Shown here: piece by piece, positions 1-64,000 of the stretch
Layout: every line of letters begins with the position of its first letter
Numbering within the stretch: the stretch's first letter is position 1
From: Klenkia soli
GTDB taxonomy: Bacteria; Actinomycetota; Actinomycetes; Mycobacteriales; Geodermatophilaceae
Reading direction: 5' to 3'
Assembly: GCF_900103975.1 (NCBI RefSeq)
Contig: NZ_FNIR01000002.1
Span: forward strand, 186,001 to 250,000
DNA length: 64,000 bases
Notes under the pieces: generated by a model
What the model was told of the DNA's origin: nothing
The model's input: only the letters and a program-made list of their open reading frames with translations
Database searches by the model: none
Translations under genes and position numbers: made by a program

Positions 1-41
1 GCCGCGTTCAGGCCGACCTCGGTGTCATGGGCGAACAGCAT
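1..41 (-). CDS. CGNR zinc-finger (ABATE-domain) regulator, N-terminal fragment
   Basis: Only the first 13 codons of this leftward gene are inside the window, reading MLFAHDTEVGLNA. The F-x-H-D-T-E start is typical of ABATE/CGNR zinc-finger regulators, putative one-domain transcription factors often encoded next to a transporter. An AGGAG ribosome site lies just upstream of the ATG at 41. The gene is divergent from the EamA exporter at 124 across a short region with repeated operator-like sites, so it probably controls that exporter. The zinc-finger end lies outside the window, so the call rests on the N-terminus and the context. Confidence 0.6.
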   Translation of the reverse strand, partial: MLFAHDTEVGLNA

Positions 42-45
42 GTAG

Positions 46-103
46 CTCCTGACGTCTGCTAGGGTCCAGCTCGTCAGGAGTGTACCCAACCTTGGTCCTG
101 ACG
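46..103. promoter_or_regulatory. Operator-like repeats between CGNR regulator and EamA exporter
   Basis: CTCCTGACG (46-54) is followed by its exact reverse complement CGTCAGGAG (72-80), and by a third half-site TCCTGACG (96-103). Centres are about 25 bp apart. The repeats fill the divergent promoter region, and the first arm overlaps the regulator's own ribosome-binding site. This arrangement suits autoregulation plus control of the exporter; binding is inferred. Confidence 0.5.
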
Positions 104-123
104 CGGGTCGCGAGGAGATCGTC

Positions 124-1083
124 GTGCTGGACCGTCGTGCCGGGTTGACCGGACTGCTGCTCGCCCTGGCCTCGGCCGCCGCCTTCGGCACCTCCGGGGT
201 GTTCGCCAGCTCGCTGCTGGCCTCGGGCTGGAGCGCGGCCGCCGCCGTCACCGTCCGGGTCGGGGTGGCCGCGGCCGTGCTCACCGTCCCGGCGCTGCTG
301 CAGCTGCGTGGCCGGTGGTCGCTGCTGCGGGCCAACGCCGGGTCGGTGCTGGCGTTCGGCCTCCTCGCCGTCGCCGGGTGCCAGCTGGCCTACTTCCTGG
401 CCATCGGGCGGCTGTCGGTCGGCGTGGCCCTGCTCCTGGAGTACTCCGGCGTCGTCCTGGTCGTGCTCTGGACCTGGCTGCGGCACGGGCAGCTCCCGAG
501 CCCGACGACCGCCGCGGGGGTCGTGGTCGCCGTCGTGGGGCTGGTGCTCGTGCTCGACGTGGTCGGGGGTGCACGGATCGACCTGCTCGGGGTGTTCTGG
601 GGCCTGCTCGCCGCGGTCGGCCTGGCCGTCTACTTCGTGGTCTCCAGCCGCACCGACGGCGCCCTGCCCCCGTTGGTCAGCGCCTGGGCCGGGTTGGGCA
701 TCGGCGCCGTCGTGCTCGCCGCGGCCGCCGTGGTCGGGGTCGTGCCCTGGCGCACCACCGCGGTCGACGTCGACCTGGCCGGTGCGCGGGTGAGCTGGCT
801 GGTGCCCGTGCTGGGGCTGTCCGTGGTCGCCGCGGCCTTCGCCTACGCCACCGGGGTGGCCGCCATCCGTCGGCTGGGGTCGCGCACCAGCTCCTTCGTC
901 GGGCTCACCGAGGTGCTGTTCGCCGTCCTGTTCGCCTGGTTCGCCCTCGCCGAGCAGCCGGGCCCGGTGCAGCTGGTCGGCGGGGCCGTCGTCCTGGCCG
1001 GGATCGTGCTGGTCCGGGCGGGCGAGCAGCGCGCCGTCCCGGTCGAGCCGCTGCCCGAACCGGCCCCCCTCGCCCAGGCCTAG
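124..1083 (+). CDS. EamA/DMT-family transporter
   Basis: A 319-residue, very hydrophobic protein with about ten membrane segments in two five-helix halves, the usual EamA (drug/metabolite transporter, RhaT-like) build. Such proteins export or import small metabolites across the cytoplasmic membrane; the substrate cannot be read from sequence. The GTG start at 124 has GAGGAG a few bases upstream. A short hydrophilic tail follows the last helix. It is divergent from the CGNR regulator, its likely controller. Confidence 0.85.
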   Translation: MLDRRAGLTGLLLALASAAAFGTSGVFASSLLASGWSAAAAVTVRVGVAAAVLTVPALLQLRGRWSLLRANAGSVLAFGLLAVAGCQLAYFLAIGRLSVGVALLLEYSGVVLVVLWTWLRHGQLPSPTTAAGVVVAVVGLVLVLDVVGGARIDLLGVFWGLLAAVGLAVYFVVSSRTDGALPPLVSAWAGLGIGAVVLAAAAVVGVVPWRTTAVDVDLAGARVSWLVPVLGLSVVAAAFAYATGVAAIRRLGSRTSSFVGLTEVLFAVLFAWFALAEQPGPVQLVGGAVVLAGIVLVRAGEQRAVPVEPLPEPAPLAQA

Positions 1084-1164
1084 TCACCCCTGCGTGGGGC
1101 ATCCGGCCTGGTCATCGGGGGTTCGTGACCGCCGGGACGGGTGCGAGGGCCTACCCTGGGGTGC

Positions 1165-1446
1165 ATGACCGGCACCCCTGACACGACGATCGATGCTGCC
1201 GTGCGCGCGATCCGGGTCGCCGATGCCGAGCGGCAGACCGCCCAGGCCGCCGCCCGCGAGGCCCAGCGCCGCTGGGAGGCGGCCCTGGTCGCCGCGGTCG
1301 AGGCCGGCCACGCACCCTCCGCCGTGGCCCGCGAGGCCGGGGTGACCCGCAACCGCGTCTCGCAGCTGGTGTCCGCCCGACGGGCGGCCACCCAGGACGA
1401 CCAGGCTCCCCGCACCCCCCGGATCGTGCCCAGCCCGCTGAGCTGA
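1165..1446 (+). CDS. Small helix-turn-helix protein
   Basis: A 93-residue protein of unknown role. The first half is a charged alanine-rich helix. The second half contains an apparent helix-turn-helix (AVAREAGVTRNRVSQLVSAR) and a short basic/proline tail. I chose the ATG at 1165 over the GTG at 1141 because TACCCT (1152-1157) sits 7 nt before it, the pattern of a leaderless actinobacterial transcript. It stands alone ahead of rbpA. It could be a nucleoid or phage-type small DNA-binding protein; no specific family is claimed. Confidence 0.6.
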   Translation: MTGTPDTTIDAAVRAIRVADAERQTAQAAAREAQRRWEAALVAAVEAGHAPSAVAREAGVTRNRVSQLVSARRAATQDDQAPRTPRIVPSPLS

Positions 1447-1533
1447 CACCCTGTGGTGCGTAAACAGCGTTTCAGCCCGGCCGGGAACGGCTAGGTAGAG
1501 GCGGATCGAAGCACCCGACGAGGAGGCCCCACC

Positions 1534-1923
1534 GTGCCCGACAACCTGCGGGGATCCCGGATGGGCACGACGAGCCTGGAGAGCGTCCGCGGCGCCGTGC
1601 TCGCCGAGGCCGCCACCCACACCTACATCTGCGAGACCGACCACGAGGTCCAGGTCACCTTCGCCGCCGACGCGATCCCCCCGGCCACCTGGACGTGCCC
1701 CCGGCACGGTCGCCCGGCCGCCCTCGTCGTCACCGCCGACACCCCGGTGGCCGAGCCCGCCGACGAGGACGAGGCCCCGCGTGGGCGCGCCCGCAAGACG
1801 GGGCCGCCCCGGGTGAGCAAGACGCCGTGGGAGATGCTGCTCGAGCGCCGAGAGATCACCGACCTCGACGAGCTGCTCGCCGAGCGCCTCGAGGTGCTGA
1901 AGGCCCGCCGCACGCGCGCCTGA
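1534..1923 (+). CDS. rbpA: RNA polymerase-binding protein RbpA
   Basis: A 129-residue actinobacterial transcription factor that binds RNA polymerase and the housekeeping sigma factor and stabilises the open complex. The N-terminal 'LRGSRMG' stretch, the core domain with two cysteines (CETDHEVQ and WTCPRHG) and the C-terminal sigma-interaction segment (KTPWEMLLERREITDLDELL, near residues 90-110) are all present. The GTG start at 1534 has GAGGAGG upstream and gives the family's usual N-terminus. Its presence is strong evidence for an actinobacterial genome. The linker between core and sigma-interaction segment is longer and more charged than in short forms. Confidence 0.95.
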   Translation: MPDNLRGSRMGTTSLESVRGAVLAEAATHTYICETDHEVQVTFAADAIPPATWTCPRHGRPAALVVTADTPVAEPADEDEAPRGRARKTGPPRVSKTPWEMLLERREITDLDELLAERLEVLKARRTRA

Positions 1924-1946
1924 CCCGCGTGCGGTAGGCAGGGCAG

Positions 1947-2492
1947 GTGACCGAACCGCTGATCGCCGCCCTGGGGGACCGCGTCCCCACGATCGACCCC
2001 ACCGCCTTCGTCGCGCCCACCGCCGTGGTGGTCGGCGACGTGACCCTGGGGCCGCGCGCCTCGGTCTGGTACGGCGCGGTGCTGCGGGCCGACGCCGAGT
2101 CGATCTCGATCGGCGCCGACGCCAACGTGCAGGACGGCTCCATTCTGCACAGCGACCCGGGCTTCCCGCTGGTCCTGGGCGACCGGGTGACCGTCGGCCA
2201 CCGGGTCGTGCTGCACGGCGCGCGGGTCGACGACGACGTCCTGGTCGGCATGGGCGCGGTGGTGATGAACGGGGCGCACATCGGCACCGGTTCGATCGTC
2301 GCGGCCGGCGCCGTGGTCACCGAGAACGCGGTGGTTCCCCCGGGGTCGCTCGTGGCCGGGGTGCCGGCGAAGGTGGTCAAGGAGCTGGGCGACGCCGCGG
2401 TCGAGCCGATCCGGGCCAACGCCTCCAGCTACACCGACCGCCTCGACCAGCACCGTGCCCTCAGGCGAGTTGGGCGGCCACCAACGGCGTGA
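1947..2492 (+). CDS. Gamma-carbonic anhydrase family protein
   Basis: A 181-residue left-handed beta-helix protein made of hexapeptide repeats (for example GDVTLGPRASVWYGAVLRAD). The three histidines expected to bind the metal in gamma-class enzymes are visible in 'ILHSDPG' and 'TVGHRVVLHG'. Members hydrate CO2 or have lost that activity; which applies here is unknown. The GTG start at 1947 lies 6 nt after TAGGCA, so the mRNA may be leaderless. The 3' end overlaps the convergent prfC by 32 bp. Confidence 0.85.
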   Translation: MTEPLIAALGDRVPTIDPTAFVAPTAVVVGDVTLGPRASVWYGAVLRADAESISIGADANVQDGSILHSDPGFPLVLGDRVTVGHRVVLHGARVDDDVLVGMGAVVMNGAHIGTGSIVAAGAVVTENAVVPPGSLVAGVPAKVVKELGDAAVEPIRANASSYTDRLDQHRALRRVGRPPTA

Positions 2493-4041
2493 GGGTGAGG
2501 TGCGGCTTGTTCTGCTCCAGCGCCCGCAGCGCCCACTTGTCGGTGAACAGCGCCAGCAGCTCGCCGTCGGGGCGGGCCATGACCTCCGCGCCCCGGGCCT
2601 TGGCGATCTCGGGTGCCGACTCGGCGTCGGTGATCCGGGCGACCGAGTAGGGCAGGTTCTCCAGGCTGACCCGGGAGCCGAACTCGTGCTCCATGCGGTG
2701 GCTGGCCACCTCGAACTGCATGGGGCCGACGACGGCCAGCACGGGGGCACCGTCACCGCGCCGGTCGGAGATCAGCACCTGGACGACGCCCTCGCCGGCC
2801 AGGGTGTCCATGCCCTTGCGGAACTGCTTGTACTTGCTGGTGTCGGCAGCCCGGGCGACGGCGAAGTGCTCGGGCGCGAAGGTGGTGATGGGGGGGTACG
2901 TCACGGGGACGTCGGTGAACAGGGTGTCGCCGACGCCCAGGGCGCTGGCGTTCACCAGACCGACGACGTCGCCGGGGTAGGCGGTGTCGATGGTCTCGCG
3001 GTCGCGGCCGAACACCTGCTGGGCGTACTTGGTGGCGAAGGGGCGGCCGTTCGCGGCGTTGGTGACCACCATGCCGCGCTCGAAGACGCCGGTGCACACC
3101 CGGATGTAGGCCAGCCGGTCGCGGTGGCCGGTGTCCATGCCGGCCTGCACCTTGAACACGAAGGCGCTGAACGGGTCGTCGAGGGCCCGGGGCTTGCCGT
3201 CGGTGTCGGGGCGGTCGGCCGGGGCGGGCGCGAGGTCCACGAGGGTGTCCAGCAGGGCGGCGACGCCGAAGTTCGAGACGGCGGAGGCGAACAGCACCGG
3301 GGTGGTGGCGCCGGCGAGGAAGAGCTCCTGGTCGTGCTGGGCGCCGGTCTCCTCGAGCAGCTCGCTCTCCTCGAGCGCCGTCGTCCAGGCCTCGCCCTCC
3401 TGGGCCAGCGCGGCGTCGGCGTCCATGACCCGCTCGGGGGCGATGGTCGCGCCGCCGGCGGTGCGGGTGAAGTGCCGGTAGCTGCCGTCGCGGCGGTCCA
3501 GCACCCCGCGGAAGTCGCCGGCGATGCCGACCGGCCAGGTCAGCGGGGTGGGCTGCAGGCCGGTGCGATCGGCGATCTCGTCCATGAGGGCCAGCGCCTC
3601 GTTGCCCGGGCGGTCCCACTTGTTGATCACCGTGATGATCGGGATGCCGCGGTGCTTGCAGACCGCGAACAGCTTCATGGTCTGGGTCTCGAGGCCCTTG
3701 GCGGCGTCGACCAGCATCACCGCGGCGTCGACGGCGGTGAGCACCCGGTAGGTGTCCTCGGAGAAGTCGGCGTGCCCGGGGGTGTCCAGCAGGTTGACCA
3801 CGGCGTCGCGGTAGGCGAACTGCAGGGCGGCGCTGGTGATGGAGATGCCGCGGGCCTTCTCCATGTCCATCCAGTCCGACACCGTGGCGCCGCGGCCGGC
3901 CTTGCCGTGCACGGCACCGGCCCGGCCGATCACGTGGGCGTGCAGGGCCAGGGCCTCGGTCAGGGTGGACTTGCCCGCGTCGGGGTGGCTGATGACGGCG
4001 AAGGTCCGACGGCGCGCGGCCTCGCCGGCGGCAGTGCTCAT
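2461..4041 (-). CDS. prfC: Peptide chain release factor 3 (RF3)
   Basis: A 526-residue translational GTPase that recycles class-I release factors from the ribosome. The P-loop SHPDAGKST is at residues 18-26, DTPGH at about 86-90, and the NKWD guanine-specificity motif further on, followed by domain II and the RF3 C-terminal domain. I start at the ATG at 4041, not at upstream in-frame codons, because TAGACT (4049-4054, minus strand) lies 7 nt before it, indicating a leaderless start. Its upstream region borders the chemotaxis locus. Confidence 0.95.
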   Translation of the reverse strand: MSTAAGEAARRRTFAVISHPDAGKSTLTEALALHAHVIGRAGAVHGKAGRGATVSDWMDMEKARGISITSAALQFAYRDAVVNLLDTPGHADFSEDTYRVLTAVDAAVMLVDAAKGLETQTMKLFAVCKHRGIPIITVINKWDRPGNEALALMDEIADRTGLQPTPLTWPVGIAGDFRGVLDRRDGSYRHFTRTAGGATIAPERVMDADAALAQEGEAWTTALEESELLEETGAQHDQELFLAGATTPVLFASAVSNFGVAALLDTLVDLAPAPADRPDTDGKPRALDDPFSAFVFKVQAGMDTGHRDRLAYIRVCTGVFERGMVVTNAANGRPFATKYAQQVFGRDRETIDTAYPGDVVGLVNASALGVGDTLFTDVPVTYPPITTFAPEHFAVARAADTSKYKQFRKGMDTLAGEGVVQVLISDRRGDGAPVLAVVGPMQFEVASHRMEHEFGSRVSLENLPYSVARITDAESAPEIAKARGAEVMARPDGELLALFTDKWALRALEQNKPHLTLTPLVAAQLA

Positions 4042-4048
4042 TCCGGCG

Positions 4049-4054
4049 AGTCTA
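4049..4054 (-). promoter_or_regulatory. -10 box for leaderless prfC
   Basis: TAGACT on the minus strand, 7 nt before the prfC ATG at 4041. This is the standard TANNNT spacing for leaderless transcripts and decides the start of prfC. Confidence 0.55.
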
Positions 4055-4096
4055 CGGCGCCGCCGGGCCCCGCCGGTCCGGTCGCGCGGCTGACCG

Positions 4097-4300
4097 CTCC
4101 CGGAATGGTCGCGCAACCATTGTCGACACGGTGGGCGGTGACCGGAGAATGGTGTGTCGACTCATCGACCCGAATGGTCGACGACCGTTCTCCGGAGGAT
4201 GTCGCAGATCACGTCGCAGGGGCTTGAGCTGGTCTTCTTCCCACTCGGACGGGTGGTGTCGAGGCGGTGGCCGCGCGCCCGAGAAATGGTCACCGCCATT
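4097..4300. promoter_or_regulatory. AATGGT repeat cluster in the cheA upstream region
   Basis: The 389-bp gap 4042-4430 has no convincing gene. AATGGT occurs at 4104, 4148, 4173 and 4285. ACCATT at 4116-4121 forms a palindrome with the first copy, and CCATT at 4296-4300 pairs with the last. A wider inverted repeat joins ACCGGAGAATGGT (4141-4153) with ACCGTTCTCCGGA (4184-4196), 12 of 13 positions complementary. Several GTCGAC hexamers lie between. AT-rich hexamers repeated this often in a GC-rich genome suggest a regulator-binding region for the che operon. Confidence 0.45.
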
Positions 4301-4430
4301 CGTCCGCGCGTCTCGGAAAAAGTGCTCGCCGACTTGAGTGCTCGAGTTGAGAACGTGCCGGGGCTGCCGTTGTGGACCCTGACGACGAGGGGCAGCCGGC
4401 CCCCGAGGCACAGCAGGGAAGAGGACCAGC

Positions 4431-6785
4431 GTGGACGGCTTGGACGACATCGTCGAGGACTTCCTCGTCGAGAGCCACGAGAACCTGGACCAGCTGGACC
4501 GGGACCTGGTGGCGCTGGAGCAGGAGCCGAACTCCCGGGAGCGGCTGTCGAGCATCTTCCGCACGATCCACACGATCAAGGGCACCAGCGGCTTCCTGGC
4601 CTTCGGGAAGCTGGAGCAGGTCGCGCACGTCGGCGAGAACATGCTCTCCCGGCTGCGGGACGGCGCACTGCAGCTCACCCCGCACCGCACGGATGCGCTG
4701 CTGACCATGGTCGACACCGTCCGCGAGCTGCTGGGCTCCATCGAGACCACCGGTGGTGAGGGCTCGGTCGACGTGTCCCGGGCCGTCGAGCTGATCAGCG
4801 CCGCCCTCGAGGACGGGCCGGCCGCGCCCGAGGCCGAGGTGCAGGCCGCCGTCGAGACCGCCGCGGAGGCGCAGGTCGTGGAGGCCGCCGTCGAGGTCGT
4901 CGAGGAGGAGCTGGCCGCGATCGAGGAGACCGTGCCCGCCCCGGTCGCCGTCCCCGTGCCCGCCCCCGCTGCCCCGGTCGTGCCGGCCCCGGTCGCGGCG
5001 GCCCCGGCCAAGCCGGCCGCCGCCGGCGAGGAGGAGCACGCCCCCCGTCGCGCGGTCGCCGACTCCACCATCCGGGTGGACGTGGACCTGCTCGACGCGC
5101 TCATGCAGCTGGTCGGCGAGCTGGTGCTGACCCGCAACCAGATCGTGCAGTACGTCTCGCGGCAGGCCGACACCGACCTGGTGCGCGCCGGGCAGCGGCT
5201 GAACCTGATCGCCAGCGAGCTGCAGGAGGGCGTCATGAAGACGCGCATGCAGCCCATCGACCACATCTGGTCCAAGCTCCCCCGCGTTGTCCGGGACCTG
5301 GGTCAGCAGTGCGGCAAGTCCGTGCGGCTGGCGATGGAGGGCAACGAGACCGAGCTGGACAAGACCCTGCTGGAGGCGGTCAAGGACCCGCTGACCCACC
5401 TCGTGCGCAACTCCGTCGACCACGGGATCGAGAAGCCCGAGGCCCGGCGCGCCGCCGGCAAGGCCAGCGAGGGCGTGCTGAGCCTGCGGGCGCGGCACGA
5501 GTCCGGCCAGGTCGTGGTGGAGGTCGTCGACGACGGCGCCGGCATCGACCCGGTCAGGATCGGCGAGAGCGCGGTCCGCAAGGGCCTGGTGACGCCGGAC
5601 CAGCTGGCCCGCATGGCGACCACCGACATCCTGCAGCTGATCTTCGCCCCGGGGTTCTCCACCGCGGCCGCGGTCACCAACGTCTCGGGCCGCGGGGTCG
5701 GGATGGACGTCGTCAAGACCAACATCGAGGCCATCGGCGGCACCATCGAGATCGAGTCCGAGCCCGGCCGGGGCACGTGCACCCGGCTCCGCATCCCGCT
5801 GACGCTGGCGATCGTGCCGGCGCTCACCATCGAGTGCGCCGGTGACCGCTACGCCATCCCGCAGGTCAGCCTGCAAGAGCTGGTCAGCCTGGACGCCGAG
5901 AAGGCCGCCAGCGCGGTCGAGACCGTCGGCGGCGCGCAGGTCTACCGGCTGCGCGGCGAGCTGCTGCCGCTGGTGCAGCTGGCCGACGTGTTCGGCACCA
6001 GCTCCGAGCGGCACGACGGCCACGTCGTCATCGCCGTCCTGAGGTCCGAGGGCCGCCGTTTCGGCCTGGTCGTCGACCGGGTCATCAACACCGAGGAGAT
6101 CGTCGTGAAGGCAGTCGGCGCCCAGCTCAAGTCCATCGGCCTCTACTCCGGGGCGACCGTCCTCGGCGACGGCACGGTGGCCCTGATCCTCGACGTCCAG
6201 GCCCTCGCCCGCCGGGCGCTGCGGGCCGAGACCGTCGAGCGGGCCGAGCAGCGCACCGCCGCCAGCGCGGCCGCCGCCACGGCGAGCGCGGGCGCCGAGC
6301 GCACCCGGATGCTCCTGGCCGCGATCGGCGGCGGACGGCGGGTCGCGATCCCGCTGGACACCGTCACCCGCCTGGAGCAGGTCAAGACGGCCACGGTGGA
6401 GCGCGTCGGCTCGCGGGAGGTGGTGCAGTACCGCGGCGCCATCCTGCCGATCGTCCGGCTGGACCAGCACCTGGGCGCCGCGTCGGCCTACGGCTACGGC
6501 GAGGAGTCGACGAAGGACACCCTCGAGGTCATCGTCTACGCCGACCACGACCGCAGCGTGGCGATCGTCGTCGAGGAGATCCTCGACATCGTCGACGACA
6601 CCGAGGTCCGGCACTCCGACATCGACGACATGGGCCTGCTCGGCTCCGCCGTCTTCGGCGACAAGGTCACCGAGCTGCTCGACGTCCGCGCCGCGATCCT
6701 CGCGGCCGACCCCGGCTTCTACGCCTTCGAGACATCCTTCGACACCTCCGCCGCGGCGGACTCCGACGACCTGATGGCGGTCTGA
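4431..6785 (+). CDS. cheA: Chemotaxis histidine kinase CheA
   Basis: A 784-residue cytoplasmic kinase that autophosphorylates in response to receptor state and passes phosphate to CheY and CheB. Domains in order: HPt with phospho-acceptor His47 (TIHTIKGTSGF); an Ala/Pro/Val/Glu-rich linker (about 120-210) with no clear P2 domain; dimerisation helices (about 215-275); an HATPase domain with N box (HLVRNSVDHGIE), VVDDGAGID and SGRGVGMDVV; a CheW-like P5 domain (about 455-590); and a second CheW-like module (about 615-765). Two CheW-like modules in one kinase are unusual. GTG start with AGAGGA upstream. First gene of the che operon. Confidence 0.95.
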   Translation: MDGLDDIVEDFLVESHENLDQLDRDLVALEQEPNSRERLSSIFRTIHTIKGTSGFLAFGKLEQVAHVGENMLSRLRDGALQLTPHRTDALLTMVDTVRELLGSIETTGGEGSVDVSRAVELISAALEDGPAAPEAEVQAAVETAAEAQVVEAAVEVVEEELAAIEETVPAPVAVPVPAPAAPVVPAPVAAAPAKPAAAGEEEHAPRRAVADSTIRVDVDLLDALMQLVGELVLTRNQIVQYVSRQADTDLVRAGQRLNLIASELQEGVMKTRMQPIDHIWSKLPRVVRDLGQQCGKSVRLAMEGNETELDKTLLEAVKDPLTHLVRNSVDHGIEKPEARRAAGKASEGVLSLRARHESGQVVVEVVDDGAGIDPVRIGESAVRKGLVTPDQLARMATTDILQLIFAPGFSTAAAVTNVSGRGVGMDVVKTNIEAIGGTIEIESEPGRGTCTRLRIPLTLAIVPALTIECAGDRYAIPQVSLQELVSLDAEKAASAVETVGGAQVYRLRGELLPLVQLADVFGTSSERHDGHVVIAVLRSEGRRFGLVVDRVINTEEIVVKAVGAQLKSIGLYSGATVLGDGTVALILDVQALARRALRAETVERAEQRTAASAAAATASAGAERTRMLLAAIGGGRRVAIPLDTVTRLEQVKTATVERVGSREVVQYRGAILPIVRLDQHLGAASAYGYGEESTKDTLEVIVYADHDRSVAIVVEEILDIVDDTEVRHSDIDDMGLLGSAVFGDKVTELLDVRAAILAADPGFYAFETSFDTSAAADSDDLMAV

Positions 6786-6786
6786 C

Positions 6787-7230
6787 ATGAGCAGCACGGC
6801 TACCACCGAGGGCACCGCCCAGCTGGCCACCTTCTGGCTGGACGGCGACCTGTACGGCGTCGAGGTCGAGCACGTGCAGGAGGTGCTCCGGGCGCAGAAG
6901 CTCACCCGGGTCCCCCTCGCACCGCCGGCCGTCGCCGGCCTGATCAACCTGCGCGGCCAGGTCGTCACCGCGATCGAGCTCCGCGAGCGGCTGGGCCGCC
7001 CGGCCCGGGCCGAGGGAGCCGAGGCCGTGGTCATCGTCGTCCGGATGCACGGCGAAGCCGTCAGCTTCCTGGTCGACGGCATCGCAGACGTCGTCCACGT
7101 CGACGCCGTCGACTTCGAGCAACCGCCGGACACCCTCGACGGGCGGGGCCGCGAGCTGATCCGCGGTGCCTACAAGCTCGACGGCCGGCTGCTGCTGGCC
7201 CTGGACGTCGCCCGCGTCGTCGCCGCCTGA
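6787..7230 (+). CDS. cheW: Chemotaxis coupling protein CheW
   Basis: A 147-residue adaptor that bridges receptor tips to CheA. It is a single CheW domain with the typical segments [20 protein letters not shown] and [19 protein letters not shown]. The ATG follows the cheA stop by one base, so the two are translationally coupled. It is the only stand-alone CheW in the window, although CheA carries two further CheW-like modules. Confidence 0.95.
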
Positions 7231-7243
7231 CCCCAGCACTGCA

Positions 7244-7291
7244 CGCACGACCGCACGACCGCACGACCGCACGACTGCACGACCGCACGAC
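7244..7291. repeat. Six tandem copies of an 8-bp unit
   Basis: CGCACGAC is repeated six times head to tail, with one copy starting in T, in the 194-bp gap between cheW and the first receptor gene. Eight-base units are prone to slippage. The array ends about 130 bp before the receptor GTG, with no terminator or promoter that I can name beside it. Confidence 0.9.
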
Positions 7292-7424
7292 TCCGGTGCG
7301 GCGGCGGGCCGGCTCCGCCGCCCGCCGCCCCACGGCGACGACGCCGACCCGCACCCGGGACCCCCTCGAACCGCCCCGCACCCATGACCAGGCCCGCACC
7401 GTCGGCCGCACCCGAGGAGACCCC

Positions 7425-9044
7425 GTGTCCACCCCCCTGCCCACCACGCGCTCGCGATCCGACCGCTGGTGGGGTGACCGCAGCGTCACCGTGAAGGTGC
7501 TCGCCGCCGTCGGCGTCGCCTCGCTGGTCGCCGGCACCATCGGTGTCCTGGGGCTCCGCGCCCTGGACAGCGCCGCCGACACCAGCCAGTCCATCTACGA
7601 GAACAACGTGACCAGCGTGGTGGCGATCGGCGCGATGATCGACGACGTCCAGCAGCTCCGGGTCGCGTCCCGGAACGCCATCCTCGCCGCGGACCAGCAG
7701 GCCACCACGACGGCGGTGGACTCGGTGGGCACGATCCTCGAGGCCTACGCGACGGACCAGGCGAGCTACACCGAGTTCGGGATGACCCCCGACAAGCAGG
7801 ACGTGGTGGATGCCGCCGCGGCCGACCTCGCCGACTGGAAGAACTTCTTCGACACCACGCTCACCCCGCTGTCGATGGCCAACGACTACGCCGGGTGGAT
7901 CACGGCGAACGACGCCAACGGTGCGCTCGGCCAGATCACCGACCAGCTGGGCTCGCTGCGCGACGTCGAGACCCAGCAGGCGGAGCAGGCCGCCGCGGCC
8001 GCCCGGGCCGATGCGGACTCCGCCCGCACGACGAGCATCGTGGTGCTGGTCCTGGGCATCCTGCTCGCCCTGGCCGTCGGCTGGCTGGTGGCCCGCGCCG
8101 TGGGCCGGGGCATGCGCCGGGTCCAGGGGGTGGCCGAGGCGCTGGCCGCCGGCGACCTCACCGCGACGGTCGGCTCGACGACGCGCGACGAGCTGGGCCG
8201 GATGGGCACGGCGCTGGACGAGGCGATGGGCAACCTCCGCACGCTGATGGCCTCGGTGGTCGGGTCGGCCGATGCTGTGGCTGCCTCGAGCGAGGAGTTG
8301 TCGGCGTCCTCGGCGCAGATCTCGGCGTCGGCGGAGGAGACGAGCCTGCAGTCGGGGTTGGTGTCGGGTGCGGCCGATGAGGTGTCGCGGTCGGTGGCGA
8401 CGGTGGCTGCCGGTGCGGAGGAGATGTCGGCCTCGATCCGGGAGATCGCGCAGAACGCCAACGAGGCGGCGCGGGTGGCTGCTGGTGCGGTGACCGAGGC
8501 CGAGGCGACGAACCAGACGATCCAGAAGCTGGGGCTGTCCTCGAAGGAGATCGGCGACGTGGTGAAGGTGATCACGAGCATCGCGGAGCAGACCAACCTG
8601 CTGGCGCTCAACGCCACGATCGAGGCCGCCCGGGCCGGTGAGGCGGGCAAGGGCTTCGCCGTGGTGGCCAACGAGGTCAAGGAGCTCGCGCAGGAGACCG
8701 CCCGGGCGACCGAGGACATCGCCCGCCGGGTGGAGGCCATCCAGGCCGACACCGGGGGTGCGGTCGCGGCGATCGGGCGGATCGGTGAGGTGATCGGGCA
8801 GATCAACGACTACCAGCTGACCATCGCCTCCGCGGTGGAGGAGCAGACGGCCACCACCAACGAGATGTCGCGCAGCGTGGCCGAGGCCGCGGGTGGCACG
8901 ACGGAGATCGCCGCCAACATCACCGGGGTCTCGGGTGCGGCGTCCTCGACCACGCAGGCCCTGGGCCAGACCCGGGTGGCCGTCGACGAGCTGTCCCGGA
9001 TGGCCGCCGACCTGCGCACCACCGTCGGCCGCTTCACCTACTGA
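7425..9044 (+). CDS. Methyl-accepting chemotaxis protein 1
   Basis: A 539-residue membrane receptor. TM1 is near residues 24-43, followed by an extracellular helical region of about 160 residues resembling a four-helix-bundle sensor, TM2 near 203-224, HAMP to about 278, then the coiled-coil signalling domain with the hairpin tip [20 protein letters not shown]. The GTG at 7425 is preceded by GAGGAG at 7414-7419; the longer in-frame extension is low-complexity. No C-terminal CheR/CheB-tethering pentapeptide is seen. The signalling half is nearly identical in DNA to that of receptor 3. The ligand is unknown. Confidence 0.93.
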
Positions 9045-9047
9045 CCC
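8274..9047. repeat. Duplicated receptor signalling module, copy A
   Basis: A 774-bp stretch that I can align without gaps to 11604-12377 with about eleven base differences, nearly all silent. The encoded proteins differ at one residue (Ser in EEMSAS against Thr). The match begins at GCTGTGGCTGCC and runs a few bases past the stop codon. The sequences on either side diverge at once. Confidence 0.9.
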
Positions 9048-9084
9048 ACCCCACCCACCGTCGGACGACCGAGGAGGACCGGAC

Positions 9085-10722
9085 ATGACCGACCACACGA
9101 CGAGCCGCCGCGGGCTCGGCCGCGCAGGTCTGCGCACCAAGCTGGCCCTGGCCTTCGGCGGGGTGGCCCTGCTGCTCGTGCTCTGCGCGGTGGGCGGGGT
9201 GGCCGCGGTCGGCCAGCAGCGGCAGCTGGCCCAGCAGGTGCGCGCCGCCGACGGCGTGCTGCGGGACGCCGAGACGATGCGCTTCCAGATCGCCGACGCG
9301 ACCGGGTGGCAGGGCTTCGTGCTCGCCGACGTCGCGGCGTTCGGCCCCGAGGCGTCCCTGCAGGACGACTCCTACAACCGCGCCGGCTTCCTGGCCAGCA
9401 AGGCCTCGATCTACCAGTGGCTGGACGCGGTCGACACCTCCGGGATGGACGCCGCCGAGCTGGCCGCCTTCGACCAGCTCCGGCCGGCCTGGGACAGCTA
9501 CTACTCCTGGGACGACCAGGTCATCGCCTGGATCCGCCCCGGCACGCAGGCCGGGCTCGCCCAGGCCCAGACCTCGATCAACGGCGGTGACGCCGGCGCG
9601 GCCTACACGGTGGTGCTGGGCATCGCCGACACCATCGCCGGATCGGCCCAGGACCGCCTGGACGCCCTGGCCGACCGGCAGTCGGCCGCGCAGACCCGGG
9701 CGACCTGGCTGCTGTGGTCCGCCGGTGCCGCCGGCCTACTGCTGGCCGCCCTGCTCGCCTGGGCGGTCACCCGGTCGGTGGCCCGTCCGCTGGACCGGAT
9801 CCGCGAGGTCGCCGAGGGCCTCGGCGCCGGTGACCTGACCCAGCGCACCGGGCTGACCGGTCGGGACGAGATGGGTCGGACCGGTGCCGCTCTCGACGCC
9901 GCCGCCGAGCAGCTGCGGGGGGTCATGGCCGCGGTGATCGGCTCGGCCGACGCGGTGGCCGCCTCGAGCCAGCAGCTCGCCTCGTCGTCGGCGCGCATCT
10001 CGGCCTCGTCGCAGGAGACGAGCCTGCAGTCGGGGCTGGTCTCGGGTGCGGCCGACGAGGTGTCGCGCAGCGTGGCCACGGTGGCCGCCGGTGCGGAGCA
10101 GATGAGTGCCTCGATCCGGGAGATCGCGCAGAACGCCAACGAGGCCGCCCGGGTCGCCGCCGAGGCGGTGAGCGAGGCGGAGGCCACCAACGCCACGATC
10201 GCCCGGCTGGGGGCGTCCTCGAAGGAGATCGGCGACGTCGTCAAGGTCATCACCGCGATCGCCGGGCAGACCAACCTGCTGGCCCTGAACGCGACGATCG
10301 AGGCCGCCCGGGCCGGCGAGGCGGGCAAGGGCTTCGCCGTCGTGGCCAACGAGGTCAAGGAGCTCGCCCGGGAGACCGCCCGGGCGACCGAGGACATCGC
10401 CCGCCGGGTGGAGGCCATCCAGAACGACACCGGCGGTGCGGTCGCGGCGATCGGCCGGATCGGCACCGTCATCGGCCAGATCAACGACTACCAGCTGACC
10501 ATCGCCAGCGCGGTCGAGGAGCAGACCGCCACCACCAACGAGATGTCGCGCAGCGTGGCCGAGGCCGCGGGCGGGACCACCGAGATCGCCGCCACCATCA
10601 CCGGCGTCTCCGGGTCCGCCACCTCGACCACCGAGGCGCTCGGCCAGACCCGCGTCGCCGTCGACGAGCTGTCCCGCATGGCCGCCGACCTCCGCACCAC
10701 CGTCGGCCGCTTCACCCACTGA
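9085..10722 (+). CDS. Methyl-accepting chemotaxis protein 2
   Basis: A 545-residue receptor with TM1 near residues 16-40, an aromatic-rich extracellular region ([14 protein letters not shown]) of about 165 residues unlike receptor 1, TM2 near 206-232, HAMP, and the conserved signalling coiled coil ending in RTTVGRFTH. The sensor shares an aspartate- and tryptophan-rich character with receptor 4 (both have a QW/WD-x-Y motif followed by DDQ), so these two may recognise related ligands. ATG with GAGGAGG upstream, 40 bp after receptor 1. Its signalling DNA is clearly diverged from copies A and B. Confidence 0.93.
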
Positions 10723-10763
10723 CCTCCCCGGTCCACCGCCACCCCTGAACCGAAGAGGCCCCC

Positions 10764-12374
10764 ATGAGCACCGTCCGCACCCGCCTGGGTTCCCTGGGCG
10801 TCCGCACCAAGATCGTCGCTGCCGTCCTGGTCGCCGCCGTCGCGGCCGCGGCCGTCGGGATCACCGGTCTCACCGCCCTGTCCGCCTCGGCGGACCGCAC
10901 CCAGGTCGTCTACGCCGACGACGTCCGGGGCGTCCAGCTCGCGCAGGAGATGCGCTTCCAGCTGATCTCCATCCGGTTCGCGCAGCTCAACCGCACCAAC
11001 GCCACCAACGCCGGTGACGCCGACACCCTCGCGAAGTGGACCAGCACCCGGGGCGACGCCGTCACGGCCTTCGACGCCGCGGCGCAGCAGCTGCTGGACA
11101 CCGTCACGCTCTCCTCCTCCGACCGCGGCGTGGTCTCCGACGCGGTCGACGGGATCGACCGCTACATCGAGCTGACCGCCCAGCTGGACGCCTTCACCGC
11201 CGCCGGCGACCGGGCCGGTTGGCAGAACCTGCGCGACACCGAGGTCACCCCGCTGATGACGGGGGTCGTGGACGCCCTCGACGGCCTGGCCGCCGACCGC
11301 GCCGCCGCCGCGGCCACCGACGCGGCGGCAGCCGAGACGGCCTACCGCTCCACCCGGTGGGAGCTGCTGGCCACCCTGCTCGTCGGACTGGCCGTGGCGC
11401 TCGGGCTCGGGTTCGTCGTCGCCCGGTCGATCGTCGGACGGCTGCGGAAGCTGCAGACGGCCGTCACCGGGCTGGCCGGGGGCGACCTCACCGTGCAGAC
11501 CGGCATCACGTCCCGCGACGAGGTCGGCCAGACGGCGGCCCTGCTGGACAGCGCGCTGGTCGACCTGCGCGGGCTCATGTCCACCGTCGTCGGGTCCGCG
11601 GACGCTGTGGCTGCCTCGAGCGAGGAGTTGTCGGCGTCCTCGGCGCAGATCTCGGCGTCGGCGGAGGAGACGAGCCTGCAGTCGGGGTTGGTGTCGGGTG
11701 CGGCCGATGAGGTGTCGCGGTCGGTGGCGACGGTGGCTGCCGGTGCCGAGGAGATGACGGCCTCGATCCGGGAGATCGCGCAGAACGCCAACGAGGCGGC
11801 GCGGGTGGCTGCTGGTGCGGTGACCGAGGCCGAGGCGACGAACCAGACGATCCAGAAGCTGGGGCTGTCCTCGAAGGAGATCGGCGACGTGGTGAAGGTG
11901 ATCACGAGCATCGCGGAGCAGACGAACCTGCTGGCGCTGAACGCCACGATCGAGGCCGCCCGGGCCGGTGAGGCGGGCAAGGGCTTCGCCGTGGTGGCCA
12001 ACGAGGTCAAGGAGCTGGCGCAGGAGACCGCGCGGGCGACGGAGGACATCGCGCGTCGGGTGGAGGCCATCCAGGCCGACACCGGGGGTGCGGTCGCGGC
12101 GATCGGGCGGATCGGTGAGGTGATCGGGCAGATCAACGACTACCAGCTGACCATCGCCTCCGCGGTGGAGGAGCAGACGGCCACGACGAACGAGATGTCG
12201 CGCAGCGTGGCCGAGGCCGCGGGTGGCACGACGGAGATCGCCGCCAACATCACCGGGGTCTCGGGTGCGGCGTCCTCGACCACGCAGGCCCTGGGCCAGA
12301 CCCGGGTGGCCGTCGACGAGCTGTCCCGGATGGCCGCCGACCTGCGCACCACCGTCGGCCGCTTCACCTACTGA
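10764..12374 (+). CDS. Methyl-accepting chemotaxis protein 3
   Basis: A 536-residue receptor. TM1 is near 14-36, the extracellular bundle carries the segment [23 protein letters not shown]2 is near 196-222, then HAMP and the signalling domain. From about residue 281 to the end it matches receptor 1 except for one Ser/Thr change, while the sensor half is unrelated at sequence level. This is the pattern left by gene conversion or by swapping sensors onto one output module. The ATG at 10764 follows GAAGAGG, 41 bp after receptor 2. Confidence 0.93.
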
Positions 12375-12377
12375 CCC
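11604..12377. repeat. Duplicated receptor signalling module, copy B
   Basis: Partner of 8274-9047, in the same orientation and exactly 3330 bp downstream. Recombination between the copies would delete or amplify receptor 2 together with a hybrid of receptors 1 and 3. Confidence 0.9.
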
Positions 12378-12405
12378 GCTCACCAGCAGAACCGAGGAGC
12401 CACCC

Positions 12406-14043
12406 ATGACCACCACCGACACGGCCGCGGCCACCCGCGGGCGCCGTTTCGGCATCCGCCCGCAGGTGATCGCCGTCGGTGCGGCCGGCATCGTCGCGGC
12501 CGCCGCCGTCGGCGCGGTCGGCATCGCCGGGCTCGGCACCGCCCGTCACCACCTCGACTCGGTGCTCGAGATGCAGGGGGCGTTGACCGTCGCGCAGCGG
12601 ATCCAGACCGCCGACGCCGACATCAGCGGCTGGCAGGTCGCCTATGCGTGGGACGCCCGGCGGGTCAGCCCCCTGGTGGCCATCGACCCCACCAGCGCCA
12701 ACCGCAAGGGGTTCCTGGACTCGGAGCGGTCCCTCGAGGCGACGCTGGACAGCATGCCCGTCGACGCCCTGTCCAGCTCCGAGCGCGCGACCTACGCCCA
12801 GATCAACGACCAGTGGGACGCCTACTTCGACGCCGACGACCAAGCTGTGCTGGCCTACTCGAAGAACACCCCCGCCACCACGGACGCCGGGGACGCGATC
12901 GTCCTGGGCCAGGGGTACGACATCTACTACCAGCTGCTGCAGCTGACCGAGGACCTGCACGACTCGCTGTCCGACCGGGTGGACGCCGAGACCGCTGCCG
13001 CCCAGTCCGCGCAGACCCGGTCGACCTGGCTGGTCGCCGGGGCCCTCGGTCTCGGGCTCGTCCTCGTCCTCGCGCTGGCGGTGTGGCTGTCCGGGCGGAT
13101 GGTCTCGGGCCTGCGGCGGCTCCGGGACTCGGCCACCGCGCTCGCGGCCGGCGACCTCACCCGCAGCACCGGGGTGCGCCGGGCCGACGAGGTCGGCGAC
13201 ACCGCCGTGGCCCTCGACGAGGCACTGGGCAACCTGCGCTCGCTGATGTCCTCGGTGGTCGGGTCGGCCGATGCGGTGGCTGCCTCGAGCGAGGAGCTGT
13301 CGGCGTCGGCCGCGCAGATCTCGGCGTCGGCGGAGCAGACCAGCGTGCAGTCCGGTGCGGTGTCCGGAGCAGCCGAGGAGGTGTCGCGCAGCGTGGCCAC
13401 GGTGGCCGCGGGTGCGGAGCAGATGAGCGCCTCGATTCGGGAGATCGCGCAGAACGCCAACGAGGCCGCCCGGGTCGCCGCGGAGGCCGTGAGCGAGGCC
13501 GAGGCCACCAACGCCACCATCACCAAGCTGGGGGTCTCCTCCAAGGAGATCGGTGACGTGATCAAGGTGATCACGAGCATCGCCGAGCAGACCAACCTGC
13601 TCGCGCTCAACGCCACCATCGAGGCCGCCCGCGCCGGTGAGGCGGGCAAGGGCTTCGCCGTGGTGGCCAACGAGGTCAAGGAGCTCGCGCAGGAGACCGC
13701 CCGGGCCACGGAGGACATCGCCCGCCGCGTGGAGGCCATCCAGGCCGACACCGGGGGCGCCGTGGCCGCCATCGGCCGGATCGGCACCGTCATCGGCCAG
13801 ATCAACGACTACCAGCTGACCATCGCCACCGCGGTCGAGGAGCAGACGGCGACGACGAACGAGATGTCCCGGTCGGTGGCCGAGGCCGCGGGCGGGACGA
13901 CGGAGATCGCCGCCACGATCACCGGGGTGTCCGGCGCGGCGGGCTCGACGACGCAGGCGCTGGGGCAGACCCGGGTCGCCGTCGACGAGCTGGCCCGCAT
14001 GGCCGGCGACCTGCACACCACCGTCCGCGGCTTCACCTTCTAG
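12406..14043 (+). CDS. Methyl-accepting chemotaxis protein 4
   Basis: A 545-residue receptor: TM1 near 17-40, an extracellular sensor with [18 protein letters not shown]2 near 205-232, HAMP, and a signalling domain ending TTVRGFTF. Its signalling region is protein-conserved with the other three but less identical in DNA than the 1/3 pair. The ATG at 12406 follows GAGGAG, 31 bp after receptor 3. The sensor resembles receptor 2 more than 1 or 3. Confidence 0.93.
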
Positions 14044-14052
14044 GCCCCGGAC

Positions 14053-14961
14053 ATGCCCTACACGCTGGTCAGCGCCGCCACGCTCGGCTTCGACCTGGTC
14101 CGCCTTTCCGGCGGCCCGGACGTCGCGGCGGTCCTGCTGGCGGGTCTGGGCGCCGGCCCCGAGCACCTGCAGGGCTGGGCGGCCCAGCACCCGGTGGCCA
14201 CGGGTACCGCGTCGCAGCGCACCCGCTGGGCCGAGCGGTCGACCCGGATCCGGGAGCTGGCCACGGCCGGGGTCCCGGGGCTGCGGTCGCTCGATGCCCC
14301 GCCGCAGGACCGGACCGCGGCTCTGGTCGCCCTGCTCGAGCAGGGCACCATCGGGGACGCGGCAGCGCTGGAGCGGGTGCTCCGGGACGACGTGCTGGGT
14401 GCGGGGTCGACCTCGGCCGTGGCCGTCGGTCCCGACGTGCGGGACCTGGCTGCCGAGGTGCTGTCCGACGCGGCGATCGCCGCCTGGGGCGGGCCCGCGG
14501 TGCCGGAGGAGGACCGGCGCGCGGCCCGGCGGGCGGTCGACCACGTCCGCCCGGTACCGCTCCCCGACCTCGGCCCGAGCGCCGAGGCCCTCCACGCGGC
14601 GCTGGACCGGGTCGCCGGCTTCGACGAGCTGGCCCGTGGCCGGTGGCGGGTCGCCGTCGACGAGGTGCGCGAGGGCCGGCGGGACTGGGCGGCCGCCATG
14701 CACGGGGCCGCCTGGGCCGCCCACGTGTCCGGGCGGACCCGCGCCCTGGCGGCGGCCCAGCTGATGGCGGTGCGGGCCTTCCGGGAGTCCGGCTTCACCG
14801 CCGGCGACGGGGCGCGCGGGCTGTGGAACGCGGTGGCGGGCTGCGTCCAGGCGGTGGCCATGAACGACCTGCTCGACGGCGCGTCGCTGGACCAGCTGCT
14901 GCTGCCGTGGCTGCTCGCCGAGGGGGACCACCCCACGGGGGTGCACCGCGTCCCCGGGTGA
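14053..14961 (+). CDS. Unknown protein encoded inside the chemotaxis operon
   Basis: A 302-residue, Ala/Leu/Arg-rich, apparently all-alpha soluble protein. I recognise no family and see no signal peptide, membrane segment, P-loop or receiver domain. The middle (about 95-215) is acidic and helical. The C-terminal third has a small-residue helix (AAQLMAVRAFRESGF) followed by LWNAVAGCVQAVAMNDLLD. It starts 9 bp after receptor 4 and is followed by the promoter-like region of cheB, so it is probably co-transcribed with the receptors. A role in receptor-array assembly or signal modification is conceivable but unproven. Confidence 0.75.
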   Translation: MPYTLVSAATLGFDLVRLSGGPDVAAVLLAGLGAGPEHLQGWAAQHPVATGTASQRTRWAERSTRIRELATAGVPGLRSLDAPPQDRTAALVALLEQGTIGDAAALERVLRDDVLGAGSTSAVAVGPDVRDLAAEVLSDAAIAAWGGPAVPEEDRRAARRAVDHVRPVPLPDLGPSAEALHAALDRVAGFDELARGRWRVAVDEVREGRRDWAAAMHGAAWAAHVSGRTRALAAAQLMAVRAFRESGFTAGDGARGLWNAVAGCVQAVAMNDLLDGASLDQLLLPWLLAEGDHPTGVHRVPG

Positions 14962-14971
14962 CCGACCCGGC

Positions 14972-14998
14972 TCAAGTACCACGCCCCCGTGCCGACAC
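14972..14998 (+). promoter_or_regulatory. Sigma28 (FliA/WhiG-type) promoter before cheB
   Basis: TCAAGTAC (14972-14979), 11 nt, then GCCGACAC (14991-14998). The classical flagellar sigma promoter is TAAAGTTT-N11-GCCGATAA; spacing and most core bases fit. Transcription would begin near 15005, about 40 bp before the cheB start. This suggests that cheB onward can be expressed with late flagellar genes. Assigned by eye. Confidence 0.5.
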
Positions 14999-15047
14999 TC
15001 CTACCACTGGCTGCCCCCGGGCCGGCCCCAGCAGAGAGCAGGATGCC

Positions 15048-16139
15048 GTGCCCCCGATCCGGGTGATGGTGGTCGACGACTCGATCGTCGTCCGCAAGAT
15101 CGTCACCGACGTGCTCAGCGAGGACCCGGCCATCGAGGTCGTGGGCACCGCGGTCAACGGCAAGGTGGCGTTGGCCAAGATCGACCAGCTGCGGCCGGAC
15201 CTGATCACGATGGACATCGAGATGCCCGAGCTCAACGGCATCCAGACCGTCGCGGCCATCCGGGCCACCGGTCGGCGCACCCCGATCATCATGTTCTCCA
15301 CGCTCACCGAGCGGGGCGCGACCGCCACGCTGGACGCGCTGGCCGCGGGTGCCGACGACTACGTGACGAAGCCGGCCAACGTCGGCAGCATCATGCAGTC
15401 CAAGGAGAGCGTCCGCGAGCAGCTCATCCCGCGGATCAAGGTCCTCACCGGCCGCCCGCTCGGCCCGGCCCTCGCCCCGGCCGCCCCCCGCGCGGCCGTC
15501 GTCCCCCCGCCCGCGGCGCGCCGCGGTGTGCGGAAGGCCCCCGCCGTCCTGGTGATCGGGTCCTCGACCGGTGGACCCGACGCCCTCACCAAGGTCATCC
15601 CGCGGCTGCCGCGGGACTTCCCGCTCCCCGTGCTCGTCGTCCAGCACATGCCGCCGGTGTTCACCAAGCAGTTCGCCGGCCGGCTGGACCGGTTGAGCGC
15701 GCTGACCGTCGTCGAGGCGACCGCAGGCGTGCCGATCGGCCCCGGGACGGTGCACATCGCCCCCGGCGACTTCCACCTCACCGTGGCACCCGGCGCCGGC
15801 GTCCGGCGCACCGCCCTGGACCAGGCCGCCCCGGAGAACTTCTGCCGGCCGGCCGTCGACGTCCTCTTCCGGTCCGCCGCGGCCGCCTACGACGGCGCCG
15901 TGCTGGCCGTCGTCCTCACCGGCATGGGGTCGGACGGGAAGCTGGGCACCGGTCGCATCCGCGAGGCCGGCGGCACCGTCGTCGCCCAGGACCAGGCCAC
16001 GTCCGTCGTCTGGGGCATGCCCGGCGCGGTGACGCAGGCCGGCCACGCCGACGAGGTCGTCCCGCTGGACCGCGTCACCGACACCATCCTCCGACTCGCC
16101 GGCACCCGACCCTCGACCCTGGTTGGAGCTCGTCCATGA
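15048..16139 (+). CDS. cheB: Chemotaxis protein-glutamate methylesterase CheB
   Basis: A 363-residue response regulator that removes methyl groups from receptors for adaptation. The receiver domain has the acidic pair Asp10-Asp11 and phospho-acceptor Asp56 (ITMDIEMPEL). A proline/alanine linker follows at about 135-165. The methylesterase domain has the serine in SSTGGP, the histidine in QHMPPVFTKQF and the aspartate in TGMGSDG. GTG 15048 gives the normal receiver N-terminus; the ATG at 15043 is out of frame. The stop overlaps the cheR start as ATGA. Confidence 0.95.
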   Translation: MPPIRVMVVDDSIVVRKIVTDVLSEDPAIEVVGTAVNGKVALAKIDQLRPDLITMDIEMPELNGIQTVAAIRATGRRTPIIMFSTLTERGATATLDALAAGADDYVTKPANVGSIMQSKESVREQLIPRIKVLTGRPLGPALAPAAPRAAVVPPPAARRGVRKAPAVLVIGSSTGGPDALTKVIPRLPRDFPLPVLVVQHMPPVFTKQFAGRLDRLSALTVVEATAGVPIGPGTVHIAPGDFHLTVAPGAGVRRTALDQAAPENFCRPAVDVLFRSAAAAYDGAVLAVVLTGMGSDGKLGTGRIREAGGTVVAQDQATSVVWGMPGAVTQAGHADEVVPLDRVTDTILRLAGTRPSTLVGARP

Positions 16140-16966
16140 CCACCGCCCTCGCCACCCCCGGCTTCGACTGGGTCTGCCAGCTGGTGCGACGGGAGTCCGC
16201 GATCGTGCTGGCCCCCGGCAAGGAGTACCTGGTCGAGGCCCGGCTCATGCCGCTGGCCCGGCAGATGGGGCTCGCCGGCGTCGCCGAGCTCGTCGACCGG
16301 GTGCGCTCGCGCCCCGACCCGGCGACCAACCGCCGCATCGTCGAGGCGCTGACCACGAACGAGACCTCCTGGTTCCGGGACGGCGACCCGTTCACCACGC
16401 TGACCAGCACCGTCGTCCCGGCCCTGCAGGCCGCCCGTCGGCCGAACGAGCAGATCAACATCTGGTCCGCGGCCTGCTCGAGCGGGCAGGAGGCGTACAC
16501 GATCGGCATGCTGCTGGCCGACGCGCTGCCCGGCGCCGCCGGCCGGGTCAGGATCACCGCGACCGACCTGTCCCGCGACATGGTGGCCCGCACCCGGGCC
16601 GGCCGGTTCAGCCAGCTCGAGGTCAACCGGGGCCTGCCGGCCCCCATGCTGGTCCGGCACTTCACCCGGGTCGGCACGGAGTGGGAGATCGCCCCCGCAC
16701 TGCGCCAGATGGTCACCGCCAGCGAGCTGAACCTGGCGGGCCCGTTCCCCCGCCTGGGCCCGTTCGACGTGGTCTACCTGCGCAACGTGCTCATCTACTT
16801 CGACCCGCCGACCAAGCGCGAGGTGCTGCGCAAGGTCCGGCAGGTCATGCGACCGGACGGCTGGCTCTTCCTGGGGGCAGCCGAGACGACCTTGGGTGTC
16901 GACGACACCTGGGAGCGGGTCCCCTGCGGCCGCGGCTCCGCCTACCGACCGACGAAGGGGAACTGA
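16136..16966 (+). CDS. cheR: Chemotaxis protein methyltransferase CheR
   Basis: A 276-residue SAM-dependent enzyme that methylates receptor glutamates. The N-terminal helical domain carries TTNETSWFRD. The SAM-binding region has IWSAACSSGQEAYTIGMLL, and the late motif is FDVVYLRNVLIYFD. Length is normal and there is no TPR extension. It overlaps cheB by 4 nt. It is the counterpart of CheB in the same operon. Confidence 0.95.
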   Translation: MTTALATPGFDWVCQLVRRESAIVLAPGKEYLVEARLMPLARQMGLAGVAELVDRVRSRPDPATNRRIVEALTTNETSWFRDGDPFTTLTSTVVPALQAARRPNEQINIWSAACSSGQEAYTIGMLLADALPGAAGRVRITATDLSRDMVARTRAGRFSQLEVNRGLPAPMLVRHFTRVGTEWEIAPALRQMVTASELNLAGPFPRLGPFDVVYLRNVLIYFDPPTKREVLRKVRQVMRPDGWLFLGAAETTLGVDDTWERVPCGRGSAYRPTKGN

Positions 16967-16967
16967 C

Positions 16968-17351
16968 ATGCGAGCGCTGGTGATCGACGACTCCCGCGCC
17001 ATGCGCCGGATCGTCGCGTCGATCCTGGAGGGCTTCGGGTACGAGACCCGTCCCGCCGGGCACGGCCGGGAGGCCCTGGACGTGCTCGAGGAGGGCTGGG
17101 TCCCCGACCTGGCCTGCATCGACTGGAACATGCCGGTGATGGACGGGCTGCAGTTCGTCTCCGCCGTCCGGGCCAACCCGGCCTGGCGGTCGGTGACGCT
17201 GATGATGGTCACCACCGAGAGCGAGCACGGCCAGATCGTCAAGGCGCTGGCCGCCGGCGCCCACGAGTACGTCATCAAGCCGTTCACCGCCGACGCCATC
17301 GGCGACAAGCTGGCCCTGCTCGGCCTGCTCCCCACCGGGGTCCCGGCGTGA
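16968..17351 (+). CDS. cheY: CheY-type response regulator (first copy)
   Basis: A 127-residue stand-alone receiver with Asp7/Asp8, phospho-acceptor Asp52 (ACIDWNMPVMDG), the TT pair in MMVTTESE and Lys in YVIKPF. There is no DNA-binding domain, so it acts by protein contact, presumably at a motor switch. The ATG starts one base after the cheR stop; the stop overlaps the next GTG. It is paired with a CheX-like phosphatase gene directly downstream. The motor it addresses is not encoded in this window. Confidence 0.92.
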   Translation: MRALVIDDSRAMRRIVASILEGFGYETRPAGHGREALDVLEEGWVPDLACIDWNMPVMDGLQFVSAVRANPAWRSVTLMMVTTESEHGQIVKALAAGAHEYVIKPFTADAIGDKLALLGLLPTGVPA

Positions 17352-17836
17352 GCGCCCCGATCACCCACCTGCTCGACGGCGAGACGGTCACCGCGGTCGC
17401 CGGCGAGGTGTGGAGCGCGCTGGTCGGCGAGGAGGAGTTCCTCGTCCCCGGCCACGACGGGCCCGTCGTCCTCGGGCCCAGCGCCTGGGTCACGGTCACC
17501 GGACCGTGGAACGGGCTGGTCGTGCTGACCTGCGACGAGGCCGGCACCGCCGACCTGACCCGGTCGGTGCTGCAGATGCGGGCCGACGAGGAGGTCACCG
17601 CCGAGGACGTCGACGACGTGCTCCGCGAGCTGGCCAACATCCTCGGCGGCAACGTGAAGTCCCTGCTCCCGGGTCCCTCGGCCCTGGGCCTGCCCGAGAC
17701 CGGCGTCGCCCCGCTGCGCGCGGCCGACGTCGACACCTGTCGGGTGGCCGCCAGCTGGCGCGGCCACGACCTGGCCATCACCATCCAGGGCGCCACGGAG
17801 GCGCCCGTGTTCACCACCACGGAGGTCCCGCAGTGA
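17348..17836 (+). CDS. CheX-like phosphatase (first copy)
   Basis: A 162-residue protein with the E-x-x-N signature of CheC/CheX/FliY phosphatases at Glu94-Leu-Ala-Asn97, in a helix reading VLRELANILGGNVKSLLP. These enzymes dephosphorylate CheY-P and terminate the signal. Only one clear ExxN motif is present, so CheX is closer than two-motif CheC. It overlaps both neighbours by GTGA. Confidence 0.8.
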   Translation: MSAPITHLLDGETVTAVAGEVWSALVGEEEFLVPGHDGPVVLGPSAWVTVTGPWNGLVVLTCDEAGTADLTRSVLQMRADEEVTAEDVDDVLRELANILGGNVKSLLPGPSALGLPETGVAPLRAADVDTCRVAASWRGHDLAITIQGATEAPVFTTTEVPQ

Positions 17837-18195
17837 AGATCCTGGTCACCGACGACAGCCGCGTGATGCGGCAGATCGTCGTCCGCACGCTCCGCCAGGC
17901 GGGGTACGACGACGTCGACATCGTCGAGGCGGAGGACGGCGTGGAGTGCCTGGCGAAGGTCGCCAGCGACGCGCCGGACCTGGTGCTCTCGGACTGGAAC
18001 ATGCCGAACATGACCGGCATCGAGTGCCTGCGCGCGCTGCGGGCGCAGGGCTCCTCGGTGCCGTTCGGGTTCGTCACCTCGGAGGGGTCGCCGGAGATGC
18101 GCGAGCAGGCCAGCCAGGCCGGCGCGCTGTTCCTCATCGCCAAGCCGTTCACCGCGGACACCTTCCGCGACGAACTGGACACGGTGCTGGCGTGA
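17833..18195 (+). CDS. cheY: CheY-type response regulator (second copy)
   Basis: A 120-residue receiver with Asp7/Asp8, phospho-acceptor Asp54 (VLSDWNMPNMTG), a conserved serine/threonine near FVTSEGSPEM and Lys in LIAKPFT. GTG start overlapping the previous stop. It is clearly distinct from the first CheY. Having two CheY/CheX pairs in series suggests either two outputs or one phosphate sink plus one motor regulator. Confidence 0.92.
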   Translation: MKILVTDDSRVMRQIVVRTLRQAGYDDVDIVEAEDGVECLAKVASDAPDLVLSDWNMPNMTGIECLRALRAQGSSVPFGFVTSEGSPEMREQASQAGALFLIAKPFTADTFRDELDTVLA

Positions 18196-18680
18196 GCGCC
18201 CCGGTCAAGACCGGGCTGCCCACCAACAAGGCTGTCCTGGACCTGCTCCAGGGGCTCCTCGGCCGGGCCGTCACGGTGGCTCCCGGTGCGCCGGTCACCC
18301 CGACGCCGTCCCGGCCGACGGCCTTCGCGACCTACGTCGACCCCGGCTACGGGCTCAACGCGGTCGTCCTGATCGACCTGCCGCTCGCGGCCTGGTGCGC
18401 CGGGGCCCTGGCCCTGCTGCCCAAGGGCGGGTGCGAGGACGCGGTCGAGGAGGGCGAGCTGTCGGAGATGCAGGTCGAGGTGCTGCACGAGGTGGTCAAC
18501 GTGGCCGCGTCGCTGTTCAACGCCGGCGGTGTCCTGCACTCGAAGCTGGACAAGCTCTACGCCCCCGGCGAGGCCGTGCCCGCCGACCTGGCGGTGCTGA
18601 CCGGTTCGACCAACCGCCTGGACCTCGACGTGACCGTCGCGGGCTACGGCGGGGGATCGTTGTCGATCATCCTGAACTGA
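18192..18680 (+). CDS. CheX/CheC-like phosphatase (second copy)
   Basis: A 162-residue protein with an ExxN motif at Glu100-Val-Val-Asn103 ([14 protein letters not shown]), again implying CheY-P phosphatase function. The N-terminal half differs strongly from the first copy and the C-terminus ends in [14 protein letters not shown]. It is the last gene of the che operon and overlaps the convergent metX by 14 bp. Some members of this fold are not catalytic but bind motor components, so a scaffold role is an alternative. Confidence 0.7.
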
Positions 18681-19791
18681 GCGACCGGCCCTGGTGCGGG
18701 AGCTCCAGCAGCTCCCGCACCAGGGCGCCCACGGCGTCCCGCTCCACCAGGAAGCCGTCGTGTCCGTACGGGCTGGGCACCACCCGCAGCGGGACACCGA
18801 GCGCGTCGGCCACCCGCTGCTGCTCCTCGATCCGGTACAGCCGGTCGGAGTCGATGCCGGCGACCAGGCACCGGGCGGTGACCCGGGCCAGCGCGGCCTC
18901 CACCCCACCGCGCCCCCGGCCGACGTCCCAGCTGTTCATGGCCTGGGTGAGCACCACGTAGCTGCCGGCGTCGAAGCGGCCGGCGAGCTTGGTGGCATGG
19001 TGCTCGAGGTAGCTGGCCACCGCGAAGCGCTGGTCGTCCTGGACGTCGTGGCCGAACCGGGTCTCCAGCTCGAACGCGCTGCGGTAGGTCAGGTGCGCGA
19101 TGCGGCGGGCGATGCCGAGGCCGGCCACCGGGCCCGCGCCGGCGGCGTAGTCGCCGCCGGCCCAGCGCGGGTCGGACACGACGGCGGCCTGCTGGGTGGT
19201 CTGGGTGCCGATCTGGTCGGCGGTCGCCACCGCGCCCGACGCCAGGAAGAACAACCGCTCGACCCGGTCGGGGTGGGCGACGGCCCACTCCAGGGCGCGC
19301 ATGCCGCCCATCGAACCGCCGATCACCGCCGACCAGCGCTCGATGCCCAGCGCGGCGGCCAGCCGGACCTCGACCTCGACCTGGTCGGCGATGGTGACCT
19401 CGGGGAACCGGGAGCCCCAGGGGCGGCCGTCGGGGGCCGCGGAGGAGGGCCCGGTCGTGCCCTGGCAGCCGCCGAGCACGTTGGCGCAGACCACGAAGGT
19501 GCCGTCCAACGGGGCACCCGGGCCGACCAGGCCGTCCCACCAGCCCGGGGTCGGCTGCCCCGGGCCGGTGGGGCCGACCACGTGGCTGTCGCCGGTGAGC
19601 GCGTGCTCGACCAGCACCGGGGGATCCCCGGGATCGCCCCACGTCTCGTACGCCACCCGGACACCGGGCAGCGATCCCCCGCGCTCGAGCTCCAGCGGGC
19701 CGACGTCGACGAACCGGCGATCGCCGGTGGGGTCGCCCTCGATCCACCCACCCGAGCGCGCGGGCACCCCCACCACCCGCGCGCTCGTCAC
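18667..19791 (-). CDS. metX: Homoserine O-acetyltransferase MetX
   Basis: A 374-residue alpha/beta-hydrolase that acylates homoserine in methionine synthesis. The nucleophile serine is in [13 protein letters not shown] and the catalytic histidine in SPYGHDGFL. The GTG at 19791 is one base past the metY stop, so the pair is translationally coupled. The longer in-frame start inside metY is rejected. Expression is presumably set by the SAM riboswitch ahead of metY. Confidence 0.92.
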
Positions 19792-19792
19792 C

Positions 19793-21079
19793 TCAGGCGC
19801 TCTTCGCCGCGCGGAAGCCGGCCTCGAGGTCGGCCAGGATGTCCTCGATGCCCTCCAGGCCGACCGCGAGGCGGACCAGGCCGGGGGTGACACCGGTGGT
19901 CAGCTGCTCCTCGGGGGTGAGCTGGGAGTGCGTGGTCGAGGCCGGGTGGATGACCAGGCTGCGGACGTCGCCGATGTTGGCCACGTGGCTGTGCAGCTCG
20001 AGGGCCTCCACGAACGCCTTGCCGGCCGCGACGCCGCCGACGATCTCGAACGCGAGGACGGCACCGGGACCCTTGGGGGAGTACTTCTTGGCGGCCTCGT
20101 GCCAGGGGGAGGACGGCAGACCGGCGTAGTGCACCGACTCGACCTCGTCGCGGGCCTCGAGCCACTCGGCCACCCGCTGGGCGTTGGCCACGTGCCGGTC
20201 CAGCCGCAGGCTCAGCGTCTCGATGCCCTGCACCACGAGGAAGGCGTTGAACGGCGAGATGGCCGGGCCGAGGTCGCGCAGCAGCTGCACCCGGGCCTTG
20301 AGCGCGTAGGCCGGCGCGCCCAGGTCGGCGTAGACCACGCCGTGGTAGGTCGGGTCGGCGGTGGTGAACATGGGGTGCTTGCCCCCGGTCCAGTCGAAGT
20401 TGCCGCTGTCGACGATGACGCCGGCCACGGCGGTGCCGTGCCCGCCCAGGTACTTGGTGGCCGAGTGCACGACGACGTCGGCGCCGAACTCGATGGGCCG
20501 GATCAGGTACGGGGTGGCGATGGTGTTGTCGACGATGAGCGGGACGCCGTTGCGGTGCGCGACCTCGCTGACCGCGGCGATGTCCAGGACGTCGCCCTTC
20601 GGGTTGCCGATGGTCTCGGCGTAGAAGGCGCGGGTGTTGTCCTGCACGAGGGACTGCCAGGCCTGCGGGTCGTCGGGGTCCTCGACGAAGGAGACCGTGA
20701 TGCCCAGCTTGGGCAGCGAGTGGTGCAGCAGGTTGTAGGTGCCGCCGTACAGCGACGCCGAGGCCACCACGTGGTCGCCGGCCTCGGCCAGGTTGAGGAT
20801 CGCGAGCGTCTCGGCGGCCTGGCCGCTGGCCACCGCGAGGGCCGCGACGCCGCCCTCGAGCGAGGCCACGCGCTGCTCGAGCGCGTCCTGCGTCGGGTTC
20901 ATGATCCGGGTGTAGATGTTGCCCATCTCGGCCAGCGCGAACAGGTCCGCGGCGTGCTGGCTGTCGCGGAACTGGTAGCTGGTGGTCGCGTAGATCGGCA
21001 GCGCGCGGGCCCCGGTGGTGGGGTCGGGGCTGGCGCCGGCGTGGATCTGCCGGGTCTCGAAGCTCCAGGAATCGCTCAT
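19793..21079 (-). CDS. metY: O-acetylhomoserine aminocarboxypropyltransferase MetY
   Basis: A 428-residue PLP enzyme of the Cys/Met-metabolism family that makes homocysteine from O-acetylhomoserine and sulfide. Visible signatures: [27 protein letters not shown], and the PLP-lysine region [15 protein letters not shown]. The ATG at 21079 has a strong GAGGAGG ribosome site; the in-frame upstream start would run through the riboswitch. It heads the metY-metX operon. Confidence 0.95.
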
Positions 21080-21106
21080 GTGCGCCGTCCTCCTCGTGTC
21101 GGGAGG

Positions 21107-21131
21107 GCCCGCGGCGCGCGGGCACTCCGTC
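21107..21131 (-). promoter_or_regulatory. Expression platform between riboswitch and metY
   Basis: Between aptamer and metY, a 7-bp hairpin (GCCCGCG, CGC loop, CGCGGGC; 21107-21123) lies 28 nt before the ATG. GACGGAGT (21124-21131, minus strand) can pair with ACTCCGTC inside the aptamer (21185-21192). A CCTCCC stretch after the hairpin could mask the GGAGG ribosome site. Translational control is therefore likelier than termination, as no U-tract is seen. Confidence 0.45.
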
Positions 21132-21160
21132 GGTTGCCGGGCGGCGGGCGCCGTCCGACC

Positions 21161-21242
21161 GGCTCTTCCCCTGGGAGCACCGCAGACGGAGTAGCGGTTG
21201 CCGGGCAGCAAGCCAGGTGCTTGTCGCTGCCTCTCGTGAGCC
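21161..21242 (-). promoter_or_regulatory. SAM-IV-class riboswitch upstream of metY
   Basis: On the minus strand the leader has the order typical of SAM-IV aptamers: CTCACGAG, then AGGCAGCGACAAGC, a stem closed by GGCTTGCTGC, then CCGGCAACC, a variable stem and GGGGAAGAGCC. The ends GGCTC (21238-21242) and GAGCC (21161-21165) pair to form the closing P1 helix. S-adenosylmethionine binding would lower metY-metX expression. Class assignment is by eye. Confidence 0.8.
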
Positions 21243-21263
21243 ACCGAGGATGGTACTGGGGCC

Positions 21264-21731
21264 TCACCCGAGGGCGGTGTCGTGCCCCAGTTCCTGCGCC
21301 AGCGCCGCGATCTCGGCCCGGTCGGCGGCGCGGACGACGACCAGCGGGTAGGCGTCGGACTCCTCGGCCAGGTGGACCAGGCACAGCCCGGCGGGGGCGA
21401 GGACGGCGTCGGCTGCCCGCACCGCGGTGGGGACGTCGCCGTCGGTGTCGGTGACCGGGCCGAGGTCCAGCCGGGCCCGCACCACCCGCGGCACCCGGGC
21501 CAGGGCGTCGGCCAGCTCCTCGCCCTGGTCGCCGTGGTCGAGGTAGGCCAGGGCGCCGACGTCGTCCAGGCCGTCCAGCAGCGCGGTCCAGGGGTCGGCC
21601 GGCGGGTCGTCGAGGGTGGCCTGCACGGACGGCCAGAGCTCGGGGTCGTCGTCCAGCAGGGCGCACAGCCGCTGCCAGCGGGCGAGGGTCTGGTCGTCGA
21701 CGGCCACCCGGTCGACGCTAGCGCGGCTCAC
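21264..21731 (-). CDS. Acidic protein, possibly DUF6630 family
   Basis: A 155-residue acidic soluble protein. The segment LLDGLDDVGALAYLDHGDQGEELADAL resembles what I recall of DUF6630, a small family without known function; this match is tentative. No catalytic motif is seen. The GTG start overlaps the ABC exporter stop (GTGA), so it is probably co-expressed as a downstream partner. The metY riboswitch begins just beyond its stop. Confidence 0.55.
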   Translation of the reverse strand: MSRASVDRVAVDDQTLARWQRLCALLDDDPELWPSVQATLDDPPADPWTALLDGLDDVGALAYLDHGDQGEELADALARVPRVVRARLDLGPVTDTDGDVPTAVRAADAVLAPAGLCLVHLAEESDAYPLVVVRAADRAEIAALAQELGHDTALG

Positions 21732-23512
21732 GCCGGGACGGCGACCGGCCCGGCGAGCGCGGCGTAGCGGCCGCCGGCGGCGACCAGCTCGTCGTGCGTG
21801 CCCTGCTCGACGACGCGGCCGTGGTCGAGCACCGCGATGGTGTCGGCGTCGCGGACGGTGGACAGCCGGTGGGCAATGGTGATCGTCGTCCGGCCGCGGG
21901 CGACCTCGTCGAGGGCCGCCTGCACCGCGCGCTCGGTCTCGTTGTCCAGCGCGCTGGTCGCCTCGTCCAGCACCAGCACCCGCGGGTCGCGCAGCAGCGT
22001 GCGGGCGATGGCCAGCCGTTGCTTCTCCCCGCCGGAGAACCGGTGGCCGCGGGCGCCGACGAGGGTGTCGTAGCCCTCGGGCAGCGAGGCGACGACGTCG
22101 TGCACCTGGGCCCGGTGAGCGGCGGACTCGATCTCGGCGTCGGTCGCGTCGGGCTTCGCGTAGCGCAGGTTCTCGCGGATGGTGGTGTGCAGCAGGTAGG
22201 TCTCCTGGCTGACCACGCCGACCACCCGGGCCAGCTCGGCCAGCGGCAGGTCGCGGACGTCGACCCCGTCGATGGTCACCCGCCCGGTCGTGACGTCGTT
22301 GAGCCGGCTGACCAGGGAGGCCAACGTCGACTTGCCCGAGCCGGTCTCGCCGACCAGGGCCAGCGTCGTCCCGGCGGGGACGGTGAGGTCGACGTCGCTG
22401 AGCGCCGGCCGGTCGCCGTAGGAGAACGAGACGCCCTCCAGCCGGACCTCGCCGCGGACCTCGGGCAGCGTCACGGGCCGGGCCGGGTCGTCGATGTCCA
22501 CCGGCAGGTCGAGGTACTCGAACACCCGGCTGAACAGCGCCATCGAGGTGATCAGCTGGCCGCCGACGTCCAGCAGGCCCATCAGCGGGCGGAACAGGGC
22601 GCCCTGCAGGGCGGTGAAGGCCACCAGGGTGCCGATCGTCATCCCGCCCGACGTCGCGGGCAGGCCGGCGAACAGGTAGATCAGCGCCGGGATGCCGGCG
22701 AACACGATGCTCATCGAGGCCATCCGCCAGCGGCCGGCCAGCTGCGAGCGGACCTCGAGGGCGGCCAGCTCCTGCGACGTGGTGGCGAACCGGGCCGACT
22801 GGGCCGGGCCGGTGCCCAGGGTCTTGCCCAGCTGGACGCCGGAGATCGACAGGCCCTCCTCGACCTGGGTCTGCATGTCGGCCATGCGGCGCTGGCGCTC
22901 ACCGGTGACCTCGCGGCGCAGCAGCGCGACCCTGCGGGTCAGCCAGATGGCCGGCGGGAGGACGACGAGCGAGAGCAGGGACAGCCGCCAGCTCAGCGCG
23001 GCCATGGCGACCGCGGTGCCGACGACGGTGGTGGCGTTGGAGGCCAGGCTCGTCGCGGTCGAGGTGACCACGGACTGCATGGAGCCGATGTCGTTGGTCA
23101 GCCGGGACTGCACCTCACCGCCGCGGGTGCGGGTGAAGAAGCCCAGCGACTGGCGCTGCAGGTGGGTGAAGACCGACGTGCGCAGGCCGTGCATCACCTT
23201 CTGCCCGACGGTGGTCGAGAGCCAGGTCTGGACGACGCCGAGCAGCGCGGTGGACGCCGCGACGGCGACCATGCCGGCGACGGCCCAGGCCAGCAGCCGG
23301 ACGTCGGCGTGCGGCAGGGCGTCGTCGATGACGGTGCGGACCAGGAACGGGGTGGCCAGGGCGATCAGCGAGCTGAGCACGATCAGCGCCATGACGGTGC
23401 CCACCTGGAGCCGGTGGGGGCGGAAGAGCGCCAGCACGCGTCGGAAGGACACGGGGGAGCGCTCGAGCTGGGTCCTGTCGGCCGCGGCGGGCCGGGTCTC
23501 GGGGCGTGGCAT
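21728..23512 (-). CDS. ABC exporter, fused permease-ATPase
   Basis: A 594-residue half-transporter. Six membrane helices fill about residues 20-320. The ATPase domain has Walker A GETGSGKST, signature FSGGEKQRLA (a variant of LSGGQ), Walker B VLVLDEATSALD and H-loop IAHRLST. It presumably works as a homodimer exporting lipids, drugs or peptides. It is divergent from a MarR gene with an operator-like inverted repeat between them, which suggests repression relieved by a substrate. The ATG at 23512 is a plausible start without a strong ribosome site. Confidence 0.9.
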   Translation of the reverse strand: MPRPETRPAAADRTQLERSPVSFRRVLALFRPHRLQVGTVMALIVLSSLIALATPFLVRTVIDDALPHADVRLLAWAVAGMVAVAASTALLGVVQTWLSTTVGQKVMHGLRTSVFTHLQRQSLGFFTRTRGGEVQSRLTNDIGSMQSVVTSTATSLASNATTVVGTAVAMAALSWRLSLLSLVVLPPAIWLTRRVALLRREVTGERQRRMADMQTQVEEGLSISGVQLGKTLGTGPAQSARFATTSQELAALEVRSQLAGRWRMASMSIVFAGIPALIYLFAGLPATSGGMTIGTLVAFTALQGALFRPLMGLLDVGGQLITSMALFSRVFEYLDLPVDIDDPARPVTLPEVRGEVRLEGVSFSYGDRPALSDVDLTVPAGTTLALVGETGSGKSTLASLVSRLNDVTTGRVTIDGVDVRDLPLAELARVVGVVSQETYLLHTTIRENLRYAKPDATDAEIESAAHRAQVHDVVASLPEGYDTLVGARGHRFSGGEKQRLAIARTLLRDPRVLVLDEATSALDNETERAVQAALDEVARGRTTITIAHRLSTVRDADTIAVLDHGRVVEQGTHDELVAAGGRYAALAGPVAVPA

Positions 23513-23547
23513 GCACGTCCCCCTCTCTGTCGGCGGGTCGATGCTGA

Positions 23548-23570
23548 GGTTACCTCATGGTGAGGCAACC
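23548..23570. promoter_or_regulatory. MarR operator candidate between exporter and marR
   Basis: GGTTACCTCA (23548-23557), 3 nt, TGAGGCAACC (23561-23570): inverted arms with nine of ten positions complementary. It lies in the 84-bp divergent gap, upstream of the leaderless marR promoter (TAGCAT, 23584-23589), a typical position for a MarR autorepressor. Confidence 0.6.
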
Positions 23571-23596
23571 ACGCCGCGTGCGTTAGCATTCCCGCC

Positions 23597-24016
23597 GTGC
23601 CGACCCCCGACGACGACCTGGGCGAGCTGATCGTCCGCGCGGCCCGCTCGCTGCGCGGCCGCTGGCGCGAGGTGCTCGAGCCGTGGGACCTGTCGCCGCA
23701 CCAGGCCCGCGCGCTGATGGTGGTCGGGCGCTCCGGCGACGGCCTGCGGTTGTCCGGGCTGGCGGAGGCGCTGCGGATCGCCCCGCGCTCGGCCACCGAG
23801 GTCGTCGACGGTCTGGCCGCACGGGAGCTGGTCGAACGGGTGCCCGACCCGACCGATCGGCGAGCCGTGCTGGTGCGGGCCACCGACACAGGTGCCCGGG
23901 TGATGGCCGAGGTGGCGGCCGCCCGGGCCGCCGACGCCCGCGCCGCGCTCGCCCGCATCCCCGCCGACGAACGCGCCGAGCTGGCCCGGTTGCTCCGCCG
24001 CTTCGTCGACGGCTGA
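23597..24016 (+). CDS. MarR-family transcriptional regulator
   Basis: A 139-residue winged-helix regulator. The DNA-binding core [50 protein letters not shown] shows the recognition helix and the D-x-R wing. The GTG at 23597 lies 7 nt after TAGCAT, consistent with a leaderless mRNA. It is divergent from the ABC exporter, which is its likely target besides itself. The inducing ligand is unknown. Confidence 0.9.
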
Positions 24017-24056
24017 TGTTCAGCAGACCCACAGGTGGCTGGTGCACCGTGGGGTC

Positions 24057-24350
24057 ATGAACCTGGGTGCACCCGAGATCGGCCTGATCATCCTGGCCGT
24101 GTTCGTGCTGTTCGGCTACAAGAAGCTGCCCGACGCCTCCCGGTCGCTGGGCCGGTCGCTGCGGATCTTCAAGGGCGAGATGGGCGGCATGAAGGACGAC
24201 GACGCCCGCGCCGCGGCGGCGACCCCCGCCCCGGGCGTCGCCCGCGACCTCGAGGCCGAGGCCGCCGAGGCCGAGGCGGCCGCGCTCGAGGCCCGCGCCC
24301 GGGCCGCGCGCGCCCGCGCCGACGCCCAGCAGCGCCAGCTCCCCGCCTGA
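24057..24350 (+). CDS. tatA: Twin-arginine translocase subunit TatA
   Basis: A 97-residue protein: a single N-terminal membrane helix ([21 protein letters not shown]), an amphipathic helix ([17 protein letters not shown]) and a charged Ala/Glu-rich tail, the standard TatA plan. TatA oligomers form the pore for folded proteins. The ATG at 24057 is chosen because it starts directly before the helix. No tatB or tatC is adjacent, so this is an orphan copy; TatB cannot be fully excluded, but the tail is short. Confidence 0.85.
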
Positions 24351-24362
24351 CATCCTCAGGGC

Positions 24363-25379
24363 GTGCGCGCCCTGGTGTTCGAGGAGTTCGGTGGTCCGCT
24401 GACCGTCCGCGAGGTCGCCGACCCGGCCCCGGCGCCGGACGGCGTGGTGGTCGAGGTGGGCGCCAGCGGGGTCTGCCGCAGCGACTGGCACGCCTGGTCC
24501 GGCCACGACGAGGACGTCGTCCTGCCGCACGTGCCGGGGCACGAGCTGGCCGGGGTGGTGGCCGCCGTCGGTGAGCGCGTGCGCGGCTGGTCGGTGGGCG
24601 ACCGGGTGACGGCGCCCTTCGTGTGCGCCTGCGGCAGCTGCCCGCCGTGCCGCGAGGGCGCCGGGCAGGTCTGCCTGCGCCAGACGCAGCCGGGGTTCAC
24701 CCACTGGGGCTCGTTCGCGCAGCTGGTCGCCCTGGACGCCGCCGACGTCAACCTGGTCGCGCTCCCCGACGACCTCCCGGTGGCGACCGCGGCCGCGCTG
24801 GGCTGCCGGTACGCGACCGCCTTCCGCGCGGTCACCGGGGTCGGCCGGGCCGCGCCGGGGGAGTGGGTGGTGGTGGTCGGCTGCGGCGGGGTCGGGCTGT
24901 CCGCCGTCCAGGTGGCCGTGGCGGTCGGCGCACGGGTGGTCGCCGTCGACCCCTCCCCGGGGGCGCGCGAGCTGGCGGCCTCGATGGGCGCCGAGCACGT
25001 GCTGGACTCGGCCAACGGCGTCGTCGACCTGACCGGGGGCGGGGCGCACGTCGCGCTGGACTGCCTGGGGTCACCGGCCACCTGCGAGGCCTCGATCCGC
25101 TCGCTGCGCCCGCGCGGCCGGCACGTGCAGGTGGGCCTGCTGCCACCCGCGCAGGGGCGCCCCGTGATCCCGATGGAGCTGGTGGTGGCCCGCGAGCTGG
25201 CCGTCCTGGGCAGCCACGGCATGGCGGCGACCGACTACCCGGCCATGCTGTCGATGATCGCCGCCGGCCGGCTGCGCCCGCAGGACCTGGTCACCCGTGA
25301 GATCGGGCTGGCCGACGCCGGCGCCGCGCTGGTGGACGTCGGCCGCACCCCCGGCGTCACGGTGATCACCTCGTTCTGA
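24363..25379 (+). CDS. Zinc-dependent alcohol dehydrogenase
   Basis: A 338-residue medium-chain dehydrogenase. Catalytic zinc ligands are in SGVCRSDWHAW and PGHELAG. The structural zinc cysteines are in CACGSCPPCREGAGQVC, and the NAD(P)-binding turn is VVGCGGVGLSAVQ. It oxidises alcohols or reduces aldehydes; the substrate is not evident. GTG start 12 bp after tatA. It is unrelated to the later dehydrogenases at 39.2, 43.5 and 54.9 kb beyond family level. Confidence 0.88.
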   Translation: MRALVFEEFGGPLTVREVADPAPAPDGVVVEVGASGVCRSDWHAWSGHDEDVVLPHVPGHELAGVVAAVGERVRGWSVGDRVTAPFVCACGSCPPCREGAGQVCLRQTQPGFTHWGSFAQLVALDAADVNLVALPDDLPVATAAALGCRYATAFRAVTGVGRAAPGEWVVVVGCGGVGLSAVQVAVAVGARVVAVDPSPGARELAASMGAEHVLDSANGVVDLTGGGAHVALDCLGSPATCEASIRSLRPRGRHVQVGLLPPAQGRPVIPMELVVARELAVLGSHGMAATDYPAMLSMIAAGRLRPQDLVTREIGLADAGAALVDVGRTPGVTVITSF

Positions 25380-25410
25380 GGCGTGCGACCGGCTCGCCCC
25401 CGCCGCTGGC

Positions 25411-25435
25411 AACCTTCCGGGGCCGTCACCGCGTC
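25411..25435 (+). promoter_or_regulatory. ECF-type promoter before the SigE-family sigma gene
   Basis: AACC (25411-25414), 17 nt, CGTC (25432-25435). This is the -35/-10 pattern of many ECF sigma promoters, 32 bp before the sigma gene's GTG. It suggests autoregulation. Confidence 0.5.
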
Positions 25436-25467
25436 TTCACTGCAGGGACGGCGGCGAGGGGGAACGG

Positions 25468-25971
25468 GTGGGGGACGAGCTGGACGCGGAGTTCGACGCG
25501 TTCGTCCGGCGGCGCTACGGCGGGCTGCTGCGCACCGCGCACCTGCTGACCGGGGACCGCGCGCTCGCCGAGGACCTGCTGCAGACCGCGCTGCTGGAGA
25601 CCTACCGGCGGTGGGACCGGCTGGCCGACCGCGAGGACCCGGTGGGCTACGTCCGCCGGGTGCTGGTGACCACCCAGACCGGGTGGGCGCGGCGGTTCTC
25701 CTCCCGCGAGCAGGTGCTCGCCTTCCCGCCCGACTCGTGGCGCGAGGACGCCGGCCCGGCCGACCGGCTCGACCTGTGGGTCGCCCTCCGGCAGCTCCCA
25801 CCCCGCATGCGGGCCGTGCTCGTCCTGCGGTTCTACGAGGACCTCTCCGAGGCGGCCACCGCCGAGGTCCTGCGCTGCTCGGTCGGCACGGTCAAGAGCC
25901 AGACCTCCCGGGGACTGGCCCGGCTGCGCACCCGTCTACCCGCCGACGACCTGCTGGAGGACAAGCGATGA
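25468..25971 (+). CDS. RNA polymerase sigma factor, SigE (ECF) family
   Basis: A 167-residue two-domain sigma factor. Region 2 has ALAEDLLQTALLETYRRWDRL; region 4 has LRQLPPRMRAVLVLRFYEDLSEAATAEVL and CSVGTVKSQTSRGLARLR. It belongs to the actinobacterial SigE-like ECF group. GTG 25468 with a GAGGGGGA site. The stop overlaps the next gene as ATGA, which points to a sigma/anti-sigma pair. Confidence 0.9.
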   Translation: MGDELDAEFDAFVRRRYGGLLRTAHLLTGDRALAEDLLQTALLETYRRWDRLADREDPVGYVRRVLVTTQTGWARRFSSREQVLAFPPDSWREDAGPADRLDLWVALRQLPPRMRAVLVLRFYEDLSEAATAEVLRCSVGTVKSQTSRGLARLRTRLPADDLLEDKR

Positions 25972-27389
25972 CGACCGAGGACGACGTCCGGACCGCCCTG
26001 CACCGCGCCGCCGACGACCTCGGCCACCCCGTGGTGCCGCACCGGGTGCTGGCCGCCGGGCTCCGCGAGACCGGTCGGCGCAGGCGTCGGCGGCGCATCG
26101 GGATCGCGGCCGCGGGGGTGGCGGTCGCGGTGGTGGTGACCGCGGTGCCCGTCGGCATCGCGGCCCTGCGCACCGACCCGCCCACGACGGCGACCCCCGT
26201 CGTCCCCGAGGTCGACGTGCTGGGCCTCGCGCCCCGCGGGTCGCTGGCCGGGGACCGGGCATTCCTCGACGCGCTGGTGCAGCAGCCCTGGGTCGTGCCG
26301 GGGACGACCCCGGAGGACGCCCCGGACGCGCCGGTCGCCACCCGGCGGGTGGCCTTCGCCGGGGACGTCCCGGGCGGGCGCTGGGCTCTGGTGGTGGGGG
26401 AGAACCCGACGCCGTCCACGCTGCCCGCCGAGCAGCAGACCGACCTGGGGGCCATGAGCGGCGTCGCCGGCGTCTGGTTCGTGGGTCCGGTCGGTGCCGC
26501 CGCGGACCAGCTGGCCCCCGTGACCTACCCGCGCGGTCTGCCGACCGACCAGGTGCAGTCGTTGTCCGACCCGGCCACGGGCACCGTCGTCGTCCTCGCC
26601 GCCCCCGGGGACGAGATCGCGCTGTCCGACCGGCCCGACATCGCCGCCGACGCGACGGTCACGCGCACGTGGACCGACGTCGGCGCCGCCGACGGGCTGG
26701 GCGTGGGCGCCCTGCCGGTCGGCGACGTGGGGGGCTACCGCACGGCCGGGCAGTACCGGGTCACCCGCGACGGCATCGTGGTGCAGCGGCAGTCGCCCGA
26801 CCAGCTCGGCCGGCAGGACGACGCCGAGGTCCCGGTCATCCCGATCGACCACCCCCGCGGGTCGGTCCCCGGGGCCGACCTGATGGACCAGGTGCACGCC
26901 GCCGAGCTGCTCGGCACGACGGGGTTGTCGATCGCGGAGGTCGGGTTCCAGGTGGTGTGGTCCGGCGCGATCCCCGGGCCGGACGACGACCCCACCTACG
27001 CCACGGTCCTCGTCGCGACCCTGCCGTCGGGGGCGATGCTGGTCCAGGGGACCGACCTGCGTGACCTGGGTGACGGCGGATACGGGGGCGGGGTGGACGT
27101 CCTCCAGCTCTTCCCCGCCGGTGCGCCCACCGACCTGGTGGTCGCGATGCGGACGGCCGTGAGCGGGGACGGCGGGCGCGGCACGGTGACCTCGCTGGTC
27201 GTCGCCGTCCCCGACGGGGCGGTGCAGGTGACCGCGCTGGACGAGGACGGCGGGCGGCTGGGCACCTTCCCGGTGGCCGGCGGAGCCGCGGTGGCCCCGT
27301 TCCCCGACGGCACCACCGCGGTCGAGGTCGCCTTCGCCGACGGGTCCACCCGCACGGCGGCGCTCGGGTCGTACACCGGCGACCTCTGA
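25968..27389 (+). CDS. Single-pass membrane protein, probable anti-sigma partner
   Basis: A 473-residue protein: about 42 cytosolic residues ending in a run of arginines, one membrane helix (about 43-66, IGIAAAGVAVAVVVTAVPVGIAAL), then about 400 extracellular residues rich in Gly, Asp and Val with no domain I can name. It is coupled by a 4-nt overlap to the sigma gene, which is the usual anti-sigma arrangement. The short cytosolic part lacks a zinc-type HxxxCxxC motif, so the mode of sigma binding is unclear. It could instead be a regulated surface sensor. Confidence 0.7.
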   Translation: MTTEDDVRTALHRAADDLGHPVVPHRVLAAGLRETGRRRRRRRIGIAAAGVAVAVVVTAVPVGIAALRTDPPTTATPVVPEVDVLGLAPRGSLAGDRAFLDALVQQPWVVPGTTPEDAPDAPVATRRVAFAGDVPGGRWALVVGENPTPSTLPAEQQTDLGAMSGVAGVWFVGPVGAAADQLAPVTYPRGLPTDQVQSLSDPATGTVVVLAAPGDEIALSDRPDIAADATVTRTWTDVGAADGLGVGALPVGDVGGYRTAGQYRVTRDGIVVQRQSPDQLGRQDDAEVPVIPIDHPRGSVPGADLMDQVHAAELLGTTGLSIAEVGFQVVWSGAIPGPDDDPTYATVLVATLPSGAMLVQGTDLRDLGDGGYGGGVDVLQLFPAGAPTDLVVAMRTAVSGDGGRGTVTSLVVAVPDGAVQVTALDEDGGRLGTFPVAGGAAVAPFPDGTTAVEVAFADGSTRTAALGSYTGDL

Positions 27390-27397
27390 CCCGCGGG

Positions 27398-27916
27398 TCA
27401 GCTCGTGGGGGCCGCCGAGGTGGGGGCGTCCGTCGTCCGGGGCGTGGTGGTCGTGGGGGCCGCCGGCGAGGTGGTGGTCGGGGCCGGGGTGCTGCTGGAC
27501 GCCCCGGACTCCGAGGTGGTCGACGGCGCCGTGGTGGTCGGGCGGGACGTCGAGGTGGGCGCCGGCGTCGTCGTCCCGGTCGTGGTGGTGGGCGCCGGCT
27601 CCGTGGTGCCCGTCGTCGTGGGCGCCGGGGGCTCGGTGGTGGTGGCCGGCTGCTCGGTGGTCACCGGCGCCGGGTCGCTCAGCGACGTCGACATCAGCGA
27701 GGGCTCCCACGCGAAGAACAGGCCGACGAACAGCACCGCGAGGACGACGGTGGAGGTGCGCGCCCGGCCGATCCGTGCGGGCGCCCGGCGCGGCCAGATC
27801 CGCGAGCGGCGGGTCGAGGGCTCGGCGGTGACGGTCGGCCCCGTCGATGTGGGCTCGGTGGCATCGACGGTGGGCACCGGGGTGGTCGGCTGGCGGCCGG
27901 TCTCGGGTTCGGTCAC
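27398..27916 (-). CDS. Thr/Pro-rich single-pass membrane protein
   Basis: A 172-residue protein with a basic cytosolic N-terminus, one membrane helix (about 53-70, TSTVVLAVLFVGLFFAW) and a roughly 95-residue exterior tail made almost entirely of Thr, Pro, Ser and Ala. Such tails are often O-mannosylated wall spacers in actinobacteria; glycosylation is inference. The GTG start overlaps the mscS stop (GTGA), so it is co-expressed with the channel. It converges with the probable anti-sigma gene 8 bp away. Confidence 0.75.
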   Translation of the reverse strand: MTEPETGRQPTTPVPTVDATEPTSTGPTVTAEPSTRRSRIWPRRAPARIGRARTSTVVLAVLFVGLFFAWEPSLMSTSLSDPAPVTTEQPATTTEPPAPTTTGTTEPAPTTTTGTTTPAPTSTSRPTTTAPSTTSESGASSSTPAPTTTSPAAPTTTTPRTTDAPTSAAPTS

Positions 27917-28806
27917 GAGGTCACCTCGCGGTCGGGGGCGTCCTCGGGCAGGTGCGGCTGGACGACGATGCCCTCGCGGCGGAACGCCAGCGCGATCCGC
28001 GAGCGCAGGTCGCGGCCGACGTCGAACTGCTTGCCCGGCAGGGTGCGCGCCACGATCCGCACGTTGACCTCGTCCAGGCCCAGGCTGGTCACGCCCATGA
28101 CGCTCGGGACGTCGAGCAGCAGCTTGGCCAGCTCCTCGTCGGCGAAGGCCTGCTCGCCGACCTCGCGCAGGACCTCCTGCACGTGCGTGACGTCGGTCGA
28201 CGCCGGCACCGGGACGTCGATGACCGCCCGGGCCCAGTCGCGGGAGAGGTTCACGACCTTGGTGATCTGGCCGTTCGGGATGATCACCACCTCGCCGTCG
28301 ACCGACCGCATGCGGGTGATGCGCAGGGTGACGTCCTCGACGGTGCCCTCGGCCGGCGCGATGCCGCCGGCCAGGTTGATCGAGACGACGTCGCCGAACC
28401 CGTACTGCCGCTCGGTGATCAGGAAGAAGCCGGCGAGGACGTCCTGCACGACCCGCTGGGCGCCGAAGCCCAGGCCCACGCCGAGCACGGTGGCCGGCGC
28501 GACCAGGCTGGTCACGGGCAGGCCCAGCGTCGAGAGCACGGTGACGGTGGCGACGGTGTAGATCACGACGACGGCGACCCACTGCAGCACCTGGGTCAGC
28601 GAGTGCCGGTGCTTGGCGGCCTCCGAGCGCACGAGGGCGTCGCCGCCGCCCGCGCTGGCGTCGATCCGGGCGGTGACCTTGCCGCCGATCCAGGTGACCA
28701 GCCGGGCCAGCAGCACCGAGCCGAGGATGATCAGCAGCACGGCCAGACCGCGGCCCCGGACCCAGTCGGCCAGGTTGCCCAGCGGGGCGATCGCGAGGAC
28801 GTCCAT
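27913..28806 (-). CDS. mscS: Small-conductance mechanosensitive channel (MscS family)
   Basis: A 297-residue membrane protein with three N-terminal helices, the third being the glycine/alanine-rich pore helix (APATVLGVGLGFGAQRVVQDVLAG). The MscS beta domain with QYGFGDVV and the EGTVEDVTLRITRMRSVDGEVVIIPNGQI motif follows, then the C-terminal domain. It releases solutes under hypo-osmotic shock. The ATG at 28806 is 44 bp from the divergent acyl-CoA dehydrogenase-like gene. Confidence 0.92.
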   Translation of the reverse strand: MDVLAIAPLGNLADWVRGRGLAVLLIILGSVLLARLVTWIGGKVTARIDASAGGGDALVRSEAAKHRHSLTQVLQWVAVVVIYTVATVTVLSTLGLPVTSLVAPATVLGVGLGFGAQRVVQDVLAGFFLITERQYGFGDVVSINLAGGIAPAEGTVEDVTLRITRMRSVDGEVVIIPNGQITKVVNLSRDWARAVIDVPVPASTDVTHVQEVLREVGEQAFADEELAKLLLDVPSVMGVTSLGLDEVNVRIVARTLPGKQFDVGRDLRSRIALAFRREGIVVQPHLPEDAPDREVTS

Positions 28807-28850
28807 CGCGCCCCAGTGTGCCGCGCGGAGCTGTGGCGCAGCATGGCCGG

Positions 28851-29831
28851 GTGTCCGACATCGTCGCCCGCGCGCGGGCCCTCGCCGACGACCTGCTGTT
28901 CCCCGCCGCGACGGGGGTGGACGCCGACGGCGTCCTCCCCGGCGCCGCGCTGGACACCCTGGCTGCGGAGGGGCTGTACGGGTTGACCGGACCGGCGTCG
29001 CACGGCGGGCTGGCGGCCGACCCGCCGACCGTGCACGCCGTCGCCGAGGCGCTGGCCGGGGGTGACCTGTCCGTCACGTTCATCTGGCTGCAGCACCTCA
29101 CCGTGCCGGCGATGGTGGCCGGGTCGCCGCTGGCCGGGGAGTTCCTGGCCGACCTGTGCACCGGGCGGGTGCGCTCGGGGATCGCGCTGCTGGCCGCCAC
29201 CCGACCGGAGCCGGTGGCGATCACCGCACGTCGGGAGGCCACGTCGTTCGTGCTGGACGGCGGGGTGCCGTGGGTGACCGGGTGGGGCCACGTCGACGTC
29301 CTGCTGGTCGCGGCCCGGACGCCGGACGACGTCGTGCACCTCCTGCTGGTCGACGCGCAGGCCGGTCCCACGCTGGAGGTGGTGCCGCAGCGGTTGGTGG
29401 CGGTGCAGGCCAGCGCCACGGTGGAGCTTCGGGTGCGCGGGCACGTCGTCCCGGCGTCCCGGCTGGTGCGGTCGGTGCCGCTGGCGGAGTGGCAGGCCGC
29501 CGACCCGGGCAACCTGCGCACCAACGGGTCGCTGGCGCTGGGCGTCGCGGCCCGGTGCGCCCGGCTGGGCGAGCTCCCGGCGCTCGAGGTCGACGTCGCC
29601 GCCGTCCGGGCACGGCTGGACGCCGCCGGACCCGATGGCCTGCCGGCTGCCCGAGCCGCGGCCGCCGCCCTGGCCCACCGCGCCGCGGGCCTGCTGGCGG
29701 TGGCCGTGGGCAGCCGGTCGGTGTCGCGCGGGCACCCCGCCGAGCGGCTGACCCGGGAGGCCCTGTTCCTGCTGGTGTTCGGCTCCCGGCCGGCGATCCG
29801 GGCGGCCCTGCTGGGCGAGCTGGGTGGTTGA
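28851..29831 (+). CDS. Acyl-CoA dehydrogenase-like protein, C-terminally short
   Basis: A 326-residue protein. The first two thirds follow the acyl-CoA dehydrogenase fold (helical N-domain, WVTGWGHVDVLLVAAR in the beta domain). The C-terminal helical domain is shortened, and I do not find the usual late EGT/R-x-x-Q motif or a clear catalytic glutamate. It may be an FAD protein with altered chemistry or a decayed enzyme. GTG 28851 lies 6 nt after a CAGCAT box. Neighbours do not indicate a pathway. Confidence 0.6.
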   Translation: MSDIVARARALADDLLFPAATGVDADGVLPGAALDTLAAEGLYGLTGPASHGGLAADPPTVHAVAEALAGGDLSVTFIWLQHLTVPAMVAGSPLAGEFLADLCTGRVRSGIALLAATRPEPVAITARREATSFVLDGGVPWVTGWGHVDVLLVAARTPDDVVHLLLVDAQAGPTLEVVPQRLVAVQASATVELRVRGHVVPASRLVRSVPLAEWQAADPGNLRTNGSLALGVAARCARLGELPALEVDVAAVRARLDAAGPDGLPAARAAAAALAHRAAGLLAVAVGSRSVSRGHPAERLTREALFLLVFGSRPAIRAALLGELGG

Positions 29832-29884
29832 ACGCATCACGATCCGGTCTCGGCGTGACCGAGGAGTTGTCCTGGGGGCCGGTC

Positions 29885-29903
29885 TCAGGTGAGGCTTGCC
29901 TTA
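29885..29903 (+). promoter_or_regulatory. DtxR/IdeR iron box upstream of siderophore-binding protein
   Basis: TCAGGTGAGGCTTGCCTTA matches the 19-bp consensus TTAGGTTAGGCTAACCTAA at 14 positions and ends 26 bp before the ATG at 29930. It predicts iron-dependent repression. Confidence 0.75.
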
Positions 29904-29929
29904 CCGACCGTCGACAGCTGAGGAAACCC

Positions 29930-30961
29930 ATGTCCCGCCGCACCACCCTCGCCGCGCTCACCGCGGCGGCCGCGCTCACCCTCACCGCCTGCGGTGGCTC
30001 GTCCACCTCCTCGGACGAGGCCGGCGCCTCGGGCGGGTCCGGCGGCAGCGCCTTCCCGGTGACGATCGAGAACGCCTTCGGCGAGACCACCATCGAGTCC
30101 GAGCCGCAGCGGATCGTCGTCATCGGCTACACCGACGTCGACACCCTGCTCGCCCTCGACGTGCAGCCCGTGGCCTTCCAGGAGTTCGTCTCCTTCCCCG
30201 ACGCCGCCGTGCCGGGCCTGGGTCCGTGGGCCGAGGACGCCGCCGGCGACACCGAGATGCAGGTCTTCCCGGTCGCCGACGGTGCACCGAGCGTCGAGCA
30301 GGTGCTCGCGCTGCAGCCCGACCTCGTGGTCGCGGTCAGCAGCGGCATCGAGCAGGACGAGTACGACCAGCTCTCGGCCGTCGTCCCCGTGCTGGCCCGC
30401 CCCGCCGACTCGACCGCCTACCTGGTCGACCGGGACGACGCGACGCTGACCATCGGCAAGGCGCTGGGCAAGGAGGACCAGGCGCAGCAGCTCGTCGACG
30501 GCGTCGACCAGGCCTTCACCGACGCCGCCGCGGCCAACCCGGACTTCGCCGGGAAGACCGTCGTGGTCACCCTGCCCGCCACCGACGGCAGCGGCGGCTA
30601 CTCCGCCTACGTCGAGGGCGACACCCGCACCCAGTTCTTCACCGACCTGGGCTTCGAGCTGACCCCGGGCATCGCCGACCTGGACGCCGGCGACAGCTTC
30701 TTCGTCACCGTCTCGGCCGAGCAGGCCCAGCTGCTGGACGCCGACCTGGTGGTCGCCATCGGCCTCTACGACATCGACCAGACCCGCGCCGAGCTGGCCG
30801 CCGACCCGGTGTTCAGCGCCATCCCGGCCGTGCAGTCCGGCCACGTGCTCTACGTCGACCCGCTGACCGGCGGCGGCGCCGTGGCCTACAACGACGTGCT
30901 CAGCGTGCCCTACGCGCTGGACCTCCTGGTGCCCCAGATCCAGGCCGCCCTGGCCGGCTGA
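29930..30961 (+). CDS. Iron-siderophore ABC transporter substrate-binding lipoprotein
   Basis: A 343-residue exported lipoprotein. It has a signal peptide with lipobox LTAC and acylated Cys21, a Gly/Ser linker, then the FepB/FecB-type fold (ENAFGETTIESEPQRIVVIGYTDVDTLLALDVQPVAF near the start of the mature part). It captures ferric siderophore outside the membrane. The matching permeases and ATPase are encoded 3-7 kb downstream on the other strand, separated by a BCCT gene. Directly preceded by an iron box. Confidence 0.92.
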   Translation: MSRRTTLAALTAAAALTLTACGGSSTSSDEAGASGGSGGSAFPVTIENAFGETTIESEPQRIVVIGYTDVDTLLALDVQPVAFQEFVSFPDAAVPGLGPWAEDAAGDTEMQVFPVADGAPSVEQVLALQPDLVVAVSSGIEQDEYDQLSAVVPVLARPADSTAYLVDRDDATLTIGKALGKEDQAQQLVDGVDQAFTDAAAANPDFAGKTVVVTLPATDGSGGYSAYVEGDTRTQFFTDLGFELTPGIADLDAGDSFFVTVSAEQAQLLDADLVVAIGLYDIDQTRAELAADPVFSAIPAVQSGHVLYVDPLTGGGAVAYNDVLSVPYALDLLVPQIQAALAG

Positions 30962-31183
30962 CCCGCCTCCGCAGCGCACCTCCCGCGCCCCGTCCCGACC
31001 CCGGGGCGGGGCGCGAGACGTGTCACGAAAGGGTTGCTGTGGGCCCTCCCGGTTTGCGCTGTGGGGCAGGTGGGGCGGACGGTGGGGAGTCGGCCGTGGT
31101 CGTCCCACCTGCGGGGACGCCGGCCGTGACCTGTTCCCGAGCCCGGATGGAGGGGCGCTCAGACCCGTGCGCCGCACCCGATC

Positions 31184-33055
31184 GTGACCACCACAGCACC
31201 CCGACCGAACCCCACCGCCGGTGACCCCGGCGACGAACCTCCGGGCACCGGCGAGCACCCCGCCATCGCCGCGCCGCCCCCGGCGCCCGCGGACCAGAAG
31301 GGCCACCTGGACACCGTCGTCTTCGGTGTCGCCGCGGCCCTCGCCCTGGGCTTCGTCGTCTGGGGCTTCGCCAGCCCGTTGGGGCTGGGCTCGGCGAGCT
31401 CGTCCGCGCTGGGCTGGATCGAGTCGAACCTGGGCTGGTTCTTCGTGCTCGCGGCGTCGGGCTTCGTCGTCTACGTGATCTGGCTGGCCGCCTCGCGCTA
31501 CGGCCGCATACCGCTGGGCCGCGACGACGAGGGGCCGGAGTTCACGACCGTCTCGTGGATCGCGATGATGTTCAGCGCCGGCATGGGCATCGGCCTGATG
31601 TTCTTCGGCGTCGCCGAGCCGCTGGCGCACTACACCTCGCCGCCCCCGGGCACGGTCGAAGGCGAGAGCGCCGACGCCGTCTCCGTCGCGATGGCCACCA
31701 CGCTCTTCCACTGGACGCTGCACCCGTGGGCCATCTACGCCGTCGTCGGCCTGGCCATCGCCTACGGCACCTTCCGCCGCGGCCGCTCTTCTCTGATCAG
31801 CGCCGCGTTCGCCCCGCTGCTGGGCGAGCGCCGCACCAGCGGGCCGGCCGGCAAGGTCATCGACGTCCTCGCCATCTTCGCCACGCTGTTCGGCTCGGCC
31901 GCCTCGCTGGGCCTCGGTGCCCTGCAGATCGGCTCCGGCGTCGAGATCCTCGGCTGGGCCGGGGACGTCGGCAACGGCGTGCTGGTCGTCATCATCGCCG
32001 TGCTGACCATGGCCTTCGTCGCCTCGGCGGTCTCGGGCATCTCGCGCGGCATCCAGTGGCTGTCCAACACCAACATGGTGCTGGCCCTGGTGCTGGCCGT
32101 CTTCGTGTTCGTCGTCGGCCCGACCGTGCTGATCCTCAACCTCATCCCGACGGCGCTGGGCAGCTACTTCTCCGAGCTCGGCGAGATGGCCGCCCGCACC
32201 GAGGCCTCCGGCGGCGACGCCATGGCCACCTGGCTGCAGGGCTACACCGTCTTCTACTGGGCCTGGTGGATCAGCTGGACCCCGTTCGTCGGGCTGTTCA
32301 TCGCCCGGATCAGCCGCGGCCGCACCATCCGGCAGTTCGTCACCGGCGTGCTGCTGGTGCCCAGCGCGGTCAGCCTGGTCTGGTTCGCCGTCTTCGGCGG
32401 GGCCGGGATCGCCGCGCAGCAGAACGGCGCCGACATCGCCGGGCAGGCCACCTCCGAGGGCCAGCTGTTCGGCGTCCTGCAGCAGTACCCGCTGGCCACC
32501 GTCGCCACGGTGCTGGTCATGGTGCTCGTGGGCATCTTCTTCGTCTCCGGCGCCGACGCCGCCTCCATCGTGATGGGCTCGCTGAGCCAGCGCGGCACGC
32601 TCGAGCCCTCGAGGTGGGTCGTCGTGTTCTGGGGCGTCGTCATGGGGTCGGTGGCGGCGATCATGCTGCTCATCGGCGGCGACGCCGGGCTGACCGGCTT
32701 GCAGAACCTCACGATCATCGTGGCGCTGCCGTTCGTGTTCGTGATGATCGGCCTGGCGGTCTCGCTGGCCAAGGACCTGCGCAGCGACCCGATGATGCTG
32801 CGCGGCGTGGTGGCCACCGAGGCGGTCGAGCAGGCCGTCGTGCACGGGCTGCAGACCCACGGGGACGACTTCGTCCTCAGCGTCCAGCACGCCCCGGACG
32901 AGGACGGCGACGGCGTGGCCGACGGGCCCACGCCCAGCCGCACCGTGGCGGCCCGGCGTCCCCGGGGGTCGTCGACCGAGGACGTGGGCTCGCCGCTGCC
33001 CCGGCCCGAGGAGTCGCCGCTGGTCGCCGGTCGGCCGTCGGAGCCGAAGGACTGA
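31184..33055 (+). CDS. BCCT-family (betaine/choline/carnitine) transporter
   Basis: A 623-residue, 12-helix symporter for trimethylammonium compounds such as glycine betaine. The glycine-rich MFSAGMGIGLMFFGVAEPLAH helix and the family signature WWISWTPFVGLFIARISRGRTIRQF are present. A proline-rich cytosolic N-extension (about 40 residues) and a hydrophilic C-tail (about 75 residues, partly acidic) flank the core and may sense osmotic state. The GTG at 31184 has a weak ribosome site. It splits the iron-uptake locus. Confidence 0.92.
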   Translation: MTTTAPRPNPTAGDPGDEPPGTGEHPAIAAPPPAPADQKGHLDTVVFGVAAALALGFVVWGFASPLGLGSASSSALGWIESNLGWFFVLAASGFVVYVIWLAASRYGRIPLGRDDEGPEFTTVSWIAMMFSAGMGIGLMFFGVAEPLAHYTSPPPGTVEGESADAVSVAMATTLFHWTLHPWAIYAVVGLAIAYGTFRRGRSSLISAAFAPLLGERRTSGPAGKVIDVLAIFATLFGSAASLGLGALQIGSGVEILGWAGDVGNGVLVVIIAVLTMAFVASAVSGISRGIQWLSNTNMVLALVLAVFVFVVGPTVLILNLIPTALGSYFSELGEMAARTEASGGDAMATWLQGYTVFYWAWWISWTPFVGLFIARISRGRTIRQFVTGVLLVPSAVSLVWFAVFGGAGIAAQQNGADIAGQATSEGQLFGVLQQYPLATVATVLVMVLVGIFFVSGADAASIVMGSLSQRGTLEPSRWVVVFWGVVMGSVAAIMLLIGGDAGLTGLQNLTIIVALPFVFVMIGLAVSLAKDLRSDPMMLRGVVATEAVEQAVVHGLQTHGDDFVLSVQHAPDEDGDGVADGPTPSRTVAARRPRGSSTEDVGSPLPRPEESPLVAGRPSEPKD

Positions 33056-33066
33056 TCCTCGACAGC

Positions 33067-33100
33067 GGTGGTGAGGTCAGGTTAGCCTGACCTCACCACC
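33067..33100. promoter_or_regulatory. Long perfect palindrome with two overlapping iron boxes
   Basis: GGTGGTGAGGTCAGG, TTAG, CCTGACCTCACCACC: 15-bp perfect arms. Inside lie two overlapping DtxR/IdeR registers (33072-33090 and 33077-33095; the latter matches 15 of 19). It sits 11 bp after the BCCT stop and 19 bp before the next GTG, so it may serve both as a terminator-like hairpin and as an iron operator. Confidence 0.7.
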
Positions 33101-33119
33101 CTGTCCTGGAGGTCCGTCC

Positions 33120-33545
33120 GTGCCGCTCAAGCTCCCCGTCGCCAGCGTCGTCGCCCTGCTGGGCCCGGCCGCCGTGCGCGCGCAGGTCTGCGCCGCGCTC
33201 GACGAGGGCTCGGCGCGCTGCGCCGGCGGGCACGGTGGCCTGCGGGTGGCCCGCATCGGCGTCGAGCCGGGCGACCCGCTGCAGGACCGGCTGGACGTCG
33301 TCCGGGCCGCCGGGCAGGCGAGGATCGTGCTGGTCGAGCGGCTGACCGCCGGGTTGGGCTCGGCGGACCGCCGGGTGGTGCTCTCGGCGCTCGAGGACCT
33401 CGCCGGCGCCGGCGCCACGGTCGTGGTGGACGACGACGACCCGGTGGCGGTGCTGGCCGTCGCCGACGCCGCGCTGCGGGTCGACGCGACCGGTCAGGTC
33501 GAGCTCGAGGAGCTCCCCGACCTCACCGCCCTGCTGGCCGGGTAG
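33120..33545 (+). CDS. Iron-box-controlled small protein resembling a decayed ABC ATPase
   Basis: A 141-residue protein of no recognised family. Its second half, RIVLVERLTAGLGSADRRVV followed by LEDLAGAGATVVVDDDDPVAV, lines up by eye with the Walker B / D-loop / H-loop part of ABC ATPases (LLLDEPTAGLDPADRR...THDP), but the catalytic Glu and His positions are replaced. The start 'VVALLGP' recalls a Walker A strand without the GKST loop. A non-hydrolysing regulator or a relic is possible. It is the only gene directly behind the double iron box, and its GTG follows CTGGAGG. Confidence 0.55.
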   Translation: MPLKLPVASVVALLGPAAVRAQVCAALDEGSARCAGGHGGLRVARIGVEPGDPLQDRLDVVRAAGQARIVLVERLTAGLGSADRRVVLSALEDLAGAGATVVVDDDDPVAVLAVADAALRVDATGQVELEELPDLTALLAG

Positions 33546-33546
33546 G

Positions 33547-33837
33547 TCAGCGCGCCGAGTAGGTGAGGCAGTCGGCCTTGTCGGCGGCCGAGCCGACCTG
33601 GACCGAGGCCGCGGTGCACTCGAGCTTCTCGTTGTGCGAGCAGTCGGTGCGGTGGCAGGCGCCGACGACCCCGGTGCGCTCGATGCCCGAGCGGAACGAG
33701 ATCTCGACGAACGTGCCGCAGTGGGCGTGGTCGCCGCCGATGGTGATGGCCCCGGCGTGGCAGCCGGCGTCGGCGTTGTAGGAACAACTGCTCACGGAGC
33801 AGTCCTGGACCTGGGGCAGCTGCTGGGTGCTGGTCAT
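33547..33837 (-). CDS. DUF1540 cysteine-rich protein
   Basis: A 96-residue protein with two DUF1540-like units: VQDCSVSSCSYNADAGCHAGAITI and GACHRTDCSHNEKLECTAASVQV. The eight regularly spaced cysteines suggest metal binding. DUF1540 has no settled function. I start at the ATG at 33837; the longer frame begins inside the upstream gap. It ends one base after the convergent small iron-regulated gene and lies directly downstream of the siderophore ATPase gene. Confidence 0.85.
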   Translation of the reverse strand: MTSTQQLPQVQDCSVSSCSYNADAGCHAGAITIGGDHAHCGTFVEISFRSGIERTGVVGACHRTDCSHNEKLECTAASVQVGSAADKADCLTYSAR

Positions 33838-33889
33838 GCCAGCACCGTGGCACGGGTGCGCCGGCGCCGCCACCAAACGGAGGCTTGCC

Positions 33890-34723
33890 TCAGCGCAGGC
33901 GACGCACCGGGACGACCATCGGCGTGCCGGACACCGGGTCGGGGATGACCCGGGCCTCGAGGTCGAACACCTCGGCCAGCAGCTCCTCGGTGAGCACCTC
34001 GGCCGGGGTGCCCGAGGCGACCAGCACGCCGTCCTTCATGGCGACCAGCCGGCGGGCGTAGCGCGCGGCCAGGTTGAGGTCGTGCAGCACGACGGCGACC
34101 GTGCGGCCGCGCTCGGTGTGCAGCCGCTCGACCAGCTCCAGCACGTCGATCTGGTGGGACAGGTCGAGGTAGGTGGTCGGCTCGTCGAGCAGCAGCAGGT
34201 CGGTGCCCTGGGCCAGCGCCATCGAGATCCAGGCCCGCTGCCGCTGCCCGCCCGAGAGCGCGTCCACCGGCCGGTCGGCGAACTCGGCCATGTCGGTCCA
34301 GCTCAGCGCCTCGGCCACGACGTCCTCGTCGTCCCGGGACCACTGGCGCAGCCACGACTGGTGCGGGTGCCGGCCGCGGGCCACCAGGTCGGCCACCGTG
34401 AGCCCCTCGGGGGCGATCGGGGTCTGCGGCAGCATGCCCAGCACCTTGGCCACCTCGCGGGTGGAGGTCCTGGCGATCGGCTTGCCGTCGAGCACCACCT
34501 GGCCCGACGTGGGCCGCAGCAGCCGGCCCAGCGCGCGCAGCAGCGTGGACTTGCCGCAGCCGTTCGGGCCCACGATCGCGGTGAACGAGCCGTCGGTCAG
34601 CGCGAGGTCGAGCCCGTCGACGACCACGTTCTCGCCGTAGGCCAGCCGCACCTGCTCGGCGGCCAGCCGCACCCGGGGTGCACCGGCCTCGTCGAGCTGG
34701 GGCTTGGTCAGCGTGGCGGTCAT
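33890..34723 (-). CDS. Iron-siderophore ABC transporter ATPase
   Basis: A 277-residue FepC/FecE-type ATPase: Walker A GPNGCGKST, signature LSGGQRQRAW, Walker B LLLDEPTTYLD and H-loop in VVLHDLNLA. The ATG at 34723 has GTGAGGA upstream and lies 10 bp after the permease stop. Third gene of the leftward permease-permease-ATPase operon; it energises import of the siderophore caught by the lipoprotein at 29.9 kb. Confidence 0.93.
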   Translation of the reverse strand: MTATLTKPQLDEAGAPRVRLAAEQVRLAYGENVVVDGLDLALTDGSFTAIVGPNGCGKSTLLRALGRLLRPTSGQVVLDGKPIARTSTREVAKVLGMLPQTPIAPEGLTVADLVARGRHPHQSWLRQWSRDDEDVVAEALSWTDMAEFADRPVDALSGGQRQRAWISMALAQGTDLLLLDEPTTYLDLSHQIDVLELVERLHTERGRTVAVVLHDLNLAARYARRLVAMKDGVLVASGTPAEVLTEELLAEVFDLEARVIPDPVSGTPMVVPVRRLR

Positions 34724-34733
34724 CGCGGTGTCC

Positions 34734-35825
34734 TCACGATAGGGCGCGGCGGCCACGGACGAGCAGCCACAGCAGGTACGGGGCCCCGACGACGGCGGTC
34801 ACGATGCCGACCGGCAGGGCGACGGGCAGGACGGTGCGGGCGAGCAGGTCGGAACCGACCACCAGCACGGCGCCCAGCAGCGCCGAGGCCAGCAGCGGCG
34901 GGCGCGAGCCCCCCGCGAGCCGGACGGCGACCTGCGGGACGACGAGGGCGACGAACTGGATGGGTCCGGCTGCGGCCACCGAGACCGCGGCGAGCGCGAC
35001 CGCGACCAGCACGACCACGGCCTGGGCGGCCCCGACCCGGACGCCGAGCGCGCGGGCGGTGTCCTCGCCGAACTGCAGGACGCCGAGCTGCCGCGAGCAG
35101 GCCAGGGCGACCGGCACCAGGACCACCAGCACCAGGCCCAGCGGCCAGGCCTGGTCCCAGGTGCGGGCGTTCAGCGAGCCGGTCAGCCAGACCGTCGCGG
35201 CGGCGGCGTCGGTGATGGTCGACCGGGTGATCAACCAGTCGACGGCGGCGAACCCGACGGAGGAGAGCCCGACGCCCACGAGGACCAGCCGGTAGCCGTC
35301 GACCCCCTTGCGCCAGGCGAGGCCGAAGATCAGCAGTGCGGTGAGCAGCCCGCCGACGAGCGCGGCCACCGGCAGGCCGAGCCCGCCCAGCAGCTGGGCC
35401 GCCCCGCTGGTCCCGCCGCCGACGACGATCACCGCGACCGCCGCTGCCGAGGCGCCGGCGTTGATGCCCAGCGTGTCGGGGGAGGCCAGCGGGTTGCGGG
35501 CGAAGGTCTGGATCAGCGCCCCGGAGAGCCCCAGGGCCAGACCGACGAGGACGCCGACGACGATGCGCGGCGCCCGGAGCTGGGTGACGACGAACTGCTG
35601 GGTGGGGTCGCCGATGCCGACCAGCGTCCGCAGCACGTCGGCCAGCCCGATCGGGTAGTCGCCCCGGCCGAGGCTGACGGCGCTCACCAGCACCAGGGCG
35701 ACCAGCGCCACGACCGGGAGCAGCAGCTGGCGCGTGCGCACGACGCCCGAGACCGGGCCGATGCGCACGACCCGTCGGCGGTCGGTGCGGACACCCGGCC
35801 CGCGGGTGGTGATGGTGGTGCTCAC
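34734..35825 (-). CDS. Iron-siderophore ABC transporter permease (FecD type)
   Basis: A 363-residue FecCD-family membrane protein with about nine to ten helices and the conserved LRAPRIVVGVLVGLALGLSGALIQTFARNPLASPDTLGINAGAS segment. It heterodimerises with the upstream permease. The ATG overlaps the preceding stop by 4 nt. Confidence 0.93.
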   Translation of the reverse strand: MSTTITTRGPGVRTDRRRVVRIGPVSGVVRTRQLLLPVVALVALVLVSAVSLGRGDYPIGLADVLRTLVGIGDPTQQFVVTQLRAPRIVVGVLVGLALGLSGALIQTFARNPLASPDTLGINAGASAAAVAVIVVGGGTSGAAQLLGGLGLPVAALVGGLLTALLIFGLAWRKGVDGYRLVLVGVGLSSVGFAAVDWLITRSTITDAAAATVWLTGSLNARTWDQAWPLGLVLVVLVPVALACSRQLGVLQFGEDTARALGVRVGAAQAVVVLVAVALAAVSVAAAGPIQFVALVVPQVAVRLAGGSRPPLLASALLGAVLVVGSDLLARTVLPVALPVGIVTAVVGAPYLLWLLVRGRRALS

Positions 35826-36925
35826 AGGGCGGACAGCTTCCGGCGGCGGACCAGCGCGATGAAGAACGGGGCGCCGACCAGGGCCAGCACGATGCCGACC
35901 TGCAGCTCGCCGGGCCGTACGACGACCCGGCCCACGACGTCGGCCACCAGCAGCAGCACCACGCCGAGCAACCCGGAGTAGGGCACCAGCCAGCGGTGGT
36001 CGGGTCCGGTCACGGCGCGGGCGATGTGCGGGACGACGAGGCCCACGAAGCCGATCGGCCCGCAGGCCGCGGTGGCCGCACCGGTGAGCAGGGTGATCGA
36101 GGTGATGCCGACGACCCGGGCGAGCAGCACGTGCTGGCCCAGACCACGGGCGACGTCCTCACCCAGGCCGAGCAGGTTCAGCGCCGGCGCGTTGACCATC
36201 GCGAGGAGCAGCCCGACCGCGATGAACGGCAGCACCTGCCAGGCGATGGTGGCGTCCCGCCCGCTCAGCGAACCGACCACCCAGAACCGGAAGCTGTCCA
36301 GGGTCTGCTGGTCGCTGACCAGCACCGCCCGGACCAGTGCGTAGAGCAGGGCCGAGATGGCCGAACCGGCCAGCGCGAGGCTGACCGGGGTGGCGCCGCC
36401 GCGGCCGCTGGAACCGATGGCGAAGACCGCCACCGAGCCCAGCAGGGCGCCGGCGAAGGCGAACCAGACGTAGCCCGACGGGGTGGTGATGCCGAGCAGG
36501 AAGATCGCCCCGACGACGGCGGCCGAGGCGCCGGCGGCGACCCCGAGCAGCCCGGGGTCGCCCAGCGGGTTGCGGGTGTGGCCCTGCATCAGGGCGCCGG
36601 CCACCCCCAGCGAGAGCCCGACCAGGATGCCGAGCAGCGTGCGGGGGATGCGCAGCTCGCGGATGACCACGGCGTCGTCGCCGGTGAACCCCGGGTCGGT
36701 GAGCGCCTGCCAGACGGTGCCCAGCCCGATCGACCGGGTGCCGACGGCGATGCTCAGCGCGCAGGCCACCACCGCGAGAGCCAGCAGCAGCCACAGCCCG
36801 CCGATGCGGGTGGCCGGGCCGTGCAGCAGCCCGCGCCGGCGCTGCTCCTGCTGGGCCTGCGCCGCGAGCTCCACGTCGGTGCGCCGGGCGACGGCCGGCG
36901 GGGCCTGCGCGGTCCGCTCGGGCAC
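35822..36925 (-). CDS. Iron-siderophore ABC transporter permease (FecC type)
   Basis: A 367-residue FecCD permease with the parallel motif LRIPRTLLGILVGLSLGVAGALMQGHTRNPLGDPGLLGVAAGAS and the cytosolic GLGEDVARGLG loop that contacts the ATPase. About 40 hydrophilic residues precede the first helix. First gene of the operon, with an iron box 45 bp upstream of its ATG. Confidence 0.93.
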   Translation of the reverse strand: MPERTAQAPPAVARRTDVELAAQAQQEQRRRGLLHGPATRIGGLWLLLALAVVACALSIAVGTRSIGLGTVWQALTDPGFTGDDAVVIRELRIPRTLLGILVGLSLGVAGALMQGHTRNPLGDPGLLGVAAGASAAVVGAIFLLGITTPSGYVWFAFAGALLGSVAVFAIGSSGRGGATPVSLALAGSAISALLYALVRAVLVSDQQTLDSFRFWVVGSLSGRDATIAWQVLPFIAVGLLLAMVNAPALNLLGLGEDVARGLGQHVLLARVVGITSITLLTGAATAACGPIGFVGLVVPHIARAVTGPDHRWLVPYSGLLGVVLLLVADVVGRVVVRPGELQVGIVLALVGAPFFIALVRRRKLSAL

Positions 36926-36969
36926 GGGCGTCTCCTGGGCAGGCGGGCGGCGGCCCCGAGGGGGCCATG

Positions 36970-36988
36970 ATCGGTAAGCCTCACCTTA
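36970..36988 (-). promoter_or_regulatory. DtxR/IdeR iron box upstream of the permease operon
   Basis: On the minus strand TAAGGTGAGGCTTACCGAT, 14 of 19 consensus positions, 45 bp before the FecC-type permease ATG at 36925. It is the third iron box within 7.1 kb. Confidence 0.75.
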
Positions 36989-37049
36989 CCCGCCGCCCGT
37001 TCCGTGTCACCCCCGCCCGCCGCTCGACCCCGTGCCGGGTGGTGGCAGG

Positions 37050-37637
37050 TCAGGAGCGGTGCAGGCCGGCGACGACGAGGGCGGCGAGCTCGGCGTAGGC
37101 CGCGGCGTCGTCCAGGTCGGTGGCCGCGGCGATCCGGCCGGCGTGGATGGCCGACATGACCTCGGTGACCGCCGCCCCGACGAAGGAGGCGTGCGCCGGC
37201 CGCAGGGTGCCGGCTGCGACCCCCGCGCTGACCAGCTCCTGCACCCGCCGGGCCGCCGTGCGGGTGTTGCGGGCGTAGACCTCGGCCGCCGGCGGGAAGG
37301 CGGCCAGGTCGGCGAAGAAGGCGGGGCCGGCCGGGCGCAGCTGCTCGCTCACCGCCAGCAGGTAGGCCTCGATCCGGTCGCCGGCTCCGGCGGGTTCGGC
37401 GGCCCGCGACTCCACTGCCACCGTGGCCCGGGCGAAGAACCGGCGGACCGCGGCCACCACCAGCTGCTCCTTGCTGCCGGCCACGGCGTAGAGCGTGGAC
37501 TTGGAGCAGTGCAGCCGGCGGGCCAGCTCGTCGAGGGTGAACACGGCGAAGCCCTCGGCGAGGAACAGCTCGACCAGGTCGTCGAGCACCGCTTCGCGGC
37601 GCGCGGGTCCGCGGGTCGCCGCTCTGGCCGTCGTCAC
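37050..37637 (-). CDS. TetR-family transcriptional regulator
   Basis: A 195-residue repressor. The N-terminal HTH is FTLDELARRLHCSKSTLYAVAGSKEQLVVAAVRRFF, followed by a helical ligand domain. GTG 37637 lies 7 nt after TAGCCT (minus strand), a leaderless start; longer frames run into the divergent gene. It sits back to back with an acyl-CoA dehydrogenase across an inverted-repeat operator, so an acyl-CoA may be the inducer. Confidence 0.9.
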   Translation of the reverse strand: MTTARAATRGPARREAVLDDLVELFLAEGFAVFTLDELARRLHCSKSTLYAVAGSKEQLVVAAVRRFFARATVAVESRAAEPAGAGDRIEAYLLAVSEQLRPAGPAFFADLAAFPPAAEVYARNTRTAARRVQELVSAGVAAGTLRPAHASFVGAAVTEVMSAIHAGRIAAATDLDDAAAYAELAALVVAGLHRS

Positions 37638-37653
37638 GTCGTCCAGGCTATCT

Positions 37654-37683
37654 TCAGTACGGAACGCCGTCCTGCAGTACTGA
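37654..37683. promoter_or_regulatory. TetR operator candidate
   Basis: TCAGTAC (37654-37660) and GTACTGA (37677-37683) are perfect arms around GGAACGCCGTCC. The site covers the -35 zone of the leaderless tetR promoter and ends just before the acyl-CoA dehydrogenase ribosome site. Confidence 0.6.
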
Positions 37684-37698
37684 TGAGAGGTGCCCGTC

Positions 37699-38889
37699 AT
37701 GCCGGTCCAGCGTCTGGTCCCCACCCAGGAGGCCGCCGACCTCCTCGCCCTGACCCGGGAGATCGCGCAGGAGGAGCTGGCGCCGAAGGTGGCCGCCGCC
37801 GAGGCCGACGAGCAGTTCCCCCGCGAGGTCTTCCGCACCCTGGGCCGGGCCGGCCTGCTGGGCCTGCCCTACGGCGAGGAGTACGGCGGCGGCGGGCAGC
37901 CCTACGAGGTCTACCTGCAGGTGCTCGAGGAGATCGCCGCCGTCTGGGCCAGCGTCGGGGTGGGGGTCAGCGTGCACGGGCTGTCCTGCTTCGGCCTGGC
38001 CACGAAGGGCACCGACGAGCAGAAGCAGCGGTTGCTGCCGGACATGCTGGGCGGCGAGCTGCTGGGTGCCTACTGCCTCTCCGAGCCGCACGCCGGGTCC
38101 GACCCGGCCGCCATGCGCACGACCGCCGTCCGGGACGGCGACGCGTACGTGCTGACCGGCGAGAAGGCCTGGACCACCCACGGCGGGCAGGCCGACTTCT
38201 ACAAGGTCATGGCCCGCACGTCGGACCACCGCTCGCGCGGCATCTCCTGCTTCCTGGTGCCCGCCGACAGCGCGGGCCTGGTCGCCGACCCCGCCGAGCG
38301 GAAGATGGGCCTCACCGGCTCGACCACCGCGCTCATGCGCTTCGAGGGTGTGCGGGTCGACGCCGACCGACGCCTGGGCGACGAGGGCGAGGGGCTGCCC
38401 ATCGCGCTGGCCGGTCTGGACGCCGGCCGGCTGGGCATCGCCGCGGTCGCGGTCGGGCTGGCCCAGGGGGCGCTGGACGACGCGCTGGCCTACGCGAAGG
38501 AGCGCGAGACCTTCGGGGTGCCGATCATCGAGCACCAGGGTCTGGCCTTCGTGCTGGCCGACATGGCCGCCGCGGTCGAGACGGCCCGGGCCATGACGCT
38601 GCACGCCGCCCGGCTCAAGGACGCCGGCCTGCCGTACTCCCGGCAGGCGTCCATCGCCAAGCTGGTCGCGACCGACAACGCGATGAAGGTGACCACCGAC
38701 GCCGTCCAGGTGCTCGGCGGGTTCGGGTACACGCGCGACTTCCCGGTCGAGCGGTACATGCGCGAGGCCAAGGTCATGCAGATCTTCGAGGGCACCAACC
38801 AGATCCAGCGGCTGGTCATCAGCCGGGCGCTGGCCAAGGGCGGCGCGGTGTCCACGGCGGTGGCCCCGGCCGAGTTCGCCCTGGCCTGA
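37699..38889 (+). CDS. Acyl-CoA dehydrogenase
   Basis: A 396-residue flavoenzyme of fatty-acid or branched acyl-CoA oxidation. Motifs: CLSEPHAGSDPAAMRTTA, GEKAWTTHGGQADFY, TFGVPIIEHQGLAFVLADM, VQVLGGFGYTRDFPVERYMREAKVMQIFEGTNQIQRLVISR. The ATG at 37699 is preferred over the GTG at 37690, since GAGAGG at 37685-37690 is then spaced 8 nt. Likely repressed by the divergent TetR protein. Confidence 0.93.
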   Translation: MPVQRLVPTQEAADLLALTREIAQEELAPKVAAAEADEQFPREVFRTLGRAGLLGLPYGEEYGGGGQPYEVYLQVLEEIAAVWASVGVGVSVHGLSCFGLATKGTDEQKQRLLPDMLGGELLGAYCLSEPHAGSDPAAMRTTAVRDGDAYVLTGEKAWTTHGGQADFYKVMARTSDHRSRGISCFLVPADSAGLVADPAERKMGLTGSTTALMRFEGVRVDADRRLGDEGEGLPIALAGLDAGRLGIAAVAVGLAQGALDDALAYAKERETFGVPIIEHQGLAFVLADMAAAVETARAMTLHAARLKDAGLPYSRQASIAKLVATDNAMKVTTDAVQVLGGFGYTRDFPVERYMREAKVMQIFEGTNQIQRLVISRALAKGGAVSTAVAPAEFALA

Positions 38890-38918
38890 GGCCCCGTCGC
38901 GGGCCTAGCGTGGCGGCC

Positions 38919-39188
38919 ATGTGCCGCAACATCAGGGTCCTGCACAACCTCGCTCCGGCCACGACCCCCGACGAGGTCGACGCCGCCGCGCTGCAGTTCG
39001 TGCGCAAGGTCAGCGGGTCGGTCAAGCCGTCGCAGGCCAACCAGGAGGCCTTCGACCGGGCGGTGGCGGAGATCGCGCACGCGACCAGGCACCTGCTCGA
39101 GGACCTCACCACCAGCGCCCCGCCGCGCGACCGCGAGGTGCTGGCCGCGCGCGCCCGCGAGAAGGCCGCCGCCCGCTACGCCAGGTAG
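38919..39188 (+). CDS. DUF2277 protein
   Basis: An 89-residue protein beginning MCRNIRVLHNLAPATT with AALQFVRKVSGSVKPSQANQEAFDRAV, matching DUF2277, a short family common in actinobacteria with no assigned role. The ATG lies 7 nt after TAGCGT (38906-38911), so the message is leaderless. The cysteine at position 2 is conserved in the family as I recall it. Confidence 0.88.
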   Translation: MCRNIRVLHNLAPATTPDEVDAAALQFVRKVSGSVKPSQANQEAFDRAVAEIAHATRHLLEDLTTSAPPRDREVLAARAREKAAARYAR

Positions 39189-39206
39189 CGGACGGCGGCC
39201 GTCCCG

Positions 39207-40328
39207 TCAGTCGAAGACGATGACGCCGCGGATGTTCTTGCCGTCGTGCATGTCCTTGTAGGCCTCGGTGACCTGGTCGAGGGTGTACTCCTTGGTGATC
39301 AGCTCGTCGAGCTTGAGCTGACCGGCCTGGTACATGCGCAGCAGCTTCGGGATGTCCGAGTGCGGCGACTGGGCACCGATGATCGCGCCCTGCAGCCGCT
39401 TCTGCATCAGGGTCAGGTCGAACATCGAGATCGGGGCCATGTCGGTCATGGCGCCCAGCCCGGTGGCCACCACGGTGCCGCCCTTGCGGATCGAGGCGAG
39501 GCCCTGGGCCGGGTGCTCCGGCTTCAGCACACCGACGGTGATCAGGCAGACGTCGGCGCCCTGGCCCTGGGTGATCGACTGGGCGAACTCGGTGGCCTGC
39601 TCCATGTTCTCGAACACGTCGGTGGCGCCGAACTCCTGCGCCATCTCGCGCTTGAACGGGACCGGGTCGACGGCGATGACGTTCGTCGCGCCGGCGTGCG
39701 CCGCACCCTGGACGGCGTTGATGCCGATGCCGCCGATGCCCATGACGATCACGACGTCACCGGGCTTCACCCCGCCGGCCTTGACCGCGGTGCCGAACCC
39801 GGTGGGCACCCCGCAGCCGACCAGGGCGGCGGACTTGAGCGGGATGTCCTTGTCGATCTTGATGACGGAGGCGACGTCGGCGGTCGTGTACTCGGAGAAG
39901 GTCGAGATGCCGCACATCTGGCCGACGTTCTCGCCGTCGAGCTTCATGCGGAAGTCCTCGGCGTCGTCGGCGCGCGAGCCGACGAGCAGCAGGGCGCCCT
40001 TGTCGCAGAGGTTGAAGTCGCCGCGGCGACAGGCCATGCACTGACCGCAGGAGGGGACGAAGGAGAAGACGACGTGGTCGCCCTCCTCGAACCCGGGGGT
40101 GTCCGGGCCGACCTTGGTGACGACGCCGGAGCCCTCGTGACCGCCGCAGAAGGGGTAGGTCATGACCTGGAGGTCGCCGGTCTGCAGGTGGTCGTCGGAG
40201 TGGCACAGGCCCGACGCGGCCAGCTTGACCTGGACCTCGCCCTTGCGCGGGTCGTCGAGCTCGAGGGTGACGGTCTCGTACTCGCCGGGGGACTGACGGA
40301 TGATCGAGGCGCGGGTGGTGGTGGGCAT
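39207..40328 (-). CDS. NDMA-dependent (mycofactocin-type) alcohol dehydrogenase
   Basis: A 373-residue zinc dehydrogenase. Catalytic zinc ligands are in GLCHSDDHL and CGGHEGSG, structural zinc cysteines in CGQCMACRRGDFNLC, and the cofactor fold in VIVMGIGGIGINAVQGAAHAGA. It resembles actinobacterial enzymes whose NAD is tightly bound and which need an external electron carrier (NDMA in vitro, mycofactocin in vivo). ATG 40328 with AGGAG upstream. No mycofactocin genes are in the window. Confidence 0.85.
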   Translation of the reverse strand: MPTTTRASIIRQSPGEYETVTLELDDPRKGEVQVKLAASGLCHSDDHLQTGDLQVMTYPFCGGHEGSGVVTKVGPDTPGFEEGDHVVFSFVPSCGQCMACRRGDFNLCDKGALLLVGSRADDAEDFRMKLDGENVGQMCGISTFSEYTTADVASVIKIDKDIPLKSAALVGCGVPTGFGTAVKAGGVKPGDVVIVMGIGGIGINAVQGAAHAGATNVIAVDPVPFKREMAQEFGATDVFENMEQATEFAQSITQGQGADVCLITVGVLKPEHPAQGLASIRKGGTVVATGLGAMTDMAPISMFDLTLMQKRLQGAIIGAQSPHSDIPKLLRMYQAGQLKLDELITKEYTLDQVTEAYKDMHDGKNIRGVIVFD

Positions 40329-40407
40329 CGTTGCTCCTGCTTCGCTCGGCCTGGTGGCACCGGGTGTCAGGTGCCGATGTGACCATAAACGCATTCGTTG
40401 ACCTGTG

Positions 40408-40421
40408 GTGACCCCGGTCAC
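40408..40421. promoter_or_regulatory. Palindromic site upstream of the NDMA-type ADH
   Basis: GTGACCCCGGTCAC has 6-bp perfect arms, 80 bp upstream of the ADH ATG. A further GTGACC half-site occurs near 40378. A regulator of the dehydrogenase could bind here; none is encoded nearby. Confidence 0.35.
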
Positions 40422-40454
40422 GCTGGACATCTGCTGTGCAACGTCCCGCAACCC

Positions 40455-41195
40455 CTACAGGCCGCCGGCCACCCGCAGGACGGTGCCGCTGACGTAGCCC
40501 GCGTCGGGGCCCAGCAGCCAGACGACGGCGGGGGCGATCTCGTCGGGTTCCCCGGGGCGGCCCATGGGCACCCGGGCGGTCACGCGGTCCAGCCGACCGG
40601 CGTCCCCGGCACCGGCGTGGATGCCGGTGCGTACCAGCCCCGGCGCGACGCCGTTCACCCGCACACCGCTCGCGGCCAGCTCCTTCGCCAACCCGACCAC
40701 CAGGGCGTCGACCCCGGCCTTGGCCGCGGCGTAGTGCACGTACTCGTGGGCCGACCCCAGGGTGGCCGCCGAGGACGACACGCAGACGATCGCCCCGCCG
40801 GCCCCGCCCCGGTCGGTGGACATGACCTGCGCGGCCCGCCGGCAGCAGAGCACGGCGCCCAGCAGGTTGACGTCCAGCACGGTGCGGACGACGTCCACCG
40901 GGGTGTCGGCCAGGTCGCCGAGGTGGGCGGTGAGGCCCGCGTTGGCCACCAGCCCGGTCGGGGTGCCCAGCTCGGTGTCGAACAGCCGGTCGACGTCGTC
41001 CGGCTCGGCGACGTCGGCTCGCGCCGCGACGGCCCGGACGCCCGCGGACTCGGCGTCGGCGACCACCCGGGCAGCGGCGTCGGCGTCGGCGCGGTAGCCC
41101 ACGACCACGTCGTGCCCGGCGCGGGCGAGGGCGGCGACGGTGGCCGCCCCGATCCCGCGGCTCCCCCCGGTGACGACGGTGAGCGGTGCGGGCAC
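40455..41195 (-). CDS. SDR-family oxidoreductase
   Basis: A 246-residue short-chain dehydrogenase: cofactor motif TGGSRGIG, NAG motif in LVANAGL, and active-site Ser (CVSSSAAT), Tyr and Lys (HYAAAKAG). It ends in GYVSGTVLRVAGG, as in FabG/glucose-dehydrogenase-like members. NAD(P)-dependent oxidation of a hydroxyl is expected; the substrate is unknown. The GTG at 41195 places the Rossmann turn at residue 9. Confidence 0.9.
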   Translation of the reverse strand: MPAPLTVVTGGSRGIGAATVAALARAGHDVVVGYRADADAAARVVADAESAGVRAVAARADVAEPDDVDRLFDTELGTPTGLVANAGLTAHLGDLADTPVDVVRTVLDVNLLGAVLCCRRAAQVMSTDRGGAGGAIVCVSSSAATLGSAHEYVHYAAAKAGVDALVVGLAKELAASGVRVNGVAPGLVRTGIHAGAGDAGRLDRVTARVPMGRPGEPDEIAPAVVWLLGPDAGYVSGTVLRVAGGL

Positions 41196-41218
41196 GGCGC
41201 CATGGTGCCCGACGCAGC

Positions 41219-41248
41219 GCGGCCCCGGTTCCGAGGAACCGGGGCCGC
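41219..41248 (-). terminator. Terminator hairpin after the mannitol-type PTS gene
   Basis: GCGGCCCCGGTTCC, GA, then its perfect complement: a 14-bp stem with a 2-nt gap, 21 bp beyond the PTS stop codon. There is no T-run, as is usual for GC-rich actinobacterial terminators. Confidence 0.75.
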
Positions 41249-41268
41249 GGTGGTGCGGGTGCTGCGGA

Positions 41269-43278
41269 TCAGGCGGGCTGCATGGCCCCCAGGACGGCGA
41301 GGACGTCGTCGGCACTGCGGGCCGCCGACAGGCGCGCGACCTGCGACTCGTCGGTGAAGATCTCGGCGATCCGGCCGAGCAGCTTCAGGTGGTCGTCGCC
41401 GGCGCCGGCGATGCCGATCACGAACTCGACCGGCTTGCCGTTCCAGTCGACCTGCTGCGGGAACCGGACGAAGGAGATCGCCGACCGCCGGATGGCGCCC
41501 TTGGCCTCGTTCGTGCCGTGCGGGATGGCCAGCAGGTTGCCCATGTAGGTCGACACCGAGGTCTCCCGCTCGTGCATGGCCTGCACGTAGGAGGACTCGA
41601 CGGCGCCGGCGGCGACCAGCAGCTCACCGGCCCGGGTGATGGCGTCGTCCCGGCTGCCGCTGGCGTCCAGGACGATCGACTCGCGGGCCAGCAGGCCGCT
41701 GTCGACACCGCCGCCGGCAGCCGCCGGGGCCGATGCGCCGGCTCCGGCGCCGTTCTGCTGCTGGAGCAGGTCGACGATCTCGTCGTAGCGCGGGCTGGAC
41801 ATGAAGTTCTCGACCGAGACGTGGGTCGCGGAGGGGGTCTTCTGCCGGGCCCGGTCGGTGAGGTCCTGGTGGCTGACCACCAGGTCGACGTCGTCGGTCA
41901 GGTTGCTGATGGCCTTGTTCACCACGGTGACGTCGGTGAAGCCGGCGCCGTGCACCTTCTTGCGCAGCACCGAGGCGCCCATGGCCGAGGAGCCCATGCC
42001 GGCGTCGCAGGCGAACACGATCGACCGGATCGGGCCGGAAGCAGCCGCACCGGAGCCGGCGAGCATGCCCGACACCGAGGACTTCTTGCCCTTGTTGGCC
42101 TCCATCTGCGCGGTGGCCGCGGCCAGGTCGCCGTCGTCCGTGCTCTTGTCGATCTTGAGCAGGAAGGACGCGACCAGGAAGCAGACGCCGGCGGCGACGA
42201 CCACCGAGGCGGTGACGCCCAGCAGGCTGCTCGGCGGCGAGGAGGCCCAGACGGCGATGATCGAACCGGGCGAGGCCGGGGAGCGCAGGCCCGAGCCGAA
42301 CGCGACGTTGGTGGCCACGCCGGCCATGCCGCCCAGGATCACCGCGGCGATCAGCTTCGGCTTGGCCAGCACGTACGGGAAGTAGATCTCGTGGATGCCG
42401 CCGATGAACTGGATCAGGATCGCGCCGGGGGCCGAGGACTTCGCCGCGCCGCGGCCGAAGACCGCGAACGCCAGCAGCAGGCCCAGGCCCGGGCCGGGGT
42501 TGGCCTCGAGCAGGAACAGGATCGACTTGCCGTCGGTCTGCGCCGCGGTGGTGCCCAGCGGGGTCAGGATGCCCTGGTTGATGGCGTTGTTCAGGAAGAG
42601 GATCTTGGCCGGCTCGATGAAGATCGAGGTCAGCGGCAGCAGGTTCCGCTCGACCAGGAAGTCGACGACGTTGCTGGCCAGGTTGCTGAAGCCCTGCACG
42701 AACGGCCCGGCGACGACGAAGCCGACGACGGCCAGGATGCCGCCCCAGATGCCGGCGGAGAAGTTGTTGACCAGCATCTCGAAGCCGGGGCGGATCTTGT
42801 GCGCCCAGAGCGCGTCGAGCTTCTTCATCGACCAGCCGCCGAGCGGGCCCATGACCATGGCGCCCAGGAACATCGGGACGCTGGCGCCGGTGATGGCACC
42901 CATGGTGGCGATGGCACCGACCACGCCGCCGCGCAGCGAGTCGTTGTACATCATCCGGCCGCCGGTGTAGCCGATCAGCAGCGGCAGCAGGTAGGTGATC
43001 ATCGGGCCGACGATCCCGACGTTGCCGTTCGCGTCGAGGAGGACGCCGTCGGCGTCCTTCCACCCGCCGAGCACCGAGACGAAGCCGTAGCCGCCGTCGT
43101 AGCCGAAGGCGTCGCCGATGAGCTTCACCCAGCCGGTCTGGATGAACAGGGCGGTGATCAAGCCCCAGGCGATGAACGCGCCGATGTTGGGCAGCACCAT
43201 GTTGGAGAGGAACGTGCCGAAGCGCTGCACGTGCAGCCGGGCACCACCGCGGGAGGCGGTCTCTGTCGAGCTGGCCAT
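41269..43278 (-). CDS. mtlA: PTS transporter subunit IICBA, mannitol type
   Basis: A 669-residue fusion that imports and phosphorylates a hexitol. The EIIC membrane domain covers about residues 1-345 (SNMVLPNIGAFIAWGLITALF near the start). EIIB has its phosphocysteine in IVFACDAGMGSSAMG, and EIIA its phosphohistidine in LLAIPHGTNEAKG. Domain order and the EIIC sequence fit the mannitol family; fructose is less likely. ATG 43278. It is divergent from a polyol-type dehydrogenase, which fits a polyol import and oxidation pair. Confidence 0.9.
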   Translation of the reverse strand: MASSTETASRGGARLHVQRFGTFLSNMVLPNIGAFIAWGLITALFIQTGWVKLIGDAFGYDGGYGFVSVLGGWKDADGVLLDANGNVGIVGPMITYLLPLLIGYTGGRMMYNDSLRGGVVGAIATMGAITGASVPMFLGAMVMGPLGGWSMKKLDALWAHKIRPGFEMLVNNFSAGIWGGILAVVGFVVAGPFVQGFSNLASNVVDFLVERNLLPLTSIFIEPAKILFLNNAINQGILTPLGTTAAQTDGKSILFLLEANPGPGLGLLLAFAVFGRGAAKSSAPGAILIQFIGGIHEIYFPYVLAKPKLIAAVILGGMAGVATNVAFGSGLRSPASPGSIIAVWASSPPSSLLGVTASVVVAAGVCFLVASFLLKIDKSTDDGDLAAATAQMEANKGKKSSVSGMLAGSGAAASGPIRSIVFACDAGMGSSAMGASVLRKKVHGAGFTDVTVVNKAISNLTDDVDLVVSHQDLTDRARQKTPSATHVSVENFMSSPRYDEIVDLLQQQNGAGAGASAPAAAGGGVDSGLLARESIVLDASGSRDDAITRAGELLVAAGAVESSYVQAMHERETSVSTYMGNLLAIPHGTNEAKGAIRRSAISFVRFPQQVDWNGKPVEFVIGIAGAGDDHLKLLGRIAEIFTDESQVARLSAARSADDVLAVLGAMQPA

Positions 43279-43349
43279 CGAGGACCTTCTTCTGGACGGG
43301 GGCCGCACCCGGTAGCGGGACGGCTGTGGAACGGATCGTAGGCACAGTC

Positions 43350-43365
43350 TGTGACAGCTGTCACG
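43350..43365. promoter_or_regulatory. CRP/GlxR-like site in the PTS-dehydrogenase divergent region
   Basis: TGTGACAGCTGTCACG fits TGTGA-N6-TCACA at nine of ten fixed bases and contains a 14-bp perfect palindrome. It points to cAMP-CRP-type carbon control. Confidence 0.65.
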
Positions 43366-43381
43366 AATCTGTGAATCAGTT

Positions 43382-43408
43382 TGTATACGCCGTTTCGCGC
43401 CCGGTCAA
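43382..43408 (-). promoter_or_regulatory. SigA-like promoter of mtlA
   Basis: On the minus strand TTGACC (43403-43408) and TATACA (43382-43387) are 15 nt apart; a -10 register shifted by two bases gives 17 nt. The CRP-like site at 43350-43365 would fall just downstream of the start of transcription, suggesting repression. Confidence 0.45.
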
Positions 43409-43542
43409 GCCCTCTTCGGGCACCAGTGCGGGCCCGGATGCGTACGATTCGATGCAAGAGCTGCCGCTACTAGGGTGATCCCGGGCACAGCCGGGCGATC
43501 CAGGACGGCGGACGCCGACCCACCAGCACCCGTGGAGGACAC

Positions 43543-44601
43543 ATGAAGGCCCTGCGTTTCTACGCCCCCGAGGACGTCCGTCTCGAGGACGTCCCGGAGC
43601 CCGAGTGCGGGCCGGGTGAGGTCAAGCTCAAGGTGAAGAACTGCTCCACCTGCGGCACCGACGTCAAGATCTTCCACAACGGGCACCAGAACCTCTCCCC
43701 GCCGCGCACCATCGGCCACGAGATCGCCGGCGAGGTCGTCGAGGTCGGCGCCGACGTCAACAGCACCTACGGCAGCAGCTGGGCCGCCGGGGACCGCGTG
43801 CAGGTCATCGCCGCCGTGCCGTGCGGGGAGTGCCACGAGTGCCGCAAGGGCTGGATGGCGGTCTGCCAGAACCAGACCTCGATCGGCTACCAGTACGACG
43901 GCGGCTTCGCCGAGTACATGATCGTGCCGCAGCAGGTGCTCAAGGTCGACGGCCTCAACCTCATCCCGGACAACGTCGGCTACGACGAGGCCTCGGCCGC
44001 CGAGCCCTTCGCCTGCGCGATCAACGCCCAGGAGCTGCTGGGCATCGAGGAGGGCGACACCCTGGTCGTCTTCGGCGCCGGCCCGATCGGCTGCATGCAC
44101 ATCCGCATCGCCCGCGGCGTGCACAAGGTGGGCAAGGTCTTCCTGGTCGACGTCAACGCCGAGCGGCTGCAGATGAGCGCCGACGCCGTGCAGCCCGACG
44201 AGGTCATCAACGGGGCCGAGGTCGACGTCGTCGAGCGGGTCATGGAGCTGACCGGCGGCCGCGGGGCCGACGTCGTCATCACCGCGACCGCCGCGAACGT
44301 CACGCAGGAGCAGGCCATCGCCATGGCCGCCCGCAACGGCCGCATCTCCTTCTTCGGCGGGCTGCCCAAGACCAACCCGACGATCACCTGCGACTCCAAC
44401 GTCGTGCACTACCGCCAGCTGCACATCCACGGCGCCAACGGCTCGGCCCCCGAGCACAACAAGCGCGCGCTGGAGTACATCTCCACCGGGCAGGTGCCGG
44501 TCAAGGACCTCATCACCCAGCACATCCCGCTCGACCGCGCGCTGGAGGCCTTCGACATCGTCAAGGCCGGCACCGCCATCAAGGTCACCGTCGAACCCTG
44601 A
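43543..44601 (+). CDS. Zinc-dependent dehydrogenase, polyol/sorbitol type
   Basis: A 352-residue medium-chain dehydrogenase. The catalytic zinc region is NCSTCGTDVKIFHNGH with GHEIAG, the structural cysteines are in CGECHECRKGWMAVC, the GG-turn is VVFGAGPIGCMHIRIA, and the C-terminus is DIVKAGTAIKVTVEP. It resembles sorbitol/xylitol/threonine dehydrogenase relatives. Divergent to the mannitol-type PTS, so it may oxidise a polyol or sugar phosphate. ATG with GTGGAGG upstream; TACTAG at 43468-43473 is a possible -10. Confidence 0.88.
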   Translation: MKALRFYAPEDVRLEDVPEPECGPGEVKLKVKNCSTCGTDVKIFHNGHQNLSPPRTIGHEIAGEVVEVGADVNSTYGSSWAAGDRVQVIAAVPCGECHECRKGWMAVCQNQTSIGYQYDGGFAEYMIVPQQVLKVDGLNLIPDNVGYDEASAAEPFACAINAQELLGIEEGDTLVVFGAGPIGCMHIRIARGVHKVGKVFLVDVNAERLQMSADAVQPDEVINGAEVDVVERVMELTGGRGADVVITATAANVTQEQAIAMAARNGRISFFGGLPKTNPTITCDSNVVHYRQLHIHGANGSAPEHNKRALEYISTGQVPVKDLITQHIPLDRALEAFDIVKAGTAIKVTVEP

Positions 44602-44603
44602 CG

Positions 44604-44646
44604 CACCGGTGGCCGGGACCGACGGCGTCGGTCCCGGCCACCGGTG
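44604..44646. terminator. Bidirectional terminator, perfect 20-bp stem
   Basis: A 20-bp perfect inverted repeat (44604-44623 / 44627-44646, beginning CACCGGTGG) with a GGC loop lies between two convergent genes that end at 44601 and 44660. It can terminate both. Confidence 0.85.
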
Positions 44647-44659
44647 ACGGGGTCCTTCC

Positions 44660-45859
44660 TCAGTGGCGGACGCCGGCCTGCACCAGCAGCGGGAGGATGT
44701 CGCTCTCGAACATCCCGAGCTCCTCGAGCGGGTCGATGAGGCCCATGATCATCCCGTCCATGCCGGCCTGGTTGAGCTTCACCAGCTCCTCGGCGACCTG
44801 CTCCGGCGTCCCGACGATCGGGTAGCCGCCCCAGCCGGCGATGAAGCGCTCCTGGTACTCCTTCACGACGTGGTCGAAGGACTGCGACGCGCCCGAGCTG
44901 GCGATCTTGATGACGTTGCCGGCGGCGCCCCAGTCGCCCTCGTCGATCACGTCCTGGAACGCGGCCTTGGCCTCGGCCTCGGTGTCGCGGCAGACGATGA
45001 GCCCGTAGGTCATGGTCTGGATGGCCCGCTGGTGCTCGCTCTTCGCCTTCTCCTTCAGCGTCGAGGTGTAGGTCTTCACGTTCTCGAGGGTGTCGAGCGA
45101 GGCGAAGTTGACGTCGACGTTGCGGGCGGAGAACTCGATGCCGGCCGGGGAGTTGCCGGCGTTGATCAGCGCCGGGCGGGGGCCCTGCACGGGCTTGGGG
45201 TAGGCCTCGACGTCCATGCCGTGGAAGTACTTCCCGTCGACGTCGAAGCTGCCCTCCTCGGCCCACAGCTTGAAGGCGAAGTCCAGCCACTCCTGGCCGA
45301 AGGCGTAGCGCTCGTCGTGCTCGCGCTGCTCGCGGCCGAACATCTCCATCTCGGGGGTCACCCAGCCCATGACCAGGTTGAGCGCGAACCGCCCGCCGGA
45401 GATGTGGTCGATCGTGGTGGCCTGCTTGGCCGAGACGATCGGGTGCATGGTCGGCAGGTGCGAGGTCGCGGCGATCGCGATGTTCTCGGTGGCCTCGGCC
45501 AGGCCCGCGGCCCAGGTGTAGGTCTCGAAGCAGTTGCCGTTGAAGTTGGTCGAGCCGCCGAAGCCCTTCCACCGCGCGACCGGGATCATCGCCTCGAAGC
45601 CCAGCCGGTCGGCCTTCTGCGCGATCGCCTTGGTGTGCTCCCAGGTGATCTCGTAGCTGCTGGCCGCGTGGCTCATGATCAGCCCGTAGGAGCAGTTGGT
45701 GCCGAACAGGCCCAGCTTCATGCCCTGGTCGTTGAACAGCGGGTTGGTCGTGGTGCGGTCGGCCAGCGGCTTGGTCTCGGCCGGCGGCCGGGGGTCGGTC
45801 GGGGCCAGGCCCAGTCGCTCGTTGGCGCGCTGGGTGGGACGGTCGTCGGTGGTCGTCAC
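44660..45859 (-). CDS. LLM-class FMN-dependent monooxygenase (RutA/SfnG-like)
   Basis: A 399-residue luciferase-like TIM-barrel enzyme using reduced FMN and O2. Typical segments: MKLGLFGTNCSYGLIMSH after a roughly 45-residue hydrophilic lead, KAIAQKADRLGFEAMIPVARWKGFGG, ATTIDHISGGRFALNLVMGW, and EHDERYAFGQEWLDFAFKLW. The layout is closest to pyrimidine monooxygenase RutA, dimethylsulfone monooxygenase SfnG and DszA; the true substrate is not evident. GTG 45859 is chosen; longer frames run through the promoter. Flavin reductases for it are encoded nearby at 47.4 and 51.5 kb. Confidence 0.85.
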   Translation of the reverse strand: MTTTDDRPTQRANERLGLAPTDPRPPAETKPLADRTTTNPLFNDQGMKLGLFGTNCSYGLIMSHAASSYEITWEHTKAIAQKADRLGFEAMIPVARWKGFGGSTNFNGNCFETYTWAAGLAEATENIAIAATSHLPTMHPIVSAKQATTIDHISGGRFALNLVMGWVTPEMEMFGREQREHDERYAFGQEWLDFAFKLWAEEGSFDVDGKYFHGMDVEAYPKPVQGPRPALINAGNSPAGIEFSARNVDVNFASLDTLENVKTYTSTLKEKAKSEHQRAIQTMTYGLIVCRDTEAEAKAAFQDVIDEGDWGAAGNVIKIASSGASQSFDHVVKEYQERFIAGWGGYPIVGTPEQVAEELVKLNQAGMDGMIMGLIDPLEELGMFESDILPLLVQAGVRH

Positions 45860-45928
45860 GCGGGGCTCCTCGGCAGGTCGTCGGCCCGGGCGCGGTGTGC
45901 CCTGGACCACGTTCGAGGTCGACGCTAG

Positions 45929-45963
45929 GAGCGCACGGATGCCCGGGACAGCCGCCCAGCGCA
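45929..45963 (-). promoter_or_regulatory. Shared catabolic operator, LLM gene copy
   Basis: CAGCCGCCCAGCGCA (45949-45963) matches CATCCGCCCAGCGCA before the CoA-transferase operon at 14 of 15 bases, 90 bp upstream of the LLM start. GAGCGCACGGATG (45929-45941) is identical to a 13-mer ahead of the aldehyde dehydrogenase. Confidence 0.6.
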
Positions 45964-46029
45964 CGAGAGCGACCGCTCCCCGCAGACCTGCCGGCGAGCC
46001 CCTGACCAGCGCGGACGCCCAGGACGACG

Positions 46030-46094
46030 CAGGCATGGGAGCCCGTGCACCTACCTCCGGCCCCGCGAGGTAGGTGCATGGGCTCCCATGCCTG
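46030..46094. repeat. Long palindromic element, left copy
   Basis: 28-bp arms (46030-46057 and 46067-46094) with one G-T wobble and a 9-nt loop. The conserved core is GGCATGGGAGCCC(A/G)TGCACC on one arm and its complement on the other, also found at 58646-58712. It begins 22 bp beyond the ribBA stop, so it may also terminate that operon. Confidence 0.85.
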
Positions 46095-46115
46095 GGTGGT
46101 GCGGGGAGGGCCGGG

Positions 46116-47375
46116 TCAGGTGCCGGCGACCGGGAGGTCCAGGACGGCGGACAGCTCCGACCCCGCGCTGAACGCATGGCCCATCCGTTCCCGCTTCGTG
46201 CGCAGGTAGCGGATGTTGTGCGGGGTCTCCACCGTCGGCAGGTGCACCCGGCCGGTGATGGTGAGGCCGTAGCCCTCCAGGCCGCTGTACTTGGCCGGGT
46301 TGTTGGTGATCAGCCGGATCCGGGTGGCGCCGAGGTCGCCGAGGATCTGGGCGCCGACGCCGTAGGAGCGGGAGTCGACGGGCAGGCCCTGGGCGGTGTT
46401 GGCGTCCACGGTGTCCAGGCCCTGCTCCTGCAGGCCGTAGGCGCGGATCTTGTGGCCCAGCCCGATGCCGCGGCCCTCGTGCCCGCGCAGGTAGACCACC
46501 GCCCTGGTGCCCTCGGCGGCGATGGTGGCCAGCGCCGCCTCGAGCTGGCCGCCGCAGTCGCAGCGCAGCGACCCGAGGATGTCCCCGGTCAGGCAATCGG
46601 AGTGCACCCGAACCAGGGCGCCGGCACCGGTGCGCGAGGCGGCGGCCAGGTCGCCCATGACCAGCGCGAGGTGCTCGGTGCCGTCGAGGGTGTTGCGGTA
46701 GGCCAGTGCCCGGAAGTCGCCGAACTCGGTGGGCATCTGCGCCGACCCGACCAGCTCGACCAGCTGCTCGGTGGCCCGGCGGTGCCGCACCAGGTCCGCG
46801 ATCGCCAGGACCGGCAGCCCGTGCTCGGCCGCGAAGGCCGTCAGCGAGGCCCCGGCGCGCATGGAGCCGTCCTCGTCGACGATCTCCCCGATCACGCCCA
46901 CGCCGGAGAGCCCGGCCATGGTGGTGAGGTCGACGGCGGCCTCGGTGTGCCCGGCGCGCACCAGCACACCGCCCTCGCGGGCGATGAGGGGGAACACGTG
47001 CCCGGGACGGCGGAACTCCGCCGCCGGAGCCGAGGTCAGGGACCGGACGGTGAGCGCACGGTCGGCCGCCGACACCCCGGTGGAGGTGTCGAGGTGGTCC
47101 ACGGTCACCGTGAACGCCGTCCCGTGGTTGTCGGTGTTCTCGGTGACCATCAGCGGCAGCTGCAGCTCCGCGGCCCGCGCGGCGCGCATCGGGGCGCAGA
47201 CGATGCCGGTGGTGTGCCGGACGACGAAGGCCATCTGCTCCGTCGTGCACCGCTCCGCCGCGATGATCAGGTCGCCCTCGTTCTCCCGGTCCTCGTCGTC
47301 GACCACGACGACCATGCCGCCGGCGGCGAGCGCCGCGACCGCGGTCTGCACGGCCTCGGTCGGGGTGCGCTTCAC
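46116..47375 (-). CDS. ribBA: Bifunctional DHBP synthase / GTP cyclohydrolase II
   Basis: A 419-residue enzyme supplying both precursors of riboflavin. The N-terminal DHBP synthase has VVVVDDEDRENEGDLIIAAE and the late GHTEAAVDL. The C-terminal GTP cyclohydrolase II has the zinc cysteines in DCLTGDILGSLRCDCGGQ and YLRGHEGRGIGLGHKIRAYGLQ. GTG 47375 overlaps the flavin reductase stop. Its place in a catabolic operon rather than a ribDEAH cluster suggests extra FMN supply for the LLM monooxygenase. Confidence 0.94.
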   Translation of the reverse strand: MKRTPTEAVQTAVAALAAGGMVVVVDDEDRENEGDLIIAAERCTTEQMAFVVRHTTGIVCAPMRAARAAELQLPLMVTENTDNHGTAFTVTVDHLDTSTGVSAADRALTVRSLTSAPAAEFRRPGHVFPLIAREGGVLVRAGHTEAAVDLTTMAGLSGVGVIGEIVDEDGSMRAGASLTAFAAEHGLPVLAIADLVRHRRATEQLVELVGSAQMPTEFGDFRALAYRNTLDGTEHLALVMGDLAAASRTGAGALVRVHSDCLTGDILGSLRCDCGGQLEAALATIAAEGTRAVVYLRGHEGRGIGLGHKIRAYGLQEQGLDTVDANTAQGLPVDSRSYGVGAQILGDLGATRIRLITNNPAKYSGLEGYGLTITGRVHLPTVETPHNIRYLRTKRERMGHAFSAGSELSAVLDLPVAGT

Positions 47376-47854
47376 GAGATGGCCTCCAGTGCGGCGTGGG
47401 TGCCGAACACCCGGGAGTGGTAGGTCAGCGGCGCCCCGTCGACGGTCGCTGCGCCCCGGACCAAGCCGAGGGCCACCACGTGGTCGCCGCCCTCGACCAG
47501 CTGGTCGACGTCGCAGGCCAGCCATCCGGGCGCCCCCGGCAGCCGGGGCAGGCCCTGGTCGTCGGTCCAGTCGACGGCGGCGAACTTGTCGGGGCCCTTG
47601 CGCGCGAACGACAGCGCCAGCGCCGACTGGGTCGAGCCGAGCACGTTGACCCCGAACCGGCCGGTCTCCCGGACCAGCGCCAGCAGGTCGGAGCCGCGGT
47701 CGAGGGAGACCAGCACCATCGGCGGGTCCATCGACAGCGACGCGAACGCCGACACCGTCGTCCCGTGCGGGACGCCGTCGGCCGACACCGCGGTGATGAC
47801 CGAGACCGGGGTGGCGACCCCGGCCATCACCTCGCGGAAGGACTCCGCCAGCAC
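47372..47854 (-). CDS. Flavin reductase (two-component monooxygenase partner)
   Basis: A 160-residue flavin-reductase-like protein (SFREVMAGVATPVSVITAVSADGVPHGTTVSAFASLSMDPPMVLVSL), the split-barrel type that delivers FMNH2 or FADH2 to a monooxygenase. GTG start 3 bp after the aldehyde dehydrogenase stop; it overlaps ribBA by GTGA. It is the natural partner of the LLM enzyme at 44.7 kb. Confidence 0.92.
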   Translation of the reverse strand: MLAESFREVMAGVATPVSVITAVSADGVPHGTTVSAFASLSMDPPMVLVSLDRGSDLLALVRETGRFGVNVLGSTQSALALSFARKGPDKFAAVDWTDDQGLPRLPGAPGWLACDVDQLVEGGDHVVALGLVRGAATVDGAPLTYHSRVFGTHAALEAIS

Positions 47855-47857
47855 GGG

Positions 47858-49342
47858 TCAGCCCAGCTGGAACGGGTCGCGGGTGCCGCCGGTCAGCTCG
47901 ATGAACACCGACTTGTTCTCGGTGTACTCGTTGACCGCCTCGACGCCGTTCTCGCGGCCGATGCCGGAGTTGCCGAACCCGCCGAAGGGCATGTTCGGGG
48001 CCACCACGCGGTAGGCGTTCACCCAGACCGTGCCGGCGCGCAGCTTGGCCGCGACCCGGTGCGCGCGGTGCACGTCCTTGGTCCACACCGCGCCGGCCAG
48101 GCCGTACGGGGTGTCGTTGGCCAGCTTCAGCGCCTCGTCCTCGTCGGTGAACGTGTAGGCGGCCAGCACCGGCCCGAACACCTCCTCGCGCACGATGGTG
48201 TTCTCCGGGCCCACGTTCGTGACCACGGTGGGCTTGACGAACAGCCCGCCCAGCTCGGCGGCCGGCTCGCCGCCGCAGGCGAAGGTGGCGCCCTCGGCCG
48301 CGGCGCCCTGCAGGTAGCCCAGCACCTTCTCGTACTGCGGCCGGTTGGCCACCGGGCCCATCTCGGTGTCGGCGTCGTTGGGGTCACCGAGCACGATCTC
48401 GTTCGCCCGGGCGGCGATCTTCTCGACCAGGGCGTCGTGCACCTCGGCGTGCACGATCAGCCGCGAGCCGGCCATGCAGGTCTGGCCGGTGGCGGCGAAC
48501 ACGCCCGCGACCAGGCCGTTGGCGGCGGCGTCGAGGTCGGCGTCGGCGAAGACGATCTGCGGGCTCTTGCCGCCCAGCTCCAGGGTGACCTTGTTCAGGT
48601 TGCTCACCGCGGCCCGGGCGACGGCGGCACCGGTGGCGGTGGAGCCGGTGAAGGCCACCTTGTCCACGCCGCTGTGCGAGGCCAGCGCCTCACCGGTCGA
48701 GCGGTCCCAGCCGGTGACGACGTTGAGCACGCCGGCGGGCAGCCCGGCCTCGTGCAGCACCTGGGCGAACGCCACGGTGGAGGCCGGGGAGTGCTCCGAC
48801 GGCTTGACCACGCAGGTGTTGCCGGCGGCCAGCAGCGGCGCCAGCTTGAAGGTCAGCAGCAGCAGCGGGGAGTTCCACGGCGTGATGGCCCCGACGACGC
48901 CGACCGGCTCGCGCACCGTGTAGCCGAAGTAGTTGGGGTTCACCGGCGGGACGGTGCGGCCCTCGAGCTTGTCGGCCAGGCCGGAGAAGTAGTAGTACCA
49001 CTGGTTCAGCCCGGTGAGCTGGCCGCGCATCTCGCGCATGAGCTTGCCCGAGTCGTTGACCTCGAGCTGGGCCAGCCGCTCGGCGTTGGCCAGGATCGCG
49101 TCCCCGCACTTCCGCATGATCGCCGCGCGCTGGAAGCCGGTCATCTGCCCCCACTCGCCGTCGAAGGCGGCGCGGGCCGAGGCCACGGCGGCGTCGACGT
49201 CCTCCGGTGCGCCGTCGGCGAGCACCGCCCAGGCCTGCCCGGTGTAGGGGTTCTGCGACTCGAAGGTCTTCCCGGAGCGGGCGGGGACGGACTCCCCGCC
49301 GATGAACAGTCCGAAGGTCTCGAGCTCGGTGGCGGTCGTCAT
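47858..49342 (-). CDS. Aldehyde dehydrogenase
   Basis: A 494-residue NAD(P)-dependent ALDH. Catalytic Cys is in FAATGQTCMAGSR and Glu in LELGGKSPQIVF; the NAD-site segment is GAITPWNSPLLLLTFKLAPLLAAGNTCVVKPSEHSP and the C-terminal region carries PFGGFGNSGIGRENG. First gene of the ALDH-flavin reductase-ribBA operon, with the shared operator 67-89 bp upstream. It would convert an aldehyde made by the monooxygenase or a dehydrogenase into an acid. Confidence 0.94.
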   Translation of the reverse strand: MTTATELETFGLFIGGESVPARSGKTFESQNPYTGQAWAVLADGAPEDVDAAVASARAAFDGEWGQMTGFQRAAIMRKCGDAILANAERLAQLEVNDSGKLMREMRGQLTGLNQWYYYFSGLADKLEGRTVPPVNPNYFGYTVREPVGVVGAITPWNSPLLLLTFKLAPLLAAGNTCVVKPSEHSPASTVAFAQVLHEAGLPAGVLNVVTGWDRSTGEALASHSGVDKVAFTGSTATGAAVARAAVSNLNKVTLELGGKSPQIVFADADLDAAANGLVAGVFAATGQTCMAGSRLIVHAEVHDALVEKIAARANEIVLGDPNDADTEMGPVANRPQYEKVLGYLQGAAAEGATFACGGEPAAELGGLFVKPTVVTNVGPENTIVREEVFGPVLAAYTFTDEDEALKLANDTPYGLAGAVWTKDVHRAHRVAAKLRAGTVWVNAYRVVAPNMPFGGFGNSGIGRENGVEAVNEYTENKSVFIELTGGTRDPFQLG

Positions 49343-49407
49343 CGACAGCTCCTCAGGTGCAGGTGGTGGCGGTCACGTCGAACGGTAGGGACGTCACGCC
49401 GGGCCCA

Positions 49408-49431
49408 CCATCCGCTGAGAGCGCACGGATG
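49408..49431 (-). promoter_or_regulatory. Shared catabolic operator, ALDH operon copy
   Basis: CCATCCGCTGAG (49408-49419) runs into GAGCGCACGGATG (49419-49431), an inverted CATCCG...CGGATG arrangement 67-89 bp before the ALDH ATG. The 13-mer recurs ahead of the LLM gene, and the ATCCGCTGAG part recurs at 60740. Confidence 0.6.
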
Positions 49432-49436
49432 ACCGG

Positions 49437-50516
49437 CTACAGCAGCGACCCGTCGAGCACGCCGCGGGCGGTGCGGACGGCGACCACGGCCCAGGCGCCC
49501 AGCAGGACGGCGAACAGCGCAACCGCGGCGACCTGCAGGAACGTCTCGCCGGTGTGCGCGGCCAACCCCGAGGTGCCCGTGACCACGGTGCCCACCGGGA
49601 AGGTGAACGACCACCAGGTCAGCGTGAAGGGCAGGTGCGCCCGGGCGGTGCGCACGGTCACCGCGGTCGCGATGCCCGCCCACAGCAGCGCGAACCCCCA
49701 GACCGGCAGCCCGTACACCAGGCCCAGGGCCTGGAACGCCGCGGCGTAGGGCGACGGGACGGCGAGGTGCGCCTGCGTGCCCAGGTTGTTCGCGGCGGTG
49801 ATCGACTGGCCGAGCGGACCGAGCACGATCCACAGGGTGGGCACCATCGCGGCCGCCCCCACCTTGTGCCGCGCCAGCCGGCCCCACACCAGCGTGATCA
49901 CGACCAGGCTGGCCAGCAGCGAGAGCCCGAACATCGACCAGCACAGCGTGAACAGGGTGGTGCGCAGCTGGCCGGCCGGCAGTTCGGGCACCAGCAGCGC
50001 CCCGGTCGCCGCCGACACCATGGGCGGGACGACGGGCATGAGCCAGCCGCCGAACGCGGCGTCCTCGGGCACGTCGTGCCGGGTGAACACCAGGTACGGG
50101 ACGCCGACCGCGGTGACCAGCCCGTAGCCGGTGCCGGCCACCCAGAGGACGGCGAACACCCCCAGCGCCGCCGACGACCCGATCAGGTCGGCACCCACCA
50201 GGTGGGTGGCCACGCCGAAGGCCAGCAGCGCCATCGGCGGCGCGCCGTAGAAGTGCGCCATGACCGGGTTCGAGGCGTGCCCGCGGGCGGCTCCGGGGTG
50301 GTGCCGCCAGTGCAGGACGGTGGCCGTGGACACCGCCAGCAGCAGCACCCCCGCCAGCACCCACACCACCTGTGCCAGCAGCCGCAGCCCGGGTACCTGC
50401 ACCGGCAGGGTCACCGCGGCGGTCGCCACGATCGAGGTGCCCATCACCGAGGCGAACCAGTTCGGCCCGATCGAGGCGACCTGCGGGTGTGCGGGTGCGG
50501 CGAGGGTGGCGGTCAT
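49437..50516 (-). CDS. TDT-family transporter (TehA/SLAC1-like)
   Basis: A 359-residue membrane protein with about ten helices: GPNWFASVMGTSIVATAAVTL near the start, then FYGAPPMALLAFGVATHLVG and TLTWWSFTFPVGTVVTGTSGLA. This family includes tellurite-resistance, malate and sulfite transporters and SLAC1 anion channels. An organic-acid or sulfite exporter would suit the catabolic context, but this is inference. Divergent from a LysR gene that probably controls it. Confidence 0.85.
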   Translation of the reverse strand: MTATLAAPAHPQVASIGPNWFASVMGTSIVATAAVTLPVQVPGLRLLAQVVWVLAGVLLLAVSTATVLHWRHHPGAARGHASNPVMAHFYGAPPMALLAFGVATHLVGADLIGSSAALGVFAVLWVAGTGYGLVTAVGVPYLVFTRHDVPEDAAFGGWLMPVVPPMVSAATGALLVPELPAGQLRTTLFTLCWSMFGLSLLASLVVITLVWGRLARHKVGAAAMVPTLWIVLGPLGQSITAANNLGTQAHLAVPSPYAAAFQALGLVYGLPVWGFALLWAGIATAVTVRTARAHLPFTLTWWSFTFPVGTVVTGTSGLAAHTGETFLQVAAVALFAVLLGAWAVVAVRTARGVLDGSLL

Positions 50517-50572
50517 GGCTCCACGGTGCAGCCCGCGTGGGGCGCCCGGTAGCTGCCGCGACGCTGTGGGTG

Positions 50573-50589
50573 CACAAGCCGACCTTGTG
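50573..50589. promoter_or_regulatory. LysR binding-site candidate
   Basis: CACAAG (50573-50578), CCGAC, CTTGTG (50584-50589): a perfect 6-bp dyad in the 86-bp gap between the TDT transporter and its divergent LysR gene. Confidence 0.5.
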
Positions 50590-50602
50590 GGACCATCAAC
50601 CC

Positions 50603-51517
50603 GTGCCCCTGAGCCCGCACGTGCCCGAGCTGGGGGCGCTCGAGCTGCTGCTCGACGTCGTGGCCACCGGCAGCATCGGTGCGGCCGGCCGGCGGCACGG
50701 CATCAGCCAGCAGGCCGCCTCGGCCCGGCTGCGCACCCTGGAGCGGCAGGCCGGGGTCGCCGTGCTCGACCGGCGGGCCCGCGGCACCCGGCTGACCGAG
50801 GCCGGGACGGCGTTCGCGGCCTGGGCGACCCGGGTGGTCGAGGCCGCCGCCGAGCTGGACGCCGGGCTCGCCGCCCTGCGGCACGACGGCGCGGCCCGGC
50901 TGCGGCTGGCGTCGAGCATGACGGTCGCCGAGCACCTCGTGCCCGGGTGGCTGGCAGCACTGCGCCGCCGGGGCGACGCCGCGCAGGTGACCCTGACCGC
51001 CACCAACAGCGCCGCGGTGGCCGACCTCGTCCGGTCCGGAGGGGTCGACCTCGGGCTGGTCGAGGGCCCCGATCCGCTGGGCGACCTGCAGCAGGCCGTG
51101 GTCGGCCACGACCAGCTGGTGCTCGTCGTGGCCCCCGACCACCCCTGGGCCACCCGTCGCCGTCCGGTCGACGCCGCGCTGCTGGCCCGCACGCCGCTGG
51201 TGACCCGGGAGCCGGGCTCGGGCACCCGCACCGCCTTCGAGCAGGCCCTGGGGATGCCGGCGGCCGCGCCGGTGCTGGAGCTGAGCACCGCGACCGCCGT
51301 CCGGGAGTCGGTGCGGGCCGGGCTCGGGCCGGCCGTGCTGTCGGCGCTGGCGGTCGCCGGTGACCTGCGGGAGCACCGGCTGGTGGCGGTCGCCGTCGCC
51401 GGGGTGGACCTGCGGCGCCGGTTGCGCGCGGTCTGGGTGGGTGGCCCGCAGCTGCCGGCCGGCCCGGCCCGCGACCTGGTGGCCCTGGCGGCCCGGCCGC
51501 TCAGACCTGCGGGGTGA
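50603..51517 (+). CDS. LysR-family transcriptional regulator
   Basis: A 304-residue regulator with HTH ELLLDVVATGSIGAAGRRHGISQQAASARLRTLERQAGVAVLDR near residues 10-55, then a periplasmic-binding-like effector domain. GTG 50603 is the first sensible start. Divergent from the TDT transporter; its 3' end overlaps the convergent FMN reductase gene by 17 bp. The effector is unknown. Confidence 0.9.
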   Translation: MPLSPHVPELGALELLLDVVATGSIGAAGRRHGISQQAASARLRTLERQAGVAVLDRRARGTRLTEAGTAFAAWATRVVEAAAELDAGLAALRHDGAARLRLASSMTVAEHLVPGWLAALRRRGDAAQVTLTATNSAAVADLVRSGGVDLGLVEGPDPLGDLQQAVVGHDQLVLVVAPDHPWATRRRPVDAALLARTPLVTREPGSGTRTAFEQALGMPAAAPVLELSTATAVRESVRAGLGPAVLSALAVAGDLREHRLVAVAVAGVDLRRRLRAVWVGGPQLPAGPARDLVALAARPLRPAG

Positions 51518-52034
51518 GCGCCCGGATCGCCGCCGACCCCTGCACCGCGGTGGTGAGGTCGACCAGGGCGCGGCCGTGCGACGCCGCCAGCTCGGCGGCG
51601 TCGGCGGTGAGGTCGGTGCCGTCGAAGTGCGGGTGGGTGAGCACCAGGCCGGGGCTGAGCACCTGGCAGCCGTAGAACCCGGCGAGCAGGCTGCGCAGCG
51701 AGTCCTGGGCCAGGAAGTGCTCCGGGGCGTTGTTGGTCATCACGATCGCGGCGGTCGTGCCGGCCAGGTGGGCCTTCGTCTCGGTGGTGTACCTGCCCCG
51801 CTCGGCGACCTCGAACAGGCTGCGCAGCAGGCTGGAGAACGACGCCCGGTAGGTGGGGCTGCCGAACACGACCGCGTCGGCGGCCTCCATCGCGTCCAGC
51901 ACGGTCGCGACGTCGGTGTCGGCCAGGCTCAGCTTCTGCGTGTCGGCGCCGGTGCAGCCGGCCAGCACGCCCGCGACCCCGGCGTCCGTCCGTCCGCCGA
52001 CCGACGGGCTGCCCACGATCCCCAGCACCCTCAC
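51501..52034 (-). CDS. NAD(P)H-dependent FMN reductase
   Basis: A 177-residue flavodoxin-fold reductase: phosphate loop VLGIVGSPSVGGRTDAGV at the start, FGSPTYRASFSSLLRSLFE at the flavin site. SsuE/MsuE-like enzymes of this type feed FMNH2 to sulfonate and other LLM monooxygenases. The GTG overlaps the HMG-CoA-lyase-like stop (GTGA). It is the second reductase of the region. Confidence 0.88.
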   Translation of the reverse strand: MRVLGIVGSPSVGGRTDAGVAGVLAGCTGADTQKLSLADTDVATVLDAMEAADAVVFGSPTYRASFSSLLRSLFEVAERGRYTTETKAHLAGTTAAIVMTNNAPEHFLAQDSLRSLLAGFYGCQVLSPGLVLTHPHFDGTDLTADAAELAASHGRALVDLTTAVQGSAAIRALTPQV

Positions 52035-52948
52035 GAGAACTCCCCCCGGGGCCGGCTGACGCCGCCGGCGCGGAACAGCGAACTGGGCAGCGGGTGCTCG
52101 ACGGCCCGCTCGGTGGCGGCGGCCGCGACGAGCACGGCGTCCAGGTCGATGCCGGTCTCGACCCCCGAGTCGGTGAGCCAGTAGACGAGCTCCTCGGTGG
52201 CGATGTTGCCGCTGGCGCCCGGGGCGAACGGGCAGCCGCCCAGCCCGCCGACGGAGGCGTCGAGCTGGGTGACCCCGGCCTGGACGGCGGCCAGCGCGTT
52301 GGCCTGGCCGGTGCCGCGGGTGTCGTGGAAGTGCGCGCCGAGCGGCAGCCCGGGGGCCGCCGCGGCCACGGCGTCGAGCAGGTCGACCGTGCGGCGCGGG
52401 GTGACCGTGCCGATCGTGTCGCCCAGGCAGAGCTGGTCGGCGCCCTGCGCGACGGCGGACCGGACGACGTCCAGCACCCGGGACGGATCGGTCCGTCCGT
52501 CGAACGGGCAGTCCCACGCGGTCGCGATGATGACCTCGAGCGTGCCGCCGGCGGCGTGCGAGACCTCGGCGATGGCGCCGATGGCCTCGGCGGCCTCGGC
52601 GGTGGGTCGGCCGGCGTTGGCCCGGGAGTGCGAGTCGGCGGCGCTGACCACGTACTCCAGGTGCGGGATGCCGGCGTCGACCGCCCGCTGCGCGCCGCGC
52701 AGGTTGGCGACCAGCGCCGAGAAGTGCACGCCGTCGAAGCGGTGCAGCTGCGCGGCGAGCTGGTCGGCGTCGGCCAGCGCGGGCACGGCCTTCGGCGAGA
52801 CGAACGAGGTCACCTCGATCCGACCCACGCCGGTGGCGACCAGCGCCTCGAGCATCTCCAGCTTGGCCGCCAGCGGTACCGGCTCCTCCAGCTGGAGCCC
52901 GTCGCGCATGCCGACCTCGCGGACGTCGACCCGGTCGGGCAGCTCCAC
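52031..52948 (-). CDS. Hydroxymethylglutaryl-CoA lyase-like protein
   Basis: A 305-residue DRE-TIM metallolyase: VREVGMRDGLQLEEP (Arg/Asp metal and substrate site), EVTSFVSPKAVPALADAD, ATAWDCPFDGR, GAHFHDTRGTG (metal histidines) and VGGLGGCPFAPGASGNIATEEL with the mobile catalytic cysteine. It cleaves a 3-hydroxy-3-methylacyl-CoA to acetyl-CoA and a ketoacid or ketone. Paired with a CoA-transferase, it may act on a pathway-specific substrate rather than HMG-CoA. GTG start abuts the CaiB stop. Confidence 0.9.
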   Translation of the reverse strand: MELPDRVDVREVGMRDGLQLEEPVPLAAKLEMLEALVATGVGRIEVTSFVSPKAVPALADADQLAAQLHRFDGVHFSALVANLRGAQRAVDAGIPHLEYVVSAADSHSRANAGRPTAEAAEAIGAIAEVSHAAGGTLEVIIATAWDCPFDGRTDPSRVLDVVRSAVAQGADQLCLGDTIGTVTPRRTVDLLDAVAAAAPGLPLGAHFHDTRGTGQANALAAVQAGVTQLDASVGGLGGCPFAPGASGNIATEELVYWLTDSGVETGIDLDAVLVAAAATERAVEHPLPSSLFRAGGVSRPRGEFS

Positions 52949-54151
52949 TCAGACCACCCCCTGCTCGGCGAGCTCGGTCAGGTCGTCGGCGGTGAGCCCG
53001 AGCAGCTCGCCGTAGACCTCGGCGTTGTGCGTGCCCGGCCGCGGCGGGCCGGCCCAGCGGACCGACCCGGGCGTGGCCGACAGCTGCGGGGTGACCCCGG
53101 GGCCCAGGACGTCGGCGCCGACGCCCAGGTCGTGGTGGGGCACCAGCATGTCGCGGGCCAGGAACTGCTCGTCGGTGACGACCTCGGCGACGGTGGCCAC
53201 CGGACCGACGACGACGCCGGCCGCGCTGCAGCGGGCGACGACGTCCTCGGGCGGGAGCGCCTTGGCCCAGGCACCGATCAGCGCGTCGAGCTCGTCCTGG
53301 TGCTTCGCCCGGGCGGTGTGCGTGGCGTAGCGCTCGTCGTCGGCCAGCTCGGGCCGGTCCATCGCCCCGCACAGCCGGCGGAACAGGGTGTCCTGGTTGG
53401 CCGCGATGATCACGAAGGTGCCGTCTGCGGTCTCGTAGCTGTTGGACGGCGCGATGGCGTCCAGCCGGGTGCCGCTGGGCTGCCGGACCAGCCCGGCGCG
53501 GGAGTAGTCGGGGACCATCGACTCGGTCACCGCCAGGCAGGAGTCGGTGAGCGCGGCGTCCACCACCTGGCCCTGCCCCGTGCGGGCGCGGGCGACCAGC
53601 GCGGTGAGGATGCCCTGGCAGGCGAACATGCCGGCCAGCGAGTCGCCGATCGACAGCGCCATGCGCACCGGGGCCTGGCCGGGGAAGCCGGTGACGAAGC
53701 GCAGCCCGGCGCGGGCCTCGGCCACGCTGGCGTAGCCGGGCTGCGCGGCCAGCGGACCGGTCTGCCCGTAGCCGGACACCCGGGCCAGCACCAGCCCGGG
53801 GTTCACGTCGGACAGCACGTCGTAACCCAGGCCCCAGCGCTCGAGGGTGCCCGGGCGGAAGCTCTCCACGACGACGTCGGCGCCCGCGACCAGCTGCAGG
53901 AACATCTCCTGGCCGCGCGGTTGCCGCAGGTCCAGGGTCACGCAGCGCTTGTTGCGGGCGTGCACGGTCCAGAAGAACCCGCGGCCGGCCTCGTGCGCCT
54001 GGCCCCAGGTGCGCAGCGGGTCGGGTCGGTCGGGTGCCTCGATCTTGACGACGTCGGCGCCCTGGTCACCCAGCAGCCGGCCGGCGAAGGGGCCGGCGAT
54101 CAGCGTGCCGATCTCCAGCACCCGCAGGCCCTCGAGCGCTCCGGTGGACAT
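52949..54151 (-). CDS. CaiB/BaiF-type CoA-transferase (class III)
   Basis: A 400-residue class III CoA-transferase: LRVLEIGTLIAGPFAGRLLGDQGADVVKIEAPDRPDPLR at the N-terminus, then NKRCVTLDLRQPRG, VVVESFRPGTLERWGLGYD and SGYGQTGPLAAQPGY. It moves CoA onto a carboxylic acid, forming the thioester for the downstream lyase. ATG 54151 with GTGAGGAG. Leads the CoA-transferase/lyase/FMN-reductase operon and follows two operator copies 21 bp apart. Confidence 0.92.
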   Translation of the reverse strand: MSTGALEGLRVLEIGTLIAGPFAGRLLGDQGADVVKIEAPDRPDPLRTWGQAHEAGRGFFWTVHARNKRCVTLDLRQPRGQEMFLQLVAGADVVVESFRPGTLERWGLGYDVLSDVNPGLVLARVSGYGQTGPLAAQPGYASVAEARAGLRFVTGFPGQAPVRMALSIGDSLAGMFACQGILTALVARARTGQGQVVDAALTDSCLAVTESMVPDYSRAGLVRQPSGTRLDAIAPSNSYETADGTFVIIAANQDTLFRRLCGAMDRPELADDERYATHTARAKHQDELDALIGAWAKALPPEDVVARCSAAGVVVGPVATVAEVVTDEQFLARDMLVPHHDLGVGADVLGPGVTPQLSATPGSVRWAGPPRPGTHNAEVYGELLGLTADDLTELAEQGVV

Positions 54152-54214
54152 GTGGGCTCCTCACGTCGACGTGCGGGGTCTGCGGCCGACGGTAAGCCGG
54201 TCGTGCACGACCGA

Positions 54215-54251
54215 CCATCCGTCCCCGGCGGACCTCCATCCGCCCAGCGCA
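54215..54251 (-). promoter_or_regulatory. Shared catabolic operator, CoA-transferase operon copy
   Basis: CCATCCG occurs at 54215-54221 and again at 54236-54242, 21 bp apart, the spacing of tandem AraC-type half-sites. The second copy extends into CATCCGCCCAGCGCA (54237-54251), the motif shared with the LLM gene, 86 bp before the ATG. Confidence 0.6.
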
Positions 54252-54345
54252 GGAGTCCCCGGACCCTCTGGACCCCACATGCATTGCGCCCTACCTTTCG
54301 TCTCGACGCCGGGCACCGCAGCCCGGCGAAGACGACGGGAGAACC

Positions 54346-54867
54346 ATGTCCGACATCGTCGAGACGCAGTCGCGGATCGCCGACCGCACCCTGACCGCGG
54401 TGGAGGAGCTGCTCCGCTCGATCCCCGACGGCGACCTGCACGTGGCCGACCCGGGCGGCGGCTGGACCGGCGCCACGGTGGTCAGCCACATGACCCTGGC
54501 CGGGCTGCTGTGGGTGGCCGACATCGCGCGCCTGCAGGCCGACCCCGACCTGGACTTCTTCTACCGGGAGGAGATCGGCCACGACACCATCGGCGCGATC
54601 CCGCCCACCGCCGCCGAGGCCGCGGACAAGATCGCCTCGCTGCGCCGCACGATGGTCTCGACGATGCCCAACCACACGCCCGAGATCCTCGAGCGGTCGG
54701 TGGAGATCACCACCCTGGGCCGCATGACCGTCGCCGAGTGGTTGCCGATCATCGTGGGCCACGTCGTGCACCACCGCGACCAGCTGCACGCCGTCCTCAA
54801 GTCGCGGGGCAAGCTGCCCGAGCGCTATGAGGTGCCGGAGGGGTACACCGGCGAGGACGCCGCGTGA
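54346..54867 (+). CDS. DinB-like protein
   Basis: A 173-residue four-helix-bundle protein of the DinB / mycothiol-dependent-isomerase superfamily. Putative metal-binding histidines are in VVSHMTLAG and GHVVHHRDQLH. Members include thiol-dependent isomerases and transferases; mycothiol use would suit an actinobacterium. Its 4-nt overlap with the following dehydrogenase suggests the two act together, possibly detoxifying an aldehyde or epoxide intermediate. ATG with GGGAGAA upstream. Confidence 0.75.
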   Translation: MSDIVETQSRIADRTLTAVEELLRSIPDGDLHVADPGGGWTGATVVSHMTLAGLLWVADIARLQADPDLDFFYREEIGHDTIGAIPPTAAEAADKIASLRRTMVSTMPNHTPEILERSVEITTLGRMTVAEWLPIIVGHVVHHRDQLHAVLKSRGKLPERYEVPEGYTGEDAA

Positions 54868-55883
54868 AGGCCGTCGTCCTCACCGGGGTCGGGCAGGTCG
54901 AGGTCCAGGAGCGCCCGGACCCCACCGCCGACCCGCTGCACGTGGTCGTGCACGTCGACGTCGCCTCGCTCTGCGGCACCGACGCGCACCAGTACGAGGG
55001 CCGCATCGACTCGCCGTTCCCGCGGGTGCCCGGCCACGACTTCGCCGGCACCGTCGTCTCGGTCGGCTCGGGTGTCGACGAGTCGCTGGTCGGCCGACAG
55101 TTCGCGGTCAAGCCCTCGCTGCCCTGCGGCACCTGCGCCGCGTGCGTCGACGGGCCCTCGCTGGACTGCCCGAACAAGAAGCTCATCGGGCTGTGGAGCG
55201 ACGGCTGCTTCGCCGAGCTGGTCGCCGTCCCGCGGGTGAACCTGGTGCCGATCCCCGACGGCGTGCCGATCTGGGGCGCGGCGCTGCTGGAGCCCTTCGC
55301 CGTCGCGCTGAACTGCATCGACCGGCTGCAGATCAAGCTGGGCGACTCGGTGCTGGTGCTCGGCCAGGGGCCGATCGGGCTGGCCGTGGCCCGGTTCGCC
55401 GCGCTGAGCGGTGCCGGCCGGCTGACCGTCACCGACGTCCGCGAGGAGGTCTTCGAGGTGTCGCGGGCGTTCGGGGCGACCGACTGCCTGGACAGCCGCA
55501 CCGACGGCCTGGTCGAGACCATCCGCGAGATGCACCGCGGCGTCGGGCCGGACATCGTCGTCGAGACCTCGGGCGCACCCGCGGCGTCGTCCTCGGTGAT
55601 CGACCTGGTGCGCAAGGAGGGCAAGGCGTCGTTCATCGGCTACGCCAACGACCTGCCGGGCATCCCCGTCGTCCCGATGATGCTCAAGACCGCCACGGTC
55701 TTCGGCATCGGCGGCAACGGCGGGCGCGGGCAGTACGAGCGCTCGCTGGAGCTGATCCGGGCCGGCCGGGTGGACCTCTCGCCGCTGGTCACGCACCGGT
55801 TCTCCCTGGACGACGCCCCGGAGGCCTTCGAGGTCGCGTCGACCAAGCGGGACGGCGCCATCAAGGTGCTGCTGGAGCCCTGA
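54864..55883 (+). CDS. Zinc-dependent alcohol dehydrogenase (catabolic cluster)
   Basis: A 339-residue medium-chain dehydrogenase: SLCGTDAHQYEGRID and PGHDFAG (catalytic zinc), CGTCAACVDGPSLDC (structural zinc), VLGQGPIGLAVARFAALSGA (cofactor). It resembles threonine/sorbitol-dehydrogenase relatives. GTG start overlapping the DinB stop. It could supply the aldehyde oxidised by the ALDH at 47.9 kb; direction and substrate are unknown. Confidence 0.88.
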   Translation: MKAVVLTGVGQVEVQERPDPTADPLHVVVHVDVASLCGTDAHQYEGRIDSPFPRVPGHDFAGTVVSVGSGVDESLVGRQFAVKPSLPCGTCAACVDGPSLDCPNKKLIGLWSDGCFAELVAVPRVNLVPIPDGVPIWGAALLEPFAVALNCIDRLQIKLGDSVLVLGQGPIGLAVARFAALSGAGRLTVTDVREEVFEVSRAFGATDCLDSRTDGLVETIREMHRGVGPDIVVETSGAPAASSSVIDLVRKEGKASFIGYANDLPGIPVVPMMLKTATVFGIGGNGGRGQYERSLELIRAGRVDLSPLVTHRFSLDDAPEAFEVASTKRDGAIKVLLEP

Positions 55884-55923
55884 GGCCTGGTCCGGGGCGG
55901 GGTGCGCTGTCATCATCGGCGAT

Positions 55924-56892
55924 GTGCGCCCACCCGCCCCGGACCAGCAGGTGCTGACCTGCGGTGCGGCCGGGCCCGAGGCCTTCGAGCAGTGGCGGGC
56001 GCTGATCAGCGACACCTTCGTGCCGCTCACCGCGACCCCGACCACCGACCGGCCCTTCCGCGGCGAGCTGCGCGTCGTCACCCACCCGGCGGTGCAGCTC
56101 ACCGAGGTGCGGGCGCAGGGCCAGCACGTGGCGCGCACCCGGCAGCTCATCGCCGGCAGCTGCGAGGACTACCTGCTGGCCAGCATCCAGCTCGGTGGCC
56201 GGGGCCGGGTCGAGCAGGACGGGCGCACCGCCGTCCTCACCCCGGGCGCGATGACCTTCTACGACAGCACCCGGCCCTACGTGCTCCACTTCGACGACGC
56301 GTTCGAGCAGCTGGTGGTCCAGCTGCCCCGGCGTCCGCTGCTGGCCGCGGCGGGCATCCCCGACGACGGCGTGCACCTCACCGCCGTCGCCCTCGAGGCC
56401 GGCGGTCCGGGGTCGGTGCTGGCCGGGTTCTTCTCCTCGCTCGCCCTGGTGCACGACCGTGACCCGGTCGGGGCCGCCCAGCTCAGCGCGCACGCGCCGG
56501 GGCTGCTGGCCTCGGCCCTGCGGCTGGCGGCCGGCCAGGGGGCCGGGCCCGAGGACGCCGGGCTGGAGCGGGAGCGGGTGCTCGCCCACCTGCGCCGGCA
56601 CGCCGCCGACCCGCACCTGGACGCCGACACCGTGGCCGCGGCCTGCCACCTCTCGCGGCGCGCGCTGTTCCGGCTGTTCGAGGGGCACGAGTCGTGGGCG
56701 TCGGCGCTGCGGCGGATCCGGGTGGAGCGGGCGGCCGGGCTGCTGCTGACCCAGCCGCGTCGCCCGGTCGCCGCGATCGGCACGGCGTGCGGGTTCGCCG
56801 GCGAGGCCCAGTTCCACCGGGCGTTCCGGCAGGTCGTGGGGTGCACCCCCGCCGAGCACCGGGGCCGTGGAGGTGGCACGCAGCGTCGGTGA
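55924..56892 (+). CDS. AraC-family transcriptional regulator 1
   Basis: A 322-residue activator. The N-terminal ligand-binding part resembles the AraC-binding-like domain (LLASIQLGGRGRVEQDGRTAVLTPGAMTFYDSTRPY). The C-terminal double HTH is DADTVAAACHLSRRALFRLFEGHE and RRPVAAIGTACGFAGEAQFHRAFRQVVGCTPAEHR. It sits directly ahead of the nitrilase and is one of two candidates for recognising the shared operator. GTG start. Confidence 0.9.
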   Translation: MRPPAPDQQVLTCGAAGPEAFEQWRALISDTFVPLTATPTTDRPFRGELRVVTHPAVQLTEVRAQGQHVARTRQLIAGSCEDYLLASIQLGGRGRVEQDGRTAVLTPGAMTFYDSTRPYVLHFDDAFEQLVVQLPRRPLLAAAGIPDDGVHLTAVALEAGGPGSVLAGFFSSLALVHDRDPVGAAQLSAHAPGLLASALRLAAGQGAGPEDAGLERERVLAHLRRHAADPHLDADTVAAACHLSRRALFRLFEGHESWASALRRIRVERAAGLLLTQPRRPVAAIGTACGFAGEAQFHRAFRQVVGCTPAEHRGRGGGTQRR

Positions 56893-56965
56893 GCTGGCAC
56901 CCAGGGTCAGCCGGCGCGGCGCAGGGTGGGGCGCACCGCACCGCCGTCCCGAGGGAGCACCGCAC

Positions 56966-57949
56966 ATGACCGCACGTGTCGTCCGCGCCGCCGCCGTCCA
57001 GGCCGAGCCGAGGTGGCTGGACCTCGACGCCGGCGTCACCGCCCTGATCGAGCACGTCGCCGAGGCCGCGCGCAACGGCGCGCAGCTCGTGGCGTTCCCC
57101 GAGACGTTCATCCCGGGCTACCCGTGGTGGATCTGGCTGGACTCCCCGGCCTGGGGCATGCAGTTCGTCGCCCGGTACGCGGAGAACTCGATGACCCGCG
57201 ACGGCGCCGAGATGGCCCGCATCGCCGCCGCGGCGAAGAAGCACGGCGTGCACGTGGTGTTCGGGTTCAGCGAGCGGGCCGGCGGCAGCCTCTACATGTC
57301 GCAGGCCTTCATCGACGACACCGGTGAGGTCATCTCGGTGCGCCGCAAGCTCAAGCCCACCTCGGTCGAGCGCGCGGTGTTCGGCGAGGGCGACGGCAGC
57401 GACATCCAGGTGCACGACACCGCGCTGGGCAAGATCGGCGCGCTGAACTGCTGGGAGCACTTCCAGCCGCTGACCAAGTACGCCATGTACTCCCTCGGCG
57501 AGCAGATCCACGTGGGCTCGTGGCCCAGCTTCTCGGTCTACCGGGGCGCCGCCCACGCCCTCGGTGCCGCGGTGAACAACGCCGCGAGCCTCACCTACGC
57601 CGTCGAGGGCCAGGCCTTCGTGCTGGCGCCGTGCGCGGTGGTGGGCCAGGCCGGGCACGACCTGTTCTGCGACACCGACGTGAAGAAGCAGCTGCTGCTG
57701 CAGGGCGGCGGGTTCACCCAGATCTACGGCCCCGAGGGCAGCGTGCTGGCGGAGCCGCTGGAGGAGCACGAGGAGGGCATCCTCTACGCCGACCTGGACT
57801 TCTCGCTCATCGCGATCGCCAAGTCCGCCGCCGACCCGGTGGGCCACTACTCCCGCCCGGACGTCGTCCGGCTGCTGCTCAACCGGCAGCCCTCGCCGGT
57901 CGTGGTCGACCGCGCGCCGCTGGCCCAGCTGGAGGAGGTCGAGGCGTGA
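56966..57949 (+). CDS. Nitrilase
   Basis: A 327-residue carbon-nitrogen hydrolase with the catalytic triad Glu46 (AFPETFIPGYPWW), Lys128 (RRKLKPTSVER) and Cys162 (ALNCWEHFQPL). The PGYPWW and CWEH contexts are those of true nitrilases, which turn nitriles into acids and ammonia, rather than amidases. ATG 56966 with GAGGGAG upstream. Followed with a 4-nt overlap by a PNPOx-like gene, and preceded by an AraC gene. No aldoxime dehydratase is seen beside it. Confidence 0.9.
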   Translation: MTARVVRAAAVQAEPRWLDLDAGVTALIEHVAEAARNGAQLVAFPETFIPGYPWWIWLDSPAWGMQFVARYAENSMTRDGAEMARIAAAAKKHGVHVVFGFSERAGGSLYMSQAFIDDTGEVISVRRKLKPTSVERAVFGEGDGSDIQVHDTALGKIGALNCWEHFQPLTKYAMYSLGEQIHVGSWPSFSVYRGAAHALGAAVNNAASLTYAVEGQAFVLAPCAVVGQAGHDLFCDTDVKKQLLLQGGGFTQIYGPEGSVLAEPLEEHEEGILYADLDFSLIAIAKSAADPVGHYSRPDVVRLLLNRQPSPVVVDRAPLAQLEEVEA

Positions 57950-58620
57950 GCACCCCGGAGAAGGACGCGTTCTACACCCCGGCGCACCGGCGGGCCCAGG
58001 ACCGCTTCGACGCCCAGCCGCTGGCCGACCGGGTGGTCGACGCGATCGTCAAGGACGAGATCGACGACTTCTACGGCGCCTTCATCAGCTCCCGGGACTT
58101 CTTCTTCCTGGCCACCGTCGACGCCGAGGGCCGACCGACCGTCTCCTACAAGGGCGGCGCGCCGGGGGTGGTCGCCGTGGTCGACCCGACGACGATCGCC
58201 TTCCCGCACTTCGACGGCAACGGCATGTTCCTGTCGGTGGGCAACGCCGAGGACACCGGGAAGATCGGGCTGCTGTTCATCGACCTGGAGACGCCCAACC
58301 GGATCCGGCTGCAGGCCGACGTCGAGCGGGTCACCGACGACCCGGTGCTGCTGGCCCGCTGGCCCGGGGCCTCGCTGGTGACGGTGGCGAAGGTCGAGAC
58401 GGTGTTCCACAACTGCGGCCGGTACATCCACAAGCACCAGCGGGTCGAGGACTCCCGGTACGTGCCCGACGCCGACGGGTCGCAGCCCGTGCCGGCGTGG
58501 AAGCGGATCGACGTGGTGCAGGACGTGCTCACCGACGCCGACCGCGCCCGGACGACGGCGGAGGGCGGCACCATCACCTTCGAGGACTACGTCGGCAAGC
58601 TCCTGGCGGGCACCTCGTAA
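57946..58620 (+). CDS. Pyridoxamine 5'-phosphate oxidase-family flavoprotein
   Basis: A 224-residue split-barrel protein: SSRDFFFLATVDAEGRPTVSYKGGAPGVVAVVD, then FPHFDGNGMFLSVGNAEDTGKIGLLFIDLETPNRIRLQADV. Such proteins bind FMN or F420 and often act as small reductases; true pyridoxamine oxidase is unlikely at this length and pattern. The GTG overlaps the nitrilase stop, so the two form an operon. Its stop is 26 bp before the right-hand palindromic element. Confidence 0.85.
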   Translation: MSTPEKDAFYTPAHRRAQDRFDAQPLADRVVDAIVKDEIDDFYGAFISSRDFFFLATVDAEGRPTVSYKGGAPGVVAVVDPTTIAFPHFDGNGMFLSVGNAEDTGKIGLLFIDLETPNRIRLQADVERVTDDPVLLARWPGASLVTVAKVETVFHNCGRYIHKHQRVEDSRYVPDADGSQPVPAWKRIDVVQDVLTDADRARTTAEGGTITFEDYVGKLLAGTS

Positions 58621-58645
58621 CCCGCCCCCCTACCCCCCCGCCGAC

Positions 58646-58712
58646 CCCGGCATGGGAGCCCATGCACCCACTCACGAGCCCCGTGGGTAGGTGCATGGGC
58701 TCCCATGCCGGG
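58646..58712. repeat. Long palindromic element, right copy
   Basis: Perfect 23-bp arms (58646-58668 and 58690-58712) around a 21-nt centre containing a further CCCAC/GTGGG pairing. The arm core is the same as at 46030-46094, and similarity continues into GGGTGG on the right. It lies between two convergent genes, so it may double as a terminator. Confidence 0.85.
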
Positions 58713-58725
58713 TGGCTCGAGGCCG

Positions 58726-59640
58726 CTACCCCGAGACGCGCTTGTAGGGGTCGCTCGGGGCGGCACCCGCGGCCACGATGCGGCCCGACCAGTCGTCCAG
58801 CTGACGGGTGAGCGCCTCGACGTCGTCGCCGATCGGTGCCAGCACCCGGGCCATCGCCTCGTCGGTGACCTGCTCGATGCGGTCGCGCTCGGCCCGGCCG
58901 GTCGCGGTGAGCTCGCCGTCGGCCAGCCAGCCGCGCTCGCGCAGGTCGGCGTCGGCGGCGTCCATGATCTCGGGTGCCCAGCCGCGGGTGCCGGCGTAGG
59001 CCCGCCGCTCCCAGCCGATCCAGTACTCGGTCACCAGGTTCATCTGGACGCCGGTCAGCCCGGCGGCGACGTTGGCCGCCTGGTGGGTGTCACCCCGGTA
59101 CTCCCGCAGGATGTTCAGCGCGTGCCACAGCTGCCCCCACGGGTCGCTCGGCCACTCCAGCGACGCCAGCCCGGCCACGAGCGGGCGGCCGGCGACGTCG
59201 GCGACGGCCACGTCGGTGGCCCGGCGCAGCTGCGCGACCGCGGTCTCGACCTCACCGGTGGGGACGTCGCCCAGGATCTCGTGCAGCGACTCCACCGCGC
59301 CCCGCTCGCGGGCGGCCAGCACGTCGGCGCGCGAGGCGATCCCGCGGGCCTGGTCGTACAGCTGGGCTACCAGGCCGGGCTCGAACACCCCGAACGCGGC
59401 GACGACGACCGGCGCGGTCGGCTCGCCCATCGGCGCGGTGCGGCCCCACACGTAGCCGGTCAGGAACTCCAGGCCCAGCGCCTCCATGGCCGCGTAGGCG
59501 GGCATGCCCCAGAAGCCGATGGTGGCCAGCGGCTCGGCGGCGTCGCGCAGCGACCGCGCGGCGCCGGCCGGGATGCGCGGTGCCGGGCGGCCGGCGGAGG
59601 GCTCGGCGAGGAAGGCGGCCGACAGTTCGTCGTAGTCCAC
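58726..59640 (-). CDS. SCO6745-family protein
   Basis: A 304-residue, mostly helical soluble protein. Segments such as TIGFWGMPAYAAMEALGLEFLTGYVWGRTAPMGEP, VVVAAFGVFEPGLVAQLYDQARG and LRREYRG-like LNILREYRGDTHQAANVAAGL match what I know of the actinobacterial SCO6745 family, which has no assigned biochemical role. The GTG at 59640 is used. It follows the second AraC gene by 17 bp on the same strand, so co-expression is likely. Confidence 0.75.
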   Translation of the reverse strand: MDYDELSAAFLAEPSAGRPAPRIPAGAARSLRDAAEPLATIGFWGMPAYAAMEALGLEFLTGYVWGRTAPMGEPTAPVVVAAFGVFEPGLVAQLYDQARGIASRADVLAARERGAVESLHEILGDVPTGEVETAVAQLRRATDVAVADVAGRPLVAGLASLEWPSDPWGQLWHALNILREYRGDTHQAANVAAGLTGVQMNLVTEYWIGWERRAYAGTRGWAPEIMDAADADLRERGWLADGELTATGRAERDRIEQVTDEAMARVLAPIGDDVEALTRQLDDWSGRIVAAGAAPSDPYKRVSG

Positions 59641-59657
59641 GGTGGGTGTCTCCCGGG

Positions 59658-60629
59658 TCAGTGGCGCAGGGTGGCGGACGGGAGCTCGCCGAAGCGGTCC
59701 CGGTACTGCTGGGCGAAGCGGCTCTGGTGGAAGAAGCCCCAGCGCATGGCGACGTCGGTGACCCGCACCGTGCTCGGGTCGGCGTGCACCAGCTCGGCGC
59801 GCACGCGGTCCAGCCGCACCCGGCGCAGGTAGCTCATCGGCGACTCGCCGTACTGCTGCTGGAAGGCCGCGTGCAGGGTGCGCACGCTCATGCACCCCAC
59901 CCGGGCCAGCTGCTGCGGGGTGAGCGCCTGGTCGGCGTGCTCCTCGAGGTAGGCGACCACCGGCGCCAGCCGGCCGTGCTCCAGGGCCTTGGCCGGTGCG
60001 GCGAGGGCGTCGGAGAACTGGTGCCGCCCGGCGTGCAGCAGCTGGGTCATCACGAATGCCTCGAGCTGCTCGCGGGCCAAGGGCATCTCGGCCAGCCCGC
60101 CGGGCCGGTCGAGCTCACGGGCCAGGAACTCCACCGAGTTCAGCAGCGACTGCCCGGCCGGGGCGGTGAGGTCCAGGCCGAAGTCGAAGTCCAGCACCTC
60201 GGCCACCGACCGCCCGACCAGGTCGCCGAGGTGGGACTCGAGGCTGGCCCGCGGGATCTTGAGGATCAGCTGCTCGGCGTCGGGGGTCCAGCGGACGGTG
60301 TTGCGCTGCCGCGGGTTCAGCACCGCGCCCGACACCCGGGCCAGCGTGCGGGTGCGGGCGCCGTCGGAGCGGTCGGCGTCGGTGCTGCCCGCGGTGGTGA
60401 GGTTGACGTGGTAGCAGTCCTCGGTCGGCGGCATGACCAGCTCGGTCTGCGCCCCGTAGGTCAGGTAGCCGAGGGTGAAGTTCCGGTCCGTGACGGCGTT
60501 GAGCCGCATGTCCACCTGGTCGGCGGGGGCGCTGAGGTCGTGCTGGAGGTAGACGCGGGTGACGGCGTCCTGGGCCTCCTCGAGGCTGTGGGTGCCCACC
60601 ACGGGGAACCGCGACAGCGGCTCGCTCAC
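59658..60629 (-). CDS. AraC-family transcriptional regulator 2
   Basis: A 323-residue regulator. The N-terminal effector domain includes FTLGYLTYGAQTELVMPPTEDCYHVNLTTAGS. The C-terminal double HTH is TPQQLARVGCMSVRTLHAAFQQQYGESPMSYLRRVRLDRVRAEL and TVRVTDVAMRWGFFHQSRFAQQYRDRFGELPS. GTG 60629 is preferred over 60635 because GGAGGG then lies about 9 nt upstream. It is divergent from the transketolase-like gene, and the shared operator lies between them. Confidence 0.9.
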   Translation of the reverse strand: MSEPLSRFPVVGTHSLEEAQDAVTRVYLQHDLSAPADQVDMRLNAVTDRNFTLGYLTYGAQTELVMPPTEDCYHVNLTTAGSTDADRSDGARTRTLARVSGAVLNPRQRNTVRWTPDAEQLILKIPRASLESHLGDLVGRSVAEVLDFDFGLDLTAPAGQSLLNSVEFLARELDRPGGLAEMPLAREQLEAFVMTQLLHAGRHQFSDALAAPAKALEHGRLAPVVAYLEEHADQALTPQQLARVGCMSVRTLHAAFQQQYGESPMSYLRRVRLDRVRAELVHADPSTVRVTDVAMRWGFFHQSRFAQQYRDRFGELPSATLRH

Positions 60630-60739
60630 GGACACCCTCCGCCCCGGACCTCGTCGTCTCGCATGTGGCGCGGGCCACAGCTCGACCCGCAACCTAGGTG
60701 GGGCACGACCGGGTTGCCAACCGTTGCGTGCGAACGGGT

Positions 60740-60753
60740 ATCCGCTGAGCGCA
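60740..60753 (+). promoter_or_regulatory. Shared catabolic operator, transketolase-like gene copy
   Basis: ATCCGCTGAGCGCA, 70 bp before the transketolase-like ATG and 111 bp from the AraC-2 start. Its first ten bases equal the site before the aldehyde dehydrogenase; the ALDH copy has two extra bases before CGCA. GTGCGGATCGG follows nearby as an inverted half-site. Confidence 0.5.
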
Positions 60754-60822
60754 GCGCCGTGCGGATCGGTCGCTGCGGTCAACGGCTGGCCGCCCCGCCA
60801 CCGGTCGGCCACCCTGGTGGGC

Positions 60823-63129
60823 ATGACCGCTGTGGCCCCGACCCGTGCCGACGCCGCCCTCCGCGAGATCGAGGAGCGGGTGCTGTGGTTGGCCAGCGCG
60901 ATCGTCGACCACGCCAACCGGGTGCGGCCCAACCCCACCGGGCTGAAGGTCGGCGGGCACCAGGCGTCGTCCGCGTCGATCACCACGATCATGACCGCGC
61001 TGTGGCTGGAGACCCTCGGCCCCGAGGACCGGGTGTCGGTCAAGCCGCACGCCTCGCCGGTGCTGCACGCCCTGGAGTACCTGCTGGGCCAGCTGCCCGC
61101 CGACAAGCTCACCACGCTGCGGGAGTTCGGCGGCCTGCAGTCCTACCCCTCGCGGCTCAAGGACCCCGTGCCCGCCGACTACTCCACCGGCTCGGTCGGC
61201 ATCGGGGCCACCGCGCCGATCTGGGGCGCGATCGCCCGCCGGTACGTCAACACCCAGTTCGGCACCGGGGGCGCCGGCCGGCAGTGGTCCCTGGTGGGGG
61301 ACGCCGAGCTCGACGAGGGCGCGGTGTGGGAGGCCGTGGTCGACCCCATGGTCGCCGAGCTGGGCGAGGTCGTGTGGGTGGTGGACCTGAACCGGCAGTC
61401 GTTGGACCGCGTCGTCCCCACGTTCGGCGCGACCCGGTTGCAGGGCATGTTCGCCGCCGCCGGCTGGCAGGTGCTCACCGTCAAGTACGGCGCGCTGCTG
61501 GAGGAGCTGTTCACCCGCGACGGCGGCCCCGAGCTGCGCGACCGCATCGACGAGATGACCAACCCGGAGTACCAGCGCATGCTGCGCCGCTCGGCCGACG
61601 AGCTGCGCGCGCAGCTGCCCGGGGACGGCGCCGGGGCCGCCGCGATCGCGGGCCTGATCGCCGGGGTGGCCGACGACGACCTGGTCGCCGCGGTGCGCAA
61701 CCTGGGCGGGCACGACCTCGCCGCGCTGCGCACGGCGTTCGGGCAGATCGACGACACCCGGCCCACCGTGGTGCTGGCCTACACGCTGAAGGGCTACGGG
61801 CTGGCCACCGAGGGGCACCCGCAGAACCACTCGGCGCTGCTCAGCGAGGCCCAGCTGCACGAGCTGGCCGCCCGCGTCGGGGTGGACCCGGCCGACCCGT
61901 GGGCCCGCTTCGCCCCGACGTCCGAGCCCGGCCGGTTGCTGTCCGCCGCGGCCGGGCGGCTGGCCCGCACCGAGCACGAGGGGGCGCCGGCCCCCGCCGT
62001 CCCCACCGACCTGGGGCGCACCCCGAACGGGACGGCGACCACGCAGGCCGCCCTGGGCCGCACCCTGCTCGACCTCAACCGGGCCGCCCCCGAGGCCGGC
62101 GCCCGCGTGGTGACGGTCAGCCCGGACGTGTCCAGCTCCACCAACCTGGGCGGCTGGGTGAACAAGGTCGGCGTCTGGTCGGCCGAGGACCGCCGCGACT
62201 GGTTCTCCGACGACCCCGAGACGATCCTGCACTGGCGCGAGCGGCCCAGCGGCCAGCACGTCGAGCTGGGCATCGCCGAGGTCAACCTGGTCGGGCTGAT
62301 GGGCGAGCTGGGTTCCACGTGGAACCGGTGGTCGCAGCCCCTGTTGCCGATCGGCGTCATGTACGACCCGTTCGTCTCCCGGGCGCTCGAGCCGTGGAGC
62401 TTCGGGGTCTACGCCGGTGGTCAGTCGATCCTGGTCGGGACGCCGTCCGGGGTGACGCTGGCCGGCGAGGGCGGGGCGCACCAGTCGATCACCACGCCGT
62501 CCATCGGGTTGGAGCAACCCGGCGTGGTCACCTACGAGCCCGGGTTCGCCCTCGACACCGAGTGGTGCCTGCTCGCCTCGCTGGGCCGGCTGGGGCGACC
62601 CGACGGCACGAGCGCCTACCTGCGGCTGTCCACCCGGCCGGTCGACCAGACCCTGGCCGCGGTCCCCGACGACCCGGCCGCCCGTGAGCGGCGCCGTCGG
62701 CAGGTGGTGGCCGGGGCGTACGTGCTGCGCCGGGTCGCCGAGCCCGCCGTCACGGTGGTGACGATGGGCGCGATGATCACCGAGGGCCTGGCCGCGGCCG
62801 ACCGGCTCACCGGGCTCGGCCACCCCGCCGACGTCGTGGTCGTCACGAGCCCGGGCCTGCTGTTCCGCGCGCTGCAGGCCCGCCGGGGCCAGGACGACGC
62901 CGCCACCGCCGTCCTCGACCAGGCCTTCCCCGCCGACCGGGCCGTGCCGATGGTGACCGTGCTCGACGGCCACCCGCACACCCTGGCCTTCCTGGCCGGC
63001 ATCCACCGGGTGCCCGCGGTGCACCTGGGCGTGACCCGGTTCGGCCAGTCCGGCGACCTGGCCAGCGTGTACCGCCACCACGGCATCGACACCGACGCGG
63101 TGGTCGCCGCCGCCCTGGACCTCGTCTGA
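60823..63129 (+). CDS. Transketolase/AceE-like thiamine-diphosphate enzyme
   Basis: A 768-residue ThDP enzyme. The N-terminal half has GGHQASSASITTIMTALWLETLGPEDRVSVKPHASPVLHALEYLLG, SVGIGATAPIWGAIARRYV and the GD...N cofactor motif (LVGDAELDEGAVWEAV through VVDLNRQSLD). The middle domain contains HVELGIAEVNLVGLMGELG, followed by a transketolase C-terminal domain. The overall plan recalls homodimeric pyruvate dehydrogenase E1, but it is about 100 residues shorter and no E2 or E3 gene is near. It may decarboxylate or ligate a 2-oxoacid of the pathway. CACCCT 7 nt before the ATG suggests a leaderless start. Confidence 0.85.
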   Translation: MTAVAPTRADAALREIEERVLWLASAIVDHANRVRPNPTGLKVGGHQASSASITTIMTALWLETLGPEDRVSVKPHASPVLHALEYLLGQLPADKLTTLREFGGLQSYPSRLKDPVPADYSTGSVGIGATAPIWGAIARRYVNTQFGTGGAGRQWSLVGDAELDEGAVWEAVVDPMVAELGEVVWVVDLNRQSLDRVVPTFGATRLQGMFAAAGWQVLTVKYGALLEELFTRDGGPELRDRIDEMTNPEYQRMLRRSADELRAQLPGDGAGAAAIAGLIAGVADDDLVAAVRNLGGHDLAALRTAFGQIDDTRPTVVLAYTLKGYGLATEGHPQNHSALLSEAQLHELAARVGVDPADPWARFAPTSEPGRLLSAAAGRLARTEHEGAPAPAVPTDLGRTPNGTATTQAALGRTLLDLNRAAPEAGARVVTVSPDVSSSTNLGGWVNKVGVWSAEDRRDWFSDDPETILHWRERPSGQHVELGIAEVNLVGLMGELGSTWNRWSQPLLPIGVMYDPFVSRALEPWSFGVYAGGQSILVGTPSGVTLAGEGGAHQSITTPSIGLEQPGVVTYEPGFALDTEWCLLASLGRLGRPDGTSAYLRLSTRPVDQTLAAVPDDPAARERRRRQVVAGAYVLRRVAEPAVTVVTMGAMITEGLAAADRLTGLGHPADVVVVTSPGLLFRALQARRGQDDAATAVLDQAFPADRAVPMVTVLDGHPHTLAFLAGIHRVPAVHLGVTRFGQSGDLASVYRHHGIDTDAVVAAALDLV

Positions 63130-63169
63130 GGCCCGGCGCCCAGCGTCGATCAGGGGGGTGCGCGGGAAT

Positions 63170-63225
63170 CCGTCCTCCTGCACGAGATCTGGTGGGGGAG
63201 GACGGACCTCCGCGCAGGAGGACGG
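63170..63225. terminator. Terminator-like inverted repeat between convergent genes
   Basis: CCGTCCTCCTGC (63170-63181) and GCAGGAGGACGG (63214-63225) are perfect 12-bp arms. A second GAGGACGG at 63199-63206 allows an alternative shorter hairpin. It lies between the transketolase-like stop and the convergent small gene's stop. Confidence 0.6.
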
Positions 63226-63226
63226 C

Positions 63227-63475
63227 TCAGCGGCGGTTGCGCGGGTGCTGCCGGGCGGTGCGTTCGTTGCCCCGGGCGTAGTTGCCGGTCACCCGGGCCA
63301 TGAGCTGCTGGGGGTCGGCGCCGGCCTCGAGCTGGGCGAGGAACCGGGCCGCGGCGTCCCCGCGCAGGGTGGTGGCCGCCCGCCCGTGGTGCTGGATCTC
63401 GACGTCGCCGCTGGCCCGCACCTGGTGCACGAAGCCGTCCGGAGGAGCTGCCACGGCGGGGATCCTCGCCCGCAT
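63227..63475 (-). CDS. Small conserved hypothetical protein
   Basis: An 82-residue protein, or 75 from the GTG at 63454. The core DGFVHQVRASGDVEIQHHGRAATTLRGDAAARFLAQLEAGADPQQLMARVTGNYARGNER has the look of a small actinobacterial protein that often stands alone: beta strands followed by two helices and a basic tail. No function is known to me. It lies downstream of ilvA on the same strand. Confidence 0.7.
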   Translation of the reverse strand: MRARIPAVAAPPDGFVHQVRASGDVEIQHHGRAATTLRGDAAARFLAQLEAGADPQQLMARVTGNYARGNERTARQHPRNRR

Positions 63476-63497
63476 CCGGCGCGCGGTCGAGCCGGTT

Positions 63498-64000
63498 TCA
63501 GACCAGGAAGCGGTAGGCCGTCGTCCCCGGGGCCAGGTGCTGGATGCGCAGCGGGCCGGCGGCGATCCGGGCCAGCAGCGGGGTCAGCCCGGCGGCGGCG
63601 CCGAGCTCGATGCCGACCAGGGCGGCGCCGGTCTCGCGGTTGTCCCGCTTCTGGTACTCGAACAGCACGATGTCGTCGTCCGGGCCGAGCACCTCGTGCA
63701 GGAACCGGCGCAGCGCTCCGGGCTCCTGCGGGAACTCGACCAGGAAGTAGTGCTTGAGCCCGCGGTGCACCAGCGAGCGCTCGACCACCTCGGCGTAGCG
63801 GCTGACGTCGTTGTTGCCGCCCGAGAGCAGCGCGAGCACCGTCGTCCCGGGGTCGACGACGACGGCCCCCGACGCCAGCGCCGCGCTGGCCAGGGCGCCG
63901 GCGGGCTCGGCGATGACGCCGTCCACCTGGTACAGGTCGAGCATCTCGGTGCAGACGGCGCCCTCGGGCACGGCGACCAGCTCGACCCCGGCGTCCCGGA
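63498..64000 (-). CDS. ilvA: Threonine ammonia-lyase (IlvA), C-terminal part
   Basis: The last 167 codons of a gene whose start lies beyond 64000. The PLP-domain end is visible in VAEPAGALASAALASG and LLSGGNNDVSRYAEVVERSL, followed by one ACT-like regulatory domain (HYFLVEFPQEPGALRRFLHEVLGPDDDIVLFEYQKRDNRETGAALVGIEL). A single ACT-like domain fits the shorter actinobacterial IlvA. It deaminates threonine to 2-oxobutanoate for isoleucine synthesis. Confidence 0.9.
   Translation of the reverse strand, partial: RDAGVELVAVPEGAVCTEMLDLYQVDGVIAEPAGALASAALASGAVVVDPGTTVLALLSGGNNDVSRYAEVVERSLVHRGLKHYFLVEFPQEPGALRRFLHEVLGPDDDIVLFEYQKRDNRETGAALVGIELGAAAGLTPLLARIAAGPLRIQHLAPGTTAYRFLV

Follow-up and report, generated by a model that had tools for sequence, protein, structure and literature searches.

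The binding site of XylS at the Pm promoter of the Pseudomonas putida TOL plasmid is given in PMC4514859 and PMC5481539 as TGCA-N6-GGNTA-N6-TGCA-N6-GGNTA, that is, two 15-bp direct repeats with 6 bp between them and a 21-bp period. Likewise, in one 15-kb stretch of the Klenkia soli genome, a predicted XylS-type operator (TGCR-N6-GGNTR twice, 21-bp period) lies upstream of five transcription units: an LLM-class monooxygenase gene (LLM), an aldehyde dehydrogenase (ALDH)–flavin reductase–RibBA operon, a CoA-transferase–HMG-CoA-lyase–FMN reductase operon, the regulator gene araC2 and a transketolase-like gene. The likeness, drawn from the published operator and the protein family, extends to an AraC/XylS-family regulator and catabolic operons. 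The locus differs from XylS/Pm in its actinobacterial host, in its five dispersed promoters with predicted autoregulation, in boxes that drift towards TGCG and GGMTG, and in its targets, which are an FMN-monooxygenase system instead of meta-cleavage.

The nearest solved structures for the LLM protein are SfnG (143.7 bits) and RutA (129.5 bits), and its scores are far below the curated equivalog cut-offs of both (SfnG, 182 of 383 bits; RutA, 168 of 498 bits). With an inferred numbering offset, the columns taken for the RutA O2-pocket residues T105, N134 and V136 are occupied by T, N and V in the LLM protein (the source used for RutA was the flavin review PMC7662398). A flavin reductase belongs to the regulon, like RutF in rut; unlike in the RutA and SfnG systems, the partners here are ALDH, CoA-transferase and HMG-CoA lyase. 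The pyridine and trigonelline ring-cleavage clusters (PyrA, TgnB) also combine an LLM monooxygenase with a flavin reductase and an ALDH. To our knowledge these clusters contain no CoA-transferase or HMG-CoA lyase, and the likeness is only a lead. On plasmids of Peribacillus frigoritolerans and Variovorax sp. RA8, clusters encode LLM proteins that are 44.5 and 49.6% identical, together with a flavin reductase and either RibBA or riboflavin kinase; the Peribacillus cluster also has ALDH, CoA-transferase and HMG-CoA lyase. Both differ in having extra isopropylmalate-dehydratase-like subunits and GntR regulators nearby, and their best tandem scores are 8.8 and 9.6, none with a -10. The idea that plasmids carry a distant form of the regulon was rejected, as tandem scores near the homologues in Variovorax, Rhizobium and Peribacillus did not exceed 9.6.

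Operator architecture and conservation

Each half-site spans 15 bp (box A TGCR, N6, box B GGNTR), and two of them in direct orientation form a 36-bp pair at a fixed distance from the -10 of each promoter, with 21 or 22 nt between the end of the proximal half-site and a TANNNT hexamer. Given a 17-bp spacer, the 21-nt distance makes the proximal half-site overlap the -35 position by 2 bp. No TTGACA-like -35 was seen at the five promoters on inspection by eye, and the promoters therefore look activator-dependent.

De novo expectation maximization (EM) was run on 29 ALDH upstream regions, Klenkia and Modestobacter loci being excluded, and of 250 random starts the top 12 all yielded TGCACTCAACGGATA or a one-base shift of it. 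This motif of the relatives agrees with the half-site TGCA-N6-GGNTA, and the copies in the window (the whole 64,000-nucleotide stretch that was analysed) are TGCG/GGMTG variants. When the held-out motif was applied to the window as a 21-bp tandem, the five promoters were among seven matches above 9, four of which had TANNNT at 21/22; 300 column-permuted matrices gave a mean of 2.72 matches above 9 (up to 39) and no match with TANNNT at 21/22. Four of the five window promoters have the exact hexamer at this distance and that of the transketolase-like gene is degenerate; the matches at 25094 and 10949 have similar tandem scores and no -10. A scan of periods from 15 to 30 in the window found seven matches above 8 at period 21 and zero to four at each other period; at 24 and 28 the scores of single pairs rise to 18.9 and 21.1, owing to one strong half-site (44085 or 60739).

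The predicted site recurs upstream of the same genes in other actinobacterial genera, bearing out the expectation of an earlier sequence-only reading of this DNA that the motif stands ahead of these genes in relatives. Gene maps of the relative loci were made with tblastn because the automatic gene caller performed poorly on Mycolicibacterium and Arthrobacter loci. Across the 35 relative loci, 685,712 bases in total, there are 113 tandem matches, of which 105, including a few second registers of one site, are upstream of a cluster gene. TANNNT is present at offset 21/22 in 80 of 99 relative matches before cluster genes that were picked by tandem score only, and four times at all other offsets from 0 to 38 of those matches. 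Locus L036, a near-duplicate of L027, was left out of the EM, the R2 site set (below) and this offset count. Upstream of the flavin reductase gene in four loci from Streptomyces, and of the second LLM gene in L120, the site lacks TANNNT at 21/22. The row sets A1 and A2 were built without rows lacking TANNNT or a downstream cluster gene.

Genome-wide ranking was performed with R2, a model of operator plus -10 trained on 75 sites of relatives (80 rows before repeated half-site pairs were removed), none from the window. The training rows were pre-selected for TANNNT and include Klenkia and Modestobacter sites; the preference for TANNNT is also seen when sites are chosen by the tandem score alone. 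In the 4.76-Mb K. soli genome, where 150 first-look candidates of 19,224 were scored, the five promoters held ranks 1–5 with 25.9–30.8 bits, followed by a sixth match at 16.9. Equally good matches are thus not scattered through the genome, a prospect that the sequence-only reading had raised. With R1, the operator alone (150 of 17,531 candidates scored), the LLM and ALDH sites were 11th and 35th among 71 listed genome matches, and they rise in the ranking only once the -10 is included.

Promoters and genes of the five units

The LLM tandem operator is predicted at 45949–45984 on the minus strand (distal TGCGGGGAGCGGTCG, proximal TGCGCTGGGCGGCTG). It scores 12.6 with the held-out tandem matrix, fifth in the window, and ranks third in the genome with R2 (28.0 bits). 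A -10-like TAGCGT (45922–45927, minus strand) follows 21 nt past the proximal site, a spacing kept in relatives, and the gene (44660–45859, minus strand; Bac_luciferase) encodes a RutA/SfnG-like LLM-class FMN-dependent monooxygenase.

The predicted operator of the ALDH operon (49409–49444, minus strand; distal TGCTGTAGCCGGTCA, proximal CGCTCTCAGCGGATG) has a tandem score of 9.1, seventh in the window, and is second in the genome with R2 (30.5 bits); its -10-like TACCGT (49382–49387, minus strand) falls within the R2 match. The operon consists, all on the minus strand, of ALDH (47858–49342; Aldedh, 572 bits), which all 35 relative loci contain together with LLM, the flavin reductase (47372–47854; Flavin_Reduct) and RibBA (DHBP synthase/GTP cyclohydrolase II, 46116–47375; named by Pfam).

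The predicted operator of the CoA-transferase operon (54216–54251, minus strand; distal TGCGCTGGGCGGATG, proximal CGCCGGGGACGGATG) scores 14.1, third in the window, and ranks first in the genome with both R1 and R2, and here too a -10-like TACCGT (54189–54194, minus strand) falls within the R2 match. It precedes, on the same strand, a class III CoA-transferase (52949–54151) nearest to the succinate-glutarate type (261 bits in NCBIfam, where the equivalog cut-off is 750), a hydroxymethylglutaryl-CoA lyase family protein (52031–52948; NF004283, 289.6 bits, above the subfamily cut-off of 246) and, at the operon end, an FMN-reductase-like gene named from reading its sequence (51501–52034), which has a 4-base overlap with the lyase gene.

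The top tandem match in the window (33.9; R2 genome rank 4, 27.5 bits) is the predicted operator of araC2 at 60718–60753 on the minus strand (distal TGCGCTCAGCGGATA, proximal CGCACGCAACGGTTG), with a -10-like TAGGTT (60691–60696, minus strand) at a spacing of 21. The sequence-only reading had assigned the site at 60740 to the transketolase-like gene; it faces AraC2, and the transketolase-like gene has a predicted pair of its own at 60753–60788 on the plus strand (distal AGCGCCGTGCGGATC, proximal TGCGGTCAACGGCTG; tandem score 18.3, second in the window; R2 genome rank 5, 25.9 bits). A pair divergent from AraC2 is found in six relatives with scores of 6.6–17.2, the transketolase-like gene being confirmed in two. 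The -10-like CACCCT (60810–60815, plus strand) is weak, lacks the leading T and lies 7 nt before the ATG of a possibly leaderless transcript. The product (60823–63129, plus strand) is a transketolase-like/homodimeric PDH-E1-like ThDP enzyme, whose best solved match is PDH E1 (134 bits); Transketolase_N, PDH_E1_M and Transketolase_C_1 were found in the longer frame 60559–63129.

The shared strings that had first drawn attention to the region are present where they were placed: CAGCCGCCCAGCGCA at 45949–45963, CATCCGCCCAGCGCA at 54237–54251, ATCCGCTGAG at 49410 and 60740, and GAGCGCACGGATG at both 45929 and 49419. The places of the first three strings, four in all, are half-sites of the larger tandem operator, the ALDH copy fitting box B and the middle only. 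Of the proposal that four units share one motif in one regulon, the regulon stands; the repeating unit is the 36-bp tandem pair rather than a 15-mer, and five units rather than four carry it. The 13-mer GAGCGCACGGATG, taken as part of the motif, lies within the operator at ALDH but between the operator and the -10 at LLM. Having no exact copy in the 35 relative loci, it was rejected as an operator and is treated as a coincidence. The loose 15-mer (up to 3 mismatches) gave 26 matches where 19.1 were expected, a count that was reached in 6 of 100 shuffles; it was rejected as stand-alone evidence. The strict form TGCGCTNNGCGGNTR has exactly three matches in the K. soli genome, all in this region, and its reversed control has none; it is a reverse complement form picked after the sites were known, and the ALDH copy is outside its coverage. 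These near-chance loose counts and the unconserved 13-mer are what could be said for chance matches in 74% GC sequence. The held-out motif, the genome-wide ranking, the column permutation and the fixed -10 spacing all argue against chance, which is already refuted by the site being conserved ahead of these genes in other genera and deserves practically no credence.

Candidate regulator

AraC2 (59658–60629, minus strand) is an AraC/XylS-family regulator and the proposed activator. Its N-terminal ligand/dimerisation domain matches Pfam AraC_binding_2 (110 bits), and its C-terminal double-HTH domain is above the cut-offs for HTH_18 and HTH_AraC. A gene of the HTH_67 family (58726–59640, minus strand; HTH_67, 277 bits) follows after a 17-bp gap and is probably on the AraC2 transcript.

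The paired site at the five promoters is very probably bound by one AraC-type regulator. The sequence-only reading had named two such proteins, of which AraC2 holds up as the candidate, being matched in 32 of the 35 relative loci. AraC1 (55924–56892), which apparently sits in an insert, has a match in 0 of 35 (tblastn, E ≤ 1e-15 over 100 aa) and was therefore rejected in favour of AraC2. Since the domain make-up of AraC1 is the same as that of AraC2, a real regulon and operator with another binder was considered, be it AraC1, the LysR-type regulator (50603–51517) or a second AraC paralogue. A 48% paralogue of AraC2 has an upstream tandem pair, without TANNNT, in G022, G050 and G074, and G045, which lacks AraC2 at E ≤ 1e-60, carries one good site (E = 1.2e-6) before an SDR-FMO operon; the latter suggests that related regulators use the same operator architecture. 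Against another binder, the LysR-type gene was matched in only one of the 35 loci, and AraC2 adjoins ALDH divergently in 18 of them, with sites often facing both genes. Site and AraC2 also co-occur across 96 family genomes: all 7 genomes with AraC2 have a site (E ≤ 1e-3), compared with 4 of the 89 that lack it (Fisher p = 2.8e-8), and omitting the four R2-training genomes leaves 3 of 3 versus 4 of 89 (p = 2.8e-4). A different binder is thus very unlikely.

Because distant relatives carry the site ahead of the same genes, the dispersed genes look like a single pathway that can be switched on and off, and we consider it highly likely that AraC2, as an AraC/XylS-family activator, controls the region as one substrate-inducible regulon. 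A ligand, the substrate or an early intermediate, would bind the N-terminal domain, and two AraC2 monomers would fill the tandem half-sites. The proximal monomer would stand in for the missing -35 contact and recruit RNA polymerase (class II activation), and AraC2 may activate its own promoter in the same way. A site over the -35 position could also keep polymerase out, and the presence of a site at the promoter of araC2 itself would suit a protein that mainly represses, with the inducer lifting repression. The operator-to--10 distance of 21/22 nt in most of the relative matches (80/99) is, in contrast, as expected for a polymerase-contacting activator, and XylS, the closest operator type, is an activator according to PMC5481539, so that a mainly repressing AraC2 is very improbable.

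Proposed pathway

From the family names, the flavin reductase and RibBA would supply FMNH2 to the LLM monooxygenase, which may cleave the substrate oxidatively to an aldehyde. ALDH would convert the aldehyde to an acid for activation by the CoA-transferase, the HMG-CoA-lyase-type enzyme would split the thioester into acetyl-CoA and a keto product, and the ThDP enzyme might take a 2-oxo acid or ketose. Text searches of the literature for such a pathway and for Klenkia AraC regulons found no paper. We tentatively suggest, with somewhat less than even confidence, a widespread, patchy and so far undescribed actinobacterial catabolic pathway, which would start with the opening of the substrate by a RutA-like flavin-N5-oxygenating monooxygenase and lead through ALDH, CoA transfer and HMG-CoA-lyase-type cleavage to central metabolism, FMN synthesis (RibBA) being co-induced and a XylS-type activator being in control through an operator that can be read precisely.

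Genes that were annotated but unconnected are thereby joined in one testable unit, for which the regulator is named, the operator is precise and the transcription starts are predicted. Reading the operator in the genomes of relatives gives a way to delimit the pathway in each of them and can help to find the inducer, and hence the substrate. A RibBA that is co-induced with a two-component FMN monooxygenase could serve as a useful marker of similar pathways; in seven relative loci, RibBA has its own tandem site and -10.

Operator architecture of the five promoters

Read in gene direction, the promoters of the catabolic cluster carry an operator unit of two 15-bp direct half-sites whose starts lie 21 bp apart. 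The half-sites mainly have the form TGC(G/A)-N6-GG(N)T(G/A), and a -10-like hexamer (TANNNT) begins 21 nt past the end of the proximal one. The tandem operators are located at 45949–45984 (-) for the FMN-dependent LLM monooxygenase gene (LLM, 44660–45859), 49409–49444 (-) for the aldehyde dehydrogenase (ALDH, 47858–49342)–flavin reductase–RibBA genes, 54216–54251 (-) for the CoA-transferase–HMG-CoA lyase–FMN reductase genes, 60718–60753 (-) for the AraC/XylS-family regulator gene AraC2 (59658–60629), and 60753–60788 (+) for the transketolase-like gene (60823–63129). The last has a separate pair of half-sites, back to back with the AraC2 operator, and a weak -10 (CACCCT). Judging from the gene spacing, the genes behind one promoter would share a transcript.

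Every motif string quoted in the sequence-only reading was found where it had been placed, including that at 60740; this string had been assigned to the transketolase-like gene and is instead the distal half-site of the AraC2 promoter. Loose matching (≤3 mismatches) was near chance: it gave 26 matches, a number also reached in 6 of 100 shuffles, vs 19.1 expected. The strict form TGCGCTNNGCGGNTR, picked after the sites had been seen, has 3 matches in the own genome (4,758,105 bases), all inside the cluster, and its reversed control has none there.

Independent detection and genome-wide ranking

Thirty-five relative loci were gathered through LLM relatives from Klenkia, Modestobacter, Pseudonocardia, Streptomyces, Actinomycetospora, Mycolicibacterium, Mycobacterium, Nakamurella, Arthrobacter and one unclassified actinomycetote. 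An unseeded EM search was run on the sequence upstream of ALDH in the 30 loci that do not come from Klenkia or Modestobacter, reduced to 29 by removing a near-duplicate. All of the 12 best of 250 starts gave TGCACTCAACGGATA or its one-base shift. Applied to the 64-kb window as a 21-bp tandem, this matrix scored the five promoters at 33.9, 18.3, 14.1, 12.6 and 9.1. Two comparable matches, at 25094 (12.8) and 10949 (11.2), are both without a -10, and the next one scored 4.6. Scanning periods of 15–30 in the window yielded 7 matches above 8 at period 21 and 0–4 at every other period, with isolated pairs scoring 18.9 at period 24 and 21.1 at period 28. The average of 300 column-permuted matrices was 2.72 matches above 9 (up to 39), none with TANNNT at offset 21 or 22; 4 of the 7 window matches of the real matrix carry it at these offsets.

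Two models were trained on relatives' sites and searched against the own genome, with 150 first-look candidates of each fully scored. R1 (36 columns) was built from 75 relatives' sites and none from the window; R2 (64 columns) is an R1-type model extended by the spacer and the -10, and its T, A and T are invariant by construction since its rows were chosen for TANNNT. The five promoters are the five top R1 scores inside the window; among the 71 genome matches listed, the CoA-transferase, transketolase-like and AraC2 sites rank 1–3, LLM 11th and ALDH 35th. TANNNT stands at 21 from the best tandem pair in 4 of the 30 loci listed by this search, all four in the cluster, and is absent there from the other 26. 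The sequence-only reading had proposed looking for equally good matches scattered through the genome; with R2, exactly the five promoters occupy ranks 1–5 (30.8, 30.5, 28.0, 27.5 and 25.9 bits), the sixth match among the 150 scored candidates having 16.9 bits. The regulon of catabolic genes that it had put forward is real, and is defined better here.

Conservation in relatives

Conservation ahead of the same genes, also raised by that reading, was observed: 105 of the 113 tandem matches above 11 in the 35 loci, a few of them a second register of one site, lie, correctly oriented, within the 400 bp that precede a cluster gene. Sites with a -10 (locus L036 left out) number 29 for ALDH, 21 for AraC2, 9 for CoA-transferase, 8 for flavin reductase, 7 for RibBA and 6 for LLM, from 35, 31, 19, 24, 20 and 35 available upstream regions (L036 included), respectively. 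The matrix training sequence contained the ALDH sites from outside Klenkia and Modestobacter and the AraC2 and flavin reductase sites sharing that intergenic region; the CoA-transferase, RibBA and LLM sites were mostly outside it. In most loci LLM lies close behind ALDH in the same direction, and therefore would not need its own site. The distance to the -10 is likewise fixed. Among 99 relatives' tandem matches before cluster genes, taken without selection for TANNNT, the hexamer is at offset 21 in 38 and at 22 in 42, with 4 occurrences over all remaining offsets from 0 to 38; it is at 21 in 2 of 8 tandem matches with no cluster gene behind them, and its background in the window is 0.00019 of positions.

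Gene matches of at least 100 aa were found in the 35 loci for ALDH (35), LLM (35, by selection), AraC2 (32), flavin reductase (24), RibBA (20), HMG-CoA lyase (20), CoA-transferase (19), the transketolase-like gene (4) and LysR (1), where some loci end early and the Klenkia transketolase-like gene falls just outside its loci. The four loci with the transketolase-like gene are all from Streptomyces, and the gene lies in the same direction behind the flavin reductase, lyase and CoA-transferase genes; the site before flavin reductase in these loci is without TANNNT.

A second LLM gene with ~60% identity is present in five relatives (G003, G022, G029, G040 and G074); no second match was found in the window's own genome at E ≤ 1e-100. 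In locus L120 the second LLM gene (2682–3821) follows the transketolase-like gene and has a tandem pair to itself, which lacks TANNNT. In the window, at 63129 to about 63500, the gene next after the transketolase-like gene matches the L120 gene beyond the second LLM. A flavohaemoglobin-like gene adjoins RibBA in a Pseudonocardia locus (L021, 2145–3302).

Regulator and proposed mechanism

Of 96 family genomes, 7 have an AraC2 orthologue (E ≤ 1e-60), the own genome among them. Under stricter site-search filters, an R2 site (E ≤ 1e-3) was found in 7/7 genomes with AraC2 vs 4/89 others (Fisher p 2.8e-8; 2.8e-4 once the four genomes that contributed training sites to R2 are removed). The clearest exception is genome G045, where AraC2 is absent at E ≤ 1e-60 and a single good site (E 1.2e-6), with tandem operator and -10 alike, stands before an SDR–FMO operon (L122, 4059–4119). 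A few kilobases from this site is an AraC gene that is 41% like a part of AraC2, and the site probably belongs to a separate, parallel regulon under a related AraC. The operator architecture is therefore common to AraC2 relatives and not private to AraC2.

The XylS operator is published as TGCA-N6-GGNTA-N6-TGCA-N6-GGNTA (PMC4514859), and an XylS/Pm review describes it as a pair of 15-bp direct repeats, each made of a box A and a box B (PMC5481539). Its period and boxes agree with those of the window operator; the kind of system, an XylS-type operator with its activator, is already known. If the promoter spacer is 17 bp, the -35 would share 2 bp with the proximal half-site, and by eye none of the five promoters shows a TTGACA-like -35, which together suggest that an AraC2 dimer would act by class II activation. 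On this reading AraC2 would respond to a ligand, bind the operators and activate transcription.

Predicted pathway and neighbouring features

Among solved structures, SfnG and RutA are nearest to the LLM protein, which falls far below the curated cut-offs of both. T105, N134 and V136 line the O2 pocket of RutA (PMC7662398); in the RutA alignment, the columns assigned to these residues under an inferred numbering offset are T, N and V in the LLM protein. Together with the flavin reductase and RibBA, the LLM sequence suggests an FMNH2-fed oxygenase. The CoA-transferase is assigned as succinate-glutarate-like and the lyase to the HMG-CoA-lyase family, and with ALDH they suggest a carbon route that would run from aldehyde to acid, CoA thioester, and acetyl-CoA plus a keto product. 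On a plasmid of Peribacillus, LLM genes likewise stand with ALDH, flavin reductase, CoA-transferase and HMG-CoA lyase in a cluster that also has dehydratase subunits. The pathway had been proposed as undescribed, and no description of such a gene cluster was found in the literature within the searched collection and terms used. A tandem site with a -10 lies some 400 bp before an ammonium-transporter family gene in Arthrobacter sp. B6 (L045, 16582–16617), a faint hint that the substrate may contain nitrogen.

A TDT transporter gene and a divergent LysR gene (49437–51517) lie between the ALDH and FMN reductase genes, an arrangement present in 1 of 35 relative loci (L014). The segment 55924–58620, with AraC1 (the other AraC gene, 55924–56892), nitrilase and PPOX-type flavoprotein genes, looks like an insert in this genome with its own regulator: neither AraC1 nor nitrilase has a match (≥100 aa) in any of the 35 relative loci, and the PPOX gene has a weak one in a single locus. 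A near-perfect hairpin with the arm GGTGCATGGGCTCCCATGCC is located at 46032–46092, behind the ALDH operon, and at 58649–58709, behind the AraC2 operon. It occurs in 11 paired copies across the own genome (arms 41 bp apart, ≤2 mismatches) and is a dispersed terminator-like repeat.
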